A stretch of DNA of 64,000 nucleotides from Lactiplantibacillus songbeiensis. GTDB lineage: Bacteria; Bacillota; Bacilli; Lactobacillales; Lactobacillaceae. The position numbers and the translations under genes are program-made. Positions 1 through 64,000 of the stretch are shown here, piece after piece; position 1 is the first letter of the stretch; each line of letters starts with the position of its first letter. Where the stretch lies: assembly GCF_005405125.1 (NCBI RefSeq), contig NZ_BJDL01000018.1:1-64000 (forward strand). Reading direction: 5' to 3'. Below the pieces are notes generated by a model. It was not told the DNA's origin. It did no database searches and saw only the letters and a program-made list of their open reading frames with translations.

Positions 1-52
1 ACAAACGTGGCCACCACGTTCCAGCCGATTCTGGACCAACCAGAGTGGCAAT
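1..52 (+). repeat. Partial copy of intergenic repeat type A (right arm)
   Basis: The first bases match the right half of the type A element seen complete at 14001-14150, including the closing motif AGCCGATTCTGG and the tail CAGAGTGGCAAT. The left half lies outside the window. The flank after the element (AACTAGCACCAAGC) recurs beside other copies. Confidence 0.85.
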
Positions 53-112
53 TTAAACCAACTAGCACCAAGCATAACTAATATCAAGCATTACAACACT
101 TCTATCTACCAG

Positions 113-1078
113 TTAGTTAAAGATCCGTGGATACAATTGACGCAACGCAGCCGCCGTCAGTTGACCAGCCACTTGCGAACCAACACTATCAAGATGAACA
201 TGATCCGTAGTCGTAGGCTCCCAAGTCGCAGTTTCAATCAGGTCAATCTGCATAAAGCTGGCCACGACTGACCGAATGATTCGGTCAAAACGCTGGCTGA
301 ACGGGATCATGACCGCTAAGCGACTATTAGGATACAACGTCTGAACTTGATTTAAAAACTGTCTCAATTGCGCAGCAAACTCATCGGCCGTTAACCGGCC
401 ATCATTCGTCCCAACGTTGACCACCACCACATCCGTCGGTACCGGTTCCCACGGCGTTGATCGATCCAAAGCCGTTAACACATCTGGTAGTGGTGGGACG
501 CCACCCGTTCCAGGTTTACTGAGGCCAATGGCACTATAGGCCAGCCGAACATTCCGGGCATCTAGCAAGTCACTCGCAATTGCCGCATAGTTAGCTTCGC
601 CACGATAATCTTCCGCAGGCTGGCGACCAGCGACCCAACAACCAGCCGTCAGTGAATCACCAATCCAGGTGATACTGTGCTGACCAGGCTTAACAGCTGC
701 CAATTTGCCATCTGTCTGAACACCTTTGACCGCAAAACTTGCCGCGGTCGTCCAGACCTGATCCTCATCAGTATTACCACTCATCACCACGCGCAAAATA
801 TGCGGGGCTGCGTCTAAGGTTAATCGAATCGGGGCACTTGCCACTGGGAAACGTTGATAAGGCAAGCCATCAATTTGCACCGCAAGCCAACTACTAATCG
901 TCGTCAAATTTAAAAATGCCAACGTGATATAACTGGCACCGGTCACTTGCAGCCAGAACTCGGCCCCTAAGTTCGTACTAGTCATCACGGGCGTCTGCTG
1001 CAACTCTTTGGCTGCCCAGCGCCCTTGAAAATAGGCCGTCATGACCGGATTATTGGCCGTCGTTAATTGATAATGCAT
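113..1078 (-). CDS. SGNH/GDSL-type esterase with N-terminal beta-rich domain
   Basis: Predicted 321-aa serine hydrolase, probably a carbohydrate or lipid deacylase. The GDSL block WIGDSLTAG puts the nucleophile at about Ser142. A VNVGTNDG block follows near residue 220, and a D-x-x-H (DHVH) near the C-terminus completes the triad. Residues 1-125 look like the beta-sandwich found in front of SGNH domains in CE2-like esterases. No signal peptide is visible, so it is probably cytoplasmic. A longer frame reaches 1138, but a GGAGG at 1086-1090 sits 7 nt before the ATG at 1078, and the longer version would overlap the promoter of the divergent ATPase gene. Substrate unknown. Confidence 0.85.
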   Translation of the reverse strand: MHYQLTTANNPVMTAYFQGRWAAKELQQTPVMTSTNLGAEFWLQVTGASYITLAFLNLTTISSWLAVQIDGLPYQRFPVASAPIRLTLDAAPHILRVVMSGNTDEDQVWTTAASFAVKGVQTDGKLAAVKPGQHSITWIGDSLTAGCWVAGRQPAEDYRGEANYAAIASDLLDARNVRLAYSAIGLSKPGTGGVPPLPDVLTALDRSTPWEPVPTDVVVVNVGTNDGRLTADEFAAQLRQFLNQVQTLYPNSRLAVMIPFSQRFDRIIRSVVASFMQIDLIETATWEPTTTDHVHLDSVGSQVAGQLTAAALRQLYPRIFN

Positions 1079-1116
1079 GTCGCTGCCTCCATTTAAATTC
1101 ATTCTCTTTTGCCAAA

Positions 1117-1132
1117 CTTGACTACCATCAAG
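1117..1132 (+). promoter_or_regulatory. FNR/FLP-type box in the P-type ATPase promoter
   Basis: CTTGACTACCATCAAG is a TTGAC-N4-ATCAA dyad. Its centre (1124.5) is 29.5 bp from the first base of the -10 TATACT (1154-1159), about -41.5 from the expected start. It takes the place of a -35 element, as in class II CRP/FNR activation. The same spacing occurs before both CopZ-like genes. Confidence 0.75.
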
Positions 1133-1191
1133 TTCCAATCAAGGTATTGCTTATATACTAGGGTCATCAAATCACGTAAGGAGCCCTAAAT

Positions 1192-3105
1192 ATGAAACTT
1201 CAACAATTTTTAACTAAACATACGAACCAAATTACGCTCATTACTGGGATTTTAATCGTACTTGGTTATCTCAGCAAATATCTCATTAACTTTACCCTCG
1301 GCTACCAAGTTATTTTAGCCGTTGCGTCTATTATCGCCGTCATTCCAATTGCTGTGCGAGCTTGGAGTGCGCTGATCAATAAAGTCTTCAGTATTGAACT
1401 CTTAGTCAGCATCGCCGTTATCGGGGCCTTCATCATCGGTGAATTCAACGAATCCGCCATTGTGACCTTCCTCTTCTTATTCGGTTCTTACCTCGAAAGC
1501 AAGACCTTACAAAAGACACGTAACGCTATCAAAGGCTTAACAGATATGTCTCCAACCACCGCTACCTTAGTGACTGATGACGGTACTGAAGAAGTCGACG
1601 TCGATGATGTTGACGAAGGTGATGTCGTCCTAGTCAAGACTGGGAGCCAAGTCCCCGTTGACGGTGTTGTCGTTGAAGGTAACGGCTATATTAATGAAGC
1701 CTCAATTACTGGTGAATCCCGCCAAATCAACAAAAACTTAGACGACCAAGTTTTTTCAGGCACCTTAGTCGAAAACGGCTACTTAAAGATTCAAGCCACC
1801 CAAGTCGGTGACGACACGACCTTTGCTAAAATCATTGAATTGGTCGAAGAAGCCCAAGACACAAAGTCGAAAGCTGAAAAATTCATCGACCGCTTTGCTC
1901 AGTATTATACCCCCGCTGTCTTAGTTTTGGCCGCATTAGTCTTCGTCTTCTCGCGTGATTTCCGACTGGCGATTACCGTGTTGGTCCTCGGTTGCCCTGG
2001 GGCGTTGGTCATTGGCGCACCCGTCTCGAACGTCGCCGGGATTGGGAATGGCGCTAAACGCGGCATCCTAATCAAGGGTGGCGAAGTCGTTGATACGTTT
2101 GCCAAAGTCGATACGTTAGTTTTCGATAAAACGGGGACCTTAACCGAAGGCAATACCGCCGTTTCAAGCTTTAAGCAATACACCGGTCAATCCGACCAAC
2201 TATTAACTTTAGCCGCCACCATCGAAGGCGTTTCCGATCATCCGCTTGGCAAAGCAATTATCGATTATGCCGGTCAGAAAGCTGAAGCAACGACCGTTCC
2301 AACTTTAGACAATACGGAAACGGTCAAGGGCCAAGGTATCTGTGCCGACGTCAATCATCAACAAGTCGTCATCGGGAATCAAAAGATGTTAACTGCCCAT
2401 CATATTGACTTAACTACCGCTCAAGCTGCTGATTTAAATGCCATGCAGCATGCTGGTAAATCAACTGTTATCATGGCCATCGATGGCATTGTCCAATTAA
2501 TCTTTGGTATTTCAGACACAGTACGACCAAACGTCAAAGCATCACTTGCCGCCTTAAAAGCCCAAGGAATCAAACGCTTGGTCATGTTGACTGGTGACAA
2601 TGAATTAACTGCGGACGCCGTGGCCCGGGAATTAAACATTGATGAAGTTCATGCAAACTTACTCCCTGAAGAAAAAGTCGACTACGTCAAACAATTGAAA
2701 GCAGCCGGTAATACCGTTGCTTTCATCGGTGATGGCATCAACGATAGTCCTTCAATTGCCAACGCTGATATTGGGATTGCAATGGGTAGCGGGACAGATG
2801 TCGCCATTGACACATCCGATGTTGTCTTAATGCAATCCAGCTTTCCAGCTTTAGTTCATGCTCACGGCTTAGCCAAGAAAACCGTCCTAAACACTCGCGA
2901 AAATATCTTCATCGCAATTGCTACGGTAGCCTTCTTATTGATTGGCTTAATCTTCGGTTACATTTACATGGCTAGCGGCATGTTCGTCCATGAAGCCAGC
3001 ATCTTAGTCGTCATTTTCAACGCGATGCGCTTAATCAAGTTCCAAACTAAATTTGATAAAGCCCAACCAGCACTGGTTGCGCAACCGAAAACGACCACTG
3101 CTTAA
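1192..3105 (+). CDS. Heavy-metal translocating P1B-type ATPase, CPG variant
   Basis: A 637-aa membrane pump that would export a metal cation using ATP. Visible motifs are TGES near residue 173, the phosphorylated Asp312 in DKTGTLT, TGDN, and GDGINDSP near the end of the catalytic domain. The intramembrane motif is GCPGALVIGAP (Cys268): the usual second Cys of CPC is Gly. The last membrane segment carries HEAS before the conserved NAMRLIKF, resembling the HEGGT of P1B-4 pumps. There is no N-terminal HMA domain; two separate CopZ-like chaperones lie 2-3 kb downstream. SD AAGGAG precedes the ATG, and an FLP-type box controls the promoter. Metal specificity (Cu, Cd, Zn, Mn or Fe) cannot be read from sequence. 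Confidence 0.9.
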   Translation: MKLQQFLTKHTNQITLITGILIVLGYLSKYLINFTLGYQVILAVASIIAVIPIAVRAWSALINKVFSIELLVSIAVIGAFIIGEFNESAIVTFLFLFGSYLESKTLQKTRNAIKGLTDMSPTTATLVTDDGTEEVDVDDVDEGDVVLVKTGSQVPVDGVVVEGNGYINEASITGESRQINKNLDDQVFSGTLVENGYLKIQATQVGDDTTFAKIIELVEEAQDTKSKAEKFIDRFAQYYTPAVLVLAALVFVFSRDFRLAITVLVLGCPGALVIGAPVSNVAGIGNGAKRGILIKGGEVVDTFAKVDTLVFDKTGTLTEGNTAVSSFKQYTGQSDQLLTLAATIEGVSDHPLGKAIIDYAGQKAEATTVPTLDNTETVKGQGICADVNHQQVVIGNQKMLTAHHIDLTTAQAADLNAMQHAGKSTVIMAIDGIVQLIFGISDTVRPNVKASLAALKAQGIKRLVMLTGDNELTADAVARELNIDEVHANLLPEEKVDYVKQLKAAGNTVAFIGDGINDSPSIANADIGIAMGSGTDVAIDTSDVVLMQSSFPALVHAHGLAKKTVLNTRENIFIAIATVAFLLIGLIFGYIYMASGMFVHEASILVVIFNAMRLIKFQTKFDKAQPALVAQPKTTTA

Positions 3106-3116
3106 GCTAACCCCCT

Positions 3117-3151
3117 TTAAATAACCTGCCAATTTGGTAGGTTATTTTTTC
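3117..3151 (+). terminator. Rho-independent terminator of the ATPase gene
   Basis: AATAACCTGCC pairs with GGTAGGTTATT around an AATTT loop and is followed by a T run. Confidence 0.85.
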
Positions 3152-3166
3152 GATTAAACAAAATAG

Positions 3167-3195
3167 TTGCTTTACTATACCTATGGGGGTATATT
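3167..3195 (+). promoter_or_regulatory. trx-cstR promoter with embedded CsoR/CstR-type operator
   Basis: TTGCTT (-35, 3167-3172), a 17-bp spacer and TATATT (-10, 3190-3195). The near-palindrome TATACCTATGGGGGTATA (3176-3193) fills the spacer and matches the A/T-tract, C-run, G-run form of CsoR-family operators. This position is expected for repression by the CstR-like product encoded two genes downstream. Confidence 0.75.
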
Positions 3196-3267
3196 AAATG
3201 GCGTACTCATTAAGAATCGTTGCTTAAAAGTTCTAAGTGTTTCCTTTAAAACACACGTTTATTAACT

Positions 3268-3287
3268 AATACCTACTAGGGTAATCA
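3268..3287 (+). promoter_or_regulatory. Second CsoR/CstR-like operator
   Basis: AATACCTACTAGGGTAAT lies between the predicted transcription start and the thioredoxin ribosome binding site. It resembles the upstream operator with weaker C and G runs. A second site downstream of the promoter is common for CstR-type regulators. Confidence 0.45.
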
Positions 3288-3305
3288 TAACTGGAGGATT
3301 TTCTA

Positions 3306-3626
3306 ATGATTAAAGAAATTCATGACCAAGATTTTGCTGCTGAAACTGATACAGGGATTGCCGTTGTTGACTTTCGGGCCGACTGGTGCCCACCATGTAA
3401 GATGATGGACCCAATTCTGAAATCACTCTCAGAAGATCCAGCTTACAAAGACAAAGTAAACTTTGTGTCCTTAAACGTTGACAATGACCAAGCCGTAGCG
3501 AGTCAGTTCCAAGTCCAAGGGATTCCAACTTTCCTAATCAAGCGTGACGGTGAAGTGGTCAGCCACCTGGTTGGCGCCCGGCCTAAAGCCAACTTTGAAC
3601 TCGAACTAAAAAAAGCCCTCGAGTAG
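3306..3626 (+). CDS. trxA: Thioredoxin with WCPPC active site
   Basis: A 106-aa single-domain thioredoxin fold protein of normal length. The active site is ADWCPPCK with Cys28 and Cys31. The cis-Pro loop is present as GIPTFLI. Most housekeeping thioredoxins have CGPC; the CPPC variant should change redox potential, so this may be a specialised reductase rather than the main TrxA. SD GGAGG lies 8 nt before the ATG. The next gene, a CstR-like regulator, starts 8 nt after the stop, so the two form an operon under a CsoR/CstR-type operator. The context suggests a role in metal or reactive-sulfur stress. Confidence 0.9.
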   Translation: MIKEIHDQDFAAETDTGIAVVDFRADWCPPCKMMDPILKSLSEDPAYKDKVNFVSLNVDNDQAVASQFQVQGIPTFLIKRDGEVVSHLVGARPKANFELELKKALE

Positions 3627-3634
3627 GTGAAGCG

Positions 3635-3907
3635 ATGACAACGACAACCGATAGTTACGTGACCAGTAAACAAATTACGACTCGTCTTAAGCGCTCCGCT
3701 GGCCAGCTCGACGGTGTCTTACGCATGATGGCTGAAGATCGGCCTTGTGAAGATGTCCTGGTCCAATTAGCCGCAGTTAAATCTAGCGTTGATAAGGCAA
3801 TGAAGCTGGTTATTGCTCGCAATATTACCAATTGCGTCGACGATCAAGCTAACGTTGATGCTGAAAAGCTGACCCATTCATTGGACCTGTTATTAAAAAC
3901 CAAATAA
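3635..3907 (+). CDS. CsoR/RcnR-family repressor, CstR-like
   Basis: A 90-aa all-helical DUF156 regulator. The family signature RLKRSAGQLDGVLRMM is clear. Cys38 and Cys67 align with Cys36 and Cys65 of copper-sensing CsoR, but the copper-ligand His61 position is Asn63 (RNITNCV). An Asn at this place with two retained cysteines is the pattern of CstR, the persulfide sensor of Staphylococcus. I therefore infer a sulfur or redox sensor more than a Cu(I) sensor. Translation is probably coupled to the thioredoxin stop through AGGTGA. Likely autoregulates through the operators at 3176-3193 and 3268-3287. Confidence 0.85.
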   Translation: MTTTTDSYVTSKQITTRLKRSAGQLDGVLRMMAEDRPCEDVLVQLAAVKSSVDKAMKLVIARNITNCVDDQANVDAEKLTHSLDLLLKTK

Positions 3908-3914
3908 GACTTTT

Positions 3915-3950
3915 AAAAAGGCGTGCCGATTTTTCAGCACGCCTTTTCAT
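3915..3950. terminator. Bidirectional terminator between cstR-like gene and convergent small ORF
   Basis: AAAAGGCGTGC and GCACGCCTTTT form a strong stem with A and T runs on both sides, serving both converging transcripts. Confidence 0.85.
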
Positions 3951-3968
3951 TTATTCAATTTTACCAAT

Positions 3969-4163
3969 CTATTTGTCCCAACCGCCCTTTTTCCAGTCAT
4001 CTTTCGACCAGTCATCACGATCCCAGTCATCTTCTTTGGGTTCCTGGGGATCACGTGGGTGTCGTTTCGCCTGCCGCATTAAGACGGCGGTCGTCACAAT
4101 TGTGACAAAGGCGGTAAACAAGATAAATACAAATGTCCAGACGATAATATCACTTACTGTCAT
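3969..4163 (-). CDS. Small single-pass membrane protein with acidic/Trp tail
   Basis: A 64-aa hypothetical protein. An N-terminal hydrophobic helix (about residues 4-28) is followed by a basic stretch and a tail in which the tryptophans recur: DDWDRDDWSKDDWKKGGW. I recognise no family. The start at 4163 (MTVSDII) is 8 nt after a GGGGG tract; a second ATG at 4169 is possible. A good promoter lies upstream: TTGCGT (4240-4245), 18 bp, TATACT (4216-4221), which supports expression. The tail could bind metal or the cell wall, but that is conjecture from its composition and the metal-stress surroundings. Confidence 0.6.
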   Translation of the reverse strand: MTVSDIIVWTFVFILFTAFVTIVTTAVLMRQAKRHPRDPQEPKEDDWDRDDWSKDDWKKGGWDK

Positions 4164-4215
4164 CTTCATTGCCCCCAACGCCGTTAACTTAAATACTTTG
4201 TTTTTTGTTAGCGTT

Positions 4216-4245
4216 AGTATAGCGCAGAATTCTAGCCTCACGCAA
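4216..4245 (-). promoter_or_regulatory. Sigma-A type promoter of the small membrane protein gene
   Basis: On the minus strand TTGCGT, an 18-bp spacer and TATACT. It lies 53 nt before the chosen start. Confidence 0.65.
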
Positions 4246-4291
4246 CTAGCCATGATCATAAACATCGATACAAAGAATGCACTTGATGCTA

Positions 4292-4440
4292 GTTGGTTTC
4301 TAAAATGCTCAGCCGTGTCGTTGGCCTTAGCGCGAGTGGTCTGCTCGGAATTAGGCCAAGGTCAGTTTTGAAGATCGGGCCTTAGCTTCAAAATGGCCCA
4401 CAGCGTTCCAGCGTTTTAGAAACCAACCGGTAGGCGGCAA
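4292..4440 (+). repeat. Intergenic structured repeat, type B (complete copy)
   Basis: The outer arm TCTAAAATGCT pairs with AGCGTTTTAGA. Hairpin 1 is TTGGCCTTAG with TTAGGCCAA. Hairpin 2 is TTTTGAAG with CTTCAAAA. It shares GTGTCGTT and CGTTCCAGC with type A elements. The remaining gap to 4560 has no gene that I can support. Confidence 0.8.
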
Positions 4441-4565
4441 CTTCAACCAACCCTTACTTGCTACCATCAATCTTAAGTTGCTTCGCTAATCATAACATCT
4501 ATACCAACCTAAACTAACCTGACCCATAATTTACACAACCAATAGCTGGCGTTCGTTGACAGCAA

Positions 4566-4602
4566 AACGGCCTGAATCAGTTTTCACTGATTCAGGCCGT
4601 AC
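4566..4602 (-). terminator. Terminator of the copZ-dps transcript
   Basis: Perfect 12-bp stem (GGCCTGAATCAG with CTGATTCAGGCC) and a minus-strand GTTTTGCT tail. Confidence 0.8.
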
Positions 4603-4618
4603 TTAATTTCAGTAACGG

Positions 4619-5176
4619 TTAATCTTCGTCATCATCATCGTCTTCTTCGTCCAAACCAGTCCGTGCCTCGTTACCCACAAAGGCTTGCAACTGACGAATA
4701 TTGCGATTATTACTGCCACGGTAGCCGACTAACCAAGCGGCTAAAGCTGGGCGTTCTTCTTTTTCCGCCAACTTGATGGCCCGGTCAACGAATAGATTTT
4801 CGGTATCAAAATCTTTAATCGTCGCTGCCACCAGCGTATCAGCATCGCTATACTTGAACGCGCCATTTTCTTCCAGCATTGAATACTTAGTTAATTCGGC
4901 TGTCGTTGAAGAAGGCTTCTGAGCTTCATCTAATAACAGGTCGCCCAATTCAGCAAAGTGGGCTGTATTCTCTTGTAACAAGCGGTCATATTCAGCTTGT
5001 AACCCAAAGTAATTAGCACCTTTAACATACCATTTAACTTGGTTTAACTTGACGTATTCGACCATTAAGTTTGATAAGATATGATTCGTCATGGCCCCAG
5101 CAGTTGGGACATGATGGTCGATATCACTTTGCTTTAATTCTGCGGCGTATTGATCTTCAATTGTTAGTTCACTCAT
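4619..5176 (-). CDS. Dps/ferritin-like protein with degenerate ferroxidase centre
   Basis: A 185-aa protein matching the Dps fold in the first helices (LSNLMVEYVKLNQVKWYVKGANYFGL). In canonical Dps the helix reads HW.V.GPNF..LH..; here the iron ligands His31 and His43 correspond to Lys and Gln, and the Asp58 position is Ala, so the usual intersubunit ferroxidase site looks lost. The C-terminus ends in a run of Asp/Glu (EEDDDDDED), which could bind metal. Canonical Dps proteins are about 155-175 aa. It starts 11 nt after the CopZ-like gene stop, with SD GGAGG, so the two are co-transcribed under the FLP-type box. Possibly a DNA-binding or metal-buffering protein rather than an iron oxidase. 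Confidence 0.75.
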   Translation of the reverse strand: MSELTIEDQYAAELKQSDIDHHVPTAGAMTNHILSNLMVEYVKLNQVKWYVKGANYFGLQAEYDRLLQENTAHFAELGDLLLDEAQKPSSTTAELTKYSMLEENGAFKYSDADTLVAATIKDFDTENLFVDRAIKLAEKEERPALAAWLVGYRGSNNRNIRQLQAFVGNEARTGLDEEDDDDDED

Positions 5177-5187
5177 GCGAATTCCTC

Positions 5188-5409
5188 CTATTTAACCTTC
5201 ATGCTTTCAACTTCATACCCCAAGCCAGTGACCACATCTGATAATTGATCTGCACTCGTTACTGAGTCGTCAAAATCAGCTTTCACTTTGCTGGCATTGA
5301 ATAATACTTTAACTTTTTCAACGCCCGTTTGATTAGCGACCGCCTTTTCAATCTTAGTCATGCATGATGGGCAGGTTAAGGTTCCTAATTGCATCGTTGC
5401 TTTTGCCAT
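5188..5409 (-). CDS. CopZ-like HMA metallochaperone 1
   Basis: A 73-aa single HMA domain with the metal-binding motif TCPSCMTKIE (Cys13, Cys16). It delivers Cu(I) or a related soft metal to a pump or regulator in this family. The ATPase at 1192 lacks its own HMA domain and is the obvious local partner. SD CGGAGG lies 8 nt before the ATG. The promoter has a perfect CTTGACGGCGGTCAAG dyad. First gene of a two-gene transcript with the Dps-like gene. About two thirds identical to the second chaperone at 5495 by eye, so the two arose by duplication. Confidence 0.88.
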   Translation of the reverse strand: MAKATMQLGTLTCPSCMTKIEKAVANQTGVEKVKVLFNASKVKADFDDSVTSADQLSDVVTGLGYEVESMKVK

Positions 5410-5450
5410 AATGATTACCTCCGAATTGATTTGTTTTACTTGATGTTCTT

Positions 5451-5493
5451 ATCATAACGGCTAAGTTCATTTAAAAACTTGACCGCCGTCAAG
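5451..5493 (-). promoter_or_regulatory. copZ1 promoter with perfect FNR/FLP-type box
   Basis: The box CTTGACGGCGGTCAAG (5478-5493) is a perfect palindrome. Its centre is 29.5 bp from the first base of the -10 TATGAT (5451-5456), identical to the ATPase and copZ2 promoters. No separate -35 is visible. Confidence 0.78.
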
Positions 5494-5494
5494 C

Positions 5495-5731
5495 TTACGC
5501 AACTTTTGGTTGTTTAACTTTAATACTTTTAACCGTATAGCCAAGACCCGTCACGACCGCGGCTAGTTGATCCGCTGTCGTTTGGGTGTCATCAAATTGA
5601 AGCTTGACCTTGCTGGCATTGAATAACACTTTGACGCTAGCGACACCCGTTTGATTAGCTAAGGCCTTTTGAATCTTAGTCATACATGATGGGCAGGTTA
5701 ACGTATCTAGTTGCATAATTGCTTTTGTCAT
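5495..5731 (-). CDS. CopZ-like HMA metallochaperone 2
   Basis: A 78-aa HMA-fold protein with TCPSCMTKIQ. Three ATGs stand in tandem (5737, 5734, 5731). The third gives 8 nt from GGAGG, as in the paralogous gene, so it is chosen. Compared with chaperone 1 it has a short extra C-terminal tail (QPKVA). It has its own FLP-box promoter and is probably monocistronic, since the box and promoter of chaperone 1 follow immediately. Confidence 0.85.
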   Translation of the reverse strand: MTKAIMQLDTLTCPSCMTKIQKALANQTGVASVKVLFNASKVKLQFDDTQTTADQLAAVVTGLGYTVKSIKVKQPKVA

Positions 5732-5772
5732 CATCATTACCTCCGTGATCGTTATCTCAAGTTGATGGCTCT

Positions 5773-5815
5773 ATCATAACGAGAATCCGCCAATTAAAAC
5801 TTGACCGCCATCAAG
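5773..5815 (-). promoter_or_regulatory. copZ2 promoter with FNR/FLP-type box
   Basis: CTTGATGGCGGTCAAG (5800-5815) is centred 29.5 bp before the first base of TATGAT (5773-5778), the same geometry as the two sister promoters. Confidence 0.75.
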
Positions 5816-5854
5816 AAATAAATTCTTTTTTGCGCGTATGATAATCATAGTTAG

Positions 5855-5979
5855 TTGCCACTCTGGTTGGACCAGAGTGGGCTGCTCGGACTTAGGCCAA
5901 GGCCAGCTTTGAAGACCGCACTTCGGCTTCAAAATGGCCCATGGCGTTCCGGCATTTTAGGAACCAACCGGCAGGCGGA
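5855..5979 (+). repeat. Chimeric, 5'-truncated type B repeat
   Basis: Begins with a small perfect hairpin built from a type A end (CCACTCTGGT...ACCAGAGTGG). It then joins type B inside hairpin 1 and continues through hairpin 2 (GAAGACCGCACTTCGGCTTC) to the B end CATTTTAGGAACCAACC. The left arm of B is missing. Confidence 0.75.
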
Positions 5980-6098
5980 AAACTTAACCAGCATTAAAGT
6001 CACTCAAAATATTAATTATTAATAATCTAGACATAAAAAGTCGATGTTGAAAAATATCTGTTATAGTTATGATGAAGATTTATAAGGAGGTTTTTGCC

Positions 6099-6773
6099 AT
6101 GTCAGCACACGCTACTCATGAATGTGTTCAACTCGTGCCCATCTTTCAAGAACTTGAAGCTTCACAATTAGATACCATCGAATCGATCGTTCAACACCAT
6201 CATTACCAAACTGGTGAGACCCTGTTCAACGCTGAAGATTCCTTAGATACCTTATTGATTGTCGCTGGCGGTCAGGTCAAAGTTTACCAATTAGCTGCCA
6301 ATGGTCGCGAACAGTTACTCTATCTATTGCAGACCGGTGATATTGATGGCGAGGCTGCATTATTCGAAAATAAGCAGCGAACATCTTACGCGGAAGCCTT
6401 AGTACCGACCGATATTTGCAGTATTCGTCGTGACGACTTTCAACAACTAATGCAACAATATCCAAGCATTAGCATCAATGTGCTGAATGTTTTCGGCAAA
6501 CGCTTGACCCAACTAGAAAAGCAAACCACTAGTACGGCCACCGAATCCGTGGAAGCGCGCTTGGCTAATTATCTGACCGAAACAGCCGCTTCACTAGACG
6601 TTCAAGCTTTTAAACTACCACTAAAGAAAAAAGACCTGGCCACCTTTTTGGGGACCACGCCGGAAACAATTAGCCGTAAACTGACTAGATTCGAAAAACA
6701 AGGCCTAATTACTCAAAAACCTGGCAAAGTGATCCAAATCAACGATGCCGATCAATTATTACTAGTGGAATAA
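6099..6773 (+). CDS. CRP/FNR-family regulator, FLP-like
   Basis: A 224-aa transcription factor with a cyclic-nucleotide-binding-like beta-roll (residues 15-130) and a C-terminal winged helix whose recognition helix is TPETISRKLTRFEK, carrying the E..SR contact residues of FNR. There is no FNR-type cysteine cluster. Instead Cys9 and Cys107 are 98 residues apart, close to the disulfide-switch pair of Lactobacillus FLP. Start chosen at 6099 because AAGGAGG lies 8 nt upstream; the frame is open to 6069. Three FNR-type boxes at neighbouring metal genes are its likely targets. Predicted thiol-redox or metal responsive activator; effector not shown by sequence. Confidence 0.85.
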   Translation: MSAHATHECVQLVPIFQELEASQLDTIESIVQHHHYQTGETLFNAEDSLDTLLIVAGGQVKVYQLAANGREQLLYLLQTGDIDGEAALFENKQRTSYAEALVPTDICSIRRDDFQQLMQQYPSISINVLNVFGKRLTQLEKQTTSTATESVEARLANYLTETAASLDVQAFKLPLKKKDLATFLGTTPETISRKLTRFEKQGLITQKPGKVIQINDADQLLLVE

Positions 6774-6775
6774 GC

Positions 6776-6825
6776 AACTAGCGGTTCAAAACGTCGTCAC
6801 CGACTGCTGAACCGCTAGTTTTGTG
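6776..6825 (+). terminator. Terminator of the FLP-like gene
   Basis: AACTAGCGGTTCA pairs with TGAACCGCTAGTT, followed by TTGTGT. Confidence 0.75.
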
Positions 6826-6986
6826 TACTGATTGTTGGCTCTCCTACTGACTCTTTTTCAGCGTCTTTCCTGCTGAAAATAACAACCGTCACCCCGCTTG
6901 ATTTTTGCCGACACAATCAGCGCAACGAAACAAAATCTACGTTATAATTAACGTTGAATTAGAAAATTAATCGAGGAGTGGATTTA

Positions 6987-8903
6987 ATGGCTACAATCAG
7001 TCAAGCAGCAGTGAAAAATGATCTGTACGATGCCGTCAACGGTGAATGGCTCAAGACCGCCGAAATTCCAGACGACCATGCGTCGACTGGGGGCTTCATG
7101 GACCTTGTTGATGCTATCGAAAAAACGCTTATGCATGATTTTGACGCGATGGCCGCGGGCGATGTTGCCCCGACCGACCCGCAAGTCGCCGAATTCATTA
7201 AATTTTATCAATTAACGACGGACTTCTCCAAGCGCAACTCGGAAGGTGCCCAACCGATTCAACCTTGTTTAAAACAAATCGATAGTCTCAGTGACTTAAC
7301 TGACTTGCAACACCGCATGCCTGACTGGATCTACGATGGCTTACCATTGCCATTCAGCCTCGATGTCGATGCCGATATGAAGAATACCAAGGTTAATGCC
7401 TTATTTGCACAAGCGCCCGGGACGATTTTACCTGATAAGACATACTATGATGAGGGCAATCAACAAGGACCAAAGCTATTAGCCGTCTATGGGCAAATGA
7501 TGCTCAAGCTCTTGCAAATGACCGGTTACGATCAAGCCGAAGCGCAACAAATCGTCGATGATACGTTGAAATTCGATCGACTGATCGTGCCATGGGTCAA
7601 AAGTGCTGAAGAAGCGGCCGACTATAGTAAAATGTATAATCCCCGCAGCTTTAAAGACTTTACGAATACCAGTCGTTACCTCGATTTAGCGGCGATTACC
7701 TATTCAGTGATTGCGGGTAATCCGGAAACGGTCATTTTACCAGAACCCGCTTTCTTCGATCATTTTAACGACGTTATCAATCCAGAAAACTTCAATATGA
7801 TGAAGAACTGGATGAAAGCGAAGTTAGTCCAACGTCTCAGCGGTTATCTTAGCGATGACATGCGGACGGTGGGGACGACTTATTCCCGGACGTTATCTGG
7901 GCAGAAAGAGCCACGTAGCCAAGCCAAGAGTGCCTACTACTTAGCTGCCGGTACTTTTGACCAAGTTGTCGGTCTCTACTATGGTCACAAATACTTTGGT
8001 GAAACGGCCAAGGCCGATGTGCATCGCATGGTCGAAAAGATGATCGGTGTTTATAAGAACCGACTACAAGCCAATACTTGGCTCAGCGCCGCAACCCGGG
8101 AAAAAGCGATCGTCAAATTGGATAATTTAGGCATTCAAGTCGGTTATCCTGACAAGCTTGACCCATTGTTCACTAAGTTTAAGACCCACAGCGCAGCAGA
8201 AGGCGGCAGTGTCTTAAGCAACGTGTTACATTTTGGTCGCGTTGCTCGCAAAGACATGTTTGCCAAATGGAATCAGCCGACTGATCGGACCCGTTGGGAA
8301 ATGAGTGCCGATACGGTGAATGCCTATTACCATCCATTCATGAACATCATTGTCTTCCCAGCTGCCATCTTACAAGCGCCATTCTACAGTCTCGAACAAG
8401 CACCTAGTGCTAACTACGGTGGGATTGGAGCGGTCATCGCTCACGAAATCTCTCATGCCTTTGATAATAATGGGGCCTTATTCGATGAATTTGGGAACTT
8501 GCATAATTGGTGGACTGACGACGATTCCGCGCACTTTAAAGAACTGGCCAAATCAATGATCAACGAATTCGATGGCTTAGATTTTGCCGGTGCCAAAGTT
8601 AACGGGACGTTGACCGTTTCGGAAAACATTGCCGATGCTGGTGGCCTTAGTTGTGCCGAAGAAGCTGCTAAGAGTGAGGATCAGGTCGACTTGGCCGCTT
8701 TCTTTGAGAACTGGGCAATGGTTTGGCGGATGAAAGCCACCAAGCAATATATGCAATTATTGCTCTCAATTGACGTCCATGCCCCAGCTAAGCTACGGGC
8801 CAACGTCCAAGTTAAGAACCTCGATGATTTCTTTACCACATTCGATATTCAACCAGCTGATCCGATGTACTTAGCACCGGACCAACGCGTTAAGATCTGG
8901 TAA
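6987..8903 (+). CDS. pepO: M13-family zinc endopeptidase PepO
   Basis: A 638-aa oligopeptidase of the neprilysin family, near the usual 630-aa length of lactobacillar PepO. Zinc motif HEISH lies in VIAHEISHAFDNNG (about residue 485). The third ligand is in ENIADAGG. NAYYHPFMNIIVFPA is the conserved substrate-binding segment. No signal peptide, so it degrades imported peptides in the cytoplasm. The ATG at 6987 has GGAG 8 nt upstream; the frame-extending GTG at 6978 overlaps the SD and is rejected. A TATAAT at 6943-6948 probably marks the promoter. Confidence 0.95.
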   Translation: MATISQAAVKNDLYDAVNGEWLKTAEIPDDHASTGGFMDLVDAIEKTLMHDFDAMAAGDVAPTDPQVAEFIKFYQLTTDFSKRNSEGAQPIQPCLKQIDSLSDLTDLQHRMPDWIYDGLPLPFSLDVDADMKNTKVNALFAQAPGTILPDKTYYDEGNQQGPKLLAVYGQMMLKLLQMTGYDQAEAQQIVDDTLKFDRLIVPWVKSAEEAADYSKMYNPRSFKDFTNTSRYLDLAAITYSVIAGNPETVILPEPAFFDHFNDVINPENFNMMKNWMKAKLVQRLSGYLSDDMRTVGTTYSRTLSGQKEPRSQAKSAYYLAAGTFDQVVGLYYGHKYFGETAKADVHRMVEKMIGVYKNRLQANTWLSAATREKAIVKLDNLGIQVGYPDKLDPLFTKFKTHSAAEGGSVLSNVLHFGRVARKDMFAKWNQPTDRTRWEMSADTVNAYYHPFMNIIVFPAAILQAPFYSLEQAPSANYGGIGAVIAHEISHAFDNNGALFDEFGNLHNWWTDDDSAHFKELAKSMINEFDGLDFAGAKVNGTLTVSENIADAGGLSCAEEAAKSEDQVDLAAFFENWAMVWRMKATKQYMQLLLSIDVHAPAKLRANVQVKNLDDFFTTFDIQPADPMYLAPDQRVKIW

Positions 8904-8930
8904 TCATCATTTCAAAAACAAAAGTACGGT

Positions 8931-8964
8931 AGAGCGCGAGAATAACTCTCGCGCTCTTCTTATT
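8931..8964 (+). terminator. pepO terminator
   Basis: AGAGCGCGAG and CTCGCGCTCT form a 10-bp stem followed by TCTTATT. Confidence 0.8.
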
Positions 8965-8982
8965 GACTGAAAGGAGTGCACC

Positions 8983-9480
8983 ATGCCCAAATTTGAAAAA
9001 TACCATCCAATCTTAACGCCCCACTATACGTTTGATTGGCTAACTAAAGCCCGGGCCAAAGACGTCTTGGCTTTTTATCAACAATTTACCCCGGTGACTG
9101 AGACGGTACCTACCATGCTGACAACTGCCGACCGAATTAACCACACGATGCGTGACATCTTCCACGACCAAAAGTTGGTCTGGGGCATCAGTCGGCGAGC
9201 AGATGATCAATTCATCGGTCAAGCCGGCTTTGATCCGATTGATACTGATCAGCAGACGGCAACCCTCCAAGTGCACGTCATGCCGGCTGCCCATCAACAA
9301 ACCACGTTAGCCGAATTGTATACCCGCCTAACTGAGTTTGGCACACAAGAATTGGGGCTCACCCAGCTGACTGTCACCTTACCCGTCACCGATACCATTG
9401 CAACTCAAGTCCTAACCGCGCTTCACTTCCGGTCAGCCCCAGCAACTACCACCGACCGAATCACCTATCAATTACCATAG
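8983..9480 (+). CDS. GNAT-like acetyltransferase, putative
   Basis: A 165-aa protein with a GNAT-like pattern: a GISRRADDQFIGQAGFDPID strand-turn near residue 70, a central HVMPA segment where the acetyl-CoA loop is expected, and a C-terminal LTALHFRS stretch typical of RimJ/RimL-type folds. The classical Q/R-x-x-G-x-G/A loop is not clear (AAHQQTTLAE), so cofactor binding is uncertain. SD AAGGAG lies 8 nt before the ATG. Stands alone between two terminators. Substrate unknown. Confidence 0.65.
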   Translation: MPKFEKYHPILTPHYTFDWLTKARAKDVLAFYQQFTPVTETVPTMLTTADRINHTMRDIFHDQKLVWGISRRADDQFIGQAGFDPIDTDQQTATLQVHVMPAAHQQTTLAELYTRLTEFGTQELGLTQLTVTLPVTDTIATQVLTALHFRSAPATTTDRITYQLP

Positions 9481-9489
9481 TTTTAGTTT

Positions 9490-9535
9490 AAACAGTCCTT
9501 ACGAGCATAATGCTTGTGAGGACTGTTTCTGATTT
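9490..9535 (+). terminator. Terminator of the GNAT-like gene
   Basis: AACAGTCCTTACGAGCA pairs with TGCTTGTGAGGACTGTT, followed by TCTGATTT. The rest of the gap to 9700 shows no supported feature. Confidence 0.75.
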
Positions 9536-9715
9536 AGACGGTTAATTAACAAACTTTAGTTTCCTAGCCAAAACGATTCCGGTCGTTGCTAGTTATCATG
9601 ATAATTAAGTTTTCAAACCTGACTAGTCTCACTCAACTCAAGACTGTTTATCACTCGATTGGTCAACGGCGTAAACTTTTAACCACTTTATGGTTGCGTT
9701 TTCTTTTTAATCTAG

Positions 9716-9726
9716 TACAATATAAT
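9716..9726 (+). promoter_or_regulatory. -10 region of the NADH oxidase promoter
   Basis: Overlapping TACAAT (9716-9721) and TATAAT (9721-9726). With TTGCGT at 9694-9699 the first gives a 16-bp spacer. The leader is about 65 nt. Confidence 0.45.
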
Positions 9727-9794
9727 TGTTAACAAATTCACGTTATACAATCTTTCTTGTGAAGATTCGTACATTGACTAAGGAGTGTTTTAGA

Positions 9795-11147
9795 ATGAAA
9801 GTTATCGTCATTGGTTGTACCCACGCAGGCACCGCCGCTGTTAATCAGATCTTAACGGCAAATCCCGATACCGAAGTAACCGTTTATGAAAAAAATGACA
9901 ACGTTTCCTTTTTATCTTGTGGCATCGCGCTATATCTAGGCGGCGAAGTTAAAGATCCACAAGGTTTATTCTATTCTAGCCCCGAAAAATTAGCCGAACT
10001 TGGCGCTAACGTTCAAATGGAACACGACGTGACCGACATCGATACCGACCAACACGTGGTCACGGTCAAGAACTTAGTTAGTGGTGAAACGACTACTGAT
10101 CACTATGACAAGTTGGTTGTCACAACTGGTTCATGGCCAATCATTCCACCAATCGATGGTATCGATAATCCCAACGTCTATCTTTGCAAGAACTGGGACC
10201 ATGCCCAAAAGTTATGGACTGACGCCAAAGATGCCAAACGCATTATCGTTATTGGCGGTGGCTACATTGGAACTGAACTCGTTGAAGCTTATCAACGTCA
10301 AGGGAAAGAAGTCACGTTAATTGATGGTCTTCCTCGAATTTTAAATAAATATTTAGATACTGAATTTACTGACCGCGTGCAACAAGACTTTGTTGACCAC
10401 GGCATCAAACTGGCCTTAAATCAAATGGTTAAAGGCTTTAGCGGTGATGGCGACACCGTCACCGTTACCACGGACCAAGGCGAATACACCGCTGACATGG
10501 CCATTCTCTGTGTTGGTTTCCGGCCAAACACCGGCTTGCTGAAAGGTAAAGTCGACATGAATAAGAATGGCTCTATTATTACCAATGATTATATGCAGAC
10601 TTCTGACCCTGACATTTATGGTGCCGGCGATTCAGTGGCTGTCCATTACAATCCAACCCACAAAGACGCTTATATTCCATTAGCAACTAACGCCGTTCGT
10701 CAAGGAACCTTAGTGGGACTGAATATCTTCAAACCCACGCGTAAATATATGGGCACGCAATCAACTTCCGGCTTAATGTTATTTGACACGACCATCTGTG
10801 CTTCGGGGATGACCTTAGAACATGCGCAATTAGAAAACATCCCTGCTGCGGCCGTTACGGTTGAAGATAACTATCGACCAGAATTCATGCCAACGACCAC
10901 ACCAGTACTCATGCAACTGGTTTATAATCCTGAAACTCGGGCAATTCTGGGTGCGCAATTTATGAGTAAATATGATGTGTCACAATCCGCCAACACCATC
11001 TCCGTGATGATTCAAAATAACAACACGATTGATGATCTCGGCTTTGTTGACATGTTCTTCCAACCACAGTTTGACCGGCCATTTAACTACTTGAACATCT
11101 TAGGTCAAGCAGCCATTGCCCAAGCTGATCAAGCTGTGACCGAATAA
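9795..11147 (+). CDS. nox: Water-forming NADH oxidase (Cys42 type)
   Basis: A 450-aa flavoprotein of the NADH oxidase/peroxidase/CoA-disulfide reductase group. The N-terminal FAD motif is VIVIGCTHAGTAA. The redox-active Cys42 sits in FLSCGIAL and cycles as sulfenate in water-forming Nox. A second Rossmann motif (IVIGGGYIGTEL) near residue 155 binds NADH. YGAGDS lies in the second FAD contact, and a C-terminal dimerisation domain follows. It would reduce O2 to water with NADH, regenerating NAD+. AAGGAG lies 9 nt before the ATG at 9795; the longer frame to 9726 is not initiated by a plausible site. A paralogue at 42379 has lost Cys42. Confidence 0.93.
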   Translation: MKVIVIGCTHAGTAAVNQILTANPDTEVTVYEKNDNVSFLSCGIALYLGGEVKDPQGLFYSSPEKLAELGANVQMEHDVTDIDTDQHVVTVKNLVSGETTTDHYDKLVVTTGSWPIIPPIDGIDNPNVYLCKNWDHAQKLWTDAKDAKRIIVIGGGYIGTELVEAYQRQGKEVTLIDGLPRILNKYLDTEFTDRVQQDFVDHGIKLALNQMVKGFSGDGDTVTVTTDQGEYTADMAILCVGFRPNTGLLKGKVDMNKNGSIITNDYMQTSDPDIYGAGDSVAVHYNPTHKDAYIPLATNAVRQGTLVGLNIFKPTRKYMGTQSTSGLMLFDTTICASGMTLEHAQLENIPAAAVTVEDNYRPEFMPTTTPVLMQLVYNPETRAILGAQFMSKYDVSQSANTISVMIQNNNTIDDLGFVDMFFQPQFDRPFNYLNILGQAAIAQADQAVTE

Positions 11148-11183
11148 GGATCCCTTTGACCCTAACCCCCGTTTAGGTTAACG

Positions 11184-11226
11184 AAAACACCCCAACAACT
11201 GCGCGGTTGCTGGGGTGTTTCTTTGT
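11184..11226 (+). terminator. nox terminator
   Basis: AACACCCCAACAAC pairs with GTTGCTGGGGTGTT, followed by TCTTTG. Confidence 0.85.
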
Positions 11227-11227
11227 C

Positions 11228-11258
11228 TAAAAAACGGCACGTCGTTAAACGTGCCGCT
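11228..11258 (-). terminator. Terminator of the LPXTG adhesin gene
   Basis: CGGCACGT pairs with ACGTGCCG. The minus-strand product ends in a T run. It stands back to back with the nox terminator. Confidence 0.8.
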
Positions 11259-11276
11259 CAAACTTATGCCGACGCA

Positions 11277-13481
11277 CTATGCTTGCCGCCGCCATGTCCA
11301 ACGACCAAAGCCGCCGAGAATGACTAACAAGATGGTCCCAATTAAGGCGACTAGCGGATGCGTCCCTGATTCATCAGTTTGTGGTAACCGACCTGTTGTC
11401 GCATTGCTGCTTGCGGCAGCCGTCCCATTACCAGTCGTCCCGTTGACCGGGATCCCACTAGTTGTGGAACCAGCACCCGTGGTCGTGCCAGTTGTTGAAC
11501 TGGCTGTCGGCCCGTTGGTGGTTCCTTGATTAGCTTGACTTGGCGTTACTGCTGGTGTTGTTGTTTGACCAGTCGTGGTCCCAGATTGACCGGGAATTTC
11601 GGGCTGTTCAGATTGACCAGCAGTCCCTGGATAGCTTGGTTTCGCTGGTTTTTCAGGTTTAGCCGGATGCGTTGGTGTCCCGGGTTCAGTTGGAACACCG
11701 GTCTGACCGGATCCTTCATCGTCAGGATTACCTGGATGACCGGGTTCAGTCGTTCCAGGTTCACCTGGTTTTTCAGGCTCACTCGGATTACCAGGTTCAG
11801 TTGTTCCAGGTTCACCTGGTTTTTCAGGTTCTCCCGGTTTGCCTGGTTCAGTTGTTCCAGGTTCACCAGGCTTTTCAGGTTCCCCCGGCTTGCCTGGTTC
11901 AGTTGGTGTCCCAGGTTCTTCTGGGTTCTCCGGATTACCCGGTTCAGTTGGTGTCCCGGGTTCTTCTGGGTTCTCTGGATTCTCTGGGTTCTCTGGGTTC
12001 TCTGGATTTTCAGGTTCACTTGGATTCGTCGGGGTCTTCGTATCAGTCGCAGTGACCATAACTGTAGCCGTTTCCCCACTCACAATCGTAAATGAGACTG
12101 GTTCGGTGGCTAGCTCATACCCATCTGGTGCTTTGACTTCGACTAATTGATACTTACCAGGTGCTAAGTTATCCAAGTGTAACTCACCTTTAGCATTAGT
12201 GATTAAGTTAGAGATCAACACCTCACCATCGCTGCCGCGTAAGTCATAAACGGCGCCTGCTAAAGCTTGTTTGCTGGCTGCATCCGTCTTGGTTAACGTA
12301 ACGGCCCCAGTATGTGGCACTTCTTTATCCGCTAACTCAACGTTGGCTACGGCAGTCGAATCTTCGATAATTTCGAACGGAATTGGCTCCGTATTCAACG
12401 CATAGCCATCTGGCGCCTTAGTTTCAACAAAGGTATACTTGCCAGGTGCCAAATTGTCCAAAGCCAATTGACCTTTGGCATCCGTTGTCAAATCAGTTTT
12501 AACCACGTCGCCTTTACTATCAACTAACTTAAAGACAGCCCCGGCGATGGCTTGTAACGTAGTCGCATCAGTCTTCGTTAACTTGACGGAACCACCGGAC
12601 GGATCACCTTGACCAGTCCCGGAACCGCCCCAAGTGACTTGGCCGCTAACAGTTTCTCCATTCATGGTCGCGGTATTCACCACTTCGCCACTATCTTCAG
12701 GATTACCTAGTTTAGCGTTATACACCACATTAACCGCGGTATTGACATTCTCAAAGGTAAAGGTCAGCTCGTTGCCGTTTTGAACGACCGTTGGGGTAAT
12801 TGTCCCAGTTGCGTTGAAATGACCATTTTGATCATAGGTACCCGTATGTGCCACAACTGATCCTGGGATAAAGGTTTGTTTAGGTCCCAACGTATCGTGA
12901 ACAACGACCGTTCCTAAATCTTTGCCAGTTGGGTTAAAGGCCACGTTCCACGTGACCTCCGTCGGAATGCCATTCTCATCGCGTCCGGCGACCCAGCCAA
13001 CTTTATTGACGGTCCAATTAAAATGCACATCGCCCGTGGTACTCCCTTTCGCATAGAAATTCAGCGTTCCTTTACGATTAATAGACGTATGTGCGAAGGC
13101 ATCGTTAAACGTGATCGTCCCAGTCGTTTCACCAGCTTTAATCGTAAATGTCCCAATCGTCTGACCAGTCGAATCAACTAACGGCATCGTCAAATCTGAC
13201 GCCTTCATCCCACCTTCAGGCAACTGAACAATCGCGGTATCGCCAGCTTGAATCTTGACACCGTCTGGAATCGACCAATTATAACCAACATCATAATTAC
13301 TCCATTTACTCATCGTCGTCGTATCGGTAATGACATTACCATACCGGTCTTTAACGGTGGCATCACTGCCATTAAGCCCAGACGTCTCGATCACTTTCGC
13401 CTGTGCCGTACCACCAATGGTAAGCAGCAATGCTAAGCACGCAACTAGGCCGAGTAGCACTGCCATGAATTTGCTGCGCAT
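11277..13481 (-). CDS. LPXTG-anchored adhesin with Cna-like head, two SpaA repeats and Pro-rich stalk
   Basis: A 734-aa cell-wall protein. Order: signal peptide (residues 1-35, ending ...TAQA), collagen-binding/Ig-like adhesive domain (about 40-290), two SpaA/CnaB repeats (about 297-375 and 392-470) each beginning with LTKTD and containing LDNLAPGKY and KAPDGY, a Pro/Glu/Gly stalk (480-615) made of PEN and PGEPEKPGEPGTTEPG-type units, a Ser/Thr-rich stretch, then the sortase motif LPQTDE at 699, a membrane helix and WRRQA. SpaA repeats often form isopeptide bonds. ATG at 13481 follows GGGGG by 8 nt; the in-frame TTG at 13496 overlaps the SD. Binds host or plant matrix by family analogy only. 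Confidence 0.9.
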   Translation of the reverse strand: MRSKFMAVLLGLVACLALLLTIGGTAQAKVIETSGLNGSDATVKDRYGNVITDTTTMSKWSNYDVGYNWSIPDGVKIQAGDTAIVQLPEGGMKASDLTMPLVDSTGQTIGTFTIKAGETTGTITFNDAFAHTSINRKGTLNFYAKGSTTGDVHFNWTVNKVGWVAGRDENGIPTEVTWNVAFNPTGKDLGTVVVHDTLGPKQTFIPGSVVAHTGTYDQNGHFNATGTITPTVVQNGNELTFTFENVNTAVNVVYNAKLGNPEDSGEVVNTATMNGETVSGQVTWGGSGTGQGDPSGGSVKLTKTDATTLQAIAGAVFKLVDSKGDVVKTDLTTDAKGQLALDNLAPGKYTFVETKAPDGYALNTEPIPFEIIEDSTAVANVELADKEVPHTGAVTLTKTDAASKQALAGAVYDLRGSDGEVLISNLITNAKGELHLDNLAPGKYQLVEVKAPDGYELATEPVSFTIVSGETATVMVTATDTKTPTNPSEPENPENPENPENPENPEEPGTPTEPGNPENPEEPGTPTEPGKPGEPEKPGEPGTTEPGKPGEPEKPGEPGTTEPGNPSEPEKPGEPGTTEPGHPGNPDDEGSGQTGVPTEPGTPTHPAKPEKPAKPSYPGTAGQSEQPEIPGQSGTTTGQTTTPAVTPSQANQGTTNGPTASSTTGTTTGAGSTTSGIPVNGTTGNGTAAASSNATTGRLPQTDESGTHPLVALIGTILLVILGGFGRWTWRRQA
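11690..12035 (-). repeat. In-gene tandem repeats of the adhesin stalk
   Basis: Imperfect repeats of about 48-72 bp (PGKPGEPEKPGEPGTTE type) are followed by a run of 9-bp PEN codon repeats. They can expand or contract in frame and probably set stalk length. The open frames on the opposite strand here are by-products of this composition. Confidence 0.8.
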
Positions 13482-13711
13482 CGCTTTTACCCCCAATTCT
13501 ATTTAAACGCTTAGCTGGCAACTTAAGTTTTCAAGTTTCCCTCACTCCCTATTCTCTAACTTAGCCTTACCGGTTATCAGTCATTAAGACCAAAACCGTT
13601 ACTACCATTTGTACGATACTGCATCTTATGGGTCAGAACGTATCCAGACGATTCATTAAGCAACTCGCCAAACAAAACTTTTGACGTGCAAAAATCAGAT
13701 TGAGTTAACTT

Positions 13712-13755
13712 GTCACTCCCGTTGAATCAGAATCAGCTGAAACGTGGTGGTCACT
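13712..13755 (-). repeat. Eroded remnant of type A repeat end
   Basis: CAGAATCAGCTGAAACGTGGTGG aligns with the reverse strand of the type A right arm (CAGAATCGGCTGGAACGTGGTGG), with the internal part gone. It lies in the 700-bp gap between the adhesin and the csc operon. Confidence 0.55.
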
Positions 13756-13817
13756 GAGCGTCATCCAGCCCCACCCTGTGCTAACTAGCTAACGTGATGA
13801 TTAACGTCATTATTGTA

Positions 13818-13863
13818 GAAAAAGCTTGTGAATTAAGAATCTGACTTCTTAATTCACAAGCTA
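13818..13863 (-). terminator. Long perfect hairpin, probable csc operon terminator
   Basis: AGCTTGTGAATTAAGAA and TTCTTAATTCACAAGCT form a 17-bp stem around a 6-nt loop. On the minus strand it is followed by TTTTTC. It stands 325 bp after the last csc gene, beyond a type A repeat. Confidence 0.6.
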
Positions 13864-14000
13864 TCGATATTGTTATAATCATGACTGGTACACTTACCTG
13901 CCAGTTAATTGCTAAACTATGACCCTTTTTGAAACCAAACTCTCGGCTAAATGACCGAGCTTAAAATAATCAATCGTTAATTTTTTAATTTTCGTTAGTT

Positions 14001-14150
14001 AACGCCGGGCGGGCCAGAATTGGCTCAGTGGTGTCGTTTATCTTAGTCGCGATTTTCGACTTAGATAAAGCCCGGCTTGTGAGACCGCTCTTTGGCTCGC
14101 AAACGCGGCCACCACGTTCCAGCCGATTCTGGACCAACCAGAGTGGCAAT
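14001..14150 (+). repeat. Intergenic structured repeat, type A
   Basis: Outer arm GGCCAGAATTGGCT pairs with AGCCGATTCTGG. Hairpin 1 is ATCTTAGTCG with CGACTTAGAT. Hairpin 2 is TTGTGAG with CTCGCAA. The upstream flank (GAAACCAAACTCTCGGCTAAAT, near 13930) looks like the end of a lost type B element. Confidence 0.85.
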
Positions 14151-14187
14151 CTAATCCAACTAGCCCCTTCTAGCCCTATCTAAAAAC

Positions 14188-16341
14188 TTAACTCGGCGCA
14201 TTAGACAATGTCCAAGTCACCGTTCCAGTATAGGCTCCCGGAACCGCACCAGCATTAGTTTCGAAAAACATGCCCGCGTCATCATTCCATTTTTTCGTCA
14301 CATCATAATGATCCGTATCACTAGTACTCTTATGACTGTCGATCACAGTGCCCTCACTATTGATTGTCGTGGTCGTCCCATCTTGCTTGTAGATCAGCTT
14401 ACCCGGTAATTTTTGCCCATCTTCATTAGCGAAGTCGGTCACACTAGCTTGCAACTGCCAACTCGACCCGGTTCCGCGTTCATCGGCAACCACTAAGTCC
14501 CAGTCGTTATCACGATTAGCCAGCTTCGCGGTCCCATCTAGCGTCACCGTCTTAAACCGACTCGTTTCGGCGACCGTCTTAAAACCCAATGCGCCACTTT
14601 TAACCGTAATCGTGGCCGTAGCAGGTGCTGATTCGTTCTCATCGTCATCAATCACATAAAATTCCAAGGTGTTTTTCCCCACGTTTAAGTCATCGGCTTT
14701 AGCTGTAAACGTGAAGAGTCCAGATTCATCTGCATTACTCATTTTAAAGTCAGGTAAAGCTTTACCATTTAGCGTTGGATAAACCGTGATTTTACTGTTA
14801 TCTAATTGTTCAGAATCTTCTGCCACCACTAATCCAGTGACTTTGGCATCTTCACCCTTGGCCACAGTTTGAACACCACCTTTAATTAGGAAGAGTTCAA
14901 TTAATTGGTCAACTGTAATCGTATAGTCTGGTGCGGTCGTCTTCGTTTCGAAGTTATTGCTAGTAAACGTACTCGTCGTGGCGGTCGTATTACCGTTAAC
15001 GCTTACATTATTAGCCTTGCCTTTCAGCGTTATCTTGGCAGTTGGATTGTCCTTAGATAACGCCTGGGCAAGTTCAAATCTGAATGTCTTCGTCTCACCA
15101 GCCGGAATATCGACCGTCTGTTCACTACCATTAGCATAGGCCACTTTAACACTCGTAAACGTCACGTGTTCTGGCAAGTCGAGTTTGGCTTGGATGTTTT
15201 CCCAATCCTGCTGACCATCGTTATACGTCAAACTGTAGTCATATTGCAACTCATCGTTGGCCTTAACTTTTGATCCTGTTATCACGGGTTTTTCTTTCGT
15301 TAAGTCGGTAACTCTAACCGCTGCTTTAGCATCGACTAAGTTAGGGATGGATTCAAACACAACTAGACTATTACCCGCGTTACTCCCATTAGTCCCCGTA
15401 ATGCCCCAACGGACTTTACCATCTTCACTATGAAAAGCATCCGTATTGATGACTTCCACATGAGTAACCGGGTTTTCAGTTTCAGTACCATCGGGATTCA
15501 CATCGTTATAAATATAAGTCATTGTCTTCGCACTGGCATCCCACTGTAACGTTAAATGGTGCCATTGCCCATCGGTTAAATTCTGATTGGGTTTCGGATC
15601 AAAATGGGTTTGCGTAAAGAAGCGACGCGTTCCCCAAATACCAATCAACACAAACCCTGACGCCTTTTGGCCGATATATTGATCAGCCGAACCCGGATAA
15701 CCAGTGGCAATGTGTTGCCCCTTAATCCCAGCATCAAAAGAAGTCCCACTACCAGCATCCCCAAAAGACATTGACGTGTTGGCATACGTGTCAAACTCCA
15801 ACGCCCAACTATTTTGAATTCCAGTCGCAGCTAAGTCCGCCGATTCCGTACGGTCCGTATCATTATCAACACCCCAAACGCCCATTGTTTCGCCAATAAT
15901 CGTCTTCTTCGTATAACTTGAAGCAGCTTGGGTCCCATTCGGATCATTTTGTAAGACTAAAGCTAGACCATCGCCGGCCTTACTGCTGGATGCGCCAAAA
16001 TGCGCCCATAACTTAATGGTCGCATTTTTGTTTAAGTCCAGCCGATTCGCATCGGTTGACCAAGCCCCACCGAGTTGTTTCTTCGCACTATTCACTTCAA
16101 TGGCTTGGGTATTGGGGGCATTGGCATTCGTGACTTTTTGAATACTAGCCGCATTCGTGACCCCGTTAGCAAACGAGCTTGGCAACACAAAAATCTTTTC
16201 GAGTTGATTCAGCCCAGCCGGAGCCGTCGTCAACGGTGCGGCTGCGGCTAATTCTTCCGCTGCTTGTGATCGCGCGGTACTGGCCCACAACCCTATCAAC
16301 ATGGTCAAACCGACTAATAACATTTTCAGACTTTTGCGCAT
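14188..16341 (-). CDS. WxL-domain surface protein with L-type lectin-like domain (CscC-like)
   Basis: A 717-aa secreted protein. Signal peptide 1-28 (cleavage near SQAAEE). A legume-lectin-like domain at about 40-330 contains GDGLALVLQND and the WALEFDTYAN calcium-site-like strand. Ig-like beta modules follow (350-590). The C-terminal WxL domain (600-717) carries SWQLQASV and the distal YTGTVTWTLSNAPS. WxL domains bind peptidoglycan non-covalently. Last gene of the csc-like operon, 21 nt after the DUF916 gene. SD GAGGGG lies 8 nt before the ATG. Likely binds a glycan at the surface. Confidence 0.88.
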   Translation of the reverse strand: MRKSLKMLLVGLTMLIGLWASTARSQAAEELAAAAPLTTAPAGLNQLEKIFVLPSSFANGVTNAASIQKVTNANAPNTQAIEVNSAKKQLGGAWSTDANRLDLNKNATIKLWAHFGASSSKAGDGLALVLQNDPNGTQAASSYTKKTIIGETMGVWGVDNDTDRTESADLAATGIQNSWALEFDTYANTSMSFGDAGSGTSFDAGIKGQHIATGYPGSADQYIGQKASGFVLIGIWGTRRFFTQTHFDPKPNQNLTDGQWHHLTLQWDASAKTMTYIYNDVNPDGTETENPVTHVEVINTDAFHSEDGKVRWGITGTNGSNAGNSLVVFESIPNLVDAKAAVRVTDLTKEKPVITGSKVKANDELQYDYSLTYNDGQQDWENIQAKLDLPEHVTFTSVKVAYANGSEQTVDIPAGETKTFRFELAQALSKDNPTAKITLKGKANNVSVNGNTTATTSTFTSNNFETKTTAPDYTITVDQLIELFLIKGGVQTVAKGEDAKVTGLVVAEDSEQLDNSKITVYPTLNGKALPDFKMSNADESGLFTFTAKADDLNVGKNTLEFYVIDDDENESAPATATITVKSGALGFKTVAETSRFKTVTLDGTAKLANRDNDWDLVVADERGTGSSWQLQASVTDFANEDGQKLPGKLIYKQDGTTTTINSEGTVIDSHKSTSDTDHYDVTKKWNDDAGMFFETNAGAVPGAYTGTVTWTLSNAPS

Positions 16342-16362
16342 GTTGCCAACCCCTCTCGCTAA

Positions 16363-17382
16363 TTAATCGTGGTTGCGCCGCCGATTCTTAACAAGTAACC
16401 AGATAACTGCACCTAATAAGGCAATAATCACGGCACCTAAAGCGACAAACCACCAGAAATAGTTTGGTTGCTGCTTTTGGCCGACCGCTGAATCGTTCAG
16501 CTGCTTGGCCTTTTGCTCACTAATCGTAAAGTTACGGGTAAAGTTCCACTTGTACTTACCATCACTGGCGCTGGCAGCTAAATGCAAGGTGTAATTCCCA
16601 GCTTTTAGCGGTTCTTTGCCATCACCGACCGCAAAGTTAAAACTACTATTTGGTGCCATCGCTAAATGATCTTTAGTCGTTGCCAAAACTTTTTTAGTTC
16701 CATCAACGGCCGTGACATAACTTTTAATCTTCAAACCATGCATAATGACTGGCTGGGTATTTTGTAAAGTTGCTGTCACGTAATTTTGATAATTAATCTG
16801 TTTAGCTTGAACCGACAATAACTTCATCACCGGTTTGATCTTGATCGTTTCAGTTTCTTGTAATTGCATCCCAATCACATAAGCATATTGATTTTGAATC
16901 GTCATCCCGCTCGATTTTTTAGCTGCACTGACAGCCTGGGTCACACTAATCCCGCCAAGCGCAATCCCTTTAAAGCCCTGCTGAGGCACACTCAGTTTAA
17001 TCGCAACTTTCTTAGTTGTCTTGGCTGGAACATCCACCGTTTGCTTACCAGATAAGGCCGTATTCAAGTCAAATTGCGCTGACGAATCCGCCTTGGCATT
17101 CGCATGGCTGTAATCAATTACCCCGTTATCGTTGGTAATAGCGCGATTAGGTGATACGACATAGCGATGCGACTGGCTATCACTGTTCTTAATCCGAATC
17201 GTCAAAGTTTGCTTTTGACCGGGCTTCACTTTTAAGTCAAAATACGACACTTTTTCCGTGATTTGATTTTTGGGTAGATCGGCAGTCACGGTATATTTAA
17301 GATTATCCGCTTTAGCGACCATTGTGAGACTTCCAAATAAGACGCCCATTAATAACACTAATTGCCAGAGTTTAGTTTTCAT
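16363..17382 (-). CDS. DUF916/DUF3324 membrane-anchored WxL-complex protein (CscA-like)
   Basis: A 339-aa protein with signal peptide (cleavage near AKADN), DUF916 from about residue 25 (YFDLKVKPGQKQTLTIRIKN), DUF3324 from about 160 (QNQYAYVIGMQLQE), a C-terminal membrane helix (about 300-325) and a basic tail KNRRRNHD. In enterococci this family tethers WxL proteins and peptidoglycan. Start 17382 follows AAAGG by 8 nt; the frame-opening codon at 17406 is not used. Central gene of the csc-like operon, with WxL genes on both sides. Confidence 0.88.
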   Translation of the reverse strand: MKTKLWQLVLLMGVLFGSLTMVAKADNLKYTVTADLPKNQITEKVSYFDLKVKPGQKQTLTIRIKNSDSQSHRYVVSPNRAITNDNGVIDYSHANAKADSSAQFDLNTALSGKQTVDVPAKTTKKVAIKLSVPQQGFKGIALGGISVTQAVSAAKKSSGMTIQNQYAYVIGMQLQETETIKIKPVMKLLSVQAKQINYQNYVTATLQNTQPVIMHGLKIKSYVTAVDGTKKVLATTKDHLAMAPNSSFNFAVGDGKEPLKAGNYTLHLAASASDGKYKWNFTRNFTISEQKAKQLNDSAVGQKQQPNYFWWFVALGAVIIALLGAVIWLLVKNRRRNHD

Positions 17383-17455
17383 ATGATTTACCTTTCCTTT
17401 TTTCAACGGTAAGTGACTTAGCTATGTATGGAGACGCCTAAAACGTCTCCGGTCG

Positions 17456-18136
17456 TTAACTGGGCGCGTTGGTCAATGACCACGTCATCGTACCCACGTA
17501 ATTCCCAGCATGTAACGTTTGATTGTGAATGACTAATTGCGTCGGCGCATTGGTTTGATTCAAAACTAGTAACCACGTACCGACACCGGCTTGCCGATTA
17601 GCGACTAGCACATTGTTGACCATGCCGGCACGTAAGACCCGATTGACCAGTTGTGGGGCCGCGCTCACATTAGCCGTTACCGGTTTGAGCTTAACAGCAC
17701 CCAAGTCAATCGTCGTCTGTAACGTATATTGACGGCTGGTTGGCACACTAGGATGAACTTGTAATGTCCACCCAGCCCCGGTTGAACGGCGATCAGAAAT
17801 TTGAACCATCGCTAACTGATTCTTAGCGGTCGTCGTAATTGGCCCCTGCTCGCCACCATCAACTTCAAACTTTAAGTTACTAATAAAATCGATTGTTAAA
17901 TGACCTTTAGAACCAGTCCCCGGATTGCCCGGATCAACTGGATCACCCGGGTAAGGCTTTGATGGGTCATTCGGATCAACCGGCTTAACCGCATCATCAC
18001 CATTTCCCGGGGTAATCTCCACTTCGGCGTGCGATTGTTGCACTGCTGCACGACCATTCAGAGGTAACCATCCGCCGCTAAAGCCCGCGCAGCTTACAAC
18101 CAATAACCACCACGCCGGTTTGCTTAGCTTTGGCAT
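17456..18136 (-). CDS. WxL-domain surface protein (CscB-like, 226 aa)
   Basis: Signal peptide or membrane anchor at residues 8-30, a Pro/Asp/Gly linker (DPNDPSKPYPGDPVDPGNPG) and a WxL domain from about residue 80, with GWTLQVHPSV as first WxL motif and NYVGTMTWSLTNAPS as the distal motif. The predicted cleavage site is not sharp. SD GAGGTG lies 5 nt before the ATG. Sits 73 nt upstream of the DUF916 gene, in the same operon. Confidence 0.85.
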   Translation of the reverse strand: MPKLSKPAWWLLVVSCAGFSGGWLPLNGRAAVQQSHAEVEITPGNGDDAVKPVDPNDPSKPYPGDPVDPGNPGTGSKGHLTIDFISNLKFEVDGGEQGPITTTAKNQLAMVQISDRRSTGAGWTLQVHPSVPTSRQYTLQTTIDLGAVKLKPVTANVSAAPQLVNRVLRAGMVNNVLVANRQAGVGTWLLVLNQTNAPTQLVIHNQTLHAGNYVGTMTWSLTNAPS

Positions 18137-18181
18137 CGTTGCACCTCAGTTCTGCCGGCGAAGCTCATATTTTTTGAATGC

Positions 18182-18784
18182 TTATTTGCTAGGCGTTGTT
18201 ATAGCACCAGTTGGCGCATTCACTAATTTCCAAGTCAAAGTTGAACTATAATTACCAGCAATATTCCCCGCTGGTACATATAGGCTGACACTAGTCGCTG
18301 TATGCGTCAGTGTAAAGGCCCCAACCCCAGCACCGGCACCAGCAGTCAGAATTGATTGCGCATCAGGAGTAATCGTCGTATCTTTGGTAGTTGGCAAATC
18401 AGATTCATTAGCACCATCATTAGGGGTAACCTTCCCATTGGCAAATTTTAGCTTGGCACCCTTTATTTCTTTATTGCCTTCTTTAAACGCCGTCCCAGAA
18501 ACCTGGACATCCCAACCTTCAGCATTCCCAGGATTGGTAACTTGCACGTGATCACTAACGGTCTTGGCAGGATAAGTAACGGTTTCATTCTTACTTTCGT
18601 TACTACCAAACTTCACTCCTGGTACCGTATCTAGGGTAATATCTTTTTTATCACCTTGTGTCAATTCGATTTCTGCTTGGGTTGTCTTTTGCGTATCTGC
18701 GTCACCATCCGCAGCATTAGCAGCTAAGGGTAGTGCGGTCAATAATGCAACACTGGCGATAAATGTTCCGACATATTTTTTCAT
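18182..18784 (-). CDS. WxL-domain surface protein (200 aa)
   Basis: A compact WxL protein of standard size: signal peptide 1-25 (LPLAANAADG), WxL motif EGWDVQVSGTAF (note the variant W-D-V) and the distal motif YSSTLTWKLVNAPTG. The start at 18784 is preceded by AAAGGAG at 8 nt and overlaps the TAA of the upstream small LPXTG-like gene as TAATG, so translation is coupled. The in-frame start further upstream would lie inside that gene. Confidence 0.88.
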   Translation of the reverse strand: MKKYVGTFIASVALLTALPLAANAADGDADTQKTTQAEIELTQGDKKDITLDTVPGVKFGSNESKNETVTYPAKTVSDHVQVTNPGNAEGWDVQVSGTAFKEGNKEIKGAKLKFANGKVTPNDGANESDLPTTKDTTITPDAQSILTAGAGAGVGAFTLTHTATSVSLYVPAGNIAGNYSSTLTWKLVNAPTGAITTPSK

Positions 18785-19047
18785 TACGATTGCTCCTTTG
18801 TGTGTTGATGGCTGTTCCACCAAAATTTAATTAATAACCCGACTAGACTAATGATTAATAATGCGATGCCGCACAACACCCACTGTTGTAATTCATTCAT
18901 CTGCGGCAACACCCCCGCCAAGGGCCCCGGATTAATGGTGGCGCCATGGCTAGCGGCGGGCGTAACCGTAATATGATAGGTACTTTGTTGAATATCACCT
19001 AGCTGAAGGGGGCTTAGCCAAGCAAGTCCATTAAGTTGCCAATCCAT
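18784..19047 (-). CDS. Small sortase-type protein with altered motif LPQMNE (CscD-like)
   Basis: An 87-aa protein, first gene of the csc-like operon. Residues 50-82 hold LPQMNE, a hydrophobic helix and the charged tail KFWWNSHQHTKEQS, which is the layout of a sortase substrate. The L. plantarum motif is LPQTxE; here Thr, the residue cleaved by sortase, is Met. The N-terminal half lacks a convincing signal peptide. ATG at 19047 has AAAGGTG about 8 nt upstream. In csc clusters a small LPXTG protein normally accompanies DUF916 and WxL proteins, so this is probably that member in modified form. Confidence 0.65.
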   Translation of the reverse strand: MDWQLNGLAWLSPLQLGDIQQSTYHITVTPAASHGATINPGPLAGVLPQMNELQQWVLCGIALLIISLVGLLIKFWWNSHQHTKEQS

Positions 19048-19148
19048 CACAATCACACCTTTCACTTGTTTCTACAATTAAGTAACATCAGCTACTGAAC
19101 GGTGTTAACTCATTCTTTTAAAAACGTTTTCTCCCTTTCAGCACCCAC

Positions 19149-19178
19149 AATATAGCACGTTTTTAGAAGCACCGTCAA
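19149..19178 (-). promoter_or_regulatory. Promoter of the csc-like operon
   Basis: Minus strand TTGACG (19173-19178), 18-bp spacer, TATATT (19149-19154). The leader is about 95 nt. Confidence 0.7.
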
Positions 19179-19184
19179 TTGATG

Positions 19185-19620
19185 ATAGGGTTTAACTATC
19201 CACCCTGGAAGCCTTTCTAACAGTTTTGTTGGCAATTCCTCATATTCATAAATCTATAAATTATCTTATAGAACCTGTTTTAATCAGTTTAATAGCAACG
19301 GTTTTCATGAATCTCAAAAAATCGGTTTTATAAATTTATTAAGCCGGTTAATCAACATCGGCCTCAACATTATATTAAGATTAAACTTTAATGTGAATAT
19401 CCATTAGATATTATTTTTCGTAAGCATAATAACATACCATAAATTCAAACGTTAAAAATACCGCTTACATCGCTGATACCATTAAGCAAATTCACAATCA
19501 CACAGTTGGCAGTCTAGTCAAAAAGCAAATTAATTCTAACGGCTAATTGCTAGGCTACAATTATTTTTCATTAAAATAGTCTTTAAAAACAAAGATATTA
19601 ATATCAGCAGTCATAAACCG
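19185..19620. other. AT-rich non-coding gap
   Basis: About 430 bp, strongly AT-rich compared with both flanks, with no open frame, clear hairpin or repeat copy that I can support. Confidence 0.6.
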
Positions 19621-19677
19621 ACAAAATCGCTATGCTATACTAGAAAATAAACCCTTTAACGAAAGCAGGGATCACGT

Positions 19678-20271
19678 TTGCCAGCTAAAAAGACTTTTGA
19701 TAATGACCAAGTACTCGACCAAATCATGCGCCAATTTTGGCAACACGGTTATTACCACACTTCAATGGATGAACTCGTCACGCTAAGCGGCGTTAAAAAG
19801 CAAAGCTTATATAATGCCTTTGGTGACAAGCACACCATCTATCTCAAAGCACTCCAGCACTACCATCAGTTAATGCTGGCTGCAACTACCCATGCCATGC
19901 AGGACTTGGAACAAGGCGGCGCCACCCCACTAGCTGTTCTAATGATGCTCTTTACCCAAGGCCTGACCACTGACGATTCCCAACCAACCGGTGATTTGAT
20001 GGATAACGCGGTCGCTGAATTCGCCACCGACGATCCGGATATTAAGCAACTCACCGATCGCTATTATGACGATTATTTGACTCTAATGGCCTCGACTATC
20101 CTAAAAGGTCAAGCTAACCAAACCATCATCACGACTCAATCCAGCATGAGCTTAGCGCAAGGACTGCTAGAAGCTCGGATTGGCTTACAAACCCGTTTAC
20201 GGCAGGGCAGTCATCCAGACATCTCCCAACGTCAGCAAAGTTGGACAACCTTTCTTGGCGTTTCAGCCTAA
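19678..20271 (+). CDS. TetR/AcrR-family transcriptional regulator
   Basis: A 197-aa regulator. The N-terminal HTH is typical: YYHTSMDELVTLSGVKKQSLYNAFGDK, followed by a ligand domain with a C-terminal helix pair resembling the AefR/YjdC-like group. TTG start at 19678 with AGGGA about 8 nt upstream; no ATG fits better. An extended -10 TGCTATACT precedes it. Stands alone and converges on the VWA/MoxR operon, so its target is not evident from context. Confidence 0.85.
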   Translation: MPAKKTFDNDQVLDQIMRQFWQHGYYHTSMDELVTLSGVKKQSLYNAFGDKHTIYLKALQHYHQLMLAATTHAMQDLEQGGATPLAVLMMLFTQGLTTDDSQPTGDLMDNAVAEFATDDPDIKQLTDRYYDDYLTLMASTILKGQANQTIITTQSSMSLAQGLLEARIGLQTRLRQGSHPDISQRQQSWTTFLGVSA

Positions 20272-20272
20272 T

Positions 20273-20311
20273 AAAAATTCCTACCGTCAATAAACCGGTA
20301 GGAATTTTTGT
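20273..20311. terminator. Bidirectional terminator between tetR and VWA operon
   Basis: AAAAATTCCTACCG and CGGTAGGAATTTTT form a near-perfect stem usable from both sides. Confidence 0.85.
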
Positions 20312-20315
20312 TTAC

Positions 20316-20615
20316 CTATAAATAAGGCTGAATTAACCATTGTTGGGCAGCAGCATTAAGTTGACTACCGAAATGTTGCCGAAGCTGTTGCACACCTGCA
20401 TAACTGGTAAAGTCGAATGCACTCGTCGCACTGCCACTTGCTAACAGGGCTTTAGCAAATTGTAAGTCAGCTACCGCAATCTGTTGCCGAAATGGCTGGT
20501 CTTCTTCCGCAATCATTGGCAACCACTGGCCTTTTAACACGGCTACGGCCCGTCGATAACGGTGATCATGCGTTAACAACGATTGCATATCGGCCGGTTT
20601 AAGCGGTTGGGTCAT
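20316..20615 (-). CDS. Small protein of the MoxR-VWA operon, unknown function
   Basis: A 99-aa, mostly helical, Gln/Ala-rich protein without signal or membrane segment. No family recognised. Its start overlaps the end of the VWA gene by 17 nt, so it is translated with that gene and is likely a dedicated third component of the MoxR-VWA pair. Confidence 0.7.
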   Translation of the reverse strand: MTQPLKPADMQSLLTHDHRYRRAVAVLKGQWLPMIAEEDQPFRQQIAVADLQFAKALLASGSATSAFDFTSYAGVQQLRQHFGSQLNAAAQQWLIQPYL

Positions 20616-21948
20616 CGCTATCCACCCCTTTCTTTAAGGTCACGACTTGCCCGATAACCGGCTGAACTGACAATCGGTCATTCGGATGAGCTAGTAGCCA
20701 AATCACATTGGTAAACCGATGCGCGTCAAGCTCCCGTTCACCACGGCCATCGGTTAAAATCACAGCTAAGGTCGTTTGATTAGTGGCATGTGTTCGTTGC
20801 AAATCATCAAAGATGCTTTGATAGACCGTCCCGCCACCGCCTTGGCGAGTGAACCTGATCTGTTGCGGCAAGGTCGCTTGATACGTTTGTCCCGGCCGCA
20901 CAATGGCGTCAAACGGTTTGACAGTAATCGTGGCAGTCACTGCTCGCGTCAACGTCGCCACTTGACTCAATAAATACTGCAACGTGGCATCACTAATCGA
21001 ACCTGAATGATCAACGTAGACTTGTAATTGCAGTTGCGTATCACTAATTTGTCCAGGCAGTTCCATCCGGGCAGGTTGCCGTCGATTGAAACGGGCATAA
21101 GACGCCTGCTTGCCAGTCGGTAGCTGGCCCAAGCCCTTCACTAATAATCGACGCCAATCGACATCAGCAGGACAGCGCTGAACTTTAAGTTGCGTGCGAA
21201 CCTGACCAGCCACTAACCCCCGACCAGCTTCTCGCGTATGTGTCCAAGCATCACGGGCTAATTGTTGTAACCGGCTAGCTGCTAGATTCGGATTCGTCAG
21301 TTGACCAGTAGTCCCTTGCCAGCCCGCAACTGCATCAATCGGTGATTGCATAGGTTGCGACCCAGTGCTCGCAGCCGAGTTTCCCGCCGGTTGCGGTGGC
21401 TGGGGAGTCGACTGACCACCAGCTTGACGTTGGACTGGCGACTGCAACAACTTTAAGTAAACACCGGAATCAGCTTTAGCGGGTAGGGCCACCCGCACTA
21501 ACGGTTGAACCGTGGCTAATCCGGTACTGTGCTTAGGTAAGCCAGTGACATATTGGTTCACTGCTAAATCGGTTGCCAAGGTCACTAATTCCGGTTGCCG
21601 GGCTGCCTGCTGACGATAACGTAATGGATGTTGCCAAAGAACATGTAATGCCACGTGCTTTAATCCCGCTTGTAATTCATCAAAGCGCGTAAATGTCTGG
21701 GCTAACGGAACAACCGCCATTGTCAATTCCAGGCGATTGTCTCGCCAAGTTAGTGCAAAGGGCGTCTTTAGCTGATTTGACGTGTGTCTGGGCAAACGGG
21801 TCAATAGTTCGCCATAAAATTGGTCAATAGCAAGCAATTCAATAATGGCGCGTTCAACCATCACCGGTCCCATTGCTAAAGTGGCCTCAGTCGGAGCCGC
21901 CAGCAGTTTCTGACGCCACTCAGCATAGGCCATGGCATTATTAATCAC
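20599..21948 (-). CDS. VWA-domain protein, DUF2201-like (MoxR partner)
   Basis: A 449-aa cytoplasmic protein. The N-terminal half resembles the DUF2201/VWA-like metallopeptidase-associated domain. The C-terminal third is a VWA fold with the metal-ion site VDHSGSIS, a GGGGT loop and TDGRGE. Residues 165-200 are a Gln/Pro/Ser linker. GTG start at 21948, with GGAGG 8 nt upstream overlapping the stop of the MoxR gene. MoxR-VWA pairs act as AAA+ chaperone systems that mature or assemble other proteins; the client is not visible here. Confidence 0.82.
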   Translation of the reverse strand: MINNAMAYAEWRQKLLAAPTEATLAMGPVMVERAIIELLAIDQFYGELLTRLPRHTSNQLKTPFALTWRDNRLELTMAVVPLAQTFTRFDELQAGLKHVALHVLWQHPLRYRQQAARQPELVTLATDLAVNQYVTGLPKHSTGLATVQPLVRVALPAKADSGVYLKLLQSPVQRQAGGQSTPQPPQPAGNSAASTGSQPMQSPIDAVAGWQGTTGQLTNPNLAASRLQQLARDAWTHTREAGRGLVAGQVRTQLKVQRCPADVDWRRLLVKGLGQLPTGKQASYARFNRRQPARMELPGQISDTQLQLQVYVDHSGSISDATLQYLLSQVATLTRAVTATITVKPFDAIVRPGQTYQATLPQQIRFTRQGGGGTVYQSIFDDLQRTHATNQTTLAVILTDGRGERELDAHRFTNVIWLLAHPNDRLSVQPVIGQVVTLKKGVDSDDPTA

Positions 21949-21960
21949 CCTATCCGCCTC

Positions 21961-23154
21961 CTATTGATTCGACCAACTAGCGACTTGTTGCAAATATTGA
22001 TACAGCGCCGTGACATACGGACTCTGCTGAGCAATATTAGCCGTGTAAAGTTGCTTCAGTAAGTCCCGATTCTGACCTAATTGTTGAACCAAACTAAACT
22101 GGCCATCCTGACTAAGCATTTGTAGTAATTGTAAGAACCGCCCCGCATTCGCATCGACCGTTAAAGGATAGGTTGTCGTTAACTGTAAACAACTCCGTAA
22201 TACCGTACTCTTCTGCGGTTCACTCATCGCTTTGAATTGCGTCAAAAGTTCAGCTGGAACCACGGCACCACTCGGCTCACCAGTATATAATTGTTGCGGT
22301 GTAAGATGAATGGCTTGCTGTTCTAAAAACTGTTCAAATGCTAATCCCAACTCAGTCCCGATATCTCCTTGAAAGATATCTAAGGCAATCATCGCTTGTG
22401 TGGCCGTTGGTAAGTCCGCTAACGCCGTTAAGTTCGCTGACACCCGTTCCCAGGCGCGGGGGGTGGCCACTAAGTCATCCGCGGCATCGGCTTGATTCAA
22501 ACGCGTCACATCTTCACTAATAAATTGTTGAACTAACGGATGAATATTTGGCTGACCAGTCGTTGGATTAGTCTGGGCGGCCCATTGTAGCCAATCATCC
22601 GCATCGCTGGTCAACACTAGTCGTACCGTTCGATCCTTAATCGCCGCATCACTAGCCACGACGCCATACGTACTAGTCTCAAAGCCGCGCATACTGGCAT
22701 CCGGATTTTCCGCCAACACCAACTGGACTTGATTGGGCAACGTCAAGGTATTAATAGTCCGTTGTAAGACCAAGTTCATCAATTCACTCTGAACCGCTTG
22801 CGTCCCCCGGTTGAATTCATCTAAGAACCAAATAATCGGCTGTTGCGGATGGGCTTCAGCATAGCGGATAATTTCAATCAACGTATGGGTATAGCCAAAT
22901 TGTACATCTGCTAGGCGACCATAGTCTGCCGTTTCAATAAACGACTCACTCGTTAACGGCGGAATTGGAATGGCTAAGTCGCCTTTCTCAGATAAACTCA
23001 CTACCGTGGTATACAGCTTGGCATGTAATTGAGTCGCAACTTCCGCCACTAAAGCGGACTTACCGATACCAGCTTCACCAACGATATTGGGCACATTGCC
23101 AGCTTTTAAGACTACCGGCACCGCCGCTAACATTGCTTGATAAGATAATGCCAT
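21961..23154 (-). CDS. MoxR-family AAA+ ATPase
   Basis: A 397-aa AAA+ protein. Walker A is GEAGIGKSAL (about residue 25), Walker B is IIWFLDEFNRG (about residue 108), with a sensor-1 Asn in VLAENPD and an arginine-finger region near KDRTVRLVL. SD AAGGAG precedes the ATG. First gene of a three-gene operon with VWA and small partner genes. Expected to remodel proteins together with the VWA partner. A parS palindrome lies 15 bp upstream of the start. Confidence 0.88.
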   Translation of the reverse strand: MALSYQAMLAAVPVVLKAGNVPNIVGEAGIGKSALVAEVATQLHAKLYTTVVSLSEKGDLAIPIPPLTSESFIETADYGRLADVQFGYTHTLIEIIRYAEAHPQQPIIWFLDEFNRGTQAVQSELMNLVLQRTINTLTLPNQVQLVLAENPDASMRGFETSTYGVVASDAAIKDRTVRLVLTSDADDWLQWAAQTNPTTGQPNIHPLVQQFISEDVTRLNQADAADDLVATPRAWERVSANLTALADLPTATQAMIALDIFQGDIGTELGLAFEQFLEQQAIHLTPQQLYTGEPSGAVVPAELLTQFKAMSEPQKSTVLRSCLQLTTTYPLTVDANAGRFLQLLQMLSQDGQFSLVQQLGQNRDLLKQLYTANIAQQSPYVTALYQYLQQVASWSNQ

Positions 23155-23168
23155 ATTCTCTCCTTATT

Positions 23169-23184
23169 TGTTTCACGTGAAACA
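23169..23184. other. parS: parS site (ParB/Spo0J binding sequence)
   Basis: TGTTTCACGTGAAACA is a perfect 16-bp palindrome that matches the widely conserved chromosomal parS consensus TGTTNCACGTGAAACA. It lies in the short intergenic space between the MoxR and HAD genes. Chromosomal parS sites cluster around oriC, so this suggests an origin-proximal position of the window. No parA/parB genes are present here. Confidence 0.85.
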
Positions 23185-23206
23185 TTAATTAGTCTTGACA
23201 ATCTTG

Positions 23207-23896
23207 CTATTCAGCCAACAAGAGTTGCCTCAGCCCATCAAAATCATCAACTTCATACGTTGGCTGATAGCCTTCCTGATTGACACGATGGTGCGGATTA
23301 AACCACACATTATCGAGATTAGCATGGCGTGCCCCTAAAATATCCGACTGTAGTCGATCGCCAATCATTAGTGTATTGGCCTTCGTCAGCGCTGGATGTT
23401 GCTTAAAAATCGGCGTAAAGAAACGTTCATCCGGCTTTGCGTAGCCCACATCTTCAGAAATCACGACTTGTTCAAAGTAAGGCGTCAGCCCCGCACCAGC
23501 TAAGCGATTCAACTGGGTAGACTTAACCCCATTAGTCCCAACGATTAAGTGAACGCCAGCCTGCTGTAGCTGACGTAGTAATTGTGGTGCTCCTTGAAGC
23601 GTATAGTAACTATGATCAAGCATCTGACTATATTGCTGTTCCAACGCGGCACCATCCACGGTCACACCCAGTTTATTAAAGGCTTGGGTAAACCGCTGTT
23701 CCAGTAATGGTTCCCGTGCGGCTCCCTGTTCAATCTGTTGCCAGGCTTGAAGATTGACTTGGGTATAAGTCTTTAATCCCCGTTGAATATCGGTAATTCC
23801 ACACTGTTTTAACAACTTAGTGATACTTTCAGCTTCACCCCGCGTGAAATCTAACAGCGTATCATCTAAGTCAAAAATGGCATATTGCTTAGCCAT
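23207..23896 (-). CDS. HAD-family hydrolase, YjjG-like nucleotidase
   Basis: A 229-aa haloacid dehalogenase phosphatase. Motif I FDLDDTLLDF (Asp10, Asp12), motif II VGTNGV, motif III Lys in YAKPDERFF, and motif IV IGDRLQSDILGA. Length and motifs fit the YjjG/YfnB group of pyrimidine nucleotide 5'-phosphatases, which clean up non-canonical nucleotides. SD GGAAGG precedes the ATG. It follows SbcC by 26 nt and may be co-transcribed with sbcDC, in keeping with a nucleic-acid housekeeping role. Confidence 0.85.
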   Translation of the reverse strand: MAKQYAIFDLDDTLLDFTRGEAESITKLLKQCGITDIQRGLKTYTQVNLQAWQQIEQGAAREPLLEQRFTQAFNKLGVTVDGAALEQQYSQMLDHSYYTLQGAPQLLRQLQQAGVHLIVGTNGVKSTQLNRLAGAGLTPYFEQVVISEDVGYAKPDERFFTPIFKQHPALTKANTLMIGDRLQSDILGARHANLDNVWFNPHHRVNQEGYQPTYEVDDFDGLRQLLLAE

Positions 23897-23922
23897 TCTG
23901 TCACCTTCCTTGATTTAAAACC

Positions 23923-26900
23923 TTAGTTAAATTCTAATTGATAGTGTACATGACTCTCTCCATTCCCATTAGGAATCACTTGTAATTGAGCGGGTAATTG
24001 TTCCTCTAATTCGCTGACATGGCTAATAATGCCAATCATCCGTGATTGGCCCTCAACCGTCTGCAAAGCTTCCATCGCCATCGCTAACGCATCCTCATCT
24101 AATGAACCAAAGCCTTCATCGATAAACAAGGCATCGATCTTAATGCCGCCTGCTTGATTTTGAATCACTTCCGCTAACGCTAGCGCCAAGGACAACGCGG
24201 CAATAAAGCTTTCACCACCTGACAAAGTATGGACGCTCCGAACTTTACCAGCATTGTCATCATAAATATTAATTTCAAGTCCAGTGCCATTACGATACGT
24301 GCCGACTGCTTCATCTAATTGGAATTGGTAACGACCACCAGTCAGTTGCCGCAACCGTGTATTACCGGTTGCCAGAACCTTTTGCAAATAAGTTTGCAGG
24401 ACAAATCGTTCCAAACTTAGCTTCTGTTGACCGCTCCCATTGGCCACCGCTGATAATTGGGCCAACTGGGCTAATGCCGCCTGCTGGTCATGGACTTGTG
24501 TCAGGATCCGCTGCATCTGCTCGACTAACTTTTGATTAGCTTGCATTGTCTGCTGTAATTGATAGTAAGCCGTTTCTGCTTGTTGTTCCGCGGTCGTCGC
24601 CTCAGTAACGGCTATGTCCAATGCCGCCATATCTGGCACCGGACGATCAGCGATCGTTTGTTTAACCGTTGCAATCCGACCGGTCAATTGTGATTGTTGC
24701 TGGTCATACGTCTTAATGGTCTCTCGTAATGCTGGCAACTGGGTAACTGCGGTCAATTGGGCCGTTAAGCGGTCAAAATCAGCCGCCCCCCACCGGGTCA
24801 CCATTGCTGCTGTTAAGTGTTGTTGCTGCAAAGTCACCGCTGACTTTGCAGTTGCTAGATCTGTACCGGCAGTCTTTAATTGGGCCGTTGTTGCCGTTAA
24901 TCGGGCTTCGACAGTACTCAATTGCTGTTGGGCTTGCGTAACGGCTTGTTCATAGTTATTCTGAGCCGCCGTCAATTGTTGCAAATAAGCTTCTAAAGCT
25001 TGCAACGTTGGATAATCTGATGATAATTGTTGTCGCTGATCAGCCAATTTGGTTTCTAATTGGACGACGGTTTGTTGGGCCGTCGTCACCGCTGTGGCTT
25101 GTTGCTGTTGTTGGCGCTGTAGATCTGCAATCGTGGTTGTCAATTCAACTAAGGCAGTCTTAGCGGTCTGCGCTGCTGTTTGTGCGTTTTGATTAGCCGT
25201 CACGTCACGATCCAGTTGCGCTTGCCGTTCAGTCATCGCCGTTTGTAACTGTGACAACGTGGTATAAGTCAAAGCTAATTTGGTGGTGACCACCTGCTGT
25301 AACATTGCCGCAGTATCCGTTAGTTCTTGCTGTGCAGTTATTTGCTGCGTCTGTAAGCTTCTAAGTTGGCCTTGTAAGTCCGCCAGCTTAGCGGCCGCTT
25401 GATTACTTTTAGTTTGTGCTGTTTTAACGGCGGCTTCTGACACGGTTACCGTCTCGTTCGAGGCCGGTGCAGGATGTTCCAAGCTCCCACAGACTGGACA
25501 AGGCGTTCCAGGTTGCAAATGTTGACTTAAAATCGCAATCTGTTCACTTGCCCAATCACTATCTAACCGTTGATAAACAGCCAAGGCTTGATCAGCTACA
25601 GTCTGTTGCTGGGCCACCGCCTTCACTTGGCTATCAATCGTAACTTGTTGCTGATCAACCAAATGTTGCTGTTTTTCTACTAACTTGACTTGAGTCGTCA
25701 CCGCATCCAAATCGTGACGTTGCGTCGTTAAACTAGCCTGTTGTTGCATTAGTTCTGGTAACTGATTACTCGTGGTGGTCAACGTTTGTTGTTGGACATC
25801 TGCTTGCTGTAACTTAGCAGCTACGGTCGTTTGTGCAGCTTTAGCGTCAGTCAATGTCTGTTGGGCCTGTTTTAAAGCGACTGACGTTTGATCGACCTGT
25901 TCATAAACAGCTTTTTTGGCCGTTAACGTCGTAATGGTTGCTTGGCGCGCTTTAGCTTCTGCTGCTTGATCAGTTAATTGTTGGGCCGCCGTTTTGGCTA
26001 CCTGCTGATCACTGGTTAATTGCTGCTGTCGTGTCGTCAACTTATCTTGACGGGTAGTTTGCGTTTGGACCTGTTGTTGCGCCGTTTGTAGCTGCTGAGC
26101 TGTGGGCGCCAACGTTTGCACCCATTCTAAGGCCTGAACCTGTTGGCGTTGTTGGTCAATTGTCGGCGCTTGTGTCGTTAACACCTGTTGATCAGCTAAC
26201 AACTTAGTCAATTCCGCATGATTTTGCTGTAAGGCTTGACCAGTTTGCTGCGCTGCCTGGGCTTGTTTTAAAGTCGCTTTAGCCGTTTCAAACTGACCAG
26301 CTAATTCCTGATAAGTAACCTGTTGGGTCTGCTGTTCAACTAACTGCTGATCGACGGCGGCTTGCGGTGCAAGGTCGGCCGCATCTTCGACAGATAAGTC
26401 CTGCCAAGTTAACTGTTGCTGATAAGTTTGTAACTTTTGGGTAGCGACTTCATTGGCTTTTTGCTGTTGCTTTAATTGCTGTTTAAGCTGTCCGGCCCAA
26501 CGACTATATAAGCTTGTCCCGAAAATATCGCGCAACACTTTTTCTTTGTCATCGCTATTGGCCATCAAGAATTGTCGAAATTGGCCCTGAGGTAATAGGA
26601 CAATCTGTGAAAATTGCTCCCGCGTCAACTGGAGTAAGTCCCGCACATATGATTGAACTGCATTGACCTTTGTATACTCATCAATTTCTTGATCATTGAC
26701 ATCAAAGACGGTCAACGTGACTGCCGCTGGTTGCTTATGGGTGCCCTCACCACGCTTCTTAGCCACAATTTGTTCAGGTTCCCGAACAATTTGATAAGTG
26801 CGCTTTTTATGGGCAAATGTAAAGGTGACCCTCGTCGTATCCGTCATCGTCGCAAAGTCTGAGCGCATCTGCCGGACTTCACGGTCACCACCGGAAGTCC

Positions 26901-27060
26901 CACCAAATAACGCAAAACACATCGCATCAAAGATCGTCGTCTTCCCAGCACCGGTCTTACCACTAATCAAAAAGACGGGGAAATCATTGAACTTGGTAAA
27001 ATCAATCGTTTGATGCCGATATGGACCGAAAAAGTCTAATTTTAACGTTAATGGTCGCAT
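23923..27060 (-). CDS. sbcC: SbcC, ATPase subunit of the SbcCD nuclease
   Basis: A 1045-aa SMC-like protein. Walker A SGKTGAGKTT is near residue 35. Long coiled coils very rich in Gln surround a central zinc hook CPVCGS at about residue 520, exactly mid-protein. The ABC signature LSGGESF and Walker B ALFIDEGFGSLDED are near the C-terminus. With SbcD it cleaves hairpins and protein-blocked DNA ends. Start at 27060 is 7 nt from GGAGG; the upstream frame to 27108 overlaps sbcD and is rejected. Lies 2 nt after sbcD. Confidence 0.95.
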   Translation of the reverse strand: MRPLTLKLDFFGPYRHQTIDFTKFNDFPVFLISGKTGAGKTTIFDAMCFALFGGTSGGDREVRQMRSDFATMTDTTRVTFTFAHKKRTYQIVREPEQIVAKKRGEGTHKQPAAVTLTVFDVNDQEIDEYTKVNAVQSYVRDLLQLTREQFSQIVLLPQGQFRQFLMANSDDKEKVLRDIFGTSLYSRWAGQLKQQLKQQQKANEVATQKLQTYQQQLTWQDLSVEDAADLAPQAAVDQQLVEQQTQQVTYQELAGQFETAKATLKQAQAAQQTGQALQQNHAELTKLLADQQVLTTQAPTIDQQRQQVQALEWVQTLAPTAQQLQTAQQQVQTQTTRQDKLTTRQQQLTSDQQVAKTAAQQLTDQAAEAKARQATITTLTAKKAVYEQVDQTSVALKQAQQTLTDAKAAQTTVAAKLQQADVQQQTLTTTSNQLPELMQQQASLTTQRHDLDAVTTQVKLVEKQQHLVDQQQVTIDSQVKAVAQQQTVADQALAVYQRLDSDWASEQIAILSQHLQPGTPCPVCGSLEHPAPASNETVTVSEAAVKTAQTKSNQAAAKLADLQGQLRSLQTQQITAQQELTDTAAMLQQVVTTKLALTYTTLSQLQTAMTERQAQLDRDVTANQNAQTAAQTAKTALVELTTTIADLQRQQQQQATAVTTAQQTVVQLETKLADQRQQLSSDYPTLQALEAYLQQLTAAQNNYEQAVTQAQQQLSTVEARLTATTAQLKTAGTDLATAKSAVTLQQQHLTAAMVTRWGAADFDRLTAQLTAVTQLPALRETIKTYDQQQSQLTGRIATVKQTIADRPVPDMAALDIAVTEATTAEQQAETAYYQLQQTMQANQKLVEQMQRILTQVHDQQAALAQLAQLSAVANGSGQQKLSLERFVLQTYLQKVLATGNTRLRQLTGGRYQFQLDEAVGTYRNGTGLEINIYDDNAGKVRSVHTLSGGESFIAALSLALALAEVIQNQAGGIKIDALFIDEGFGSLDEDALAMAMEALQTVEGQSRMIGIISHVSELEEQLPAQLQVIPNGNGESHVHYQLEFN

Positions 27061-27062
27061 CG

Positions 27063-28184
27063 CTACCCCTCCTCTTTCATCGCCGCTGTTAGCGCAGTTT
27101 GCGCCCACTGCTGCTGCTGATCAGTCAAGTCATCATCGGTCGTTTGCTCAAAGAACTTTGCTAGCAACGTCATTGGATCAAGATTGGGATCAATCTTGGT
27201 CGCTGGATTGTTCGTCAAGACCGGCCCATTGACCCGCTCTAACTCAATGATATGCGGATAAACGTCCCTTAACGCTTGCATCACATTAGGAATCACCCGC
27301 TGGTCAGTTAGCTGAACAGCCAAATAATCATCTTTTGCTTGTTGCTGATAAAAAGCTGGTGTGGTTAATGTTTCGAAACTCCCCGTTAACACCCGCACAT
27401 CGCGAATTGGGGTGAGCGGTTTAAAGGTTAATTTGAATGGATCGGTATCTACAATCCAAACGCCCTTTGTTTGCGTAGCCTCGGAAATCGAGAATTTAAC
27501 TGGTGAGCCACTATACCGAACTCGTGCTGCTTGCAAAGCATCTTTACCATGCAGATGGCCTAGTGCTACGTAATCAAACGGTGCTAACAAATCGACCGGA
27601 ATCGCATTTAAGCCACCAACTGTGACCTGCGTTTCCGAATCAACATGTTCACTACCGGCCGCAAAAAAGTGGGCCACTAAAACGTGCTTTTTATCAGGCG
27701 CAAAAGTCGCCTGCATCGCCGCAACAATCTTGACCATTGCTTGTTGAACGGTGCGTAAGTCATCGTCTTCAAAGTATTGTCGCGCTTCAAAGGGCTCGAA
27801 ATAAGGCAGTAAGTAAAACTGCGTATCACCCATCGTAATCGGGGTAAACGCTTGGCTCAACTTCGTATTTAAGTAGAAGTTCGTCGCCTTAAACCACGCA
27901 CTCCCTGTCCGTAACCGGGCCGCACTGTCATGATTCCCACTAATCGCTAATAAGGGTAACCGGTGCGTTAAGTTCATGTCCATTAACATACTATTTAATT
28001 GTTTGACCGCCGTTTCATTCGGAATTGCCCGATCATATAAGTCGCCCGCAATCACAACCGCGTCCACTTGTTCATCCAGTGCCAGCTTTAAAATCTGTTC
28101 ATAGGCCGCCTGCTGTTCTGCCTGCAGATCAAATCCATGTAGTTTCTTACCTAAATGCCAATCCGCAGTATGTAAAAAACGCAT
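27063..28184 (-). CDS. sbcD: SbcD, nuclease subunit of SbcCD
   Basis: A 373-aa metallophosphoesterase of the Mre11/SbcD family. Metal motifs in order: DWHLGK (HTADWHLG), GDLYDR, GNHDSA and AHFFAAGSEH, then ALGHLHG. The C-terminal capping domain is followed by the SbcC-binding region. Mn-dependent nuclease acting with SbcC on palindromic DNA, which is pertinent because the window contains many hairpin-forming repeats. First gene of the sbcDC pair. Confidence 0.95.
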   Translation of the reverse strand: MRFLHTADWHLGKKLHGFDLQAEQQAAYEQILKLALDEQVDAVVIAGDLYDRAIPNETAVKQLNSMLMDMNLTHRLPLLAISGNHDSAARLRTGSAWFKATNFYLNTKLSQAFTPITMGDTQFYLLPYFEPFEARQYFEDDDLRTVQQAMVKIVAAMQATFAPDKKHVLVAHFFAAGSEHVDSETQVTVGGLNAIPVDLLAPFDYVALGHLHGKDALQAARVRYSGSPVKFSISEATQTKGVWIVDTDPFKLTFKPLTPIRDVRVLTGSFETLTTPAFYQQQAKDDYLAVQLTDQRVIPNVMQALRDVYPHIIELERVNGPVLTNNPATKIDPNLDPMTLLAKFFEQTTDDDLTDQQQQWAQTALTAAMKEEG

Positions 28185-28197
28185 CTAGTGGTCCCCC

Positions 28198-28560
28198 TTT
28201 TAAGTTATCTCTACTGTCGTCGTTTCATCAATCGCATAATTAGTCTAATTATAAAACAGTTGCCCGCTGATTTTAGATTGAAAAGGTCCATCATCTATAT
28301 AATTCGTTTTTTTACTTCATTTCTGTGCCTCTTGGTTAAGTTAACCAACTTAGCGGGCTATCGTCAACCGACTTGGGCCTAACATCATTTTTATATGATT
28401 AACAAGTGTCCCTATCCGCTAATCATCAATTCGCCATCATAATAAGGCTCAGACCGCGACCGGCCTACTAAAACAATTGTATTTAACTTATCTAAATCAT
28501 TAATATCGTAAGTATATTACAAGCGACGTAGCCAAAAGTATTGTAAAATAAGGCTGTATT
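28198..28560. other. Divergent sbcD/aquaporin intergenic region
   Basis: About 360 bp of AT-rich sequence. A minus-strand TATAAT near 28250 may serve sbcD. A small dyad TAAGTTAACCAACTTA occurs near 28338. Otherwise I see no gene or repeat. Confidence 0.45.
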
Positions 28561-28593
28561 AGCAATCTATTCTAAAAAAGGAGCGTGGCTTTT

Positions 28594-29244
28594 ATGCGCA
28601 AATATTTTGCCGAATTTCTCGGCACCTTCATGCTAGTCTTTCTTGGGACTGGCGCCGTCGTCATTGGTAAAGGCGATGTTTTAACAATTGGGTTGGCCTT
28701 TGGGTTAGCCATCACCGTTTCCGCTTATGCCTTTGGGGGAATTTCAGGTGGTCACTTTAATCCAGCAGTCACCACCGCGATGCTCATTAATCGTCGGATG
28801 GAAATGCGGGATGCTCTCGGTTACATCATCGGCCAGATTCTTGGTGCGATTGTGGCTTCCGCGGCCATCCGCAGTTTCGTCAGTGCAGCCGGTTTAGCAA
28901 CTAACTCACTTGGTCAAACCGACTTTAGTAAGATCAACAGCGGCATGGCGTTTTTCGTTGAAGCTTTAGTGACATTCATCTTCTTAATGGTCATCTTGAA
29001 TGTGACGAGTGCGGCTCATGGCAACAGTGACTTTGCTGGTTTGATTATCGGGGTTACTTTAGCCTTCTTAATCATCGTGGCGTTGAACTTGACCGGTGGT
29101 TCCTTGAACCCCGCCCGTTCAATCGGCCCAGCTATCTTTGTTGGCGGTACCGCTGTTTCACACTTATGGGTCTACATTTTAGCCCCCGAAGTTGGTGCAG
29201 TTCTCGCCGCTTACTGCTCACGGTTATTGGGTAGTGAAGATTAA
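28594..29244 (+). CDS. MIP-family channel, aquaporin type
   Basis: A 216-aa six-helix channel. The two pore motifs are HFNPAVTT and SLNPARSIGP. Ser after the second NPAR, and the small length, fit water-selective aquaporins rather than glycerol facilitators, which have Asp (compare GlpF at 36585 with NPARD). Start at the ATG 28594, 10 nt after GGAG; a GTG at 28585 is too close to the SD. Monocistronic with its own terminator. Role in osmotic water or small-solute flux. Confidence 0.9.
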   Translation: MRKYFAEFLGTFMLVFLGTGAVVIGKGDVLTIGLAFGLAITVSAYAFGGISGGHFNPAVTTAMLINRRMEMRDALGYIIGQILGAIVASAAIRSFVSAAGLATNSLGQTDFSKINSGMAFFVEALVTFIFLMVILNVTSAAHGNSDFAGLIIGVTLAFLIIVALNLTGGSLNPARSIGPAIFVGGTAVSHLWVYILAPEVGAVLAAYCSRLLGSED

Positions 29245-29253
29245 TTTGGACGC

Positions 29254-29295
29254 ATAAAACCACTAACGAAGATTTCGTTAGTGGTTTTATTTAGG
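29254..29295 (+). terminator. Aquaporin gene terminator
   Basis: AAAACCACTAACGAA and TTCGTTAGTGGTTTT form a 15-bp perfect stem ending in TATTT; probably bidirectional. Confidence 0.85.
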
Positions 29296-29321
29296 CCTTT
29301 TTTACGTTAATTAGAACACAA

Positions 29322-30902
29322 CTACACCACATACTTCCGAATCAAATACGTTGGCGTACAACTCCAAGCGTGACAATAGCTATTTAGAATTGGACTGCCA
29401 TAAGGTGAGAACTGCAAGTCTTCCGGTTCAAAGGCTTCAAAGAACGTATCGGCACCTAACGAGACCATCTTGCCCCAATAATCTTTAATCAGTTGAATCC
29501 CATCGGCTTGATGATGCGCTTCAAACAATGCCGCAGCAATGTGATGATACATATATGGCGTTGCAATCCCAGTTACTGGGAAAAGCTTAGCAACCGCCGT
29601 CGTCATTAACGCTTCGTTGGCTTGATCATCTAACACATGGGCCAAGACCATCCACACTTGACTAGCAATATTCACTTCACGCTTAGGACCACTCACAAAC
29701 AATCCTTGATCCGCATCATAGTATGTCTTAATAGCAGCATCTGTATACGTATGAACCAATGCTTCATACTTAGCCGCCGCAGGATCAGCCATGGCCTGTG
29801 CTAAGACCACAGATTGTTTCAGGACATAGATTAAGATCGCCTGTCCAGCCGCTGTCTTATCAATGTCATTGGACCAATCAACAAAGACCGGCCAGTCTTC
29901 ATTTGGTACCAGTAACCCTTGATCATTAACCTGCGTTAGAGCCACCGTTAATTCTTTTTTCGCAATTGGATATAGATCGGTTAAGACTTGCTGATCGTGA
30001 TACTGATCATTAAAATCTTTCAAAGTTGAGATAAAGAATAGACCATAATCATACATAAACGTGTCATCTGGCGTTAATTTCGGTGACGTAAAGACATTGG
30101 CTGGAATCTTGCCATCAGTCGCCGTCATCCCGCCAAATAAATACAAGCACCGCTTAACCAAAGTCGCATCATTAAAGGTGGCGTAGTTTGCCAACGCCTG
30201 TAACCGTAAATCGCCCAACCACAAACGCCGATCCCGTTTAGGACCATCTTCGAAAACGTCTTGCATACAATCATGCAACGTTTTGATGCTGACTTCATCA
30301 ATCCGTTTTAATTCTGGATCATCAATTTTGACCGCCGGAACCGCTGACATTTTAACTGCGCTACTAGTGGTGACCGCGGGATTACTGAAACTAGCTTGCC
30401 ATTTAGGCGAAGTATCCTTCACCTCAATTTCAACATACCGAAACGCATACCGTCTCGGTAACGCTAGATGCGTTGGTAAAACGTCTAAGTGCAACGTTTC
30501 TTCCGCAATCCAAGAACTACTGAGCCAGCCATCATAGCTAGCCGCATCCACCCCAATCTCAGCTGGCGTCTCGGCGAAGGTCAAATGTAAGGTCAACGGC
30601 GCATCCATTGGCGACCCAACCGCATCAATATCGATCGCAAAATGGCCCACTTGATGATCGCCAAAATCCAAAACTAACTTATCATCTTTCTTCAACAAAT
30701 AACTGGGTAACTGCTGAATATCCTGATCACTAGGTTCCGCTCGAAACCCATTAAATGCCGCGTCATCCGCCACAACTTTGACCAGTCGCTGCGGTTTTAC
30801 AACTGCATGTTGCAATGTTGGTCGGTTGGCTTCGGCCTTTGCCAGCAAGTCAGCATCATGATTAAATTGAACATCATGATTAATTTGAAATGTAAATGCC
30901 AT
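29322..30902 (-). CDS. Glycoside hydrolase family 78-like alpha-L-rhamnosidase
   Basis: A 526-aa cytoplasmic glycosidase. An N-terminal beta-sandwich (about 1-175) precedes an (alpha/alpha)6 barrel with the family signature EDGPKRDRRLWLGDLRLQA (acid region) and the C-terminal SYCHAWSCTPTYLIRKY. Shorter than multi-domain GH78 enzymes but similar in layout to the small rhamnosidases of lactobacilli. No signal peptide, so it acts on imported rhamnosides. A perfect cre box and the divergent AraC gene suggest catabolite and inducer control. No rhamnose catabolic genes are in this window. Confidence 0.82.
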   Translation of the reverse strand: MAFTFQINHDVQFNHDADLLAKAEANRPTLQHAVVKPQRLVKVVADDAAFNGFRAEPSDQDIQQLPSYLLKKDDKLVLDFGDHQVGHFAIDIDAVGSPMDAPLTLHLTFAETPAEIGVDAASYDGWLSSSWIAEETLHLDVLPTHLALPRRYAFRYVEIEVKDTSPKWQASFSNPAVTTSSAVKMSAVPAVKIDDPELKRIDEVSIKTLHDCMQDVFEDGPKRDRRLWLGDLRLQALANYATFNDATLVKRCLYLFGGMTATDGKIPANVFTSPKLTPDDTFMYDYGLFFISTLKDFNDQYHDQQVLTDLYPIAKKELTVALTQVNDQGLLVPNEDWPVFVDWSNDIDKTAAGQAILIYVLKQSVVLAQAMADPAAAKYEALVHTYTDAAIKTYYDADQGLFVSGPKREVNIASQVWMVLAHVLDDQANEALMTTAVAKLFPVTGIATPYMYHHIAAALFEAHHQADGIQLIKDYWGKMVSLGADTFFEAFEPEDLQFSPYGSPILNSYCHAWSCTPTYLIRKYVV

Positions 30903-30939
30903 TTTTAAACGCCCCTTTAAGTCTAATTAACCGTACTAT

Positions 30940-30953
30940 TGATATCGCTTTCA
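30940..30953 (-). promoter_or_regulatory. cre box (CcpA site) of the rhamnosidase gene
   Basis: TGAAAGCGATATCA on the minus strand fits the Gram-positive cre consensus TGWAANCGNTNWCA at all positions, 38 bp before the start codon. Confidence 0.7.
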
Positions 30954-31039
30954 TTATCAATTAAACAACGCCCCATGTTTGAATTCAATATGACAACCAC
31001 ACACAAATTATTGCGTAATCACAGGTAATGATTATTTAA

Positions 31040-31068
31040 CTGTCAAGTCACTATTTTATGCGTATAAT
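31040..31068 (+). promoter_or_regulatory. Promoter of the AraC-family gene
   Basis: CTGTCA (31040-31045), 17 bp, TATAAT (31063-31068). A cre-like sequence TAAAAGCGATTACA (31074-31087, one mismatch) follows just before the SD. Confidence 0.6.
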
Positions 31069-31100
31069 AGATTTAAAAGCGATTACAAGGAGGTCAATTC

Positions 31101-32111
31101 ATGGATTTCAGTGAATTAGATCAGCAGTTACGAGCGGAAGATCCGGTCGAAACAGAACAACGTTTACACGGTGGCAACGTCCACGATGTCCAAACTACAG
31201 CCGTACCTAACCAAGCCCCACAGATGCCCAAAGCGACCTTTTTCAAGCGTGGCAACATCTTCATTAACAAGCATCATCGTTACTCATATATGCCGGCGCA
31301 CACTCATGACTTTATTGAGCTCAACTATATGTATGCTGGTCACAGCACCCAATATATTAACGGTGAAAAGATTGAGCTCCGTGAACACGAGATTATCTTG
31401 ATGGATAAAGATATCGTTCAAAAAATCGACTATATTGGTAAAGACGATATTTTAATTAATATTTTAGTCCGCGATGATTCCATCCTGACAAATATCCTAG
31501 CCAATCTTGCCCAGTCTAAAAATCTGGCGACTGAATTTATGGTGAATGCGTCACGCGTCGATGCTATTCATAATAATTTCGTCGTCTTTGATATCCGCCA
31601 AAACACCATGGCAATCGCCCTCATTAACGAACTGATTATTAAAAGCTTCAGTCATGATCGTTATCGCAGTCGTTCGATGAACTTACTGCTATCACTGATT
31701 TTGACCGAGCTTGCCAATTCAATCGAAGTAACCGCTCAAGACGCGGCCGATGCGGATAATAACTTGATGCAACTCTTAAGCTATATTGATAAACACTACA
31801 CGCAACTGACGCTAGCCGAGCTTGGTCAAAAGTTCGGCTATAACAAAAACTACCTTGGCAATAAATTGAAAGCCGAAACGGGCAGTACATTTAAGGGTTT
31901 AATTGACAAAAAACGCTTAGCTGAAGCCCAAGAGCTATTGCTGGAGACCAATTATTCTGTCGCCGAAATCGCCGAACGCGTGGGCTATCAGAGTGCCCCT
32001 TCCTTATTTAAATTATTTGCAAAATACTTGGATTTAACTCCTGCTCAATATAAGACACAACAGTCAATAGCAACCGCACCAACTGGCATTAAATTTCAAT
32101 CACGATCCTAA
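31101..32111 (+). CDS. AraC-family transcriptional regulator with cupin sensor domain
   Basis: A 336-aa regulator. An N-terminal cupin (residues 55-135; HTHDFIELNYMYAG and the ELREHEIILMD strand) probably binds a sugar. The C-terminal double HTH (about 225-325) contains NYLGNKLKAETGSTF and VGYQSAPSLFKLFAKYLDLTPAQYK. AAGGAGG lies 8 nt before the ATG. Divergent from the rhamnosidase-like gene across 198 bp, so it is the likely activator of that gene. Ligand inferred only from position. Confidence 0.88.
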   Translation: MDFSELDQQLRAEDPVETEQRLHGGNVHDVQTTAVPNQAPQMPKATFFKRGNIFINKHHRYSYMPAHTHDFIELNYMYAGHSTQYINGEKIELREHEIILMDKDIVQKIDYIGKDDILINILVRDDSILTNILANLAQSKNLATEFMVNASRVDAIHNNFVVFDIRQNTMAIALINELIIKSFSHDRYRSRSMNLLLSLILTELANSIEVTAQDAADADNNLMQLLSYIDKHYTQLTLAELGQKFGYNKNYLGNKLKAETGSTFKGLIDKKRLAEAQELLLETNYSVAEIAERVGYQSAPSLFKLFAKYLDLTPAQYKTQQSIATAPTGIKFQSRS

Positions 32112-32114
32112 TTC

Positions 32115-32166
32115 AAAAGCCGCATCGGCAACTGCCAAAAGCAGTGACCATGCGGCTTTAATTTAA
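32115..32166 (+). terminator. AraC gene terminator
   Basis: AAAGCCGCAT and ATGCGGCTTTA close a longer hairpin with an inner CTGC/GCAG stem. Confidence 0.7.
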
Positions 32167-32189
32167 CTTATCCAACTGATAAATAACGG

Positions 32190-33932
32190 TTAGGGTTTTC
32201 GGCGCCAATGTCGATACCACGAATGCAGCGTGCCAATTGTCAGCCCAATAATCACGACCACCGCCGTTACATAGCCAAATATCCCAATGTTGGTAATCCA
32301 ACTATTGTCGGAATGGCTCTGGACTAACAACGATGAGCCCACAATTAATGCGGCCAGAATCACCGCCAGTACCACTTTATTGACCATCGTATCAATTCGA
32401 TCAATGAATTGCTTACGATGTGAGAACACGATATTCACGCGGGTCTGCCCATTTTCAAATGTATCCAAGGCGGACAATAACCGGGATGGTAACTTAGGCG
32501 TATCGCGGATGCCTTGCAACGTTGCCAAGGCTGCATCTTCTAGCTCATTACGTAGATTCAAATGCTCACGCATATATTTACGCGCAAATGGCCGGGCGAC
32601 ATCCATCATAGAAAGACTTGGATCCAAGATCTCAACAATACCCTCAATCGTCCCAAACGCCTTGCCAAGCAATGTCACCGCCGGATTAACTTGAATATTA
32701 TTATTGCGGCAAACTTTAACCATTTCAAATAGCAATCCTTGAAAGTCGATATCGCCTAAGCCCGAATTATAATACTGACCTAAAAATGGGGCCAACGCAC
32801 TAAAAAACGCTTCTTCATCAACTTCGCCAGTCCGATTAGAAATGGCAAGAATGGCTTTCCCAACTTGCCGTGTATTTTCAGTTGTGACGGCGATGACCAC
32901 GTTCGCAATCCCGTCCATCAATGCCGGACTAATCGCCCCCATCATGCCAAAGTCCAAGTAGATTAGGCGATACGGTGGTAACGTCCGTTGTCCTAAATGA
33001 CCGGGCTTACGCGGCGCTTTATCCGTATACCCAATATCGCTCGACTTCAATTCCCGTAACAAAATATTCCCTGGATGCGGATCGGCATGGAAAAAACCAT
33101 CTTCAAAAACTTGTTTTAAGAAATTAGTCACTAACGTATGGGCTAAATACCGCCGCTCGTCATCGTACTGATGATTCTCATCCGCATCGGCAGCCGTCAC
33201 CTTCGCCAGAAAATGTTGAATACTCGTCCCCGCCATATATTGATTGACCAATACTTTTTGGGTACTGTAATCGGCGTAAACTCGTGGAACTTGAATAATA
33301 TCATCATGATTATTCAATCGGTAAAAACGGGTGCCGTTACGGACTTCAATACTTGTATCCAATTCATTGAATAATGATCGTTTAATCTCAGCGACCATTT
33401 CACGTAAATCAACGACCGACGATTCCGGGATATACTTCAATAACGGTAACGCCCGTTCAAACAATGAAATATCCAGCGCAACTTCTGCGTCAATCCCCGG
33501 ATGCTGGACCTTCACTACCACCTTTTGACCATTCAGTAAAGTTGCGTGATGGGTTTGTCCCATTGAAGCCGAAGCAAATGGCTGCTCATCAAAATCGGCA
33601 AACATGTCAGTCATCGGCTTACCGGTCTGCGTTTCAATCGTTTGCTTGACCACACTGAAATCATCGCTGCGAACATTGTCTTGCAGCTTTTTAAATTCAT
33701 TAGCAAATGCCGGCTTGACGATATCCGTCCGCGAAGACAAGATTTGGCCAATTTTAATAAAAGTCGGTCCTAACGCTTCAAAAGCCATCCGGACTTGACT
33801 CGGGTGTTTTTGGCGCGCTAAGTTGCTCAATACATTATATTGACGTAAAACACTGACAATCGTTCGAAATCGGGTATGCCGATTTTGGTTACTCTGCCAA
33901 GTGGGGATACGTTTTGAATCGGTTGTCGCCAT
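32190..33932 (-). CDS. AarF/UbiB-family kinase-like membrane protein
   Basis: A 580-aa ABC1/UbiB protein. The KxGQ motif is present as FIKIGQILSSR. The Gly-rich loop is replaced by ASMGQTHHA as usual in the family, with VVKVQHPGI after it, FHADPHPGN as catalytic loop and YLDFGMMG as metal-binding motif. Two C-terminal membrane helices (about 510-530 and 545-565). UbiB proteins assist lipid or quinone metabolism; lactobacilli of this group do not make ubiquinone, so a menaquinone, lipid or membrane stress role is more likely. SD is weak (GCAGGTG). Monocistronic. Confidence 0.88.
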   Translation of the reverse strand: MATTDSKRIPTWQSNQNRHTRFRTIVSVLRQYNVLSNLARQKHPSQVRMAFEALGPTFIKIGQILSSRTDIVKPAFANEFKKLQDNVRSDDFSVVKQTIETQTGKPMTDMFADFDEQPFASASMGQTHHATLLNGQKVVVKVQHPGIDAEVALDISLFERALPLLKYIPESSVVDLREMVAEIKRSLFNELDTSIEVRNGTRFYRLNNHDDIIQVPRVYADYSTQKVLVNQYMAGTSIQHFLAKVTAADADENHQYDDERRYLAHTLVTNFLKQVFEDGFFHADPHPGNILLRELKSSDIGYTDKAPRKPGHLGQRTLPPYRLIYLDFGMMGAISPALMDGIANVVIAVTTENTRQVGKAILAISNRTGEVDEEAFFSALAPFLGQYYNSGLGDIDFQGLLFEMVKVCRNNNIQVNPAVTLLGKAFGTIEGIVEILDPSLSMMDVARPFARKYMREHLNLRNELEDAALATLQGIRDTPKLPSRLLSALDTFENGQTRVNIVFSHRKQFIDRIDTMVNKVVLAVILAALIVGSSLLVQSHSDNSWITNIGIFGYVTAVVVIIGLTIGTLHSWYRHWRRKP

Positions 33933-34043
33933 GCCGTCACCTGCTTTCTTATTTTAAATTTAGTTCTACTGTGATTCTGCTTGGGACTGCTTTAAATAAA
34001 TTCTTTGAATCAAGCAGCCAGTCAACGAATTTTAAATCCATTT

Positions 34044-34193
34044 AACGCCGGGCGGGGTAGAATTGGCTCAGTGGTGTCGTTTGACTTAGTCGGTGATTTT
34101 CCGAGTTAGTCAAAGCCTGGCTTATGAGGCCGCACTTTGGCTCATAAACGCGGCCACCACGTTCCAGCCAATTCTAGCCCAACCAGAGTCACA
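34044..34193 (+). repeat. Intergenic structured repeat, type A
   Basis: Hairpin 1 begins GACT and ends AGTC, where other copies have ATCT and AGAT. Hairpin 2 is TTATGAG with CTCATAA, where 14001 has TTGTGAG with CTCGCAA. Both are compensated changes. Lies between the AarF gene and the T-box leader. Confidence 0.85.
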
Positions 34194-34264
34194 AATAATT
34201 ATCTCCATTATCCATCATTCCCAACCAGTTCGCACTACCGATTTAAACTTTTTCAGAAAAAACG

Positions 34265-34293
34265 TTGACAATTTCTCAAACTGGTTGTAAATT
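34265..34293 (+). promoter_or_regulatory. Promoter of the T-box-brnQ transcript
   Basis: Consensus TTGACA (34265-34270), 17-bp spacer, TAAATT (34288-34293). Confidence 0.65.
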
Positions 34294-34299
34294 AAAGAC

Positions 34300-34607
34300 A
34301 CATTAAAAAACGGTTAACAAACGCGTTGATAAACACAGTACGTTGCGACTTCTTTTTTAGAGAGTGCCGACTTGGTGAGAGGGCATAAAGAAGCCGTAAC
34401 CGAAAATCAGTTTTGAGCGGCGATGACGAAGCGTAGGTGCTAGTTGTCGTTGGGTGCTCCCATTATCGAGCCAGGGTATCGTCAGTGACCGGTCACTGAC
34501 CGTACCTTTAAGGCGATGACAGTAATGTGATCGTGAAGCTAAGGTGGTAACGCGTTTTAAACGTCCTTGTAATCTGAGTCAAAACTCAGCTTGCAAGGAC
34601 GTTTTTT
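34300..34607 (+). ncRNA. T-box riboswitch leader of brnQ
   Basis: The T-box sequence AAGGTGGTAACGCG (34541-34554) fits the consensus AGGGTGGNACCGCG. Its TGGT pairs with a tRNA 3' end ACCA, so the discriminator base is A, as in Ile, Val and Leu tRNAs. Stem I base is GAGTGCC (34362-34368) with GGTGCTC (34453-34459). The terminator AACGTCCTTG...CAAGGACGTT with inner CTGAGT/ACTCAG ends at the T run at 34602-34607. A candidate specifier is GTC (Val) at 34446-34448, but I cannot fix the specifier loop by eye. Uncharged tRNA should allow read-through into the branched-chain amino acid transporter. Confidence 0.85.
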
Positions 34608-34642
34608 GTTTAACCGATTTAAAATTATGGAGGTTTACATAT

Positions 34643-36034
34643 ATGCTAAATAAAGTTCAAAAACGAAACTTAACCAAACGTGATTATGTCACGTTAAGCT
34701 CCATGATCTTCGCGCTCTTCTTCGGGGCCGGCAACTTGATTTTCCCCTTACATCTCGGCCAATTAGCCGGTAGTCACTGGGGCATGGCCGCCGTTGGATT
34801 CTTAGTCACCGCTGTTTTATTGCCATTATTATCTGTTTTAGCGGTCTGTGTCACAAAATCCAAAGGCGTTTATGATATTGGGAAGCCTTTAGGTGCAACC
34901 TTCGCCATCGTCTTCATGGTCTTGATTCACTTTACCATCGGCCCATTCTTCGGGACACCACGGACCGCCACAGTTTCCTTTACTGTTGGGCTGGCACCAT
35001 TCTTCGCAGCTAAATATCAAACCGTTGCCTTACTCGTTTTCTCAGCCGTCTTCTTTGGCTTAGCTTACGTTTTATCACTAGAACAACATAAAATCATGAA
35101 TCGGGTCGGGAAGCTACTTAATCCCCTATTCCTCTTACTCTTAGTCGTCGTGTTCTTCGTTGCTTTTAGCAGTCCACTCGCTCACGCTGGCAACACGACT
35201 GCGACCGCCGCTTACGTCAGTGCTGGATTTACAAATGGTTTCTTACAAGGTTATAACACAATGGATGCCTTAGCCGGCTTGGCTTTAGGCGTTACCATCG
35301 TCACGGCTGTTAAATTCATGGGTCAAACTGACCCGAACAAAGCCGCTTGGGTCACTGCCCGCGCTGGGTTATTCTCCATGTCATTTGAAGGCTTGATCTA
35401 TGTCTTATTAATCTTAGTCGGTGCCCAATCATTAGGCATGTTCAAACTTTCTGCTAATGGCGGGATCGCCTTTAATCAAATCGTCAATCACTATATGGGC
35501 ACTTTCGGCCAAGCCGTGTTAGCCGTCTTAATCATCACCACTTGCTTAACGACTGCCATTGGCTTAGTTGCGGCCTTTGCCCAAGATTTCCATAAGCATT
35601 TCAGTTTCTTAAGCTACAAAGCTTGGTTACGGATCACTTGTTTAGCATCATTTTTGACTGCTAACATCGGCTTAAACCAAATCATCGCCTGGTCAACACC
35701 CGTGTTAATGTTCCTCTACCCACTCGCAATGGCGTTGATCTTCTTATCAATCTTGTCACCATTGTTCCATCAAGACGCCGTTGTTTACCGCTGGGTCGTT
35801 GTCTTCACCGTGGTCCCCGCCGTCTTCGACATGGTCGCGGCCTTTCCTGCCGTCGTTAGCCAAAGTGCCCTTGGACAAGCCATGGCGCACGTTCAAAGTT
35901 TCATGCCATTAGCTACTAGTGGCATGGACTGGTTAGTGCCCGCCTTAGTTGGCGCGGTCTTTGGCACTTTACATTACATGATGCGACAACGATCACGTAA
36001 TCACGCCACGACGACGGTTGGCAACCGCGATTAA
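34643..36034 (+). CDS. brnQ: Branched-chain amino acid transporter BrnQ
   Basis: A 463-aa, about 12-helix permease of the LIVCS family, importing Leu, Ile and Val with Na+ or H+. The N-terminal signature SSMIFALFFGAGNLIFP is clear, and GYNTMDALAGLALG lies mid-protein. SD GGAGG precedes the ATG at 34643; the upstream frame to 34544 runs through the leader terminator and is rejected. Expression is controlled by the T-box leader, i.e. by tRNA charging. Confidence 0.93.
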   Translation: MLNKVQKRNLTKRDYVTLSSMIFALFFGAGNLIFPLHLGQLAGSHWGMAAVGFLVTAVLLPLLSVLAVCVTKSKGVYDIGKPLGATFAIVFMVLIHFTIGPFFGTPRTATVSFTVGLAPFFAAKYQTVALLVFSAVFFGLAYVLSLEQHKIMNRVGKLLNPLFLLLLVVVFFVAFSSPLAHAGNTTATAAYVSAGFTNGFLQGYNTMDALAGLALGVTIVTAVKFMGQTDPNKAAWVTARAGLFSMSFEGLIYVLLILVGAQSLGMFKLSANGGIAFNQIVNHYMGTFGQAVLAVLIITTCLTTAIGLVAAFAQDFHKHFSFLSYKAWLRITCLASFLTANIGLNQIIAWSTPVLMFLYPLAMALIFLSILSPLFHQDAVVYRWVVVFTVVPAVFDMVAAFPAVVSQSALGQAMAHVQSFMPLATSGMDWLVPALVGAVFGTLHYMMRQRSRNHATTTVGNRD

Positions 36035-36045
36035 TTATTTTCAAA

Positions 36046-36113
36046 CCTAAAACAACCGCTAATGACGAAACCAGCTCAGCTGAGTTTGCTCGTCGTTAGC
36101 GGTTGTTTTTGTG
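36046..36113 (+). terminator. brnQ terminator
   Basis: AACAACCGCTAATGACGA pairs with TCGTCGTTAGCGGTTGTT, followed by a T run; an inner CAGCTCAGCTG palindrome sits in the loop region. Confidence 0.85.
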
Positions 36114-36127
36114 GCGCCAGTTTCAGA

Positions 36128-36418
36128 TTACAATACTTCAATCCCCTGACGATAACGATTTAAATCAACATCGACTAACACCACCAAGTCACCCGGATGT
36201 AGCGGTACCGGCAGATCGGTCGACCCAGCTGGCAGGTCATCTGGGTCCCAGTCACAACTTACTAACTCAATATAATCACGCGCCATTCGCATACTGTCGG
36301 CGACCGACACCCCTTGCGTCACACCGTCAAACAGCGGAATTGTGACCAAGTATGGTACATCAGTATCATCAGGTTCATAACTAATATTCACTGGATAAAC
36401 ACGAAAACGGTCGTTCAT
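36128..36418 (-). CDS. HicB-like protein, orphan
   Basis: A 96-aa protein with the HicB-type fold pattern: YPVNISYEPDDTDVPYLVTIPLFDGVTQGVSVADSMRMARDYIEL, then LPxP spacing near residue 70. HicB proteins are antitoxins of HicA mRNA interferases, often with a DNA-binding tail; this one lacks such a tail. No HicA frame (about 60 aa with G-S-H) is found upstream or downstream, so it is an orphan. Start 36418 chosen at 8 nt from GAGG; 36421 is possible. Confidence 0.7.
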   Translation of the reverse strand: MNDRFRVYPVNISYEPDDTDVPYLVTIPLFDGVTQGVSVADSMRMARDYIELVSCDWDPDDLPAGSTDLPVPLHPGDLVVLVDVDLNRYRQGIEVL

Positions 36419-36544
36419 CATAGCCACCTCTAGTGAATGTTTGCCTTGAGCTTACCACGACTACTCATCAAGTACCTACCAAATACGGCTACAACGCTGA
36501 CTGATTTAAAGTCATTATCGCTAACTGTACTTGGCAACCCAATC

Positions 36545-36580
36545 AAAAAAAGCCTGACCACATCGTCAGACTTCACAGGC
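36545..36580 (-). terminator. Terminator of the dhaKLM-glpF operon
   Basis: Minus strand GTCTGACGATGTGGTCAGGC hairpin followed by seven T. Confidence 0.65.
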
Positions 36581-36584
36581 ATGC

Positions 36585-37292
36585 TTAAGCAATCCAAGCT
36601 TGCAATCCCGCGGCCAAAATACCGCCTAATAAGGGGCCAAACATCGGTACCCAAGCATATGACCAGTTTGCACTAGATTTATTCGGTACAGGCAAAATCG
36701 TGTACGCCAACCGCGGGGCCCAATCCCGGGCCGGATTGATCGCAAAGCCGGTCGTTCCGCCAAGGGTTAACCCAACCACAACAATCAATAAGCCCACAAT
36801 CAATGGTTTCAAGCCTTGCGTAAAGTTCCCTAAGTTCAATAATGGGAAGATAAAGAAAAACGTCGCAATCGTTTCACTTAAAAAGTTAAAGACGGGATTG
36901 GGAATCGCTGGCCCGGTAGCAAAGATGCCGACCGTATTCCCATCTACTGGGCGCTTAGCAGCTTTAAAATGTGGATAATATTGCACAATCACAATGGCCG
37001 CGCCCACAAACGCACCTAAGAATTGTCCGAGTAGATAAGGCAAGACTTGTGCCCAAGGGAAGAACCCAAACAACGCAAACCCAATCGTCACGGCTGGATT
37101 CAAATGACCTTGCGACCCGAATTGACCTGCGACATAAACGCCAAATGTAACGGCTAATCCCCAAGCTAAAGAGATAAACGTCCAATTCTGCGCGTGCGCA
37201 TACGTGCGTTTCAGATTAACCCCCGCACCGCTACCAACCCCAAAAACGATTAAAACCATGGTTCCTAAAAATTCACCTAAAAATCCTTGCAT
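36585..37292 (-). CDS. glpF: Glycerol facilitator GlpF
   Basis: A 235-aa MIP channel of the glycerol-uptake type: first motif HLNPAVTIGFA, second AINPARDWAPRL, with Asp after NPAR marking the wide glycerol pore. Last gene of the dha operon, 16 nt after dhaM, with a weak SD (AAGCGGG), so translation probably depends on the upstream gene. Supplies glycerol or dihydroxyacetone to the kinase encoded upstream. Confidence 0.92.
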   Translation of the reverse strand: MQGFLGEFLGTMVLIVFGVGSGAGVNLKRTYAHAQNWTFISLAWGLAVTFGVYVAGQFGSQGHLNPAVTIGFALFGFFPWAQVLPYLLGQFLGAFVGAAIVIVQYYPHFKAAKRPVDGNTVGIFATGPAIPNPVFNFLSETIATFFFIFPLLNLGNFTQGLKPLIVGLLIVVVGLTLGGTTGFAINPARDWAPRLAYTILPVPNKSSANWSYAWVPMFGPLLGGILAAGLQAWIA

Positions 37293-37308
37293 CCCGCTTC
37301 ACCGACCC

Positions 37309-37677
37309 TTACTTGATTTTTAATGGCGCTAACTGCGCTTCAACTGCTGCTAACGGCACCCCAGCCTGCAGTAAAGAAGCCGCGGTATACGCACTTTCGA
37401 CTAACGCCGTGTCGTATAAATGCACCGTTTTATCACTCATTTCAATCGCCATTTCAAGATTCATCTTCGCGCTGCCAAGGTCATAAAAGGCCAATAGTTC
37501 GTCAGCTGAATTATCTTCAAAAGCCGTACTAATCTTGGCCATACTGGTCCCAATCAGCTGGTCGTCAGTCCCGCCAGCGTAAGTTATCGGCACATTAGCG
37601 GCCACTTGCTTGATCAATGTAACCACACCAGCCGCCACTTCTGGCACATGTGAAACAACGACAATGCCTAAGTTCAT
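37309..37677 (-). CDS. dhaM: DhaM, PTS phosphotransfer subunit of dihydroxyacetone kinase
   Basis: A 122-aa EIIA-mannose-like domain. The phosphorylated His10 lies in VVVSHVPEVAAGV and the conserved GGTDDQLIGTS loop follows. It carries phosphate from HPr to ADP bound on DhaL. Single-domain form, without the HPr and EI extensions seen in E. coli DhaM. Start overlaps the dhaL stop by 4 nt (ATGA). Confidence 0.92.
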   Translation of the reverse strand: MNLGIVVVSHVPEVAAGVVTLIKQVAANVPITYAGGTDDQLIGTSMAKISTAFEDNSADELLAFYDLGSAKMNLEMAIEMSDKTVHLYDTALVESAYTAASLLQAGVPLAAVEAQLAPLKIK

Positions 37678-38261
37678 GACTGCGCCACCGTTTCTAGTAA
37701 GGCAGTAAATAAGTATCCGCTGGAGACGGCACCAGGATCGAGATGCCCAATTGACCGGTCACCCAAGTAGGACGCGCGGCCTTTTTTAGCTACCATTGGC
37801 TTGGTCCTTTCAACAGCTTCACTAATAACGGCTGGCGTTAATTGATCCGCCTGAACAGCCGCTGTCACTGGTGTCCAAACATCGATCAGCGTCTTGTCAC
37901 CCGCGACAGCGCCACCACGCTTCTTAAGTCCAGCTAAAGCTGCAGTTAACAGGGGGTCTAAATCAGCGTCCCCGTTTTTGCTGGCCTTAGCCATTTCCAA
38001 GAAAGCCGTACCATATAACGGTCCAGCCGCCCCGCCAACTTTACTAATTAACGCCAGCGCAGCGGCTTTGAAAACTGTTGTTAAATCGGCGTCGCTTTTA
38101 TCAGCTAAAGTCGCCTTAACGGCTGTCAAGCCACGGACCATGTTACTCCCGTGATCACCATCACCAATCGGCGTATCCAAGTCATTCAAATAAGCCTTAT
38201 TCGTCTCAATCTTATCCGCGAAGTTGTTTAACCACGCGATCGTTTGCGTTGTTGTTAACAT
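37674..38261 (-). CDS. dhaL: DhaL, ADP-binding subunit of dihydroxyacetone kinase
   Basis: A 195-aa DAK2 domain with the metal/ADP site DTPIGDGDHGSNM and GGAAGPLYGTAFLEMA, plus DPGAVSSGYLF near the end. Start at 38261 is 8 nt from AAGGA; the frame start at 38282 overlaps dhaK. Works with DhaK and DhaM to phosphorylate dihydroxyacetone with PEP-derived phosphate. Confidence 0.93.
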   Translation of the reverse strand: MLTTTQTIAWLNNFADKIETNKAYLNDLDTPIGDGDHGSNMVRGLTAVKATLADKSDADLTTVFKAAALALISKVGGAAGPLYGTAFLEMAKASKNGDADLDPLLTAALAGLKKRGGAVAGDKTLIDVWTPVTAAVQADQLTPAVISEAVERTKPMVAKKGRASYLGDRSIGHLDPGAVSSGYLFTALLETVAQS

Positions 38262-38275
38262 GCCATCCGTCCTTT

Positions 38276-39271
38276 CTACCAAGCAATCGTTTCAACGGGA
38301 TAGTTCAAATAATCCAGCCACTTAGCATCGGTTAAGTCAAATAGGGTCAATGAGATACCCGCCATTTCAATTGACGTCATATAATTACCAACTTTCATAA
38401 AAGCTGGTTTAATCCCTTTTTCAGCTAAAGCATCCAATAGGTCATGACTAAAGACGTATTGTTCCATTAACGGTGTCGCACCCATGCCGTTCACTAAAAC
38501 GGCGTATTGATGCTGGCTGTCTAAATGGCCGGACTCATCTAATTTACCTAGTAATTCTGCCACTAAGGCTTTAGATGGCTTGATCTTTTCGCGGCGATAT
38601 CCGGGTTCACTGTGAATTCCGACCCCATATTCAATCTCATCATCGGCCAATTCAAAACCGGGCTTGCCGACTTCAGGGACTGTGGCCGCAGATAAGGCGA
38701 CCGCAATCGTTTTAATCTGCGGTAAGACCGCGTGGGCCAACCGATCAAGTTCATCTAAGCTAGCCCCTTGATCTGCGGCTGCCCCTAAGACTTTATGCAT
38801 CAGTACCGTCCCCGCAACACCGCGCCGACCTTGGGTATACAGACTATCTTCGACCGCGATATCATCGTCAACGACCACTGACTTCACATCAATATCATCC
38901 AGTTCTGCCATGTCTTTCGCCATATCAAAATTCATCACATCGCCTGAGTAATTTTTAATGATTAAAAACACGCCCTTACCTTGGTCAACCGCTTTAATGG
39001 CGGCATAGATCTGGTCTGGGGTTGGTGATGTAAAGACTTGACCAGCCACGGCCGCACTCAGCATCCCTTTGCCAACAAAGCCCGCATGACTCGGTTCATG
39101 ACCACTGCCACCACCACTGACGAGACCAACTTTACCAACCATTGAGGCTTGGTCGCTGCGTACCATCGCCGTGGTATCCGGTAGTTGCATTAAATATTGC
39201 GGATAAGCGCGCACTAGCCCATCGACCATTTCGGAGACAACGTCTTTAGGATCATTCAGAATTTTCTTCAT
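38276..39271 (-). CDS. dhaK: DhaK, dihydroxyacetone-binding subunit
   Basis: A 331-aa DAK1 domain of usual length. Conserved GLVSGGGSGHEPSHAGFVG near residue 50 and the substrate-binding His in EYGVGIHSEPGYRR (about residue 217), which forms a hemiaminal with dihydroxyacetone. First gene of dhaK-dhaL-dhaM-glpF. A near-perfect cre lies in the leader, so glucose repression through CcpA is expected. Confidence 0.93.
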   Translation of the reverse strand: MKKILNDPKDVVSEMVDGLVRAYPQYLMQLPDTTAMVRSDQASMVGKVGLVSGGGSGHEPSHAGFVGKGMLSAAVAGQVFTSPTPDQIYAAIKAVDQGKGVFLIIKNYSGDVMNFDMAKDMAELDDIDVKSVVVDDDIAVEDSLYTQGRRGVAGTVLMHKVLGAAADQGASLDELDRLAHAVLPQIKTIAVALSAATVPEVGKPGFELADDEIEYGVGIHSEPGYRREKIKPSKALVAELLGKLDESGHLDSQHQYAVLVNGMGATPLMEQYVFSHDLLDALAEKGIKPAFMKVGNYMTSIEMAGISLTLFDLTDAKWLDYLNYPVETIAW

Positions 39272-39291
39272 TATGAGTCACAATCCTTTCT

Positions 39292-39311
39292 TGAATTCGC
39301 TTACAATTATA
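39292..39311 (-). promoter_or_regulatory. dhaK -10 element and cre-like site
   Basis: Minus strand TATAAT (39306-39311), immediately followed by TGTAAGCGAATTCA (39292-39305), one mismatch from the cre consensus. A CcpA site directly after the -10 should block transcription. Confidence 0.6.
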
Positions 39312-39340
39312 GCTACTACGCTTGGTGCTAGTTGACTTAA

Positions 39341-39493
39341 ATTGCCACTCTGGTTGACCCAGAATCGGCTGGAACGTGGTGGCCGCGTTTGAAAGCCAAA
39401 GGGCGGTCTTCCAAGCCGGGCTTTATCTAAGTCGGAAAATCACCGACTAAGATAAACGACACCACTGAGCCAATTCTGGCCCGCCCGGCGTTA
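39341..39493 (-). repeat. Intergenic structured repeat, type A (reverse orientation)
   Basis: Read on the minus strand, hairpin 1 is ATCTTAGTCGG with CCGACTTAGAT, and hairpin 2 is TTGGAAG with CTTTCAA, a further compensated variant. Linked to the partial type B copy that follows. Confidence 0.85.
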
Positions 39494-39553
39494 ACTAACG
39501 GGGATTGAAAAATCAACGATTGATTATTCATAATCCACTTATTTAGCCGAGAA

Positions 39554-39642
39554 GTTGGTTACTAAAATACTCAACCATGTCGTTGGCCTTAATGCGAGTG
39601 GTCTACTCGGACTTAGGCCAAGGTCAGTTTTCAAGACCAAGC
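39554..39642 (+). repeat. Partial type B repeat (left half)
   Basis: Contains the left arm CTAAAATACTCAACCATGTCGTT, hairpin 1 (TTGGCCTTAA with TTAGGCCAA) and the start of hairpin 2 (GTTTTCAAGACC). The right arm is lost. With the adjacent A copy it repeats the B-linker-A arrangement in reverse. Confidence 0.75.
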
Positions 39643-39699
39643 GTCAACTACTATCATTTAAAGCCTAAGCAGCACCACATATAGTAACCTATCATCAGT

Positions 39700-39762
39700 C
39701 TAAAACAAAAACCAAGCCAGTACCACCCAGAAATTTAACTTCTGTAAGTGACCAACTTGGTC
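39700..39762 (-). terminator. Possible terminator downstream of the beta-lactamase-like gene
   Basis: Minus strand GACCAAG and CTTGGTTTTTG close a long imperfect hairpin with an inner CAGAA/TTCTG stem, and end in a T-rich tract. Confidence 0.45.
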
Positions 39763-39807
39763 AATTTACAATTTATCTTATCAACCAATTTCATGTTCCT
39801 AACACTA

Positions 39808-40788
39808 CTAATTAAATACCGTCACATCCACCTGTTTACCCAATTGATTCATCGCCGGTACCTGCTGTGATAACTGCCCGCCTTGTGACAAAGCCACAAT
39901 CACGACTGCCCGCTGACCTTGGACGAAAATAGCCGCATCATTTTCAACGCCATAAGTATCAAACTCACCAGTCTTATTGTAAACGGTCCGCGTCCCTGGC
40001 AGTAGCTTTGGTAGCTTCGTATGGTTCGTGTTCGCCGCCATTAACTTTAACATCGCCGTATCAGCCGTTGCCGAGATTAACCGATGATGCCATAATTTCA
40101 TCAACAATTGCCCCAGATCACGCACCGACGTGACATTATCCCGACCCGCCGTCAACGCTTTTTGATCCATCATTTTGCGGCGCAACACCGTTTGTGACGC
40201 CCCTAATCGTTTGATTTCCTGATTGACGGCGCTAATCCCACCAACTTCATCAATCACAATATTGGTCGCCGTATTGTCACTAACCGTCATCATATAATGG
40301 AGTAATTCCTGAATTGTAAATGTCGAGCCAGTCGCCATCCCTTGCAAGCTCCCCGTACCGCCAACCTTATCCGTGGCTTTCAAAGTATAGGTTGTCGCCA
40401 AATTCAATTTTCCAGCGGCAACTTGTTGATAAACGGTCGCTAAGATGAATAATTTGATATCACTGGCAGCCTTTTGCGATTGATTATGCCACTGATACGT
40501 TTGCCCCGTGGTCGTCTGAATATAGACTGAATTCTGACCACCTAGCTTACCCATCGTCTGTTGAACAATACCTTTGAATGGTGAAGCTACTGCCGCTTTA
40601 GGCTTTGAACTTGCTCGTTTAGCAACGGCCGACTTCGCTTTAGATGTTGACTGAGATGCGCTGGTTTTAGCTGACTGCCGACTAGCTGAACTCGTTTTAG
40701 GTGCGACTTTAGTTGATTTTGACTGGCAACCACTCAACAGGACAACACCTAAGAGACTCCCTAAAAGTAAGATACCCCATTTTTTCAT
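39808..40788 (-). CDS. Class A beta-lactamase-like lipoprotein (serine hydrolase)
   Basis: A 326-aa lipoprotein: lipobox LLSGCQ near residue 20, then a Ser/Lys/Ala-rich linker to about residue 70. The catalytic domain has S-x-x-K in ASDIKLF, the SDN loop in VSDNTATN, and KTG in YNKTGEFDTYG. The Glu166-type omega-loop residue needed for fast deacylation of beta-lactams is not obvious, so it may be a D,D-peptidase or carboxylesterase-like penicillin-recognising protein. Start 40788 has GAGGAG about 7 nt upstream. Membrane anchored and extracellular. Confidence 0.85.
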   Translation of the reverse strand: MKKWGILLLGSLLGVVLLSGCQSKSTKVAPKTSSASRQSAKTSASQSTSKAKSAVAKRASSKPKAAVASPFKGIVQQTMGKLGGQNSVYIQTTTGQTYQWHNQSQKAASDIKLFILATVYQQVAAGKLNLATTYTLKATDKVGGTGSLQGMATGSTFTIQELLHYMMTVSDNTATNIVIDEVGGISAVNQEIKRLGASQTVLRRKMMDQKALTAGRDNVTSVRDLGQLLMKLWHHRLISATADTAMLKLMAANTNHTKLPKLLPGTRTVYNKTGEFDTYGVENDAAIFVQGQRAVVIVALSQGGQLSQQVPAMNQLGKQVDVTVFN

Positions 40789-40810
40789 TTTTAATCTCCT
40801 CGTATCCAAC

Positions 40811-40861
40811 TAAAAAAGCCATGCCAAGCCGGCTAATTTCAAGCTGGTTTAGCACGGTTTC
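40811..40861 (-). terminator. Terminator of the 41-kb lipoprotein gene
   Basis: Imperfect stem (CCGTGCTAAACCAGC with GCCGGCTTGGCATGG) followed by six T on the minus strand. Confidence 0.65.
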
Positions 40862-40867
40862 AGTTCA

Positions 40868-41671
40868 TTATTGGACCCAGACTTCATTAACTAAGTCGCC
40901 GTCATATGATTTACCATCCGTTAAGACACTGTAATTATCATAAGAGGTATACCCATAGTAGGTTTCATGGTCGCCGCCGCTCCAAGTGACGTCAATTTCG
41001 ACATCAGCTTTGATACTCTTCGTATCACTGGAATCCGAAGTCACATCGTAAGATAAGATGCCCGAAGCGCCGGATGCTTTAACCGTCGCGACCCCATGGA
41101 AAGCCGATCCGTCCGTATTATTCTGGACAACGGTCCCATCAGAACTGATCGTTAAGTCAGATTGTAACCGATCCTCATCATAATTATAGAATGAGTAATC
41201 GCCGACAAACTTAGAATAATTGTCAAAACTATTATTCGTTGCGGGCGTCGATTTGGCTGTCGTGGTGGTGGCCGTATTACCACTCTTAGTCGTTGTTGAT
41301 TTATTGCTGCTGTCCTTGCTCTTCTTCAACAAGAACTTGTCATTACTCTTCTGCAACGTGAAGAACTCGGTCTTCAAAGCACTGAATGACTTTTTATTTA
41401 AATCCGCTAAATCAATTGAGCTTAGCTTTTTGTTAGATTGTTTATACTTACCGTCTGCATTCAAAGCTTGGGCATCTTTTAAGATGGCTTCCGCCTTTTT
41501 CAGCTTACTGTTATCCGTGGTGCTGGTTGATTTTGCAGTACTAGTCTGACTACTGCTGGCATGCTTACCCAACACCTTACCACTACCCGCATTGTTGGAC
41601 CCGCAACCAGCTAAACTACCAACTGCTAGTAACGTGACCAATGCGGCTAACCACCGTTTTTTAATTATCAT
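40868..41671 (-). CDS. Secreted lipoprotein of unknown function
   Basis: A 267-aa lipoprotein with lipobox SLAGCG near residue 22, a Ser/Thr/Lys-rich low-complexity linker (30-75 and 125-150), a short helical Lys-rich segment between them (LKKAEAILKDAQALNADGKY) and a C-terminal beta-rich domain (about 155-267) starting DNYSKFVGDYSFYNYDEDRLQ and ending with Tyr-rich strands (HETYYGYTSYDNY). The C-terminal domain resembles those found in several uncharacterised Lactobacillus lipoproteins; function unknown. GGAGG lies 7 nt before the ATG at 41671. Confidence 0.8.
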   Translation of the reverse strand: MIIKKRWLAALVTLLAVGSLAGCGSNNAGSGKVLGKHASSSQTSTAKSTSTTDNSKLKKAEAILKDAQALNADGKYKQSNKKLSSIDLADLNKKSFSALKTEFFTLQKSNDKFLLKKSKDSSNKSTTTKSGNTATTTTAKSTPATNNSFDNYSKFVGDYSFYNYDEDRLQSDLTISSDGTVVQNNTDGSAFHGVATVKASGASGILSYDVTSDSSDTKSIKADVEIDVTWSGGDHETYYGYTSYDNYSVLTDGKSYDGDLVNEVWVQ

Positions 41672-41819
41672 AAAAACTCCTCCAAAGATTGTTGCTAAAA
41701 TCATTTACAATTTTTAGTGTAAACTAACTCTGTCATAACTACAATAAGCGACGCCAAATATTAGTCATGGGATTAATGATTTCAGTCTAGCAAGCCACGT
41801 TAGCTGGTTAACTGACCGT

Positions 41820-41855
41820 ACAAAAAAGGCACTGATCTGATTATCAGCACCCATA
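41820..41855 (-). terminator. Terminator of the nox-like/LURP-one operon
   Basis: Minus strand GGTGCTGATAATCAGATCAGTGCC followed by TTTTTTG. Confidence 0.75.
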
Positions 41856-41865
41856 AATGTTAATT

Positions 41866-42366
41866 TCAATTACTAGTAGAACTGCTGGCAGCGGCGGCTT
41901 CAACCCGTTTGACATAATCAATCGCAATGACCAGTCCAACGATCAACAATTCATCAGCTGAATCCTGAATCGTCATCTCATACTTATCGCCGATACTGAA
42001 CCAGCGTTTCGCCACCCGACCGACTAACTGGCCCTTTCGACTGACATCAAAATTCATGTCCCAAAAGTCTCCCGTCACCGTTAAACCGGCCGCGACTAAA
42101 TCATAACGCGGCTTGAAAAAAGTAAACCGTTTTTGAATCGTCGCCACTTGCTGGTCACCAATCTTTAAATAAAAGCGTGGTAACCAGGAAAACGGCTGCT
42201 TGGTTACGGTGGCCACAATGTGATCATGCAAATCTAAGATATCAAAGTGTTTTGGTATCTTAAACAAGCTACCAACCGCCTGATAGACGGGACGATCTTG
42301 ATGATCTAAAACCGCAAACTTTTCGCGCACGGACCAGACCTTTTGATTGAGATAAAGTTGTCGCAT
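41866..42366 (-). CDS. LURP-one-related (Tubby-like fold) protein
   Basis: A 166-aa protein of the LOR/YxjI type: strands such as MRQLYLNQKVWSVREKFAVLDHQDRPVYQAVG and a repeated phosphoscramblase-like half (YLKIGDQQVATIQKRF; YDLVAAGLTVTGDFWDMNFDV), ending in the hydrophobic helix ELLIVGLVIAIDYVKRV. Function of bacterial members is not established; membrane-lipid association is inferred from the fold. Starts 12 nt after the Ser42 oxidase-like gene, so the two are co-translated. Second of two tandem ATGs chosen (6 nt from GGAGG). Confidence 0.8.
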   Translation of the reverse strand: MRQLYLNQKVWSVREKFAVLDHQDRPVYQAVGSLFKIPKHFDILDLHDHIVATVTKQPFSWLPRFYLKIGDQQVATIQKRFTFFKPRYDLVAAGLTVTGDFWDMNFDVSRKGQLVGRVAKRWFSIGDKYEMTIQDSADELLIVGLVIAIDYVKRVEAAAASSSTSN

Positions 42367-42378
42367 CATTACCCTCCG

Positions 42379-43770
42379 CTAGTTTTGCCAATTACCAGTC
42401 GCGGTGACCCGTGGCTGGTCGTTGCCTAGTTGTAATTCTTGCTCCACCGCCTGTTGACCGACCTGATTTAAATAATTAAACGGTTCATCGAAATTCGGCT
42501 GGAACAGCATATCGACATAAGCCAAGTCATCAATGGTATTACCATTTTGAATCATAACCGACATCGTATTTGCAGATTGCGACACATCATGTTTACTCCA
42601 GAATTGTGCCCCCAGCAACTGCCGATTTTCATAGTTATACACTAAATCGATCAATAACTCGGTCGGATTCGGCATGTAAGTTGGCCGATAGGGGCCGTCA
42701 AAGACGACATGGCGAATTGGCATTTTGTCGCGCTTGGCGGCAACGTACGTTAATCCCGTGGTCGCCAACGTGTAGTCAAATAACTTCATTGCCGAAGTCG
42801 CCTGGGTCCCCATATAAGGCTGAATATCACCGAAAACATTGATACCGGCCAACGCTCCTTGCCGTAATGCATTCGTCGCTAACGGCGTATAGGCTGGCGT
42901 CCCAGTCGGATTGAAGTTGACGACACATGCATCGCCAGCCGCATAGATATCAGGGTCCGAGGTCTGCACATAATCGTTAATAATGAGTGCCCCATGTCGA
43001 TCCATCTTGACTTGTTTGCGCAACAAGTCCGTATTCGGGACAAATCCAGTACAGACAATTGCCAAGTCTGCCCGATAATTACCACCCGATGATTCGATGA
43101 TGACCTGACCATCATCCGCCGTATCAAAGCTTGTAACCCGTTCTTCCATGTGTAAATGCACGCCATGGTCTTTCAATAACTGGATGGCTTTGTTAGATAA
43201 TTCTGGCCCAATATAGTTATTTAGGATCTGATCATGCGACTGAAATAACGACACTTCATGATTAGTTTCGGCATAACTTTCGGCTAATTCCGTCCCCATA
43301 TAACCCGCACCAATCACCGCAATATGGTGATGCTCCTTGGCACTCGCATAGATGGCCTGGGCCTGTTCATAGTTTTTACATAACAGGACATTCATCTGGT
43401 CAATCCCAATAATTGGCGGCACAGCCACAGATGAACCGGTCGCCATAATCAACTTGTCGTAAGTATCATTAAAGACTTTCCCAGTCTGCATATCAGCGAC
43501 TTGCAACGTTTTCGTCTTCGTATCGATCCGTAGCACATTATGCTTAAGCCGGACAGTTGCGCCCATCTTGACTAAGTCTTCTGGTGACGCATAGAACATA
43601 TCCTCTAAACGATCAATTTTCCCCGTTAAATACAAATAAATCCCACTTGAGACAAACGAAATATTATCGTTACGCTCATACACCGTGACGTCCGTTTCTG
43701 GATGGCGCTTCAAAATTTGTTTCGCGGCTGCAGTCCCCGCATGCGTACTCCCAACAATCACAATCTTCAT
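42379..43770 (-). CDS. NADH oxidase-family flavoprotein lacking Cys42
   Basis: A 463-aa paralogue of the nox product at 9795 with all cofactor motifs: VIVGSTHAGTAA (FAD), VIGAGYMGTEL (NADH), YAAGDA. The redox-active Cys42 is Ser (SFVSSGIYL), and Cys8 is also Ser. In this family a Cys42-to-Ser change shifts oxygen reduction from water towards hydrogen peroxide, so this protein may be an H2O2-forming oxidase, or act on another acceptor. About 13 extra C-terminal residues. Weak SD (GAGGG). In an operon with the LURP-one gene. Confidence 0.87.
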   Translation of the reverse strand: MKIVIVGSTHAGTAAAKQILKRHPETDVTVYERNDNISFVSSGIYLYLTGKIDRLEDMFYASPEDLVKMGATVRLKHNVLRIDTKTKTLQVADMQTGKVFNDTYDKLIMATGSSVAVPPIIGIDQMNVLLCKNYEQAQAIYASAKEHHHIAVIGAGYMGTELAESYAETNHEVSLFQSHDQILNNYIGPELSNKAIQLLKDHGVHLHMEERVTSFDTADDGQVIIESSGGNYRADLAIVCTGFVPNTDLLRKQVKMDRHGALIINDYVQTSDPDIYAAGDACVVNFNPTGTPAYTPLATNALRQGALAGINVFGDIQPYMGTQATSAMKLFDYTLATTGLTYVAAKRDKMPIRHVVFDGPYRPTYMPNPTELLIDLVYNYENRQLLGAQFWSKHDVSQSANTMSVMIQNGNTIDDLAYVDMLFQPNFDEPFNYLNQVGQQAVEQELQLGNDQPRVTATGNWQN

Positions 43771-44043
43771 GAGTCAACCCTCGTTTATTTTTAGTATGTA
43801 TAGTTATCGTTAAAAATTATTAATGACTAACACTTTTAACGACGCGTTCTCTACGTCATAATTATCTTCCAGTGTAACACCAAACCTCGACATTCTAAAA
43901 GTATATCTTGCACGATTTACTTACTAATTATAACAGCTAGCCCATTTTGAACAATTAGTGTCACCAATCGCAACTCAAGCACTACCGCCCTCACTTTAGT
44001 AAGCTGAACTAACAATCTTCCAACTTCTAGTACCAGCCTAACT

Positions 44044-44202
44044 TGCCGCCTGCCGGTTGGTTCCTAAAACGCTGGAACGCCATGGGCCATTTTGAAGCCA
44101 AAGTACGGTCTCCAAAATTGGCCTTGGCCTAAGTCCGAGCAGACCACTCGCACTAAGGCCAACGACACGGCTGAGCATTTTAGGAACCAACCTCTCGGCT
44201 AG
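44044..44202 (-). repeat. Intergenic structured repeat, type B (reverse orientation)
   Basis: Outer arm CCTAAAACGCTGG with GCATTTTAGG, and both hairpins are complete. Followed by a linker ending ATAAATGTCGACTAA and a type A copy, a compound repeated at 48081-48340. Confidence 0.85.
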
Positions 44203-44239
44203 ACTTGTTGATTGAACATTTTATAAATGTCGACTAATT

Positions 44240-44391
44240 AACGACGGGCGGGCCAGAATTGGCTCAGTGGTGTCGTTTGACTTAGCCGGTGATTTTTCCG
44301 GGTTAGTCAAAGCCCGGCTTGTAAGACCGCTCTTCGGCTCACAAACGTGGCCACCACATTCCAGCCGATTCTGGCCCAACCAGAGTGGCAA
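44240..44391 (+). repeat. Intergenic structured repeat, type A
   Basis: Hairpin 1 GACTTAGCCGG with CCGGGTTAGTC. Hairpin 2 TTGTAAG with CTCACAA (one mismatch). Outer arm GGCCAGAATTGGCT with AGCCGATTCTGGCC. Confidence 0.85.
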
Positions 44392-44395
44392 CTAA

Positions 44396-44431
44396 TAAAA
44401 AAACTACCGTCAAATTTTGACAGTAGTTGTA
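44396..44431 (-). terminator. galR terminator
   Basis: Minus strand ACTACTGTCAAAATTTGACGGTAGT followed by seven T. Confidence 0.85.
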
Positions 44432-44441
44432 ATTAATCGAT

Positions 44442-45461
<1,020 letters not shown>

Positions 45462-46928
45462 TTAGTCTGCTTTAACCGCGGCCACAAACCGATTGAATGC
45501 GGCTTCACCAGCGGCATCCCACTTGAAGACTCCGGCATCAGCTAAGACGCGCGCAAAGACTTGGCCAACTTCACGGTCGATCACCGCATCAACGTTGTCC
45601 GCAGTAATATCAGTCTTCGCTTTAATCGCGTCTGCCCACGGTTGGTGCATCGCTACCATTTGATTATGACGGCCTAAGAGATATTTTGCAACCTCTTGAA
45701 GTTCGGTCTTCAACCGCGCTGGTAGAATCGCGCGACCCATGACTTCAATCAAGCCGATATTTTCTTTCTTAATATGTTGGACGTCCTGATGTGGATGGAA
45801 GATGCCGTCTGGATATTGCTTGGACGTTTGATTATCCCGCAAAACAAGGTCTAAGACATACTGATCGCCGACTTTCCGGGCAAGCGGCGTCGTAGTATGA
45901 TGCCGGACATTATCAGTATAAGCTCTGACATCCACGCTTTCATCAGAATAGTTCATCCAAACGTTATGGATCTTAGTAGCCGCATCCAACAAGGCGACTT
46001 GGTCGGTACTCGTCAAACGAATCGTCGACATCGGCCATTTTACAATTCCGGCTTCAACCCCAGCAATCCCTAAATCCAGCTGACGAGCAATCGGCGCTTT
46101 CATCATTGGAAAAACATGTCGGCCACCCTGGTAATGTTCATGTGACAACATCGAGCCACCTACAATCGGGAGATCGGCATTACTACCGACAAAGTAATGT
46201 GGGAACTGCTTCACGATTTCGAGCAAGTTACTAAACGTCTGACGATTGATCACCATTGGCCGATGAACTTGGTCCAAGAAGATCGAATGTTCATTGAAGT
46301 AAGCATACGGCGAATATTGGAACCCCCAAGTTTCACCGCCAAGCGTCAAACGAATAATCCGATGATTACTGCGGGCAGGATAACCTAAGCGCCCTAAGTA
46401 GCCCTCATTCTCCATGCACAACTGGCAAAGTGGATAGCCGTCTTGCGGTTGATTACGCGCCGCCGCAATGGCTTTCGGGTCCTTTTCTGGCTTCGATAAG
46501 TTGATGGTGATTTCTAAATCACCAAAGTCCGTCGTCGCTGGGAAGACCACGTTTTTAGCAATCGCCCGCGTTTTGATGTAGTCATTGGCTTTACTTAAGT
46601 GGTAGAAATAATCCGTCGCCGCTTGCGGACTCGTCTGATACTTGTTCCAAAACGTCTGATTTAACGCTGATGGCAATGGTGTGACTAAGTCCATCAACTG
46701 ATCAGCTAAAATATCGCGATCAGATGGCGTGTCTTCAATTTTGCCATTAGTGAGCGCCGTTTGGACTAACGCATCCGTTAAGCTCGTTAGTTGGTCATCG
46801 ACAGCAGTAACTGGATTATCGTCACCGACCAGCGCTAAAATGCGATTGTGGACATAGATTTGATCTAAGCCAGTGTAGGGCGATGGTGACGCCAACACAG
46901 CCTGCACAAATTGATCAACAGTTGTCAT
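45462..46928 (-). CDS. galT: Galactose-1-phosphate uridylyltransferase, class II
   Basis: A 488-aa enzyme of the long Gram-positive GalT type, exchanging UMP between UDP-glucose and galactose-1-phosphate in the Leloir pathway. Recognised by overall similarity: CQLCMENEGYLGRLGYPARSNHRI, SMLSHEHYQGGRHVFPM and HHTTTPLARK. Start codon overlaps the galE stop (TAATG), so translation is coupled. Confidence 0.93.
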   Translation of the reverse strand: MTTVDQFVQAVLASPSPYTGLDQIYVHNRILALVGDDNPVTAVDDQLTSLTDALVQTALTNGKIEDTPSDRDILADQLMDLVTPLPSALNQTFWNKYQTSPQAATDYFYHLSKANDYIKTRAIAKNVVFPATTDFGDLEITINLSKPEKDPKAIAAARNQPQDGYPLCQLCMENEGYLGRLGYPARSNHRIIRLTLGGETWGFQYSPYAYFNEHSIFLDQVHRPMVINRQTFSNLLEIVKQFPHYFVGSNADLPIVGGSMLSHEHYQGGRHVFPMMKAPIARQLDLGIAGVEAGIVKWPMSTIRLTSTDQVALLDAATKIHNVWMNYSDESVDVRAYTDNVRHHTTTPLARKVGDQYVLDLVLRDNQTSKQYPDGIFHPHQDVQHIKKENIGLIEVMGRAILPARLKTELQEVAKYLLGRHNQMVAMHQPWADAIKAKTDITADNVDAVIDREVGQVFARVLADAGVFKWDAAGEAAFNRFVAAVKAD

Positions 46929-47932
46929 TAAGCTTGGCCTCCTCGATCGTTGTAGCCTTTAGGATGAGTCTGTTTCCAGTTCCAAGCGGTCTTGATAATT
47001 TCTTTAACATCATCGAACTGTGGGTCCCAACCTAACATGGTACGGGCTTTATCACTAGCCGCCACTAACGTACTAGGGTCACCAGCCCGCCGTGGGGCCA
47101 TTACCGCTGGAATCGGCTGACCCGTGACTTCACGGGCCGCATCTAGTATTTGTTTGTTTGAGAAACCAGTTGAAGAACCTAAGTTAAAGGCATCACTATC
47201 ATGACCTTGCTGCAAGTAAGTCAACGCTAAGATATGGGCATCAGCCAGATCAACTACGTGGACATAGTCACGAACGTTGGTCCCATCAGGAGTTGGATAG
47301 TCGTCACCAAAGATTTGCAATTGGTCGCGTTCACCAGCCGCCACTTGAAGGATAATTGGCACTAAGTGGGTCTCGGGATGGTGATCTTCACCAATACTGC
47401 CATCCGGCTTGGCACCAGCAACGTTAAAGTAACGTAAGGCCACGAATTTAATTCCGTAGGCGACATCCGACCAATGCATGATCTTTTCCATCGCTAATTT
47501 ACTTTCACCGTAAGGATTGGTTGGCACTTGCGGATCAGTTTCCTTAATCGGAATTTGTTTAGGTTCGCCATACGTTGCGGCGGTTGATGAGAAGACAATC
47601 CGCTTAACGTCATGCGCATGCATCACTTCTAGCAAGTTAATCATCCCAGCCGTATTATTATCGAAATACTTTAACGGCTTCTTCATTGATTCCGGAACTA
47701 CTGAGAAAGCAGCGAAATGAATTACCCCTTCAATATCTTCTTGATCGAATACTGAATTCAAAAAGTCACTATCGCGCACATCACCTTCATAAAACCGCGC
47801 TTTAGCATTGACTGCAGCCCGATGACCGGTAACCAAATTATCAACGACGGCCACGTCATAACCCTTTGAAATTAATCGATCAACTGCATGTGACCCAATA
47901 TAACCGGCGCCACCTAGTACCAAAACTGCCAT
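46928..47932 (-). CDS. galE: UDP-glucose 4-epimerase
   Basis: A 334-aa SDR enzyme. NAD motif GGAGYIGSH at the N-terminus, catalytic Ser/Thr in [10 protein letters not shown], YxxxK in [12 protein letters not shown] and the substrate loop [13 protein letters not shown] precedes the ATG. Although part of the Leloir set, it is separated from galK by 574 bp that contain three structured repeats, so it may have its own promoter or depend on read-through. Confidence 0.95.
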
Positions 47933-48080
47933 TTTTTAGTTCCTCCTGATTTTTTGTTTGTTTTATGTTTACCTTTTAAAGTAGCTAGCTGTTACTCCGC
48001 TACTTGCGCTACCTTTGTAAAGTCTCTCTGTTTCAAAGGCGCTTCCCATCTACAATCGTATACCTGATGCTAGTTGAAAT

Positions 48081-48154
48081 TGCCGCCTGCCGGTTGGTTC
48101 CTAAAACACTGGAACGCCATGGCTGAGCATTTTAGGACCCAACGGCTCGGCTAA
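48081..48154 (-). repeat. Type B repeat with internal deletion
   Basis: Both ends match the copy at 44044-44202, but about 85 bp containing both hairpins are missing. The junction falls at CGCCATGG/CTGAGC, consistent with deletion between the short similar tracts CATGG and CACGG of the full copy. Confidence 0.8.
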
Positions 48155-48191
48155 ATTTGTTGATTGAACATTTTATAAATATCGACTAACT

Positions 48192-48340
48192 AACGCCGGG
48201 CGGGCCAGAATTGGCTCAGTGGTGTCGTTTATCTTAGTCGTGGTTTTCCGACTTAGATAAAGCCCGGCTTTCGAGACCGCACTATGGCTCGAAAACGTGG
48301 CCACCACGTTCCAGCCGATTCTGGCCCAACCAGAGTGGCA
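48192..48340 (+). repeat. Intergenic structured repeat, type A
   Basis: Hairpin 1 ATCTTAGTCG with CGACTTAGAT. Hairpin 2 TTTCGAG with CTCGAAA, perfectly paired and different from all other copies. Lies between galK and galE. Confidence 0.85.
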
Positions 48341-48384
48341 CCCTAATCCAACTAGTACCAAACATGTTTGTTTCTATTTAGTTT

Positions 48385-48498
48385 GCCGAAACGTGCTCGG
48401 CAAAGCTGGGGACTCCGCTTGCTACGCATCTAGAACGACTCGGAAAATCACCGGGTCATTCTAGATACTAGGCAATGCTCGACCCCAACCCGCTTCAC
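48385..48498 (-). repeat. Related structured element, type C
   Basis: A hairpin ATCTAGAACGACTCGG with CCGGGTCATTCTAGAT. Its loop-side bases (CCGGTGATTTTCCGAG on the minus strand) equal those of type A hairpin 1. Surrounding arms (CTGGGG/CCCCA) differ. Single copy in the window. Confidence 0.55.
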
Positions 48499-48506
48499 CT
48501 CACACT

Positions 48507-49673
48507 CTAAGCAAGTTCCCGTGGGCCATCCGCAATTTCAGCGATATAAAAGCTAGCGTCATACCCAATCGCATCACGGTAAGCTTGCCCAACATTTTCC
48601 TTAAAAGCGTCAACTTGGTCTTTTTGCACAATTGCAATCGCACAACCGCCAAAACCAGCCCCGGTCATCCGGGCACCTAAGACCCCTGGTTGTTGCCAAG
48701 CGCTTTCGGCTAACGTATCAAGCTCTTTACCAGTTACTTCATAGTCAAAGTGTAACGACACATGTGACGCCGTAACTAACGTGCCAAAAGTCGTCAAATC
48801 ATCCGCGGCTAAAGCTTTCGTTGCGCGAATCGCACGTTGGTTTTCGAAAACAGCATGGCGGGCACGTTTGATTAAGGTTTCATCATTAATGAGGTAAGCT
48901 GCTTCATCAAATTGGTGTTCATCTAAATCACCTAATGATTTAATATCCAGTTTTGTCTGTAACCGACGTAAGGCTTCTTCACATTCGGAGCGCCGTTCGT
49001 TGTACTTTGAATCAGCTAATTCCCGTCGTTTATTCGTATTCATAATCACAATAACGTGGTTGCCGAGCTTAACTGGCGCATATGAATAATCCATCGTATT
49101 GGTATCTAGTAAAATTGCTTGGTCCTTTTTACCCATACCGACCGCAAATTGATCCATGATCCCTGAATTAACACCGACATAGTTGTTTTCACACTTTTGG
49201 CCAATTTTGACGAGATCCAATTGACTAACCTTCAAGTTAAAGGCGGTCTTTAGCACAATCCCCGTTAATAGTTCAATCGACGCTGACGATGATAAACCGG
49301 CACCATCAGGCATGTTGCCATGGACGTATAAGTCAAAGCCATGGTCGAAAGTCACACCCGTCTTAACTAGCTCGTCCATCATCCCTTTAGGATAATTAGT
49401 CCAACCAGCGGCCTTATCATAACTTAAATCATTGATATCAAAGGTAACAATCCCTTGATCAGCGATATTAGCGGAATACATCCGAACCGTCGAATCTTGA
49501 CGAGCTTTATAGACGCCGTAAGTCCCAATCGTAATCGCACATGGGAAAACGTGCCCACCATTATAATCCGTATGCTCACCAATTAAGTTGATCCGGCCGG
49601 GCGAGAAGAAGACCCGTTCTGGTTCGCTATCAAAGATTGCTTTAAATTCTTGTTTTAAGTCGCTGGTTTTCAT
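48507..49673 (-). CDS. galK: Galactokinase
   Basis: A 388-aa GHMP kinase that phosphorylates galactose at C1. Signature FFSPGRINLIGEHTDYNGGHV near residue 23, ATP-binding DGAGLSSSASIE near 120 and ARMTGAGFGGCAIA near 345. First gene of the gal operon. SD CGGAGG precedes the ATG and a strong promoter lies upstream. Confidence 0.95.
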   Translation of the reverse strand: MKTSDLKQEFKAIFDSEPERVFFSPGRINLIGEHTDYNGGHVFPCAITIGTYGVYKARQDSTVRMYSANIADQGIVTFDINDLSYDKAAGWTNYPKGMMDELVKTGVTFDHGFDLYVHGNMPDGAGLSSSASIELLTGIVLKTAFNLKVSQLDLVKIGQKCENNYVGVNSGIMDQFAVGMGKKDQAILLDTNTMDYSYAPVKLGNHVIVIMNTNKRRELADSKYNERRSECEEALRRLQTKLDIKSLGDLDEHQFDEAAYLINDETLIKRARHAVFENQRAIRATKALAADDLTTFGTLVTASHVSLHFDYEVTGKELDTLAESAWQQPGVLGARMTGAGFGGCAIAIVQKDQVDAFKENVGQAYRDAIGYDASFYIAEIADGPRELA

Positions 49674-49700
49674 AAATAGAGCCTCCGTTTGTTTTTAGTT

Positions 49701-49755
49701 GTTTTACTAAAAGTTTTACTGACATAAATATAAGCCTTTTCATGGTTCGCGTCAA
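49701..49755 (-). promoter_or_regulatory. galK promoter and GalR-like operator
   Basis: TTGACG (49750-49755), 17 bp, TATATT (49727-49732) on the minus strand. Just downstream, 49701-49721 reads AGTAAAAC-TTTT-AGTAAAAC on the same strand, similar to the sequence at the sugar porter promoter. A cre-like TGAAAACGATTAAA (one mismatch) lies upstream of the -35. Confidence 0.65.
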
Positions 49756-49862
49756 TACGTTTTAATCGTTTTCATTTTATCAACTTGTTTTCATCGGCTC
49801 AAAACCGCGTCAACTTACCATTTTCCATCATTAATGTCACTTGAGTCAGGTTAAATAAGTAA

Positions 49863-49924
49863 AGAAAGCGCTTGACAATCCGTTACACCTTGAACTAAAC
49901 TGCTTTAAGTAAACTTTAGTAAAC
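49863..49924 (+). promoter_or_regulatory. Sugar porter promoter, cre-like site and GalR-like operator
   Basis: TTGACA (49872-49877), 18 bp, TAAACT (49896-49901). AGAAAGCGCTTGAC overlaps the -35 and keeps the cre core. AGTAAAC-TTT-AGTAAAC (to 49924) follows the -10, as at galK. Confidence 0.6.
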
Positions 49925-49964
49925 AAACAACAAAACAGTTACCTTATTTAGGAGGATTTAAAAT

Positions 49965-51425
49965 ATGGCATCAACAGAGAAAAATACCCGCCGTAAATTC
50001 TACGTCATCTTAATCTCACTTGCCGCCGGGATGGCGGGCTTACTATATGGTTACGATACTGCTTGTATCTCAGGGGCCATTGGCTTTTTAAAGACGTTCT
50101 ATCATCTCTCACCGGCTGCACAAGGCTTCATTACCTCAAGTATTATGATTGGCGGGGTTATCGGGGTTGCCTTTTCAGGGTTCTTAAGTGATCGCTTTGG
50201 TCGGCGCATGATCTTAATGTGGGGCGCGGGCTTATTCTTTATCGCGGCCTTACTTTCAGCCATGACCCACACCCCAGCCGAATTAGTCGGTGCCCGCATC
50301 ATTGGCGGAATTGGGATCGGGTTAGCCTCCTCATTAGCTACTACCTATATTTCCGAAGTCGCCCCCGCGGCGATTCGCGGAACGTTATCTTCCTTATATC
50401 AGCTTTTGACCACGATTGGGATTGCCTTAACTTACTTTGTGAATCTTCTAATCGTGAACCAGGGTGGCTATCACTGGGGCGAAGTTACTGGTTGGCGCTG
50501 GATGCTTGGCATTGGCGCGGTTCCGGCTTTACTCTTCTTCATTGCCTTAGTCGTTGCCCCTGAAAGTCCGCGTTGGCTGATTCAACATACGAAAGTTGAA
50601 CAGGGATTTAACATCTTAGTCAAAATCAACGGTCAAACTGGCGCACAACATGAAATGACTGAAATCGCCACGGCGATTCGGCGTGACCGTAACTCAACTC
50701 TAGCTAAATTATTCCAACCAGGTTTACGACGCGCCTTACTTATTGGGATTTTCCTAGCTTTCTGTAATCAAGCAGCCGGGATGAATGTCATTATGTATTA
50801 TGGTCCCCAAATTTTTCAAACAGCCGGCTTTGGTGGTAACTCTGAATTTATGGCCACTGCTGGAATTGGGGTCGTCAATATGATTGCCACGATTGGCGCC
50901 ACCTTAATGATTGATCGCGCTGGGCGTAAAAAGCTCTTAATGATTGGCGCGGTCTTATTAACCGCTTGGTCCGCAGCAATTGCTTATGCCTTTGCGACCG
51001 GTAATGGGACTTTGCTCTTAGTCAGTCTATTTGGGTTCGTCATTTCATTTGCCATCTCCATGGGGCCGATTCCATGGATCATGATTCCCGAACTCTTCCC
51101 AACTTACTTACGGGCACGGGCTTCTGGAATTTGTACCGTCTTCTTATGGGGTGCTAACTGGGCTGTTGGTCAATTCACACCGGTCATGTTAAGTGCTTGG
51201 GGCGGTCGCAACACCTTCATCTTCTTTGCCGTAATGAATATCATTATCTTTGTGGGGGTCCACTTCTTCGTCCCTGAGACTAAGGATAAGACCTTGGAAG
51301 AAATCGAAGCCTTCTTCTGGCCAAAAGATCACGCTAAAGCAACTGAGACAACCGTCAACTTGGCTCAAAGTCAAAACGAAACCCAAGCTCAGCTGCCCAC
51401 GCATAAGAAATCGAAACAAAAGTAA
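49965..51425 (+). CDS. MFS sugar porter, probable galactose:H+ symporter
   Basis: A 486-aa transporter with 12 predicted helices and the sugar-porter signatures: GLLYGYDTACISGAIGFL, SDRFGRR, PESPRWLIQ, DRAGRKKLL and VPETKDKTLEEIE. GGAGG lies 8 nt before the ATG. It resembles GalP/XylE-type hexose or pentose symporters. Location between galK and galM, and the shared operator motif with galK, make galactose the probable substrate; pentoses cannot be excluded. Confidence 0.88.
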   Translation: MASTEKNTRRKFYVILISLAAGMAGLLYGYDTACISGAIGFLKTFYHLSPAAQGFITSSIMIGGVIGVAFSGFLSDRFGRRMILMWGAGLFFIAALLSAMTHTPAELVGARIIGGIGIGLASSLATTYISEVAPAAIRGTLSSLYQLLTTIGIALTYFVNLLIVNQGGYHWGEVTGWRWMLGIGAVPALLFFIALVVAPESPRWLIQHTKVEQGFNILVKINGQTGAQHEMTEIATAIRRDRNSTLAKLFQPGLRRALLIGIFLAFCNQAAGMNVIMYYGPQIFQTAGFGGNSEFMATAGIGVVNMIATIGATLMIDRAGRKKLLMIGAVLLTAWSAAIAYAFATGNGTLLLVSLFGFVISFAISMGPIPWIMIPELFPTYLRARASGICTVFLWGANWAVGQFTPVMLSAWGGRNTFIFFAVMNIIIFVGVHFFVPETKDKTLEEIEAFFWPKDHAKATETTVNLAQSQNETQAQLPTHKKSKQK

Positions 51426-51473
51426 TGTCATGATTAGAAATTTGTGCTATTATAATAGTAATTATTAGGTACA

Positions 51474-51516
51474 GTTAGGGCCACAGCAATTGCTGTGGCC
51501 CTAACTTTTTGCCTTA
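51474..51516. terminator. Bidirectional terminator between sugar porter and galM
   Basis: AGGGCCACAGCAATTGCTGTGGCCCT is nearly a perfect palindrome, shown here as its two arms AGGGCCACAGCA and TTGCTGTGGCCCT, followed by ACTTTTT. Confidence 0.85.
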
Positions 51517-51521
51517 TTCGG

Positions 51522-52550
51522 TTACTTTAAAGCTTGATATTGATAACTAATCGTCTGTGTGACCGGCTGGCCAGGACGTAACACAATATCCCCAAAGCCA
51601 GCATGGTTAATGGCATCAGGCAATGTTTGTGCTTCCGTTGCTAAGGCGTTGTAATGATGTTGTTTTTGTTGATCCTGATCAAATGGATTAGCCGTATAAA
51701 TAATCAGACTATTCCGATCTGAATACAAATCAACTCGACGTTTACCGGCTAAATCACCAACACTCGCAATTGGTTGATCAGCGCTTGGTGTGACTTCATA
51801 AGCATCATCGAATTCGATCTTATCCGTTTCCACTTTTAATTGGTTAAGTGAATCTTGTACTGGTTGCGGATAATTGAAATCATACGCCGTGTCTTTAACA
51901 GAAAGTCGTTTACCAGTCGGAATCTTCGTGTCATTAAATTCCAAATGAGTCGCACTATGAATCTGTAACCATTGTTGTGCTAAGCTCGTCCGGTCATCAG
52001 TCGTGTTCCAGTACACATGATTAGTCGGATTAAATAAAGTAGCCGCATCCGTATCACCCGTAAAGGCAATCGACACCCGATTATCATTCGTTAACGTGAA
52101 CTTAATCTGCACGTCTAAATTTCCCGGGTAATTATCCTCAGTATGGTCAATATGACGACGCAACGTCACACTAGCACTATCAGCAGTTTGACTCAATTCA
52201 CCCGCAAAATGTAACGTATTAAAACCATGCGCACCCCCGTGTAAGGAATGTGTCTTCTCATTCATATCCACATGATACGTCTGTCCATCGATATTGAATT
52301 GGGCGCCGCCGATTCGACCAGCGACCCGACCAATCGACTGGCACAAACAAAAGCCGACACGCTGGTAATCAGCCATACTATCTAAGCTCCAGATTAGCGG
52401 CTTCTCAACGCCATCTTCATTGACGACGAATTCTTGCCAAGTCCCCCCATAACTAAGCACTGAAATACGAGTCTGTTGATCATTAATTAATGTATAGCGT
52501 ATCACCGGTTGGCCGTCGACTGCGCCAAAATCACTTGTTTTTGTTTCCAC
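51522..52550 (-). CDS. galM: Aldose 1-epimerase (mutarotase)
   Basis: A 342-aa enzyme interconverting alpha and beta galactose. Family landmarks: HSLHGGAHGFN, catalytic His region NPTNHVYWN and the Glu-containing C-terminal strand. GTG start at 52550 with GGAGG 9 nt upstream. Separate minus-strand transcript; a TATAAT (52585-52590) precedes it and AGTAAATTTTTACT (52612-52625) may be a GalR-like operator. Confidence 0.92.
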   Translation of the reverse strand: METKTSDFGAVDGQPVIRYTLINDQQTRISVLSYGGTWQEFVVNEDGVEKPLIWSLDSMADYQRVGFCLCQSIGRVAGRIGGAQFNIDGQTYHVDMNEKTHSLHGGAHGFNTLHFAGELSQTADSASVTLRRHIDHTEDNYPGNLDVQIKFTLTNDNRVSIAFTGDTDAATLFNPTNHVYWNTTDDRTSLAQQWLQIHSATHLEFNDTKIPTGKRLSVKDTAYDFNYPQPVQDSLNQLKVETDKIEFDDAYEVTPSADQPIASVGDLAGKRRVDLYSDRNSLIIYTANPFDQDQQKQHHYNALATEAQTLPDAINHAGFGDIVLRPGQPVTQTISYQYQALK

Positions 52551-52647
52551 TATAGGACACCTCCGTGTTTAATAAACCGTTTTCATTATAGCAGATAAAT
52601 TTATCTTATTTAGTAAATTTTTACTTTTTATACGTTTAAATTCAACA

Positions 52648-52691
52648 AAAAATCGACCGCCAAAAGGATCAGTTCCTTTTGAGCGGTCAAC
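52648..52691 (-). terminator. Terminator of the Panacea operon
   Basis: GACCGC, CAAAAGGA and TCCTTTTG, GCGGTC form a strong stem; minus-strand tail GATTTTTTG. Confidence 0.8.
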
Positions 52692-52804
52692 TACCAAGAC
52701 TCTTGTGGTAAAAAGTTATATTTCTTATAGTCACGTTGATTGTACTTTTTTGATGGCAACAAGAGGTGATGATGATCAATAAACAATGGATAAAAATAAT
52801 AGAG

Positions 52805-53215
52805 CTATTCAGTCACAATGACACCAATAACCCGAATACCAGAACTACGCTTCGCGGCTAATTGCCAAATGTTTGACTCCTCATCTAGCTTGACATTAGG
52901 ATGTAATTTTCCTATCACTTTTAACGCCAGTTCACGCTCTACATCTGTCAAACGGTGGCAATGTCTTTGATTATTAGCTAAAATTGGCTTAATATTTGCT
53001 TCAATATCACCAAAAAATTCGTTGATCAAGAAGAAAAAATGTTGCGCAGCCTCATGTTCATTCGACAATGCATTAGTAAACTTGCGTCCGACATATGCAT
53101 GGGTCCAATTAGGATAGTGATTAAAATCAATGAAAAGTTTTTCGACTAACCCACTATCCGTGTTATTTTTGACCATTCCATGCGGTTTTTTCCGATTCGC
53201 AACTTTTCTTGCCAT
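52805..53215 (-). CDS. Putative toxin partner of Panacea antitoxin, unknown family
   Basis: A 136-aa protein: basic N-terminus (MARKVANRKKPHG), a Phe/Asn/His-rich middle (EAAQHFFFLINEFFGDIEANIKP) and a short beta-like end (RVIGVIVTE). No signal, membrane helix or known nuclease motif that I recognise. Its ATG overlaps the TAA of the Panacea gene (TAATG), the coupling typical of toxin-antitoxin pairs. Region is more AT-rich than the gal genes beside it, suggesting acquisition. Toxic function is inferred from the partner only. Confidence 0.65.
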   Translation of the reverse strand: MARKVANRKKPHGMVKNNTDSGLVEKLFIDFNHYPNWTHAYVGRKFTNALSNEHEAAQHFFFLINEFFGDIEANIKPILANNQRHCHRLTDVERELALKVIGKLHPNVKLDEESNIWQLAAKRSSGIRVIGVIVTE

Positions 53216-53679
53216 TAAATCACCGACTGAGCCATATAGTAATCAAAAATAGCCTGGTCACTAAGCTCTTTGGAGCTGGCATTTAAAGGTGATATTCCCT
53301 GACGTGCCATTTGCCAAGGCTTTTCTTGATGCGTAATACTTTCCAATTCATCAGCAGTATAACTACCATATTCTTCCCAGACTTGCTGCAAAATATCTTC
53401 AACTTCATCTGAAAATTGCGGTACATTAACTTGTTTGGGAATATTGTGATAACCATATTCGCGATACTTACGATAAACTTCTGGTAAAACTGGGCCATGT
53501 ACCCAAGCCTCAAAGTGATCATTAAATAACTGATTATCCAGATGATGATCATCTTCATTTGTCAGGGTCAAAACCCATGCATATGCATAGTAAAGCAACT
53601 TCTGCAGCTTCTTCGGTGACATACTATCCTGAGCCAAATACCAATCGGCAACCTGGTCAGCCGTATATTGTGTCGTCAT
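53215..53679 (-). CDS. Panacea-domain (SocA/GepA-like, DUF4065) protein, probable antitoxin
   Basis: A 154-aa protein with the clear Panacea pattern: SPKKLQKLLYYAYAWVLTL (residues 20-38), FEAWVHGPVLPEVYRKYREYG, ADELESITHQEKPWQMARQG. Panacea proteins are versatile antitoxins that neutralise unrelated toxins encoded beside them. SD GGAGGGG lies 6 nt before the ATG. First gene of a two-gene operon with the 136-aa partner; antitoxin-first order is common. Confidence 0.85.
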   Translation of the reverse strand: MTTQYTADQVADWYLAQDSMSPKKLQKLLYYAYAWVLTLTNEDDHHLDNQLFNDHFEAWVHGPVLPEVYRKYREYGYHNIPKQVNVPQFSDEVEDILQQVWEEYGSYTADELESITHQEKPWQMARQGISPLNASSKELSDQAIFDYYMAQSVI

Positions 53680-53855
53680 TATACCCCTCCTTTTAACGTT
53701 ATAACTCTAATTTCAGAATACCATTAAATTGTAACTATTAGATATAATTCACGTAAATTTACAGTATCTTTTTTGGTATCAACAGGTATACTACTGGCTA
53801 AGTAAGTCTAAAGCAACCAATAACTCCTACACATACAAATCACCTAACAATAATC

Positions 53856-53906
53856 AAATCCCAACTAAGATAATTTGATAAAAACCATCTTAGTTGGGAT
53901 TTTTAC
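53856..53906. terminator. Hairpin terminator after the lacI remnant
   Basis: ATCCCAACTAAGAT and ATCTTAGTTGGGAT flank a 14-nt loop, with TTTTTA on the plus strand and a T-rich tail on the minus strand. The 180 bp between this and the Panacea gene hold no clear feature. Confidence 0.7.
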
Positions 53907-53919
53907 ACACTATTTAACC

Positions 53920-54199
53920 TTAAACTGAACTTTCTCGATAGATAATCTTCGATGGTAACGTCACCATCCGCGGTAAACGCTCCGGATCTTGCATGCGACG
54001 AATTAATTGGTCAATGGCTAATTTACCCATCTCTTCACTGTAGGCATGAACCGTACTTAACTGTGGATTCGTATAGGTTGCCACTAAGCTATCATTGAAA
54101 CCAATAATGCTAACTCGTTGGGGCACCGCAAGCTTGGCTTCACTCCCATGGCATCATTATCCACTAAAAAGGCATGTGGCTGGGCGAGAACCTTTTTAT
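53920..54199 (-). pseudogene. Remnant of a LacI-family regulator (C-terminal part, frameshifted)
   Basis: The last 68 codons read as a LacI effector-domain end: VPQRVSIIGFNDSLVATYTNPQLSTVHAYSEEMGKLA. Just upstream, in another frame, 54140-54199 reads VLAQPHAFLVDNDAMGV, the segment that normally precedes it. One missing base near 54145 explains the break. The DNA-binding half is absent and a stop precedes the remnant at about 54200. Probably the former regulator of the GH1 or another sugar operon. Confidence 0.75.
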
Positions 54200-54229
54200 C
54201 TACTTAATTGGATCCATTAAATCTATTTA

Positions 54230-54243
54230 TGAAAACGATTACT
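54230..54243 (+). promoter_or_regulatory. cre box between lacI remnant and UPF0303 gene
   Basis: TGAAAACGATTACT matches WTGNAANCGNWNNCW. It may regulate the UPF0303 gene or be left from the promoter of the lost operon. Confidence 0.5.
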
Positions 54244-54305
54244 GTATTTGATTGACGATAACCCTTCCTTAGATTGACAATTAACCTATAGAAAGAAGGA
54301 CTCTT

Positions 54306-54776
54306 ATGCGCTCATTAACTGAAATCATTGCTCAAGAACAGGCGGCTCAATTGCCTCATTTCGGACTAGCCGATATTGACACACTAGTAGCTGACCTAAA
54401 GACCATTGGCCAAGCTAACTTTAACCGGGTTTGTATTTTAATCAAGCTCAATCAACGGGAAGTCTTCTTCCACGCTGGCACTCAAACGACCAATGAAAAT
54501 AATCTTTGGATTCGTAAAAAAGCCAATGTAGTCGCGACCTTTGACCACAGTTCGCTATTTGAAAAAGCTAAGTATCGTGATGATCCCGAAAGTTTTTATC
54601 AAAAAGGCGGCCTAAGTCATCAAGACTATGCAATTGTTGGTGGTGGCTTCCCGATTGGCATTACCGGTACGGGGATCATTGGTAGCTTGGTTGTCTCCGG
54701 CTTAACCGATGAAGAAGACCACGATCTCGCCTACCAGGCTTTAACGATGCTCAAAGACCAATTGACTTCGGCCTAA
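54306..54776 (+). CDS. UPF0303/HbpS-GlcG-like protein
   Basis: A 156-aa protein of the UPF0303 (YBR137W-like) group within the GlcG/HbpS fold: NLWIRKKANVVATFDHSS, YAIVGGGFPIGITGTGIIGSLVVSGLTDEEDHDLAYQAL. The fold binds heme or small ligands in some members; no enzymatic role is settled for this branch. SD AGAAGGA precedes the ATG. Converges with the GH1 gene. Confidence 0.82.
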   Translation: MRSLTEIIAQEQAAQLPHFGLADIDTLVADLKTIGQANFNRVCILIKLNQREVFFHAGTQTTNENNLWIRKKANVVATFDHSSLFEKAKYRDDPESFYQKGGLSHQDYAIVGGGFPIGITGTGIIGSLVVSGLTDEEDHDLAYQALTMLKDQLTSA

Positions 54777-54824
54777 AAATAAGACCATTGATAACCCCAA
54801 AATCGGCTATCAATGGTCTTATTT
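54776..54824. terminator. Bidirectional terminator between UPF0303 and GH1 genes
   Basis: AATAAGACCATTGATA pairs with TATCAATGGTCTTATT. Confidence 0.85.
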
Positions 54825-54827
54825 TGA

Positions 54828-56360
<1,533 letters not shown>

Positions 56361-56383
56361 CTAAGTTCATATGTAAGACTTTC

Positions 56384-56412
56384 ATGCTAGCAACTGTTGC
56401 AAGCGCTGTCAA
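56384..56412 (-). promoter_or_regulatory. GH1 gene promoter with overlapping cre box
   Basis: Minus strand TTGACA, 17 bp, TAGCAT. The plus-strand TGCAAGCGCTGTCA (56398-56411) fits WTGNAANCGNWNNCW and covers the -35, so CcpA should repress it. Confidence 0.65.
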
Positions 56413-56457
56413 TGATGGCCGGATGAATTTAGTAAAATCAATAAATAGTAAAACAAC

Positions 56458-57243
56458 CTATTCTAGAGTTTCTAAAAATCTTAATAAGGCTTGATTGAAA
56501 GCTTGTGACTGTTCTGCCATTACAATATGACCAGCTTCTGGAACCACAACCGATTGTCCTTTAATGGCAGTCCTAGCAGTCACTGCAGCAAACGCTGAAT
56601 CAAAATAAGGCGAGTTCTCACCAGCAATGATTAGAAATGGGATTGTTAAACCTGCAACGACATCTCGCCAATCCTGAAAAGCATGATCAACTAGTAATGG
56701 TAAAGTTGCCTTTTCATCAAATGGCGATTGCTTCGCGACCCTTTTGACTAACTTGTAAGTTGTATCGTCAATGTGTTTATGAGTTGACGGACCTAATGGA
56801 TTATAAAAGTAATCCGGAAAGTCCGACCAAGTAACATCTTTAAATCCATATGGCCAATCCGTAGTATTAATCATTTTTGGTGTTTGATCAACATCAATCA
56901 CAGCTTTAATTGATTGATCACCGAATAATGAAACATATGCGAACCAAGTTGCTGCTCCCATTGAGTTACCTAATAGAATTGGTTGTTTTAGCTTTAATTG
57001 CTGTATCAGCTCATAAGCATCCATAGCTCGACGACTCATTCGCAATCCCTTACCAGTACGTTCCGACAATCCATGGCATCGACTATCAATGTTCACAACC
57101 CGATAGCCTGCAGTAACAAGTACCGAGACCTGTCCATGCCAGATTTCTTTAGATCCACCAAAACCAGTTAGAATAACGATTGGCTGACCTATTCCTTCAT
57201 CAGTATAATCCAGAGTAATTCGATCTGAAGTTACAAATTTCAT
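56458..57243 (-). CDS. Alpha/beta-fold hydrolase
   Basis: A 261-aa hydrolase: oxyanion loop LTGFGGSKEIWHGQ, nucleophile Ser in LLGNSMGAATWF (about residue 95), acid Asp probably in the strand before SPYFDSAF, His in EAGHIVMAEQ. No signal peptide. SD AAGGAG precedes the ATG. It lies just after the terminator of the acyl-CoA operon in the same direction, and might hydrolyse an ester, lactone or thioester linked to that pathway; the substrate is unknown. Confidence 0.85.
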   Translation of the reverse strand: MKFVTSDRITLDYTDEGIGQPIVILTGFGGSKEIWHGQVSVLVTAGYRVVNIDSRCHGLSERTGKGLRMSRRAMDAYELIQQLKLKQPILLGNSMGAATWFAYVSLFGDQSIKAVIDVDQTPKMINTTDWPYGFKDVTWSDFPDYFYNPLGPSTHKHIDDTTYKLVKRVAKQSPFDEKATLPLLVDHAFQDWRDVVAGLTIPFLIIAGENSPYFDSAFAAVTARTAIKGQSVVVPEAGHIVMAEQSQAFNQALLRFLETLE

Positions 57244-57285
57244 TTTGCCGTTCTCCTTAACTTACATACGTAACGACTCCGTCAA

Positions 57286-57334
57286 CCTAAAATGAGCTTA
57301 CTAAAGTTATAAACTTCAGCAAGCTCATTTTTAC
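57286..57334 (-). terminator. Terminator of the acyl-CoA operon
   Basis: Minus strand AAAATGAGCTTGCTGAAG pairs with CTTTAGTAAGCTCATTTT. Confidence 0.75.
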
Positions 57335-57337
57335 AAT

Positions 57338-57778
57338 CTAGACAGCAAACTTTTCACGAATCTGCTTAATAAACGCTTGCTGTTCTGGATCTTGAACAGT
57401 GTACGCTGGTACCGGAATCGGTTTTAAATCTGCATTAACAGCGATAAAGATGAAGATACCATTACCAATTGCTACTGGGTCACTGTCATAAGTCTGACGT
57501 CGCACTTCCACATGAAACGTCATTGTATGCCTACTAGTTTTAAGTAATGTGACACTAAAGCTAATATGATCACCAACGTGGGCTGGTTTTGCAAAGTTAA
57601 ACTCTTTAATAGCCACCGTTAAAACTCGTGAATGTGTATACCGATTAGCCAATAAACCAATCGTAGAATCACAATGCTTAACCAACACCCCGCCATGTAA
57701 GATATTTAAATGATTGAGCATATCAGCATCTACAAAAAAGTCACCTGATTCAACTTGATAAAACGTATTTTTCTCCAT
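57338..57778 (-). CDS. Hotdog-fold acyl-CoA thioesterase
   Basis: A 146-aa hotdog protein of the YciA/acyl-CoA thioester hydrolase type: HLNILHGGVLVKHCDSTIGLLANRY (central helix) and the beta strands HVGDHISFSVTLLKTSRHTMTFHVEV. It would release CoA from the end product or relieve CoA trapping. SD lies before ATG 57778; 49 nt after the ligase gene and before the operon terminator, so it is the last gene of the operon. Confidence 0.85.
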   Translation of the reverse strand: MEKNTFYQVESGDFFVDADMLNHLNILHGGVLVKHCDSTIGLLANRYTHSRVLTVAIKEFNFAKPAHVGDHISFSVTLLKTSRHTMTFHVEVRRQTYDSDPVAIGNGIFIFIAVNADLKPIPVPAYTVQDPEQQAFIKQIREKFAV

Positions 57779-57827
57779 CTTTACCGACCTCTTTTAATGT
57801 GCATATTATTGGATATCGCAGCGCGAC

Positions 57828-59423
57828 TTACCGACCCCAGCCGCTATCACCACTGACATGTCGCATTGGCTGTTCATACTCAAGATGACCATGCTCAACC
57901 ATCTTGGCCAACAAATGCTTACGGACTTTCCCCGAACCAGTCTTCGGCAAAGTTGCAACAACAGTCAATTTTTCAGGCCAAAACTTCTTCGCTACATCAG
58001 TTTTTTCAAAGAATTGTTTAACTTGTGTTAAAGTTAACGGTAAATAATCTGGTTGCATCACAACAAATGCCCCAATAATTTCACCTAAACGCGAATTCTT
58101 CAAACCAACTACTGCGGCTTCTTTGATCCCCGGATGATGCAACAACTTCTGCTCAATAATATAAGCTGAGATGTTTTCACCACCGCGAATAATCATATCC
58201 TTACTCCGACCATCAACTTCCAAAGCATCATCATCATTCCAATGCCCCAAGTCACCCGTTTGAAACCAACCATCAAGACTCAATGCCTTTTTAGTTTCTG
58301 CTTCATCATGATAGTATCCACTAAAGACAACTGGTCCACGTACCGCAATTTGGCCAATTCGATTAGCCGCTGTAATCTGACGTTGACGTTCATCCATTAG
58401 CTTTACTTGTACCCCATCAATTGGAAATCCTGCGGTCGTCTCACCTTGCTTCATTTTAAAATAAGCTGGTGACGTACATAAGAAGGGTGCACTTTCGGTT
58501 AAGCCATAAATATTATAAACCGGTAAGCCAACTTCTTTAGCTTTCTGCATCATATCATCACCTAAGCGAGCACCACCCGAAATAACTCGAGTCAATGTGC
58601 TAGGTTGTTTAAACCAACCCAAGATATCATAAATCACTGTTGGTACCGTTACCAAATAGGTACAATAATAACGATTAATTAAACGTTGTAGCCCTTCTAC
58701 CGAATACCGTTGCATTAAGACTAACGTACTTCCAGCTAAAATAGTTGAAACTAAGCCATGATGGAACCCAATCGCATGGTACAGACCAGAAGGTAAAATT
58801 TGAACGTCTCCTGATTCAATCCCATACATCCGATTAAACTGTAACTCACTATATAATACGTTTTGATTAGATAACATGACACCTTTAGAATAACTAGTCG
58901 TCCCTGAAGTACATAGGATAACTGCTGGTGCAGGTTTAACATGCTCTTCATTAGATTTATTAGTAGGCTCTAACAGGATTAATGGCACTTGATTAAGCTT
59001 AGTTCGATTGGTCATATAATCAATCTGACTGATATTTTCAAAGCTCAATGAATTGCGACCATCGGCTTGGGTAACAATCAAATCTGGTTGAAATCTACCA
59101 ATTAACGCGACCGCTTCTTCTTGATCCAAATGCGGATTTAATGGGAGCACCGTAATCTTACGTTTCAGGCAAGCAATAATTAATTGCACTTCAGTCATGC
59201 AAGTTGCCATTTGTACTGCAACTACATCACCTGCTGTTAATTGCAATTTATCTAAAAACTTGGCAGCATGTTCACTCAATTCATCAAACTCACGGTAAGT
59301 AACTTGACGATCTGCTTGAGCCAAAAAGATTTTATCAGGTGTCTTTTCACAACGTTCCTGCCAGACTTCCGCAATGGTTAGAGGAAAGGTACTGGCTGTA
59401 GGTAATTTATATGAACCAATCAT
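57828..59423 (-). CDS. Acyl-CoA ligase (AMP-forming), CaiC-like
   Basis: A 531-aa adenylate-forming enzyme: P-loop TSGTTSYSKGVM near residue 173, YGLTESAPF near 300, GWFQTGDLGHW near 400, GRSKDMIIRGGENIS and the catalytic Lys in PKTGSGKVRKHLL near the end. It activates a carboxylic acid to its CoA thioester. Position behind etfBA, an acyl-CoA dehydrogenase and a type III CoA-transferase resembles CaiC of carnitine clusters, but the acid is unknown. GGAGG precedes the ATG by 9 nt. Confidence 0.9.
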   Translation of the reverse strand: MIGSYKLPTASTFPLTIAEVWQERCEKTPDKIFLAQADRQVTYREFDELSEHAAKFLDKLQLTAGDVVAVQMATCMTEVQLIIACLKRKITVLPLNPHLDQEEAVALIGRFQPDLIVTQADGRNSLSFENISQIDYMTNRTKLNQVPLILLEPTNKSNEEHVKPAPAVILCTSGTTSYSKGVMLSNQNVLYSELQFNRMYGIESGDVQILPSGLYHAIGFHHGLVSTILAGSTLVLMQRYSVEGLQRLINRYYCTYLVTVPTVIYDILGWFKQPSTLTRVISGGARLGDDMMQKAKEVGLPVYNIYGLTESAPFLCTSPAYFKMKQGETTAGFPIDGVQVKLMDERQRQITAANRIGQIAVRGPVVFSGYYHDEAETKKALSLDGWFQTGDLGHWNDDDALEVDGRSKDMIIRGGENISAYIIEQKLLHHPGIKEAAVVGLKNSRLGEIIGAFVVMQPDYLPLTLTQVKQFFEKTDVAKKFWPEKLTVVATLPKTGSGKVRKHLLAKMVEHGHLEYEQPMRHVSGDSGWGR

Positions 59424-59439
59424 TATGCCGGACCTCCTT

Positions 59440-60411
59440 TTAACTTGGTACCGGTGCCGACAACTCGCTTAACAATTGCTTAACCACGGTTTCGCCGTCA
59501 CCAATAATCCCGTAATCTGCTAACTTAAAAATTGGCGCTGCTGGATCAGTATTAATGGCAATAATACATTTTGATTGATCCATCCCAACAGTGTGTTGCA
59601 ATGCACCCGAAATACCAACTGCGATATAGACGTCAGGCGCAACAACTTTGCCAGTCTGGCCAACCATCGTCGACTTATCGACCCAGCCAGCATTAACTGC
59701 AACACGTGAAGCCCCTAAACTACCATGTAACTTATCAGCTAGTTGTTGCAACAATTCAAATCCTTCTGGACCTTGCATGCCACGACCACCGGATACAACA
59801 ACTTTTGCATTTTCCAAATCATTTTTCTTAAGTGGTAAAGCAGAATAATCGACTTGATCAGCTTGTGCTGGATTATCCACAGCCTTAACTGCCACTTTTG
59901 CTGCTGAACCAGTTACAACTTGTTCATTGACCCCAGTCATATCACAAGTCATAACGGCATTGGCATCACTAGCCAAGGCTACTTGCTGTAACATTGTTGC
60001 CTCTTCAGCTTTCTTTTGTGCAACGATGCTATCTGTCGTAACCGTCAGCTGATTAACTTGCATAATGAAGTTTTCTTTTAACTCAGCTGCAACGCGCTTT
60101 GCAATACTTGTGGCACCCTTATCATTAGCAAATAAAATCAAAGAGTGGGCTTGTCCAGCAAAGTACTCGCTTAACGCATTGGTGGTTTGTGCGAGATTAA
60201 TTTTTGAAAATTGTGCATACGCCAGAATATCAATCTCTTTTAATCCGGCCGTTCCATACTTTTCTTCGATACCTTGATCAGATGGTGCTACCACCACCGC
60301 ATTTAAATCATTGCCATCAAAATTATCTTGCGCGAAATGAATCAAATTCAAATTTTTATCTTCAAATTTCGGATCAGCTAATAATACTAAATAAATTGGT
60401 TGCTTCGTCAT
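59440..60411 (-). CDS. etfA: Electron transfer flavoprotein alpha subunit (FixB/EtfA-like)
   Basis: A 323-aa protein. The C-terminal FAD-binding domain is clear: [65 protein letters not shown]. Start 60411 follows AAAGGTGG by 8 nt; the upstream GTG at 60423 overlaps the SD. Pairs with the beta subunit encoded 15 nt upstream to pass electrons to or from acyl-CoA dehydrogenase. Confidence 0.93.
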
Positions 60412-60426
60412 GGTAAACACCACCTT

Positions 60427-61227
60427 TTATAAAATTCCTTGTGTCTGTAATTGATTAACTAGCTTGCTAACTGATTGATCATCATCAGCTAATTTATAAA
60501 TAACTGCTTGTTTCTTCTGCTCTGGAATGAATGCCAACCGACTTGTTGGCGCTTCAGAGCTTAATTGATTCCAAGCATCCTGGTCAATCACAGTAATACT
60601 ATCAATAGTAACGGTTTCTAATTCAGCACGTTTTGCAACCATCTTAGTTTTGAAACTTGGTAGCCGAGGCTTGTTGATATCTTCTGTAACAGAGATCACA
60701 GCTGGTGTTTGCACTTTGCCAGTTAATTCACCCTTTTCCCATAAGGTTACATAGGATAATTGATCACCATCAACGTTTAAAGCATTAACATCATCAAAGT
60801 ATGGTAATCCCAAACTATTGGCAATCGATGCACTAACATAGCCTTGCGGTGTATCTAGTGCTTGATCACCTGTAAAGATAACATCAAAATCACCTAACTT
60901 TTTGGCTGCCTCAGCTAGAACAACCCCAACTGCACTATTATTGTCAGCACCGGCCTTTAATAAATCACTATTCACCGTTACAGCTCTGGTTGCGCCTAAT
61001 GCTAAAGCTGCTCTCAGTGCTTTTTCAGTTGCATCTGCACTACCATATGAAGCTACCGTAACCGTACCGTTTTGCCCATCAGCTAATTGTAAAGCTGCTT
61101 CAATCGCATTCTTATCAGCTGGGTTTAAAATTGCACCACTAGTTTCAGCTGTTAGTTGCCCTTGATCATCTAATTCTGGTTTTGTTGTGGGGACAATCAC
61201 CCCTTTAATAAAGACTAGACTATTCAT
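60427..61227 (-). CDS. etfB: Electron transfer flavoprotein beta subunit (FixA/EtfB-like)
   Basis: A 266-aa AMP- or FAD-binding Etf beta: MNSLVFIKGVIVPT, DKNAIEAALQL, FTGDQALDTPQGYVSASIANSLGLPYFDDV and KPRLPSFKTKMVAKRA. Whether it is a bifurcating form with a second FAD cannot be decided by eye. Start 61227 is 8 nt from GGAGA; the earlier ATG touches the SD. Third in the operon order after the dehydrogenase. Confidence 0.92.
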   Translation of the reverse strand: MNSLVFIKGVIVPTTKPELDDQGQLTAETSGAILNPADKNAIEAALQLADGQNGTVTVASYGSADATEKALRAALALGATRAVTVNSDLLKAGADNNSAVGVVLAEAAKKLGDFDVIFTGDQALDTPQGYVSASIANSLGLPYFDDVNALNVDGDQLSYVTLWEKGELTGKVQTPAVISVTEDINKPRLPSFKTKMVAKRAELETVTIDSITVIDQDAWNQLSSEAPTSRLAFIPEQKKQAVIYKLADDDQSVSKLVNQLQTQGIL

Positions 61228-61239
61228 GAGATTCATCTC

Positions 61240-62385
61240 CTAATCGCTATATTCACGATTTAATTCATTCGCGATGGTGACGCGTTGGATTTGATTTGTA
61301 CCTTCAAAGATTTGGAAGACTTTGCAATCCCGCATCAATTTTTCAACTGGGTAATCTTTCGAAACACCATAACCACCAAAAATTTGAACGGCATCTGATG
61401 TTGCTTTTTGAACGGCATCAGTAACAAATGTCTTGGTCATAGCGCCTTCCTTGCGAACCAGACTACCTTCATCCATCATTTTCATGGTGTTATTAACCAT
61501 TAAACGTGAAGCTTCAGTTTGAGTTGCCATATCGGCTAGCATTTCTTGAACTGCTTCAAACTTAATAATTGGCCGATTAAATTGTTTACGTAACTTGGCA
61601 TACTTAACTGATTCATCCAAGGCACGTTGCATAATCCCAACTGCCAAGGTTGCAACAAAGGCACGAGATAAGTTCAAGCTATTTAAAGCAACTTTTAATC
61701 CATGGCCTTCATCACCAATCCGGTTAGCTGCTGGTACTTTAACATGGTCAAAAGTAACATCAGTCGTGTTAGAGAGCCGCAAGCCCATCTTATCTTCATG
61801 CTTACCAGCTGCAATACCACCACGTGACTTTTCAACGATAAAGGCACTCAAGCCCTTATTGCCATCATCAGAGGTCCGGAAAATACCAACAAAAACATCT
61901 GCTAAACTACCATTAGTAATAAATGTTTTATCACCATTTAAGATATAATCGTCGCCTTCACGAGTCGCTGTTGCTTGAACAGAGCCCGCATCAGTACCTG
62001 CGTTAGATTCACTTAAAGCGAACGCAGCAAACTTACCTGGTGCAATAATATCAGCAAAATGTTGAACCTGTTCATCGGTCCCAGCAATCATTACTGAACG
62101 TAGTGCCACGAAAGTTGAGACTAATGTAATCGCGTACCCAGGATCATAACTAGCTAATTTTTCAAAAATCATTGCAGTGGTTGCATATGATAAGCCAGCC
62201 CCACCAAACTTTTCAGGGATTTCCAACATATGAAGTCCCATATCAAAAGCTGGTTTGAATAATTCTTCTGGACATTCACCTTTTTCATCACATTCTTTAA
62301 CAACTTCTGGTGTTAAAGTTTCATCGGCAAATTCCTTTACCATTTTCAAAAAATCTTTTTGTTCATCCGTATATAACAATGCCAT
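61240..62385 (-). CDS. Acyl-CoA dehydrogenase, full length
   Basis: A 381-aa flavoenzyme of the short-chain/CaiA-like type. FAALSESNAGTDAGS and FITNGSLADVFVG are FAD/substrate signatures; the base Glu lies in FQIFEGTNQIQRVT near residue 365; YGVSKDYPVEKLMRD precedes it. With EtfAB it could oxidise an acyl-CoA or, in a fermenting cell, reduce an enoyl-CoA. SD AAGGGTG precedes the ATG. 17 nt after the CoA-transferase gene. Confidence 0.92.
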   Translation of the reverse strand: MALLYTDEQKDFLKMVKEFADETLTPEVVKECDEKGECPEELFKPAFDMGLHMLEIPEKFGGAGLSYATTAMIFEKLASYDPGYAITLVSTFVALRSVMIAGTDEQVQHFADIIAPGKFAAFALSESNAGTDAGSVQATATREGDDYILNGDKTFITNGSLADVFVGIFRTSDDGNKGLSAFIVEKSRGGIAAGKHEDKMGLRLSNTTDVTFDHVKVPAANRIGDEGHGLKVALNSLNLSRAFVATLAVGIMQRALDESVKYAKLRKQFNRPIIKFEAVQEMLADMATQTEASRLMVNNTMKMMDEGSLVRKEGAMTKTFVTDAVQKATSDAVQIFGGYGVSKDYPVEKLMRDCKVFQIFEGTNQIQRVTIANELNREYSD

Positions 62386-62402
62386 CGTTAATTCACACCC
62401 TT

Positions 62403-63641
62403 CTATTTAACAGGGTCGCCAATATGTCTAGTAGTGGCAGCTGCCCCATCATCCAATAGTTGATTAATCTTTTCATCAGAATAACCAATTTCACTCAAGA
62501 CACTCTTAGTGTCAGCACCTTGTGGCCGTGAAACTTTCAAATCTGGATTTCCCATCGATGCAAAACGAACTGGGTTCGTAGGAATCATACGATCATTACC
62601 AGATGGGAATTTAATCTTCCGTAATTCATCGTTATCCAAAGCTTCATCATCTTTATAGATTTCAGTTGGTACATAGCAAGCTTCGAGTGGTAAATCATTT
62701 TCTTTAAAGATATCAACCCAATGCTGTAATGGTTGCTTCTTGAACTGCTCATCCAAAATACCAATAAATTCTTTATTCAAATTCTCAGCATTGATATGGT
62801 CAATATTGTTGTAACGCTTATTATCAACTAAATCTTTACGACCAATTAGCGTCATAACTTTGTTATAGTCGCGGTTAAAGACTGGAACACACATTACGAA
62901 CCAACGATCATCACTAGTCTTAAAGCAATCATTGAATGGGTTAGCGACATTCAAACGACTCTTTGGATATTCGTTACCATATTGAGCCGAAACCATGGCA
63001 ACATTTTGCATGAAGATTGCCGCGTGATGTAAGCTGACGGTCAATTTATCGCCTTTACCTTCGCGAGCTTGCTTTAATAAGGCGCCACAGATACCAGCAG
63101 CTAAACACATGGAGACTTGGAAGTCACCATAACCGTTAGCAGGGTTCATTGGGCTTTGACCAGCTTCCAAAGTTGTTCCTAAAACACCACCACGAGCCAT
63201 ATAAGACGTTGCATCAAAGCCAGCAGCATCCTTTTGTGGACCATGTTCGCCATAGCCTAGAACTTGTGCAAAAATCAATTTTGGAAATTTTTGTTTTAAT
63301 GTTTCATAATCAATTCCTAAGTGTTCCAGTGACTTTGTCCGAACGTTAGTTACAAAGACATTGGCATCTTTCAATAAGTCGTAAAAGGCTTGCCGCCCAT
63401 CATCTTTTTTCAGATTTAAAGTAACAAAACGTTTGTTTAGGTTTGAAATATCAAAGCCTAAGTTTTCGTCATCTGAATAGTGCATGTTGAAAACGGCACC
63501 TTGTGTCCGTTCAGCATCGCCCTTTGGAGGTTCAACCTTAATGACGTCAGCGCCCCATTCACCCAAAACTCGGGTAACGGTTGGTGCTGCCAAAAACGTT
63601 GTCATGTCAACAATACGTACTCCATCTAAAGTTTTACTCAT
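62403..63641 (-). CDS. Type III CoA-transferase (CaiB/BaiF family)
   Basis: A 412-aa enzyme with N-terminal GVRIVDMTTFLAAPTVTRVLGEWGADVIKVEPP and the catalytic Asp in NGYGDFQVSM (about residue 172), the family's acyl-anhydride carboxylate. It moves CoA from a product thioester to the incoming acid, as CaiB does for carnitine and crotonobetaine, saving ATP in a cyclic pathway. AGGAGG lies 7 nt before the ATG. Confidence 0.92.
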   Translation of the reverse strand: MSKTLDGVRIVDMTTFLAAPTVTRVLGEWGADVIKVEPPKGDAERTQGAVFNMHYSDDENLGFDISNLNKRFVTLNLKKDDGRQAFYDLLKDANVFVTNVRTKSLEHLGIDYETLKQKFPKLIFAQVLGYGEHGPQKDAAGFDATSYMARGGVLGTTLEAGQSPMNPANGYGDFQVSMCLAAGICGALLKQAREGKGDKLTVSLHHAAIFMQNVAMVSAQYGNEYPKSRLNVANPFNDCFKTSDDRWFVMCVPVFNRDYNKVMTLIGRKDLVDNKRYNNIDHINAENLNKEFIGILDEQFKKQPLQHWVDIFKENDLPLEACYVPTEIYKDDEALDNDELRKIKFPSGNDRMIPTNPVRFASMGNPDLKVSRPQGADTKSVLSEIGYSDEKINQLLDDGAAATTRHIGDPVK

Positions 63642-63661
63642 GAAAACTTCCTCCTAAGTAA

Positions 63662-63712
63662 ACATGCCGATAGCATGTGTTGGTTCTCACCTATACTATC
63701 GGCATGTTATGT
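63662..63712 (-). other. Intergenic hairpin between the two acyl-CoA dehydrogenase-region genes
   Basis: ATGCCGATAG and CTATCGGCAT can pair over a 27-nt loop. There is no convincing T run on the minus strand, so it is more likely a processing or stability element than a terminator. Confidence 0.45.
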
Positions 63713-63721
63713 GCGTTTTTA

Positions 63722-64000
63722 TTATTCGATAATCCCGTCGTTAGCGATCAGCTTACGAGCTGCCGTTAAACGTTGTACTGAACGTGGACCTTCTTCAAGC
63801 CACATTGCACGGCAATCACGATACATCCGTTCAACAGGGCCGTAAGGGTTGTCTTCAAAGTAGCCAATCCCACCGAAGATTTCAAGGCAATAGTCAGAAA
63901 CCAACTTGACAGTGTTAATACTGAATAGCTTGCACATTGCAGCCTTTTCTTCAATATCTTCGCCACGGTCATATTGTTCTGCTAAGTTGTGAAGCATAGT
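63722..64000 (-). CDS. Second acyl-CoA dehydrogenase, C-terminal part (cut by window end)
   Basis: The last 92 codons are visible. LFSINTVKLVSDYCLEIFGGIGYFEDNPYGPVERMYRDCRA and WLEEGPRSVQRL correspond to the C-terminal helices and catalytic-Glu region of acyl-CoA dehydrogenases. It differs from the 61240 enzyme, so the pathway has two dehydrogenases or a heteromeric one. Upstream genes and promoter lie beyond the window. Confidence 0.85.
   Translation of the reverse strand, partial: TMLHNLAEQYDRGEDIEEKAAMCKLFSINTVKLVSDYCLEIFGGIGYFEDNPYGPVERMYRDCRAMWLEEGPRSVQRLTAARKLIANDGIIE

Follow-up and report, generated by a model that had tools for sequence, protein, structure and literature searches.

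A MITE-like composite of two inverted, structured units in Lactiplantibacillus songbeiensis and other Lactobacillaceae

Two inverted halves in one composite element

A first-pass annotation of the window, the 64,000-nt stretch of Lactiplantibacillus songbeiensis DNA analysed here (contig C18, positions 1–64000, in an own genome of 3.03 Mb and 50 contigs), had sorted dispersed intergenic repeats into types A, B and C. We found that treating A and B as separate repeat types was wrong: they are the two inverted halves of a single small composite element and not separate families. The composite is a non-autonomous, MITE-like DNA transposon. Each of its halves is predicted to fold as a three-way junction which, judging from the alignments described below, is kept by compensatory change across related genera despite differing letters.

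Alignment of 30 copies from the own genome defined a composite of about 390 nt with the order TIR, reversed B, spacer, A, TIR, in which both halves are directed outward from the centre. The terminal inverted repeat (TIR) is ACGCTTGGTGCTAGTT; it is 16–17 nt long and present at both ends. As read in the 30-copy alignment it is ACGCTTGGTGCTAGTTG, standing ahead of the reversed B half, with the inverted TIR at the other end. When window positions 44010–44430 were used as a query against the own genome, at least 40 places of about 350 nt each were matched, the query itself included (best 40 of 346 candidates). Among the matches listed, a B match was located head-to-head within 150 nt of A in 62 of 150 A matches, and the gaps within these 62 pairs measured 56–75 nt, save one of 123 nt. 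The two halves are distantly similar to each other, showing minus-strand matches of 70–78%, and the covariance model of each half cross-matches the other.

TIR-to-TIR lengths were below 450 nt in 76 of 78 pairs, with a peak at 350–449 nt, and elements of this size are probably too short for a known transposase gene. Within 724 kb we counted 142 TIR places, of which 125 had a unit at most 90 nt away, another 6 had one at up to 450 nt and 11 had none in that range. The composite is often decayed to a single half, and in most window copies part of a half is missing (Table 1). Internally deleted copies were also seen by eye, some without both units but with the TIRs retained. A version of about 980 nt, bounded by closely similar TIRs, is present in another species of the genus (G019).

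Copies in the window were located with covariance models built from genome copies (R1 for A, R2 for B). The six A copies of the first-pass annotation were recovered as five full A units plus one A end truncated at the edge of the contig, and its five B copies as two full units and three remnants. No window copy was recognised for its single type C, and a third unit type pairing with A does exist in the own genome, where it faces A head-to-head and the spacer between the two is longer and of variable length. The family had been given the extent 4292–48498; the repeats within it are real, but the family begins at window position 1.

Table 1. Copies of the composite element and an empty insertion site in the window
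Positions	Strand	Feature	Match or repeat	Remarks
1–75	+	3' end of an A unit with its TIR	R1 at 1–34, 26.5 bits	TIR on the minus strand at 60, 1 mismatch; remainder of the A half beyond the contig start
4279–4450	+	TIR fused to a full B unit (4291–4428, +)	R2, 138.8 bits	TIR at 4279, 3 mismatches; A half and spacer lacking
5851–5995	+	A end joined to a B remnant by an internal deletion	R2 at 5865–5969, 53.3 bits; repeats I12, I13, D10	
13926–14165	+	Spacer and full A unit (14014–14132), B half lacking	R1, 136.2 bits; repeat I3	
34024–34210	+	A unit (34057–34177)	R1, 133.3 bits	Upstream of a T-box leader
39318–39693	-	Composite: A 39359–39479 (-), spacer, decayed B 39553–39693 (+)	R1, 146 bits; R2, 45.1 bits	Exact TIR at 39318, 0 mismatches
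44040–44400	+	Composite, both halves intact: B 44055–44192 (-), spacer, A 44253–44374 (+)	R2, 167.4 bits; R1, 134.4 bits	TIRs decayed
48060–48366	+	Composite, B mostly deleted: remnant 48092–48144 (-), A 48205–48324 (+)	R1, 139 bits; R2, 44.3 bits	TIRs at 48060 and 48350, 4 and 3 mismatches
29301–29321		Empty site with one target copy	L083	A 389-nt copy is inserted there in Lactiplantibacillus dongliensis

Copy number was determined in a coordinate sample consisting of the window and 20 stretches of 20 kb chosen by contig coordinate (464 kb in total). It contained 30 proper A units, which extrapolates to 196, or about 200, per genome; with the window and its 5 units excluded, 25 A units in 400 kb give about 190. 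The A model had at least 150 matches in the own genome, all scoring 127–150 bits, and the TIR 16-mer with up to 3 mismatches occurred at 279 places versus 42 for its reversed control.

Outside the own genome a 22-nt motif of the element was found, among the matches listed, in L. dongliensis (38 of 54 stretches), in Lactiplantibacillus nangangensis, daoliensis, daowaiensis and pingfangensis, in Levilactobacillus tangyuanensis, zymae, paucivorans, fuyuanensis and humaensis, and in Secundilactobacillus similis. One Verrucomicrobia bin also appeared among these matches and was taken as chance. At least 24 of 100 genomes, the own one included, were matched by the A model, which had no match in 39 genomes of other families or in two genomes of the same genus. 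A cross-genus model matched at least 91 of 301 Lactobacillaceae genomes in at least 14 of 40 genera, and its one match in a class-wide sample of 250 genomes was the own genome; negatives in these large searches are soft, since the best 11–36 candidates per genome were scored. Some genomes carry just one or two units. We considered these as single-copy ancestors and rejected the idea: L295 and L296 represent a single G019-type copy in synteny, which may as well have arrived horizontally as be ancestral.

Target duplications, empty sites and the search for a transposase

We assessed the ends of 76 elements that are bounded by TIRs and come from several species; among them are a few orthologous insertions represented in two species. 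Direct repeats without mismatch, 6 nt or longer, were present at the ends of 26 elements (mean of shuffled flank pairs 0.4) and repeats of at least 7 nt with at most one mismatch at the ends of 38 (shuffled mean 0.8), the maximum for shuffled flank pairs being 4 of 76 in 1000 shuffles. Exact duplications had lengths of 7 nt (n=7), 8 nt (n=8), 9 nt (n=9), 6 nt (n=1) and 12 nt (n=1). The base 3' of the right TIR was A in 64 of the 76 elements and the base preceding the left TIR was T in 56, so that the targets look like A..T.

Empty sites were sought for 92 elements with 250-nt flanks. In 18 cases both flanks could be placed in another species, and 15 of these placements were filled and 3 empty-like. 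All three empty-like sites concern L. dongliensis insertions that are missing from the own genome, with gaps of -8, -9 and -3 nt. The sites with gaps of -8 and -9 nt are clean and hold a single target copy, the gap equalling the size of the duplication; the former is the empty site in the window, with flank identities of 93% and 91%. At 48060–48366 four relatives have 39–55 nt between the flanking aligned blocks versus 568–590 nt in the own genome. As the own gap holds about 280 nt beyond the element, this is not a clean junction; it was rejected as a clean empty site, the element merely lacking in these relatives. Together, the TIRs, the target duplications of 7–9 nt and the empty sites bear out the MITE-like element that had been one of the suggestions of the first-pass annotation.

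Inverted pairs of hairpin units in many intergenic copies are also typical of REPINs and the REP-RAYT system, and the composite shares these features. We therefore considered that a Y1 (RAYT-type) transposase might move its hairpin halves as single strands of DNA, with the inverted pair as the mobile form. Target duplications and terminal inverted repeats are not expected from Y1 chemistry or REPIN insertion, however, and insertion without target duplication, a trait of REPIN/RAYT, is not what we observed (26 of 76 elements duplicated). The Lactiplantibacillus element further differs from a REPIN in its longer TIRs and in a junction of 120–140 nt in place of a single short palindrome. We regard movement of this kind as very improbable.

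The reading we favour, and hold to be rather probable, is a MITE-like transposon of two inverted structured units whose fold is recognised in mobility and whose transposase acts in trans. Such a transposase would cut at the inverted repeats, and insertion would occur into intergenic DNA at targets starting with A and ending with T. No autonomous copy was found among the 78 TIR pairs, whose loci are mostly 1–3 kb and for the most part too short to show one. In the own genome a single TIR pair exceeds 600 nt (L187, 1809 nt); it was discarded as an autonomous copy because it appears to span two separate A units. The other long pair (L117) corresponds to the long G019 version after a deletion. A TIR-like end near an IS256-type transposase in G019 (L313) faces away from the transposase. 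Duplications of about 7–9 nt are made by IS256- and ISL3-type transposases; neither type (PF00872 and PF01610) was found in the own genome or in G008. A limited search revealed no transposase with the same ends as the composite and no parent insertion sequence, and the plasmid and phage searches gave no match that would indicate a plasmid or phage origin.

BOX, RUP and SPRITE are high-copy, modular, structured intergenic repeats whose mover is unproven or acts in trans. By description our element, which belongs to the same bacterial order, resembles them in all these respects, and it is provisionally set apart from them by the absence of a match to any family in Rfam release 15. The sole match of Rfam release 15 above the gathering score in the window was the T-box at 34317–34571, and 10 unit-bearing loci from 7 genomes and 6 genera gave no match. 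A weak snoRNA match (E 7.7) was put down to chance. Passages of a 2024 review of prokaryotic MITEs (PMC10969869) mention the BOX, RUP and SPRITE repeats of Streptococcus pneumoniae and describe bacterial MITEs such as QMITE2 of Coxiella burnetii as short and intergenic, with TIRs and direct repeats of 7–9 nt, QMITE2 having a stable predicted fold and no transposase of its own. The composite shares all of these traits with MITEs of the QMITE2 type as described there, but its body consists of two inverted, predicted three-way junctions with compensatory changes and a loop fixed across genera.

The first-pass annotation had named a match to an already described repeat or an IS-derived MITE as counting against its reading; none was found in Rfam or in the open-literature searches. 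In the open-access literature searched, with subscription papers and bioRxiv outside its scope, the element is undescribed in Lactobacillaceae. The string "lactobac" is absent from the accessible text of PMC10969869, and the sole mention of Lactobacillus in that of PMC2267715 is a table row for L. johnsonii. The gene gaps of a single Lactiplantibacillus genome contain about 200 copies, and at least 91 of 301 genomes of the family have the unit, yet the element is unnamed in the sources searched.

The predicted three-way junction and its compensatory changes

In the predicted fold each half, 120–140 nt in size, is a three-way junction of an outer stem, hairpin 1 and hairpin 2. The outer stem contains an internal loop CA / GTTCC, and hairpin 1 a T.T mismatch inside CTTAG/CTTAG. 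Four units of the window, of which two were folded on either strand, had fold z-scores ranging from -6.0 to -9.7. G-U pairs are common at fixed places on the A/B strand.

We determined covariation in own-genome units. In 34 A rows, chosen by sequence similarity or present in the window and with one misassigned B unit excluded, 98.3% of cells were paired and 11 pairs had changed on both sides; there were 73 doubly changed cells versus 19.1 ± 3.8 in shuffled and at most 9 in slid controls. In 31 B rows 97.1% of cells were paired and 8 pairs had changed on both sides, with 19 doubly changed cells versus 4.9 ± 1.8 in shuffled and at most 6 in slid controls. The covariation noticed in the first-pass annotation is thus real in both units, far over the controls. 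The variants it quoted are present in the sequence, both for hairpin 1 (ATCT/AGAT and GACT/AGTC) and for hairpin 2 (TTGTGAG/CTCGCAA, TTATGAG/CTCATAA, TTGGAAG/CTTTCAA and TTTCGAG/CTCGAAA).

The cross-genus alignment comprised 28 units from 7 genomes and 6 genera with a mean column identity of 54%. The rows from other genomes derive from 30 loci, from which L041 and L058 (unclear orientation) and the near-duplicates L038, L045, L049, L050, L051 and L055 were dropped. RNAalifold, run without a given structure, returned the same junction with compensatory change in 37 of 43 pairs, and 339 doubly changed cells were counted versus 103 in shuffled and at most 85 in slid controls, although the rows from other genomes lean towards structure as they were found by the structure-aware A model. 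Fifteen columns are invariant across genera, including TTCC of the internal loop with the opposing A, the closing T-A pair of this loop and, in hairpin 2, the AG / CT pairs. Selection on a fold, as proposed in the first-pass annotation, is supported, most strongly by this alignment.

Compensation may also arise by mutation alone, if template switching or slippage during replication copies one hairpin arm onto the other without selection. Variation is greatest at three adjacent pairs of hairpin 2, and these nearly always change in concert, as such copying would produce; by eye some copies seem to have had their units excised at the base of the stem, as predicted for replication hairpins. A mutational origin leaves unexplained, however, why bases of the internal loop are fixed across genera and why A is better paired than B, and we consider it improbable.

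If, as we favour, the element moves as a MITE-like transposon with a recognised fold, the three-way junction would exist as a folded nucleic acid, either hairpin or cruciform DNA or a transcript, and would be recognised by a protein of the mobility cycle. Given such recognition, only lineages retaining the fold and the internal loop would keep spreading. Inserted copies would decay, more rapidly in the B half than in the A half. The element provides a clear case in which to ask why mobile DNA keeps a complex fold, be it as a site read by the transposase or as a working RNA.

Copies after insertion

The mean pairwise identity of the 30 aligned copies, chosen by similarity to one query of mostly A and B sequence, was 0.885 for A, 0.919 for B, 0.705 for the spacer and 0.74 and 0.64 for the TIRs. 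Orthologous copies were compared in 19 alignments of at least 900 nt, which include some rearranged copies and one region twice; a repeated twentieth alignment was excluded. Differences amounted to 120/2607 in A, 39/664 in B, 19/260 in the spacer, 288/3160 in the 70 nt beside the units and 2484/46692 in the mostly coding flanks.

We also compared mispairing between the halves of the same copies. In 51 mostly structure-chosen copies 130/2488 cells were mispaired in B versus 36/2020 in A, and in 10 copies of the coordinate sample 30/337 in B versus 11/395 in A (p = 0.0003); leaving out the three window copies from the latter gave 29/273 and 9/273. A halves in the coordinate sample therefore show slower decay than the B halves with which they share a copy. 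Motif-chosen copies of L. dongliensis showed no such difference (A 23/1134, B 17/705). As a test of age we compared elements with and without target duplications and saw no difference in mispairing (p=0.35 for A, p=1.0 for B). That A decays more slowly than B is a hint of constraint, or of homogenisation, acting on inserted copies; neither would be needed if the fold served mobility alone.

Such a difference would fit a mobile structured RNA, that is, a putative transcript whose A half works in the cell, possibly by titrating an RNA-binding protein as a decoy or in the manner of a small RNA, with copies selected after insertion and the transposon merely spreading it. Besides the better preservation of A in the same copies, the internal loop fixed across genera, the lower divergence of orthologous A units than of the adjoining 70 nt and the frequent G-U pairs at constant positions of this strand in A and B are consistent with it. 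The lack of an A/B difference in L. dongliensis speaks against it, as do the two genomes of the same genus without a match and others with just one or two units.

The ratio of G-U to A-C cells was 99:24 in 122 A copies, most of them picked by their covariance-model rank, the remainder by BLAST rank or because they lie in the window, and 82:84 in 52 B copies. Since most of the 122 A copies had been chosen by structure score, the 20 coordinate stretches were taken as a fresh sample. Here, with the window added, the ratio shrank to 30:22 for proper A units, or to 38:28 when the third unit type is counted as well, indicating that much of the G-U excess came from the choice of copies. In motif-chosen L. 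dongliensis copies, with the motif columns excluded, the ratio was 30:3 in A and 33:10 in B. As the excess in the coordinate sample is slight, we dropped the claim of strand-specific selection on A at the RNA level.

Orientation to genes was random, with 34 units in the same and 33 in the opposite direction in tandem gene pairs. Gaps were tandem in 67, convergent in 26 and divergent in 25 cases (n=118, excluding 4 units with their midpoint inside an ORF) versus 18:8:8 in the window. A regulatory UTR was rejected on account of the random orientation and of gap types close to those of the window. The RNA stability unit suggested in the first-pass annotation was not supported, given the random orientation and the modest G-U ratio in copies not chosen by structure. 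The same two observations weigh against the mobile structured RNA, which we judge unlikely.

A broader reading joins mobility to function: a transposable three-way junction with a fixed internal loop, family-wide in the TIR transposons of Lactobacillaceae and amplified to about 200 copies per genome, whose A copy may be functional after insertion as RNA or as protein-bound DNA. This is possible but rather unlikely, and we offer it tentatively. Long stretches of the window are 87–98% identical to L. dongliensis or G008. Filled and empty sites among close species allow both mobility and effects on neighbouring genes to be tested directly.

Elements without junctions; sparse units in other genomes

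Three elements (in the genomic stretches L278 at 4516, L284 at 17417 and L267 at 6236) keep both terminal inverted repeats and lack the three-way junctions; the hairpins look as though they were lost by excision while the DNA was being replicated. Two genomes of another genus (stretches L295 and L296) share one syntenic unit of the type found in G019, the Lactiplantibacillus genome carrying the longer element. This unit lies next to an ORF that by eye resembles a P-type ATPase, and it may have been acquired horizontally. The sole two units found in genome G532 (C1:324604-324909; L297 and L303) are arranged head-to-head as in the composite, with a spacing of 64 nt.

Contig ends of the draft genome

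Several contigs of the L. songbeiensis draft start or end in or beside the element, e.g. C18:1, C30:1-110, C34:41996-42113 and C9:29-108. The repeat therefore probably breaks the assembly.

Other features of the window

An A unit lies a short way upstream of the T-box leader, which overlaps the start of the ORF at 34544-36034. The ORF carrying the short-repeat array looks like a repeat-rich surface protein.

Additional features in the window
Feature	Position	Strand	Remarks
T-box leader	34317-34571	+	RF00230, 102 bits
Short-repeat array	11638-12044	.	Spacing in multiples of 3; within long ORF 11277-13496 (-)
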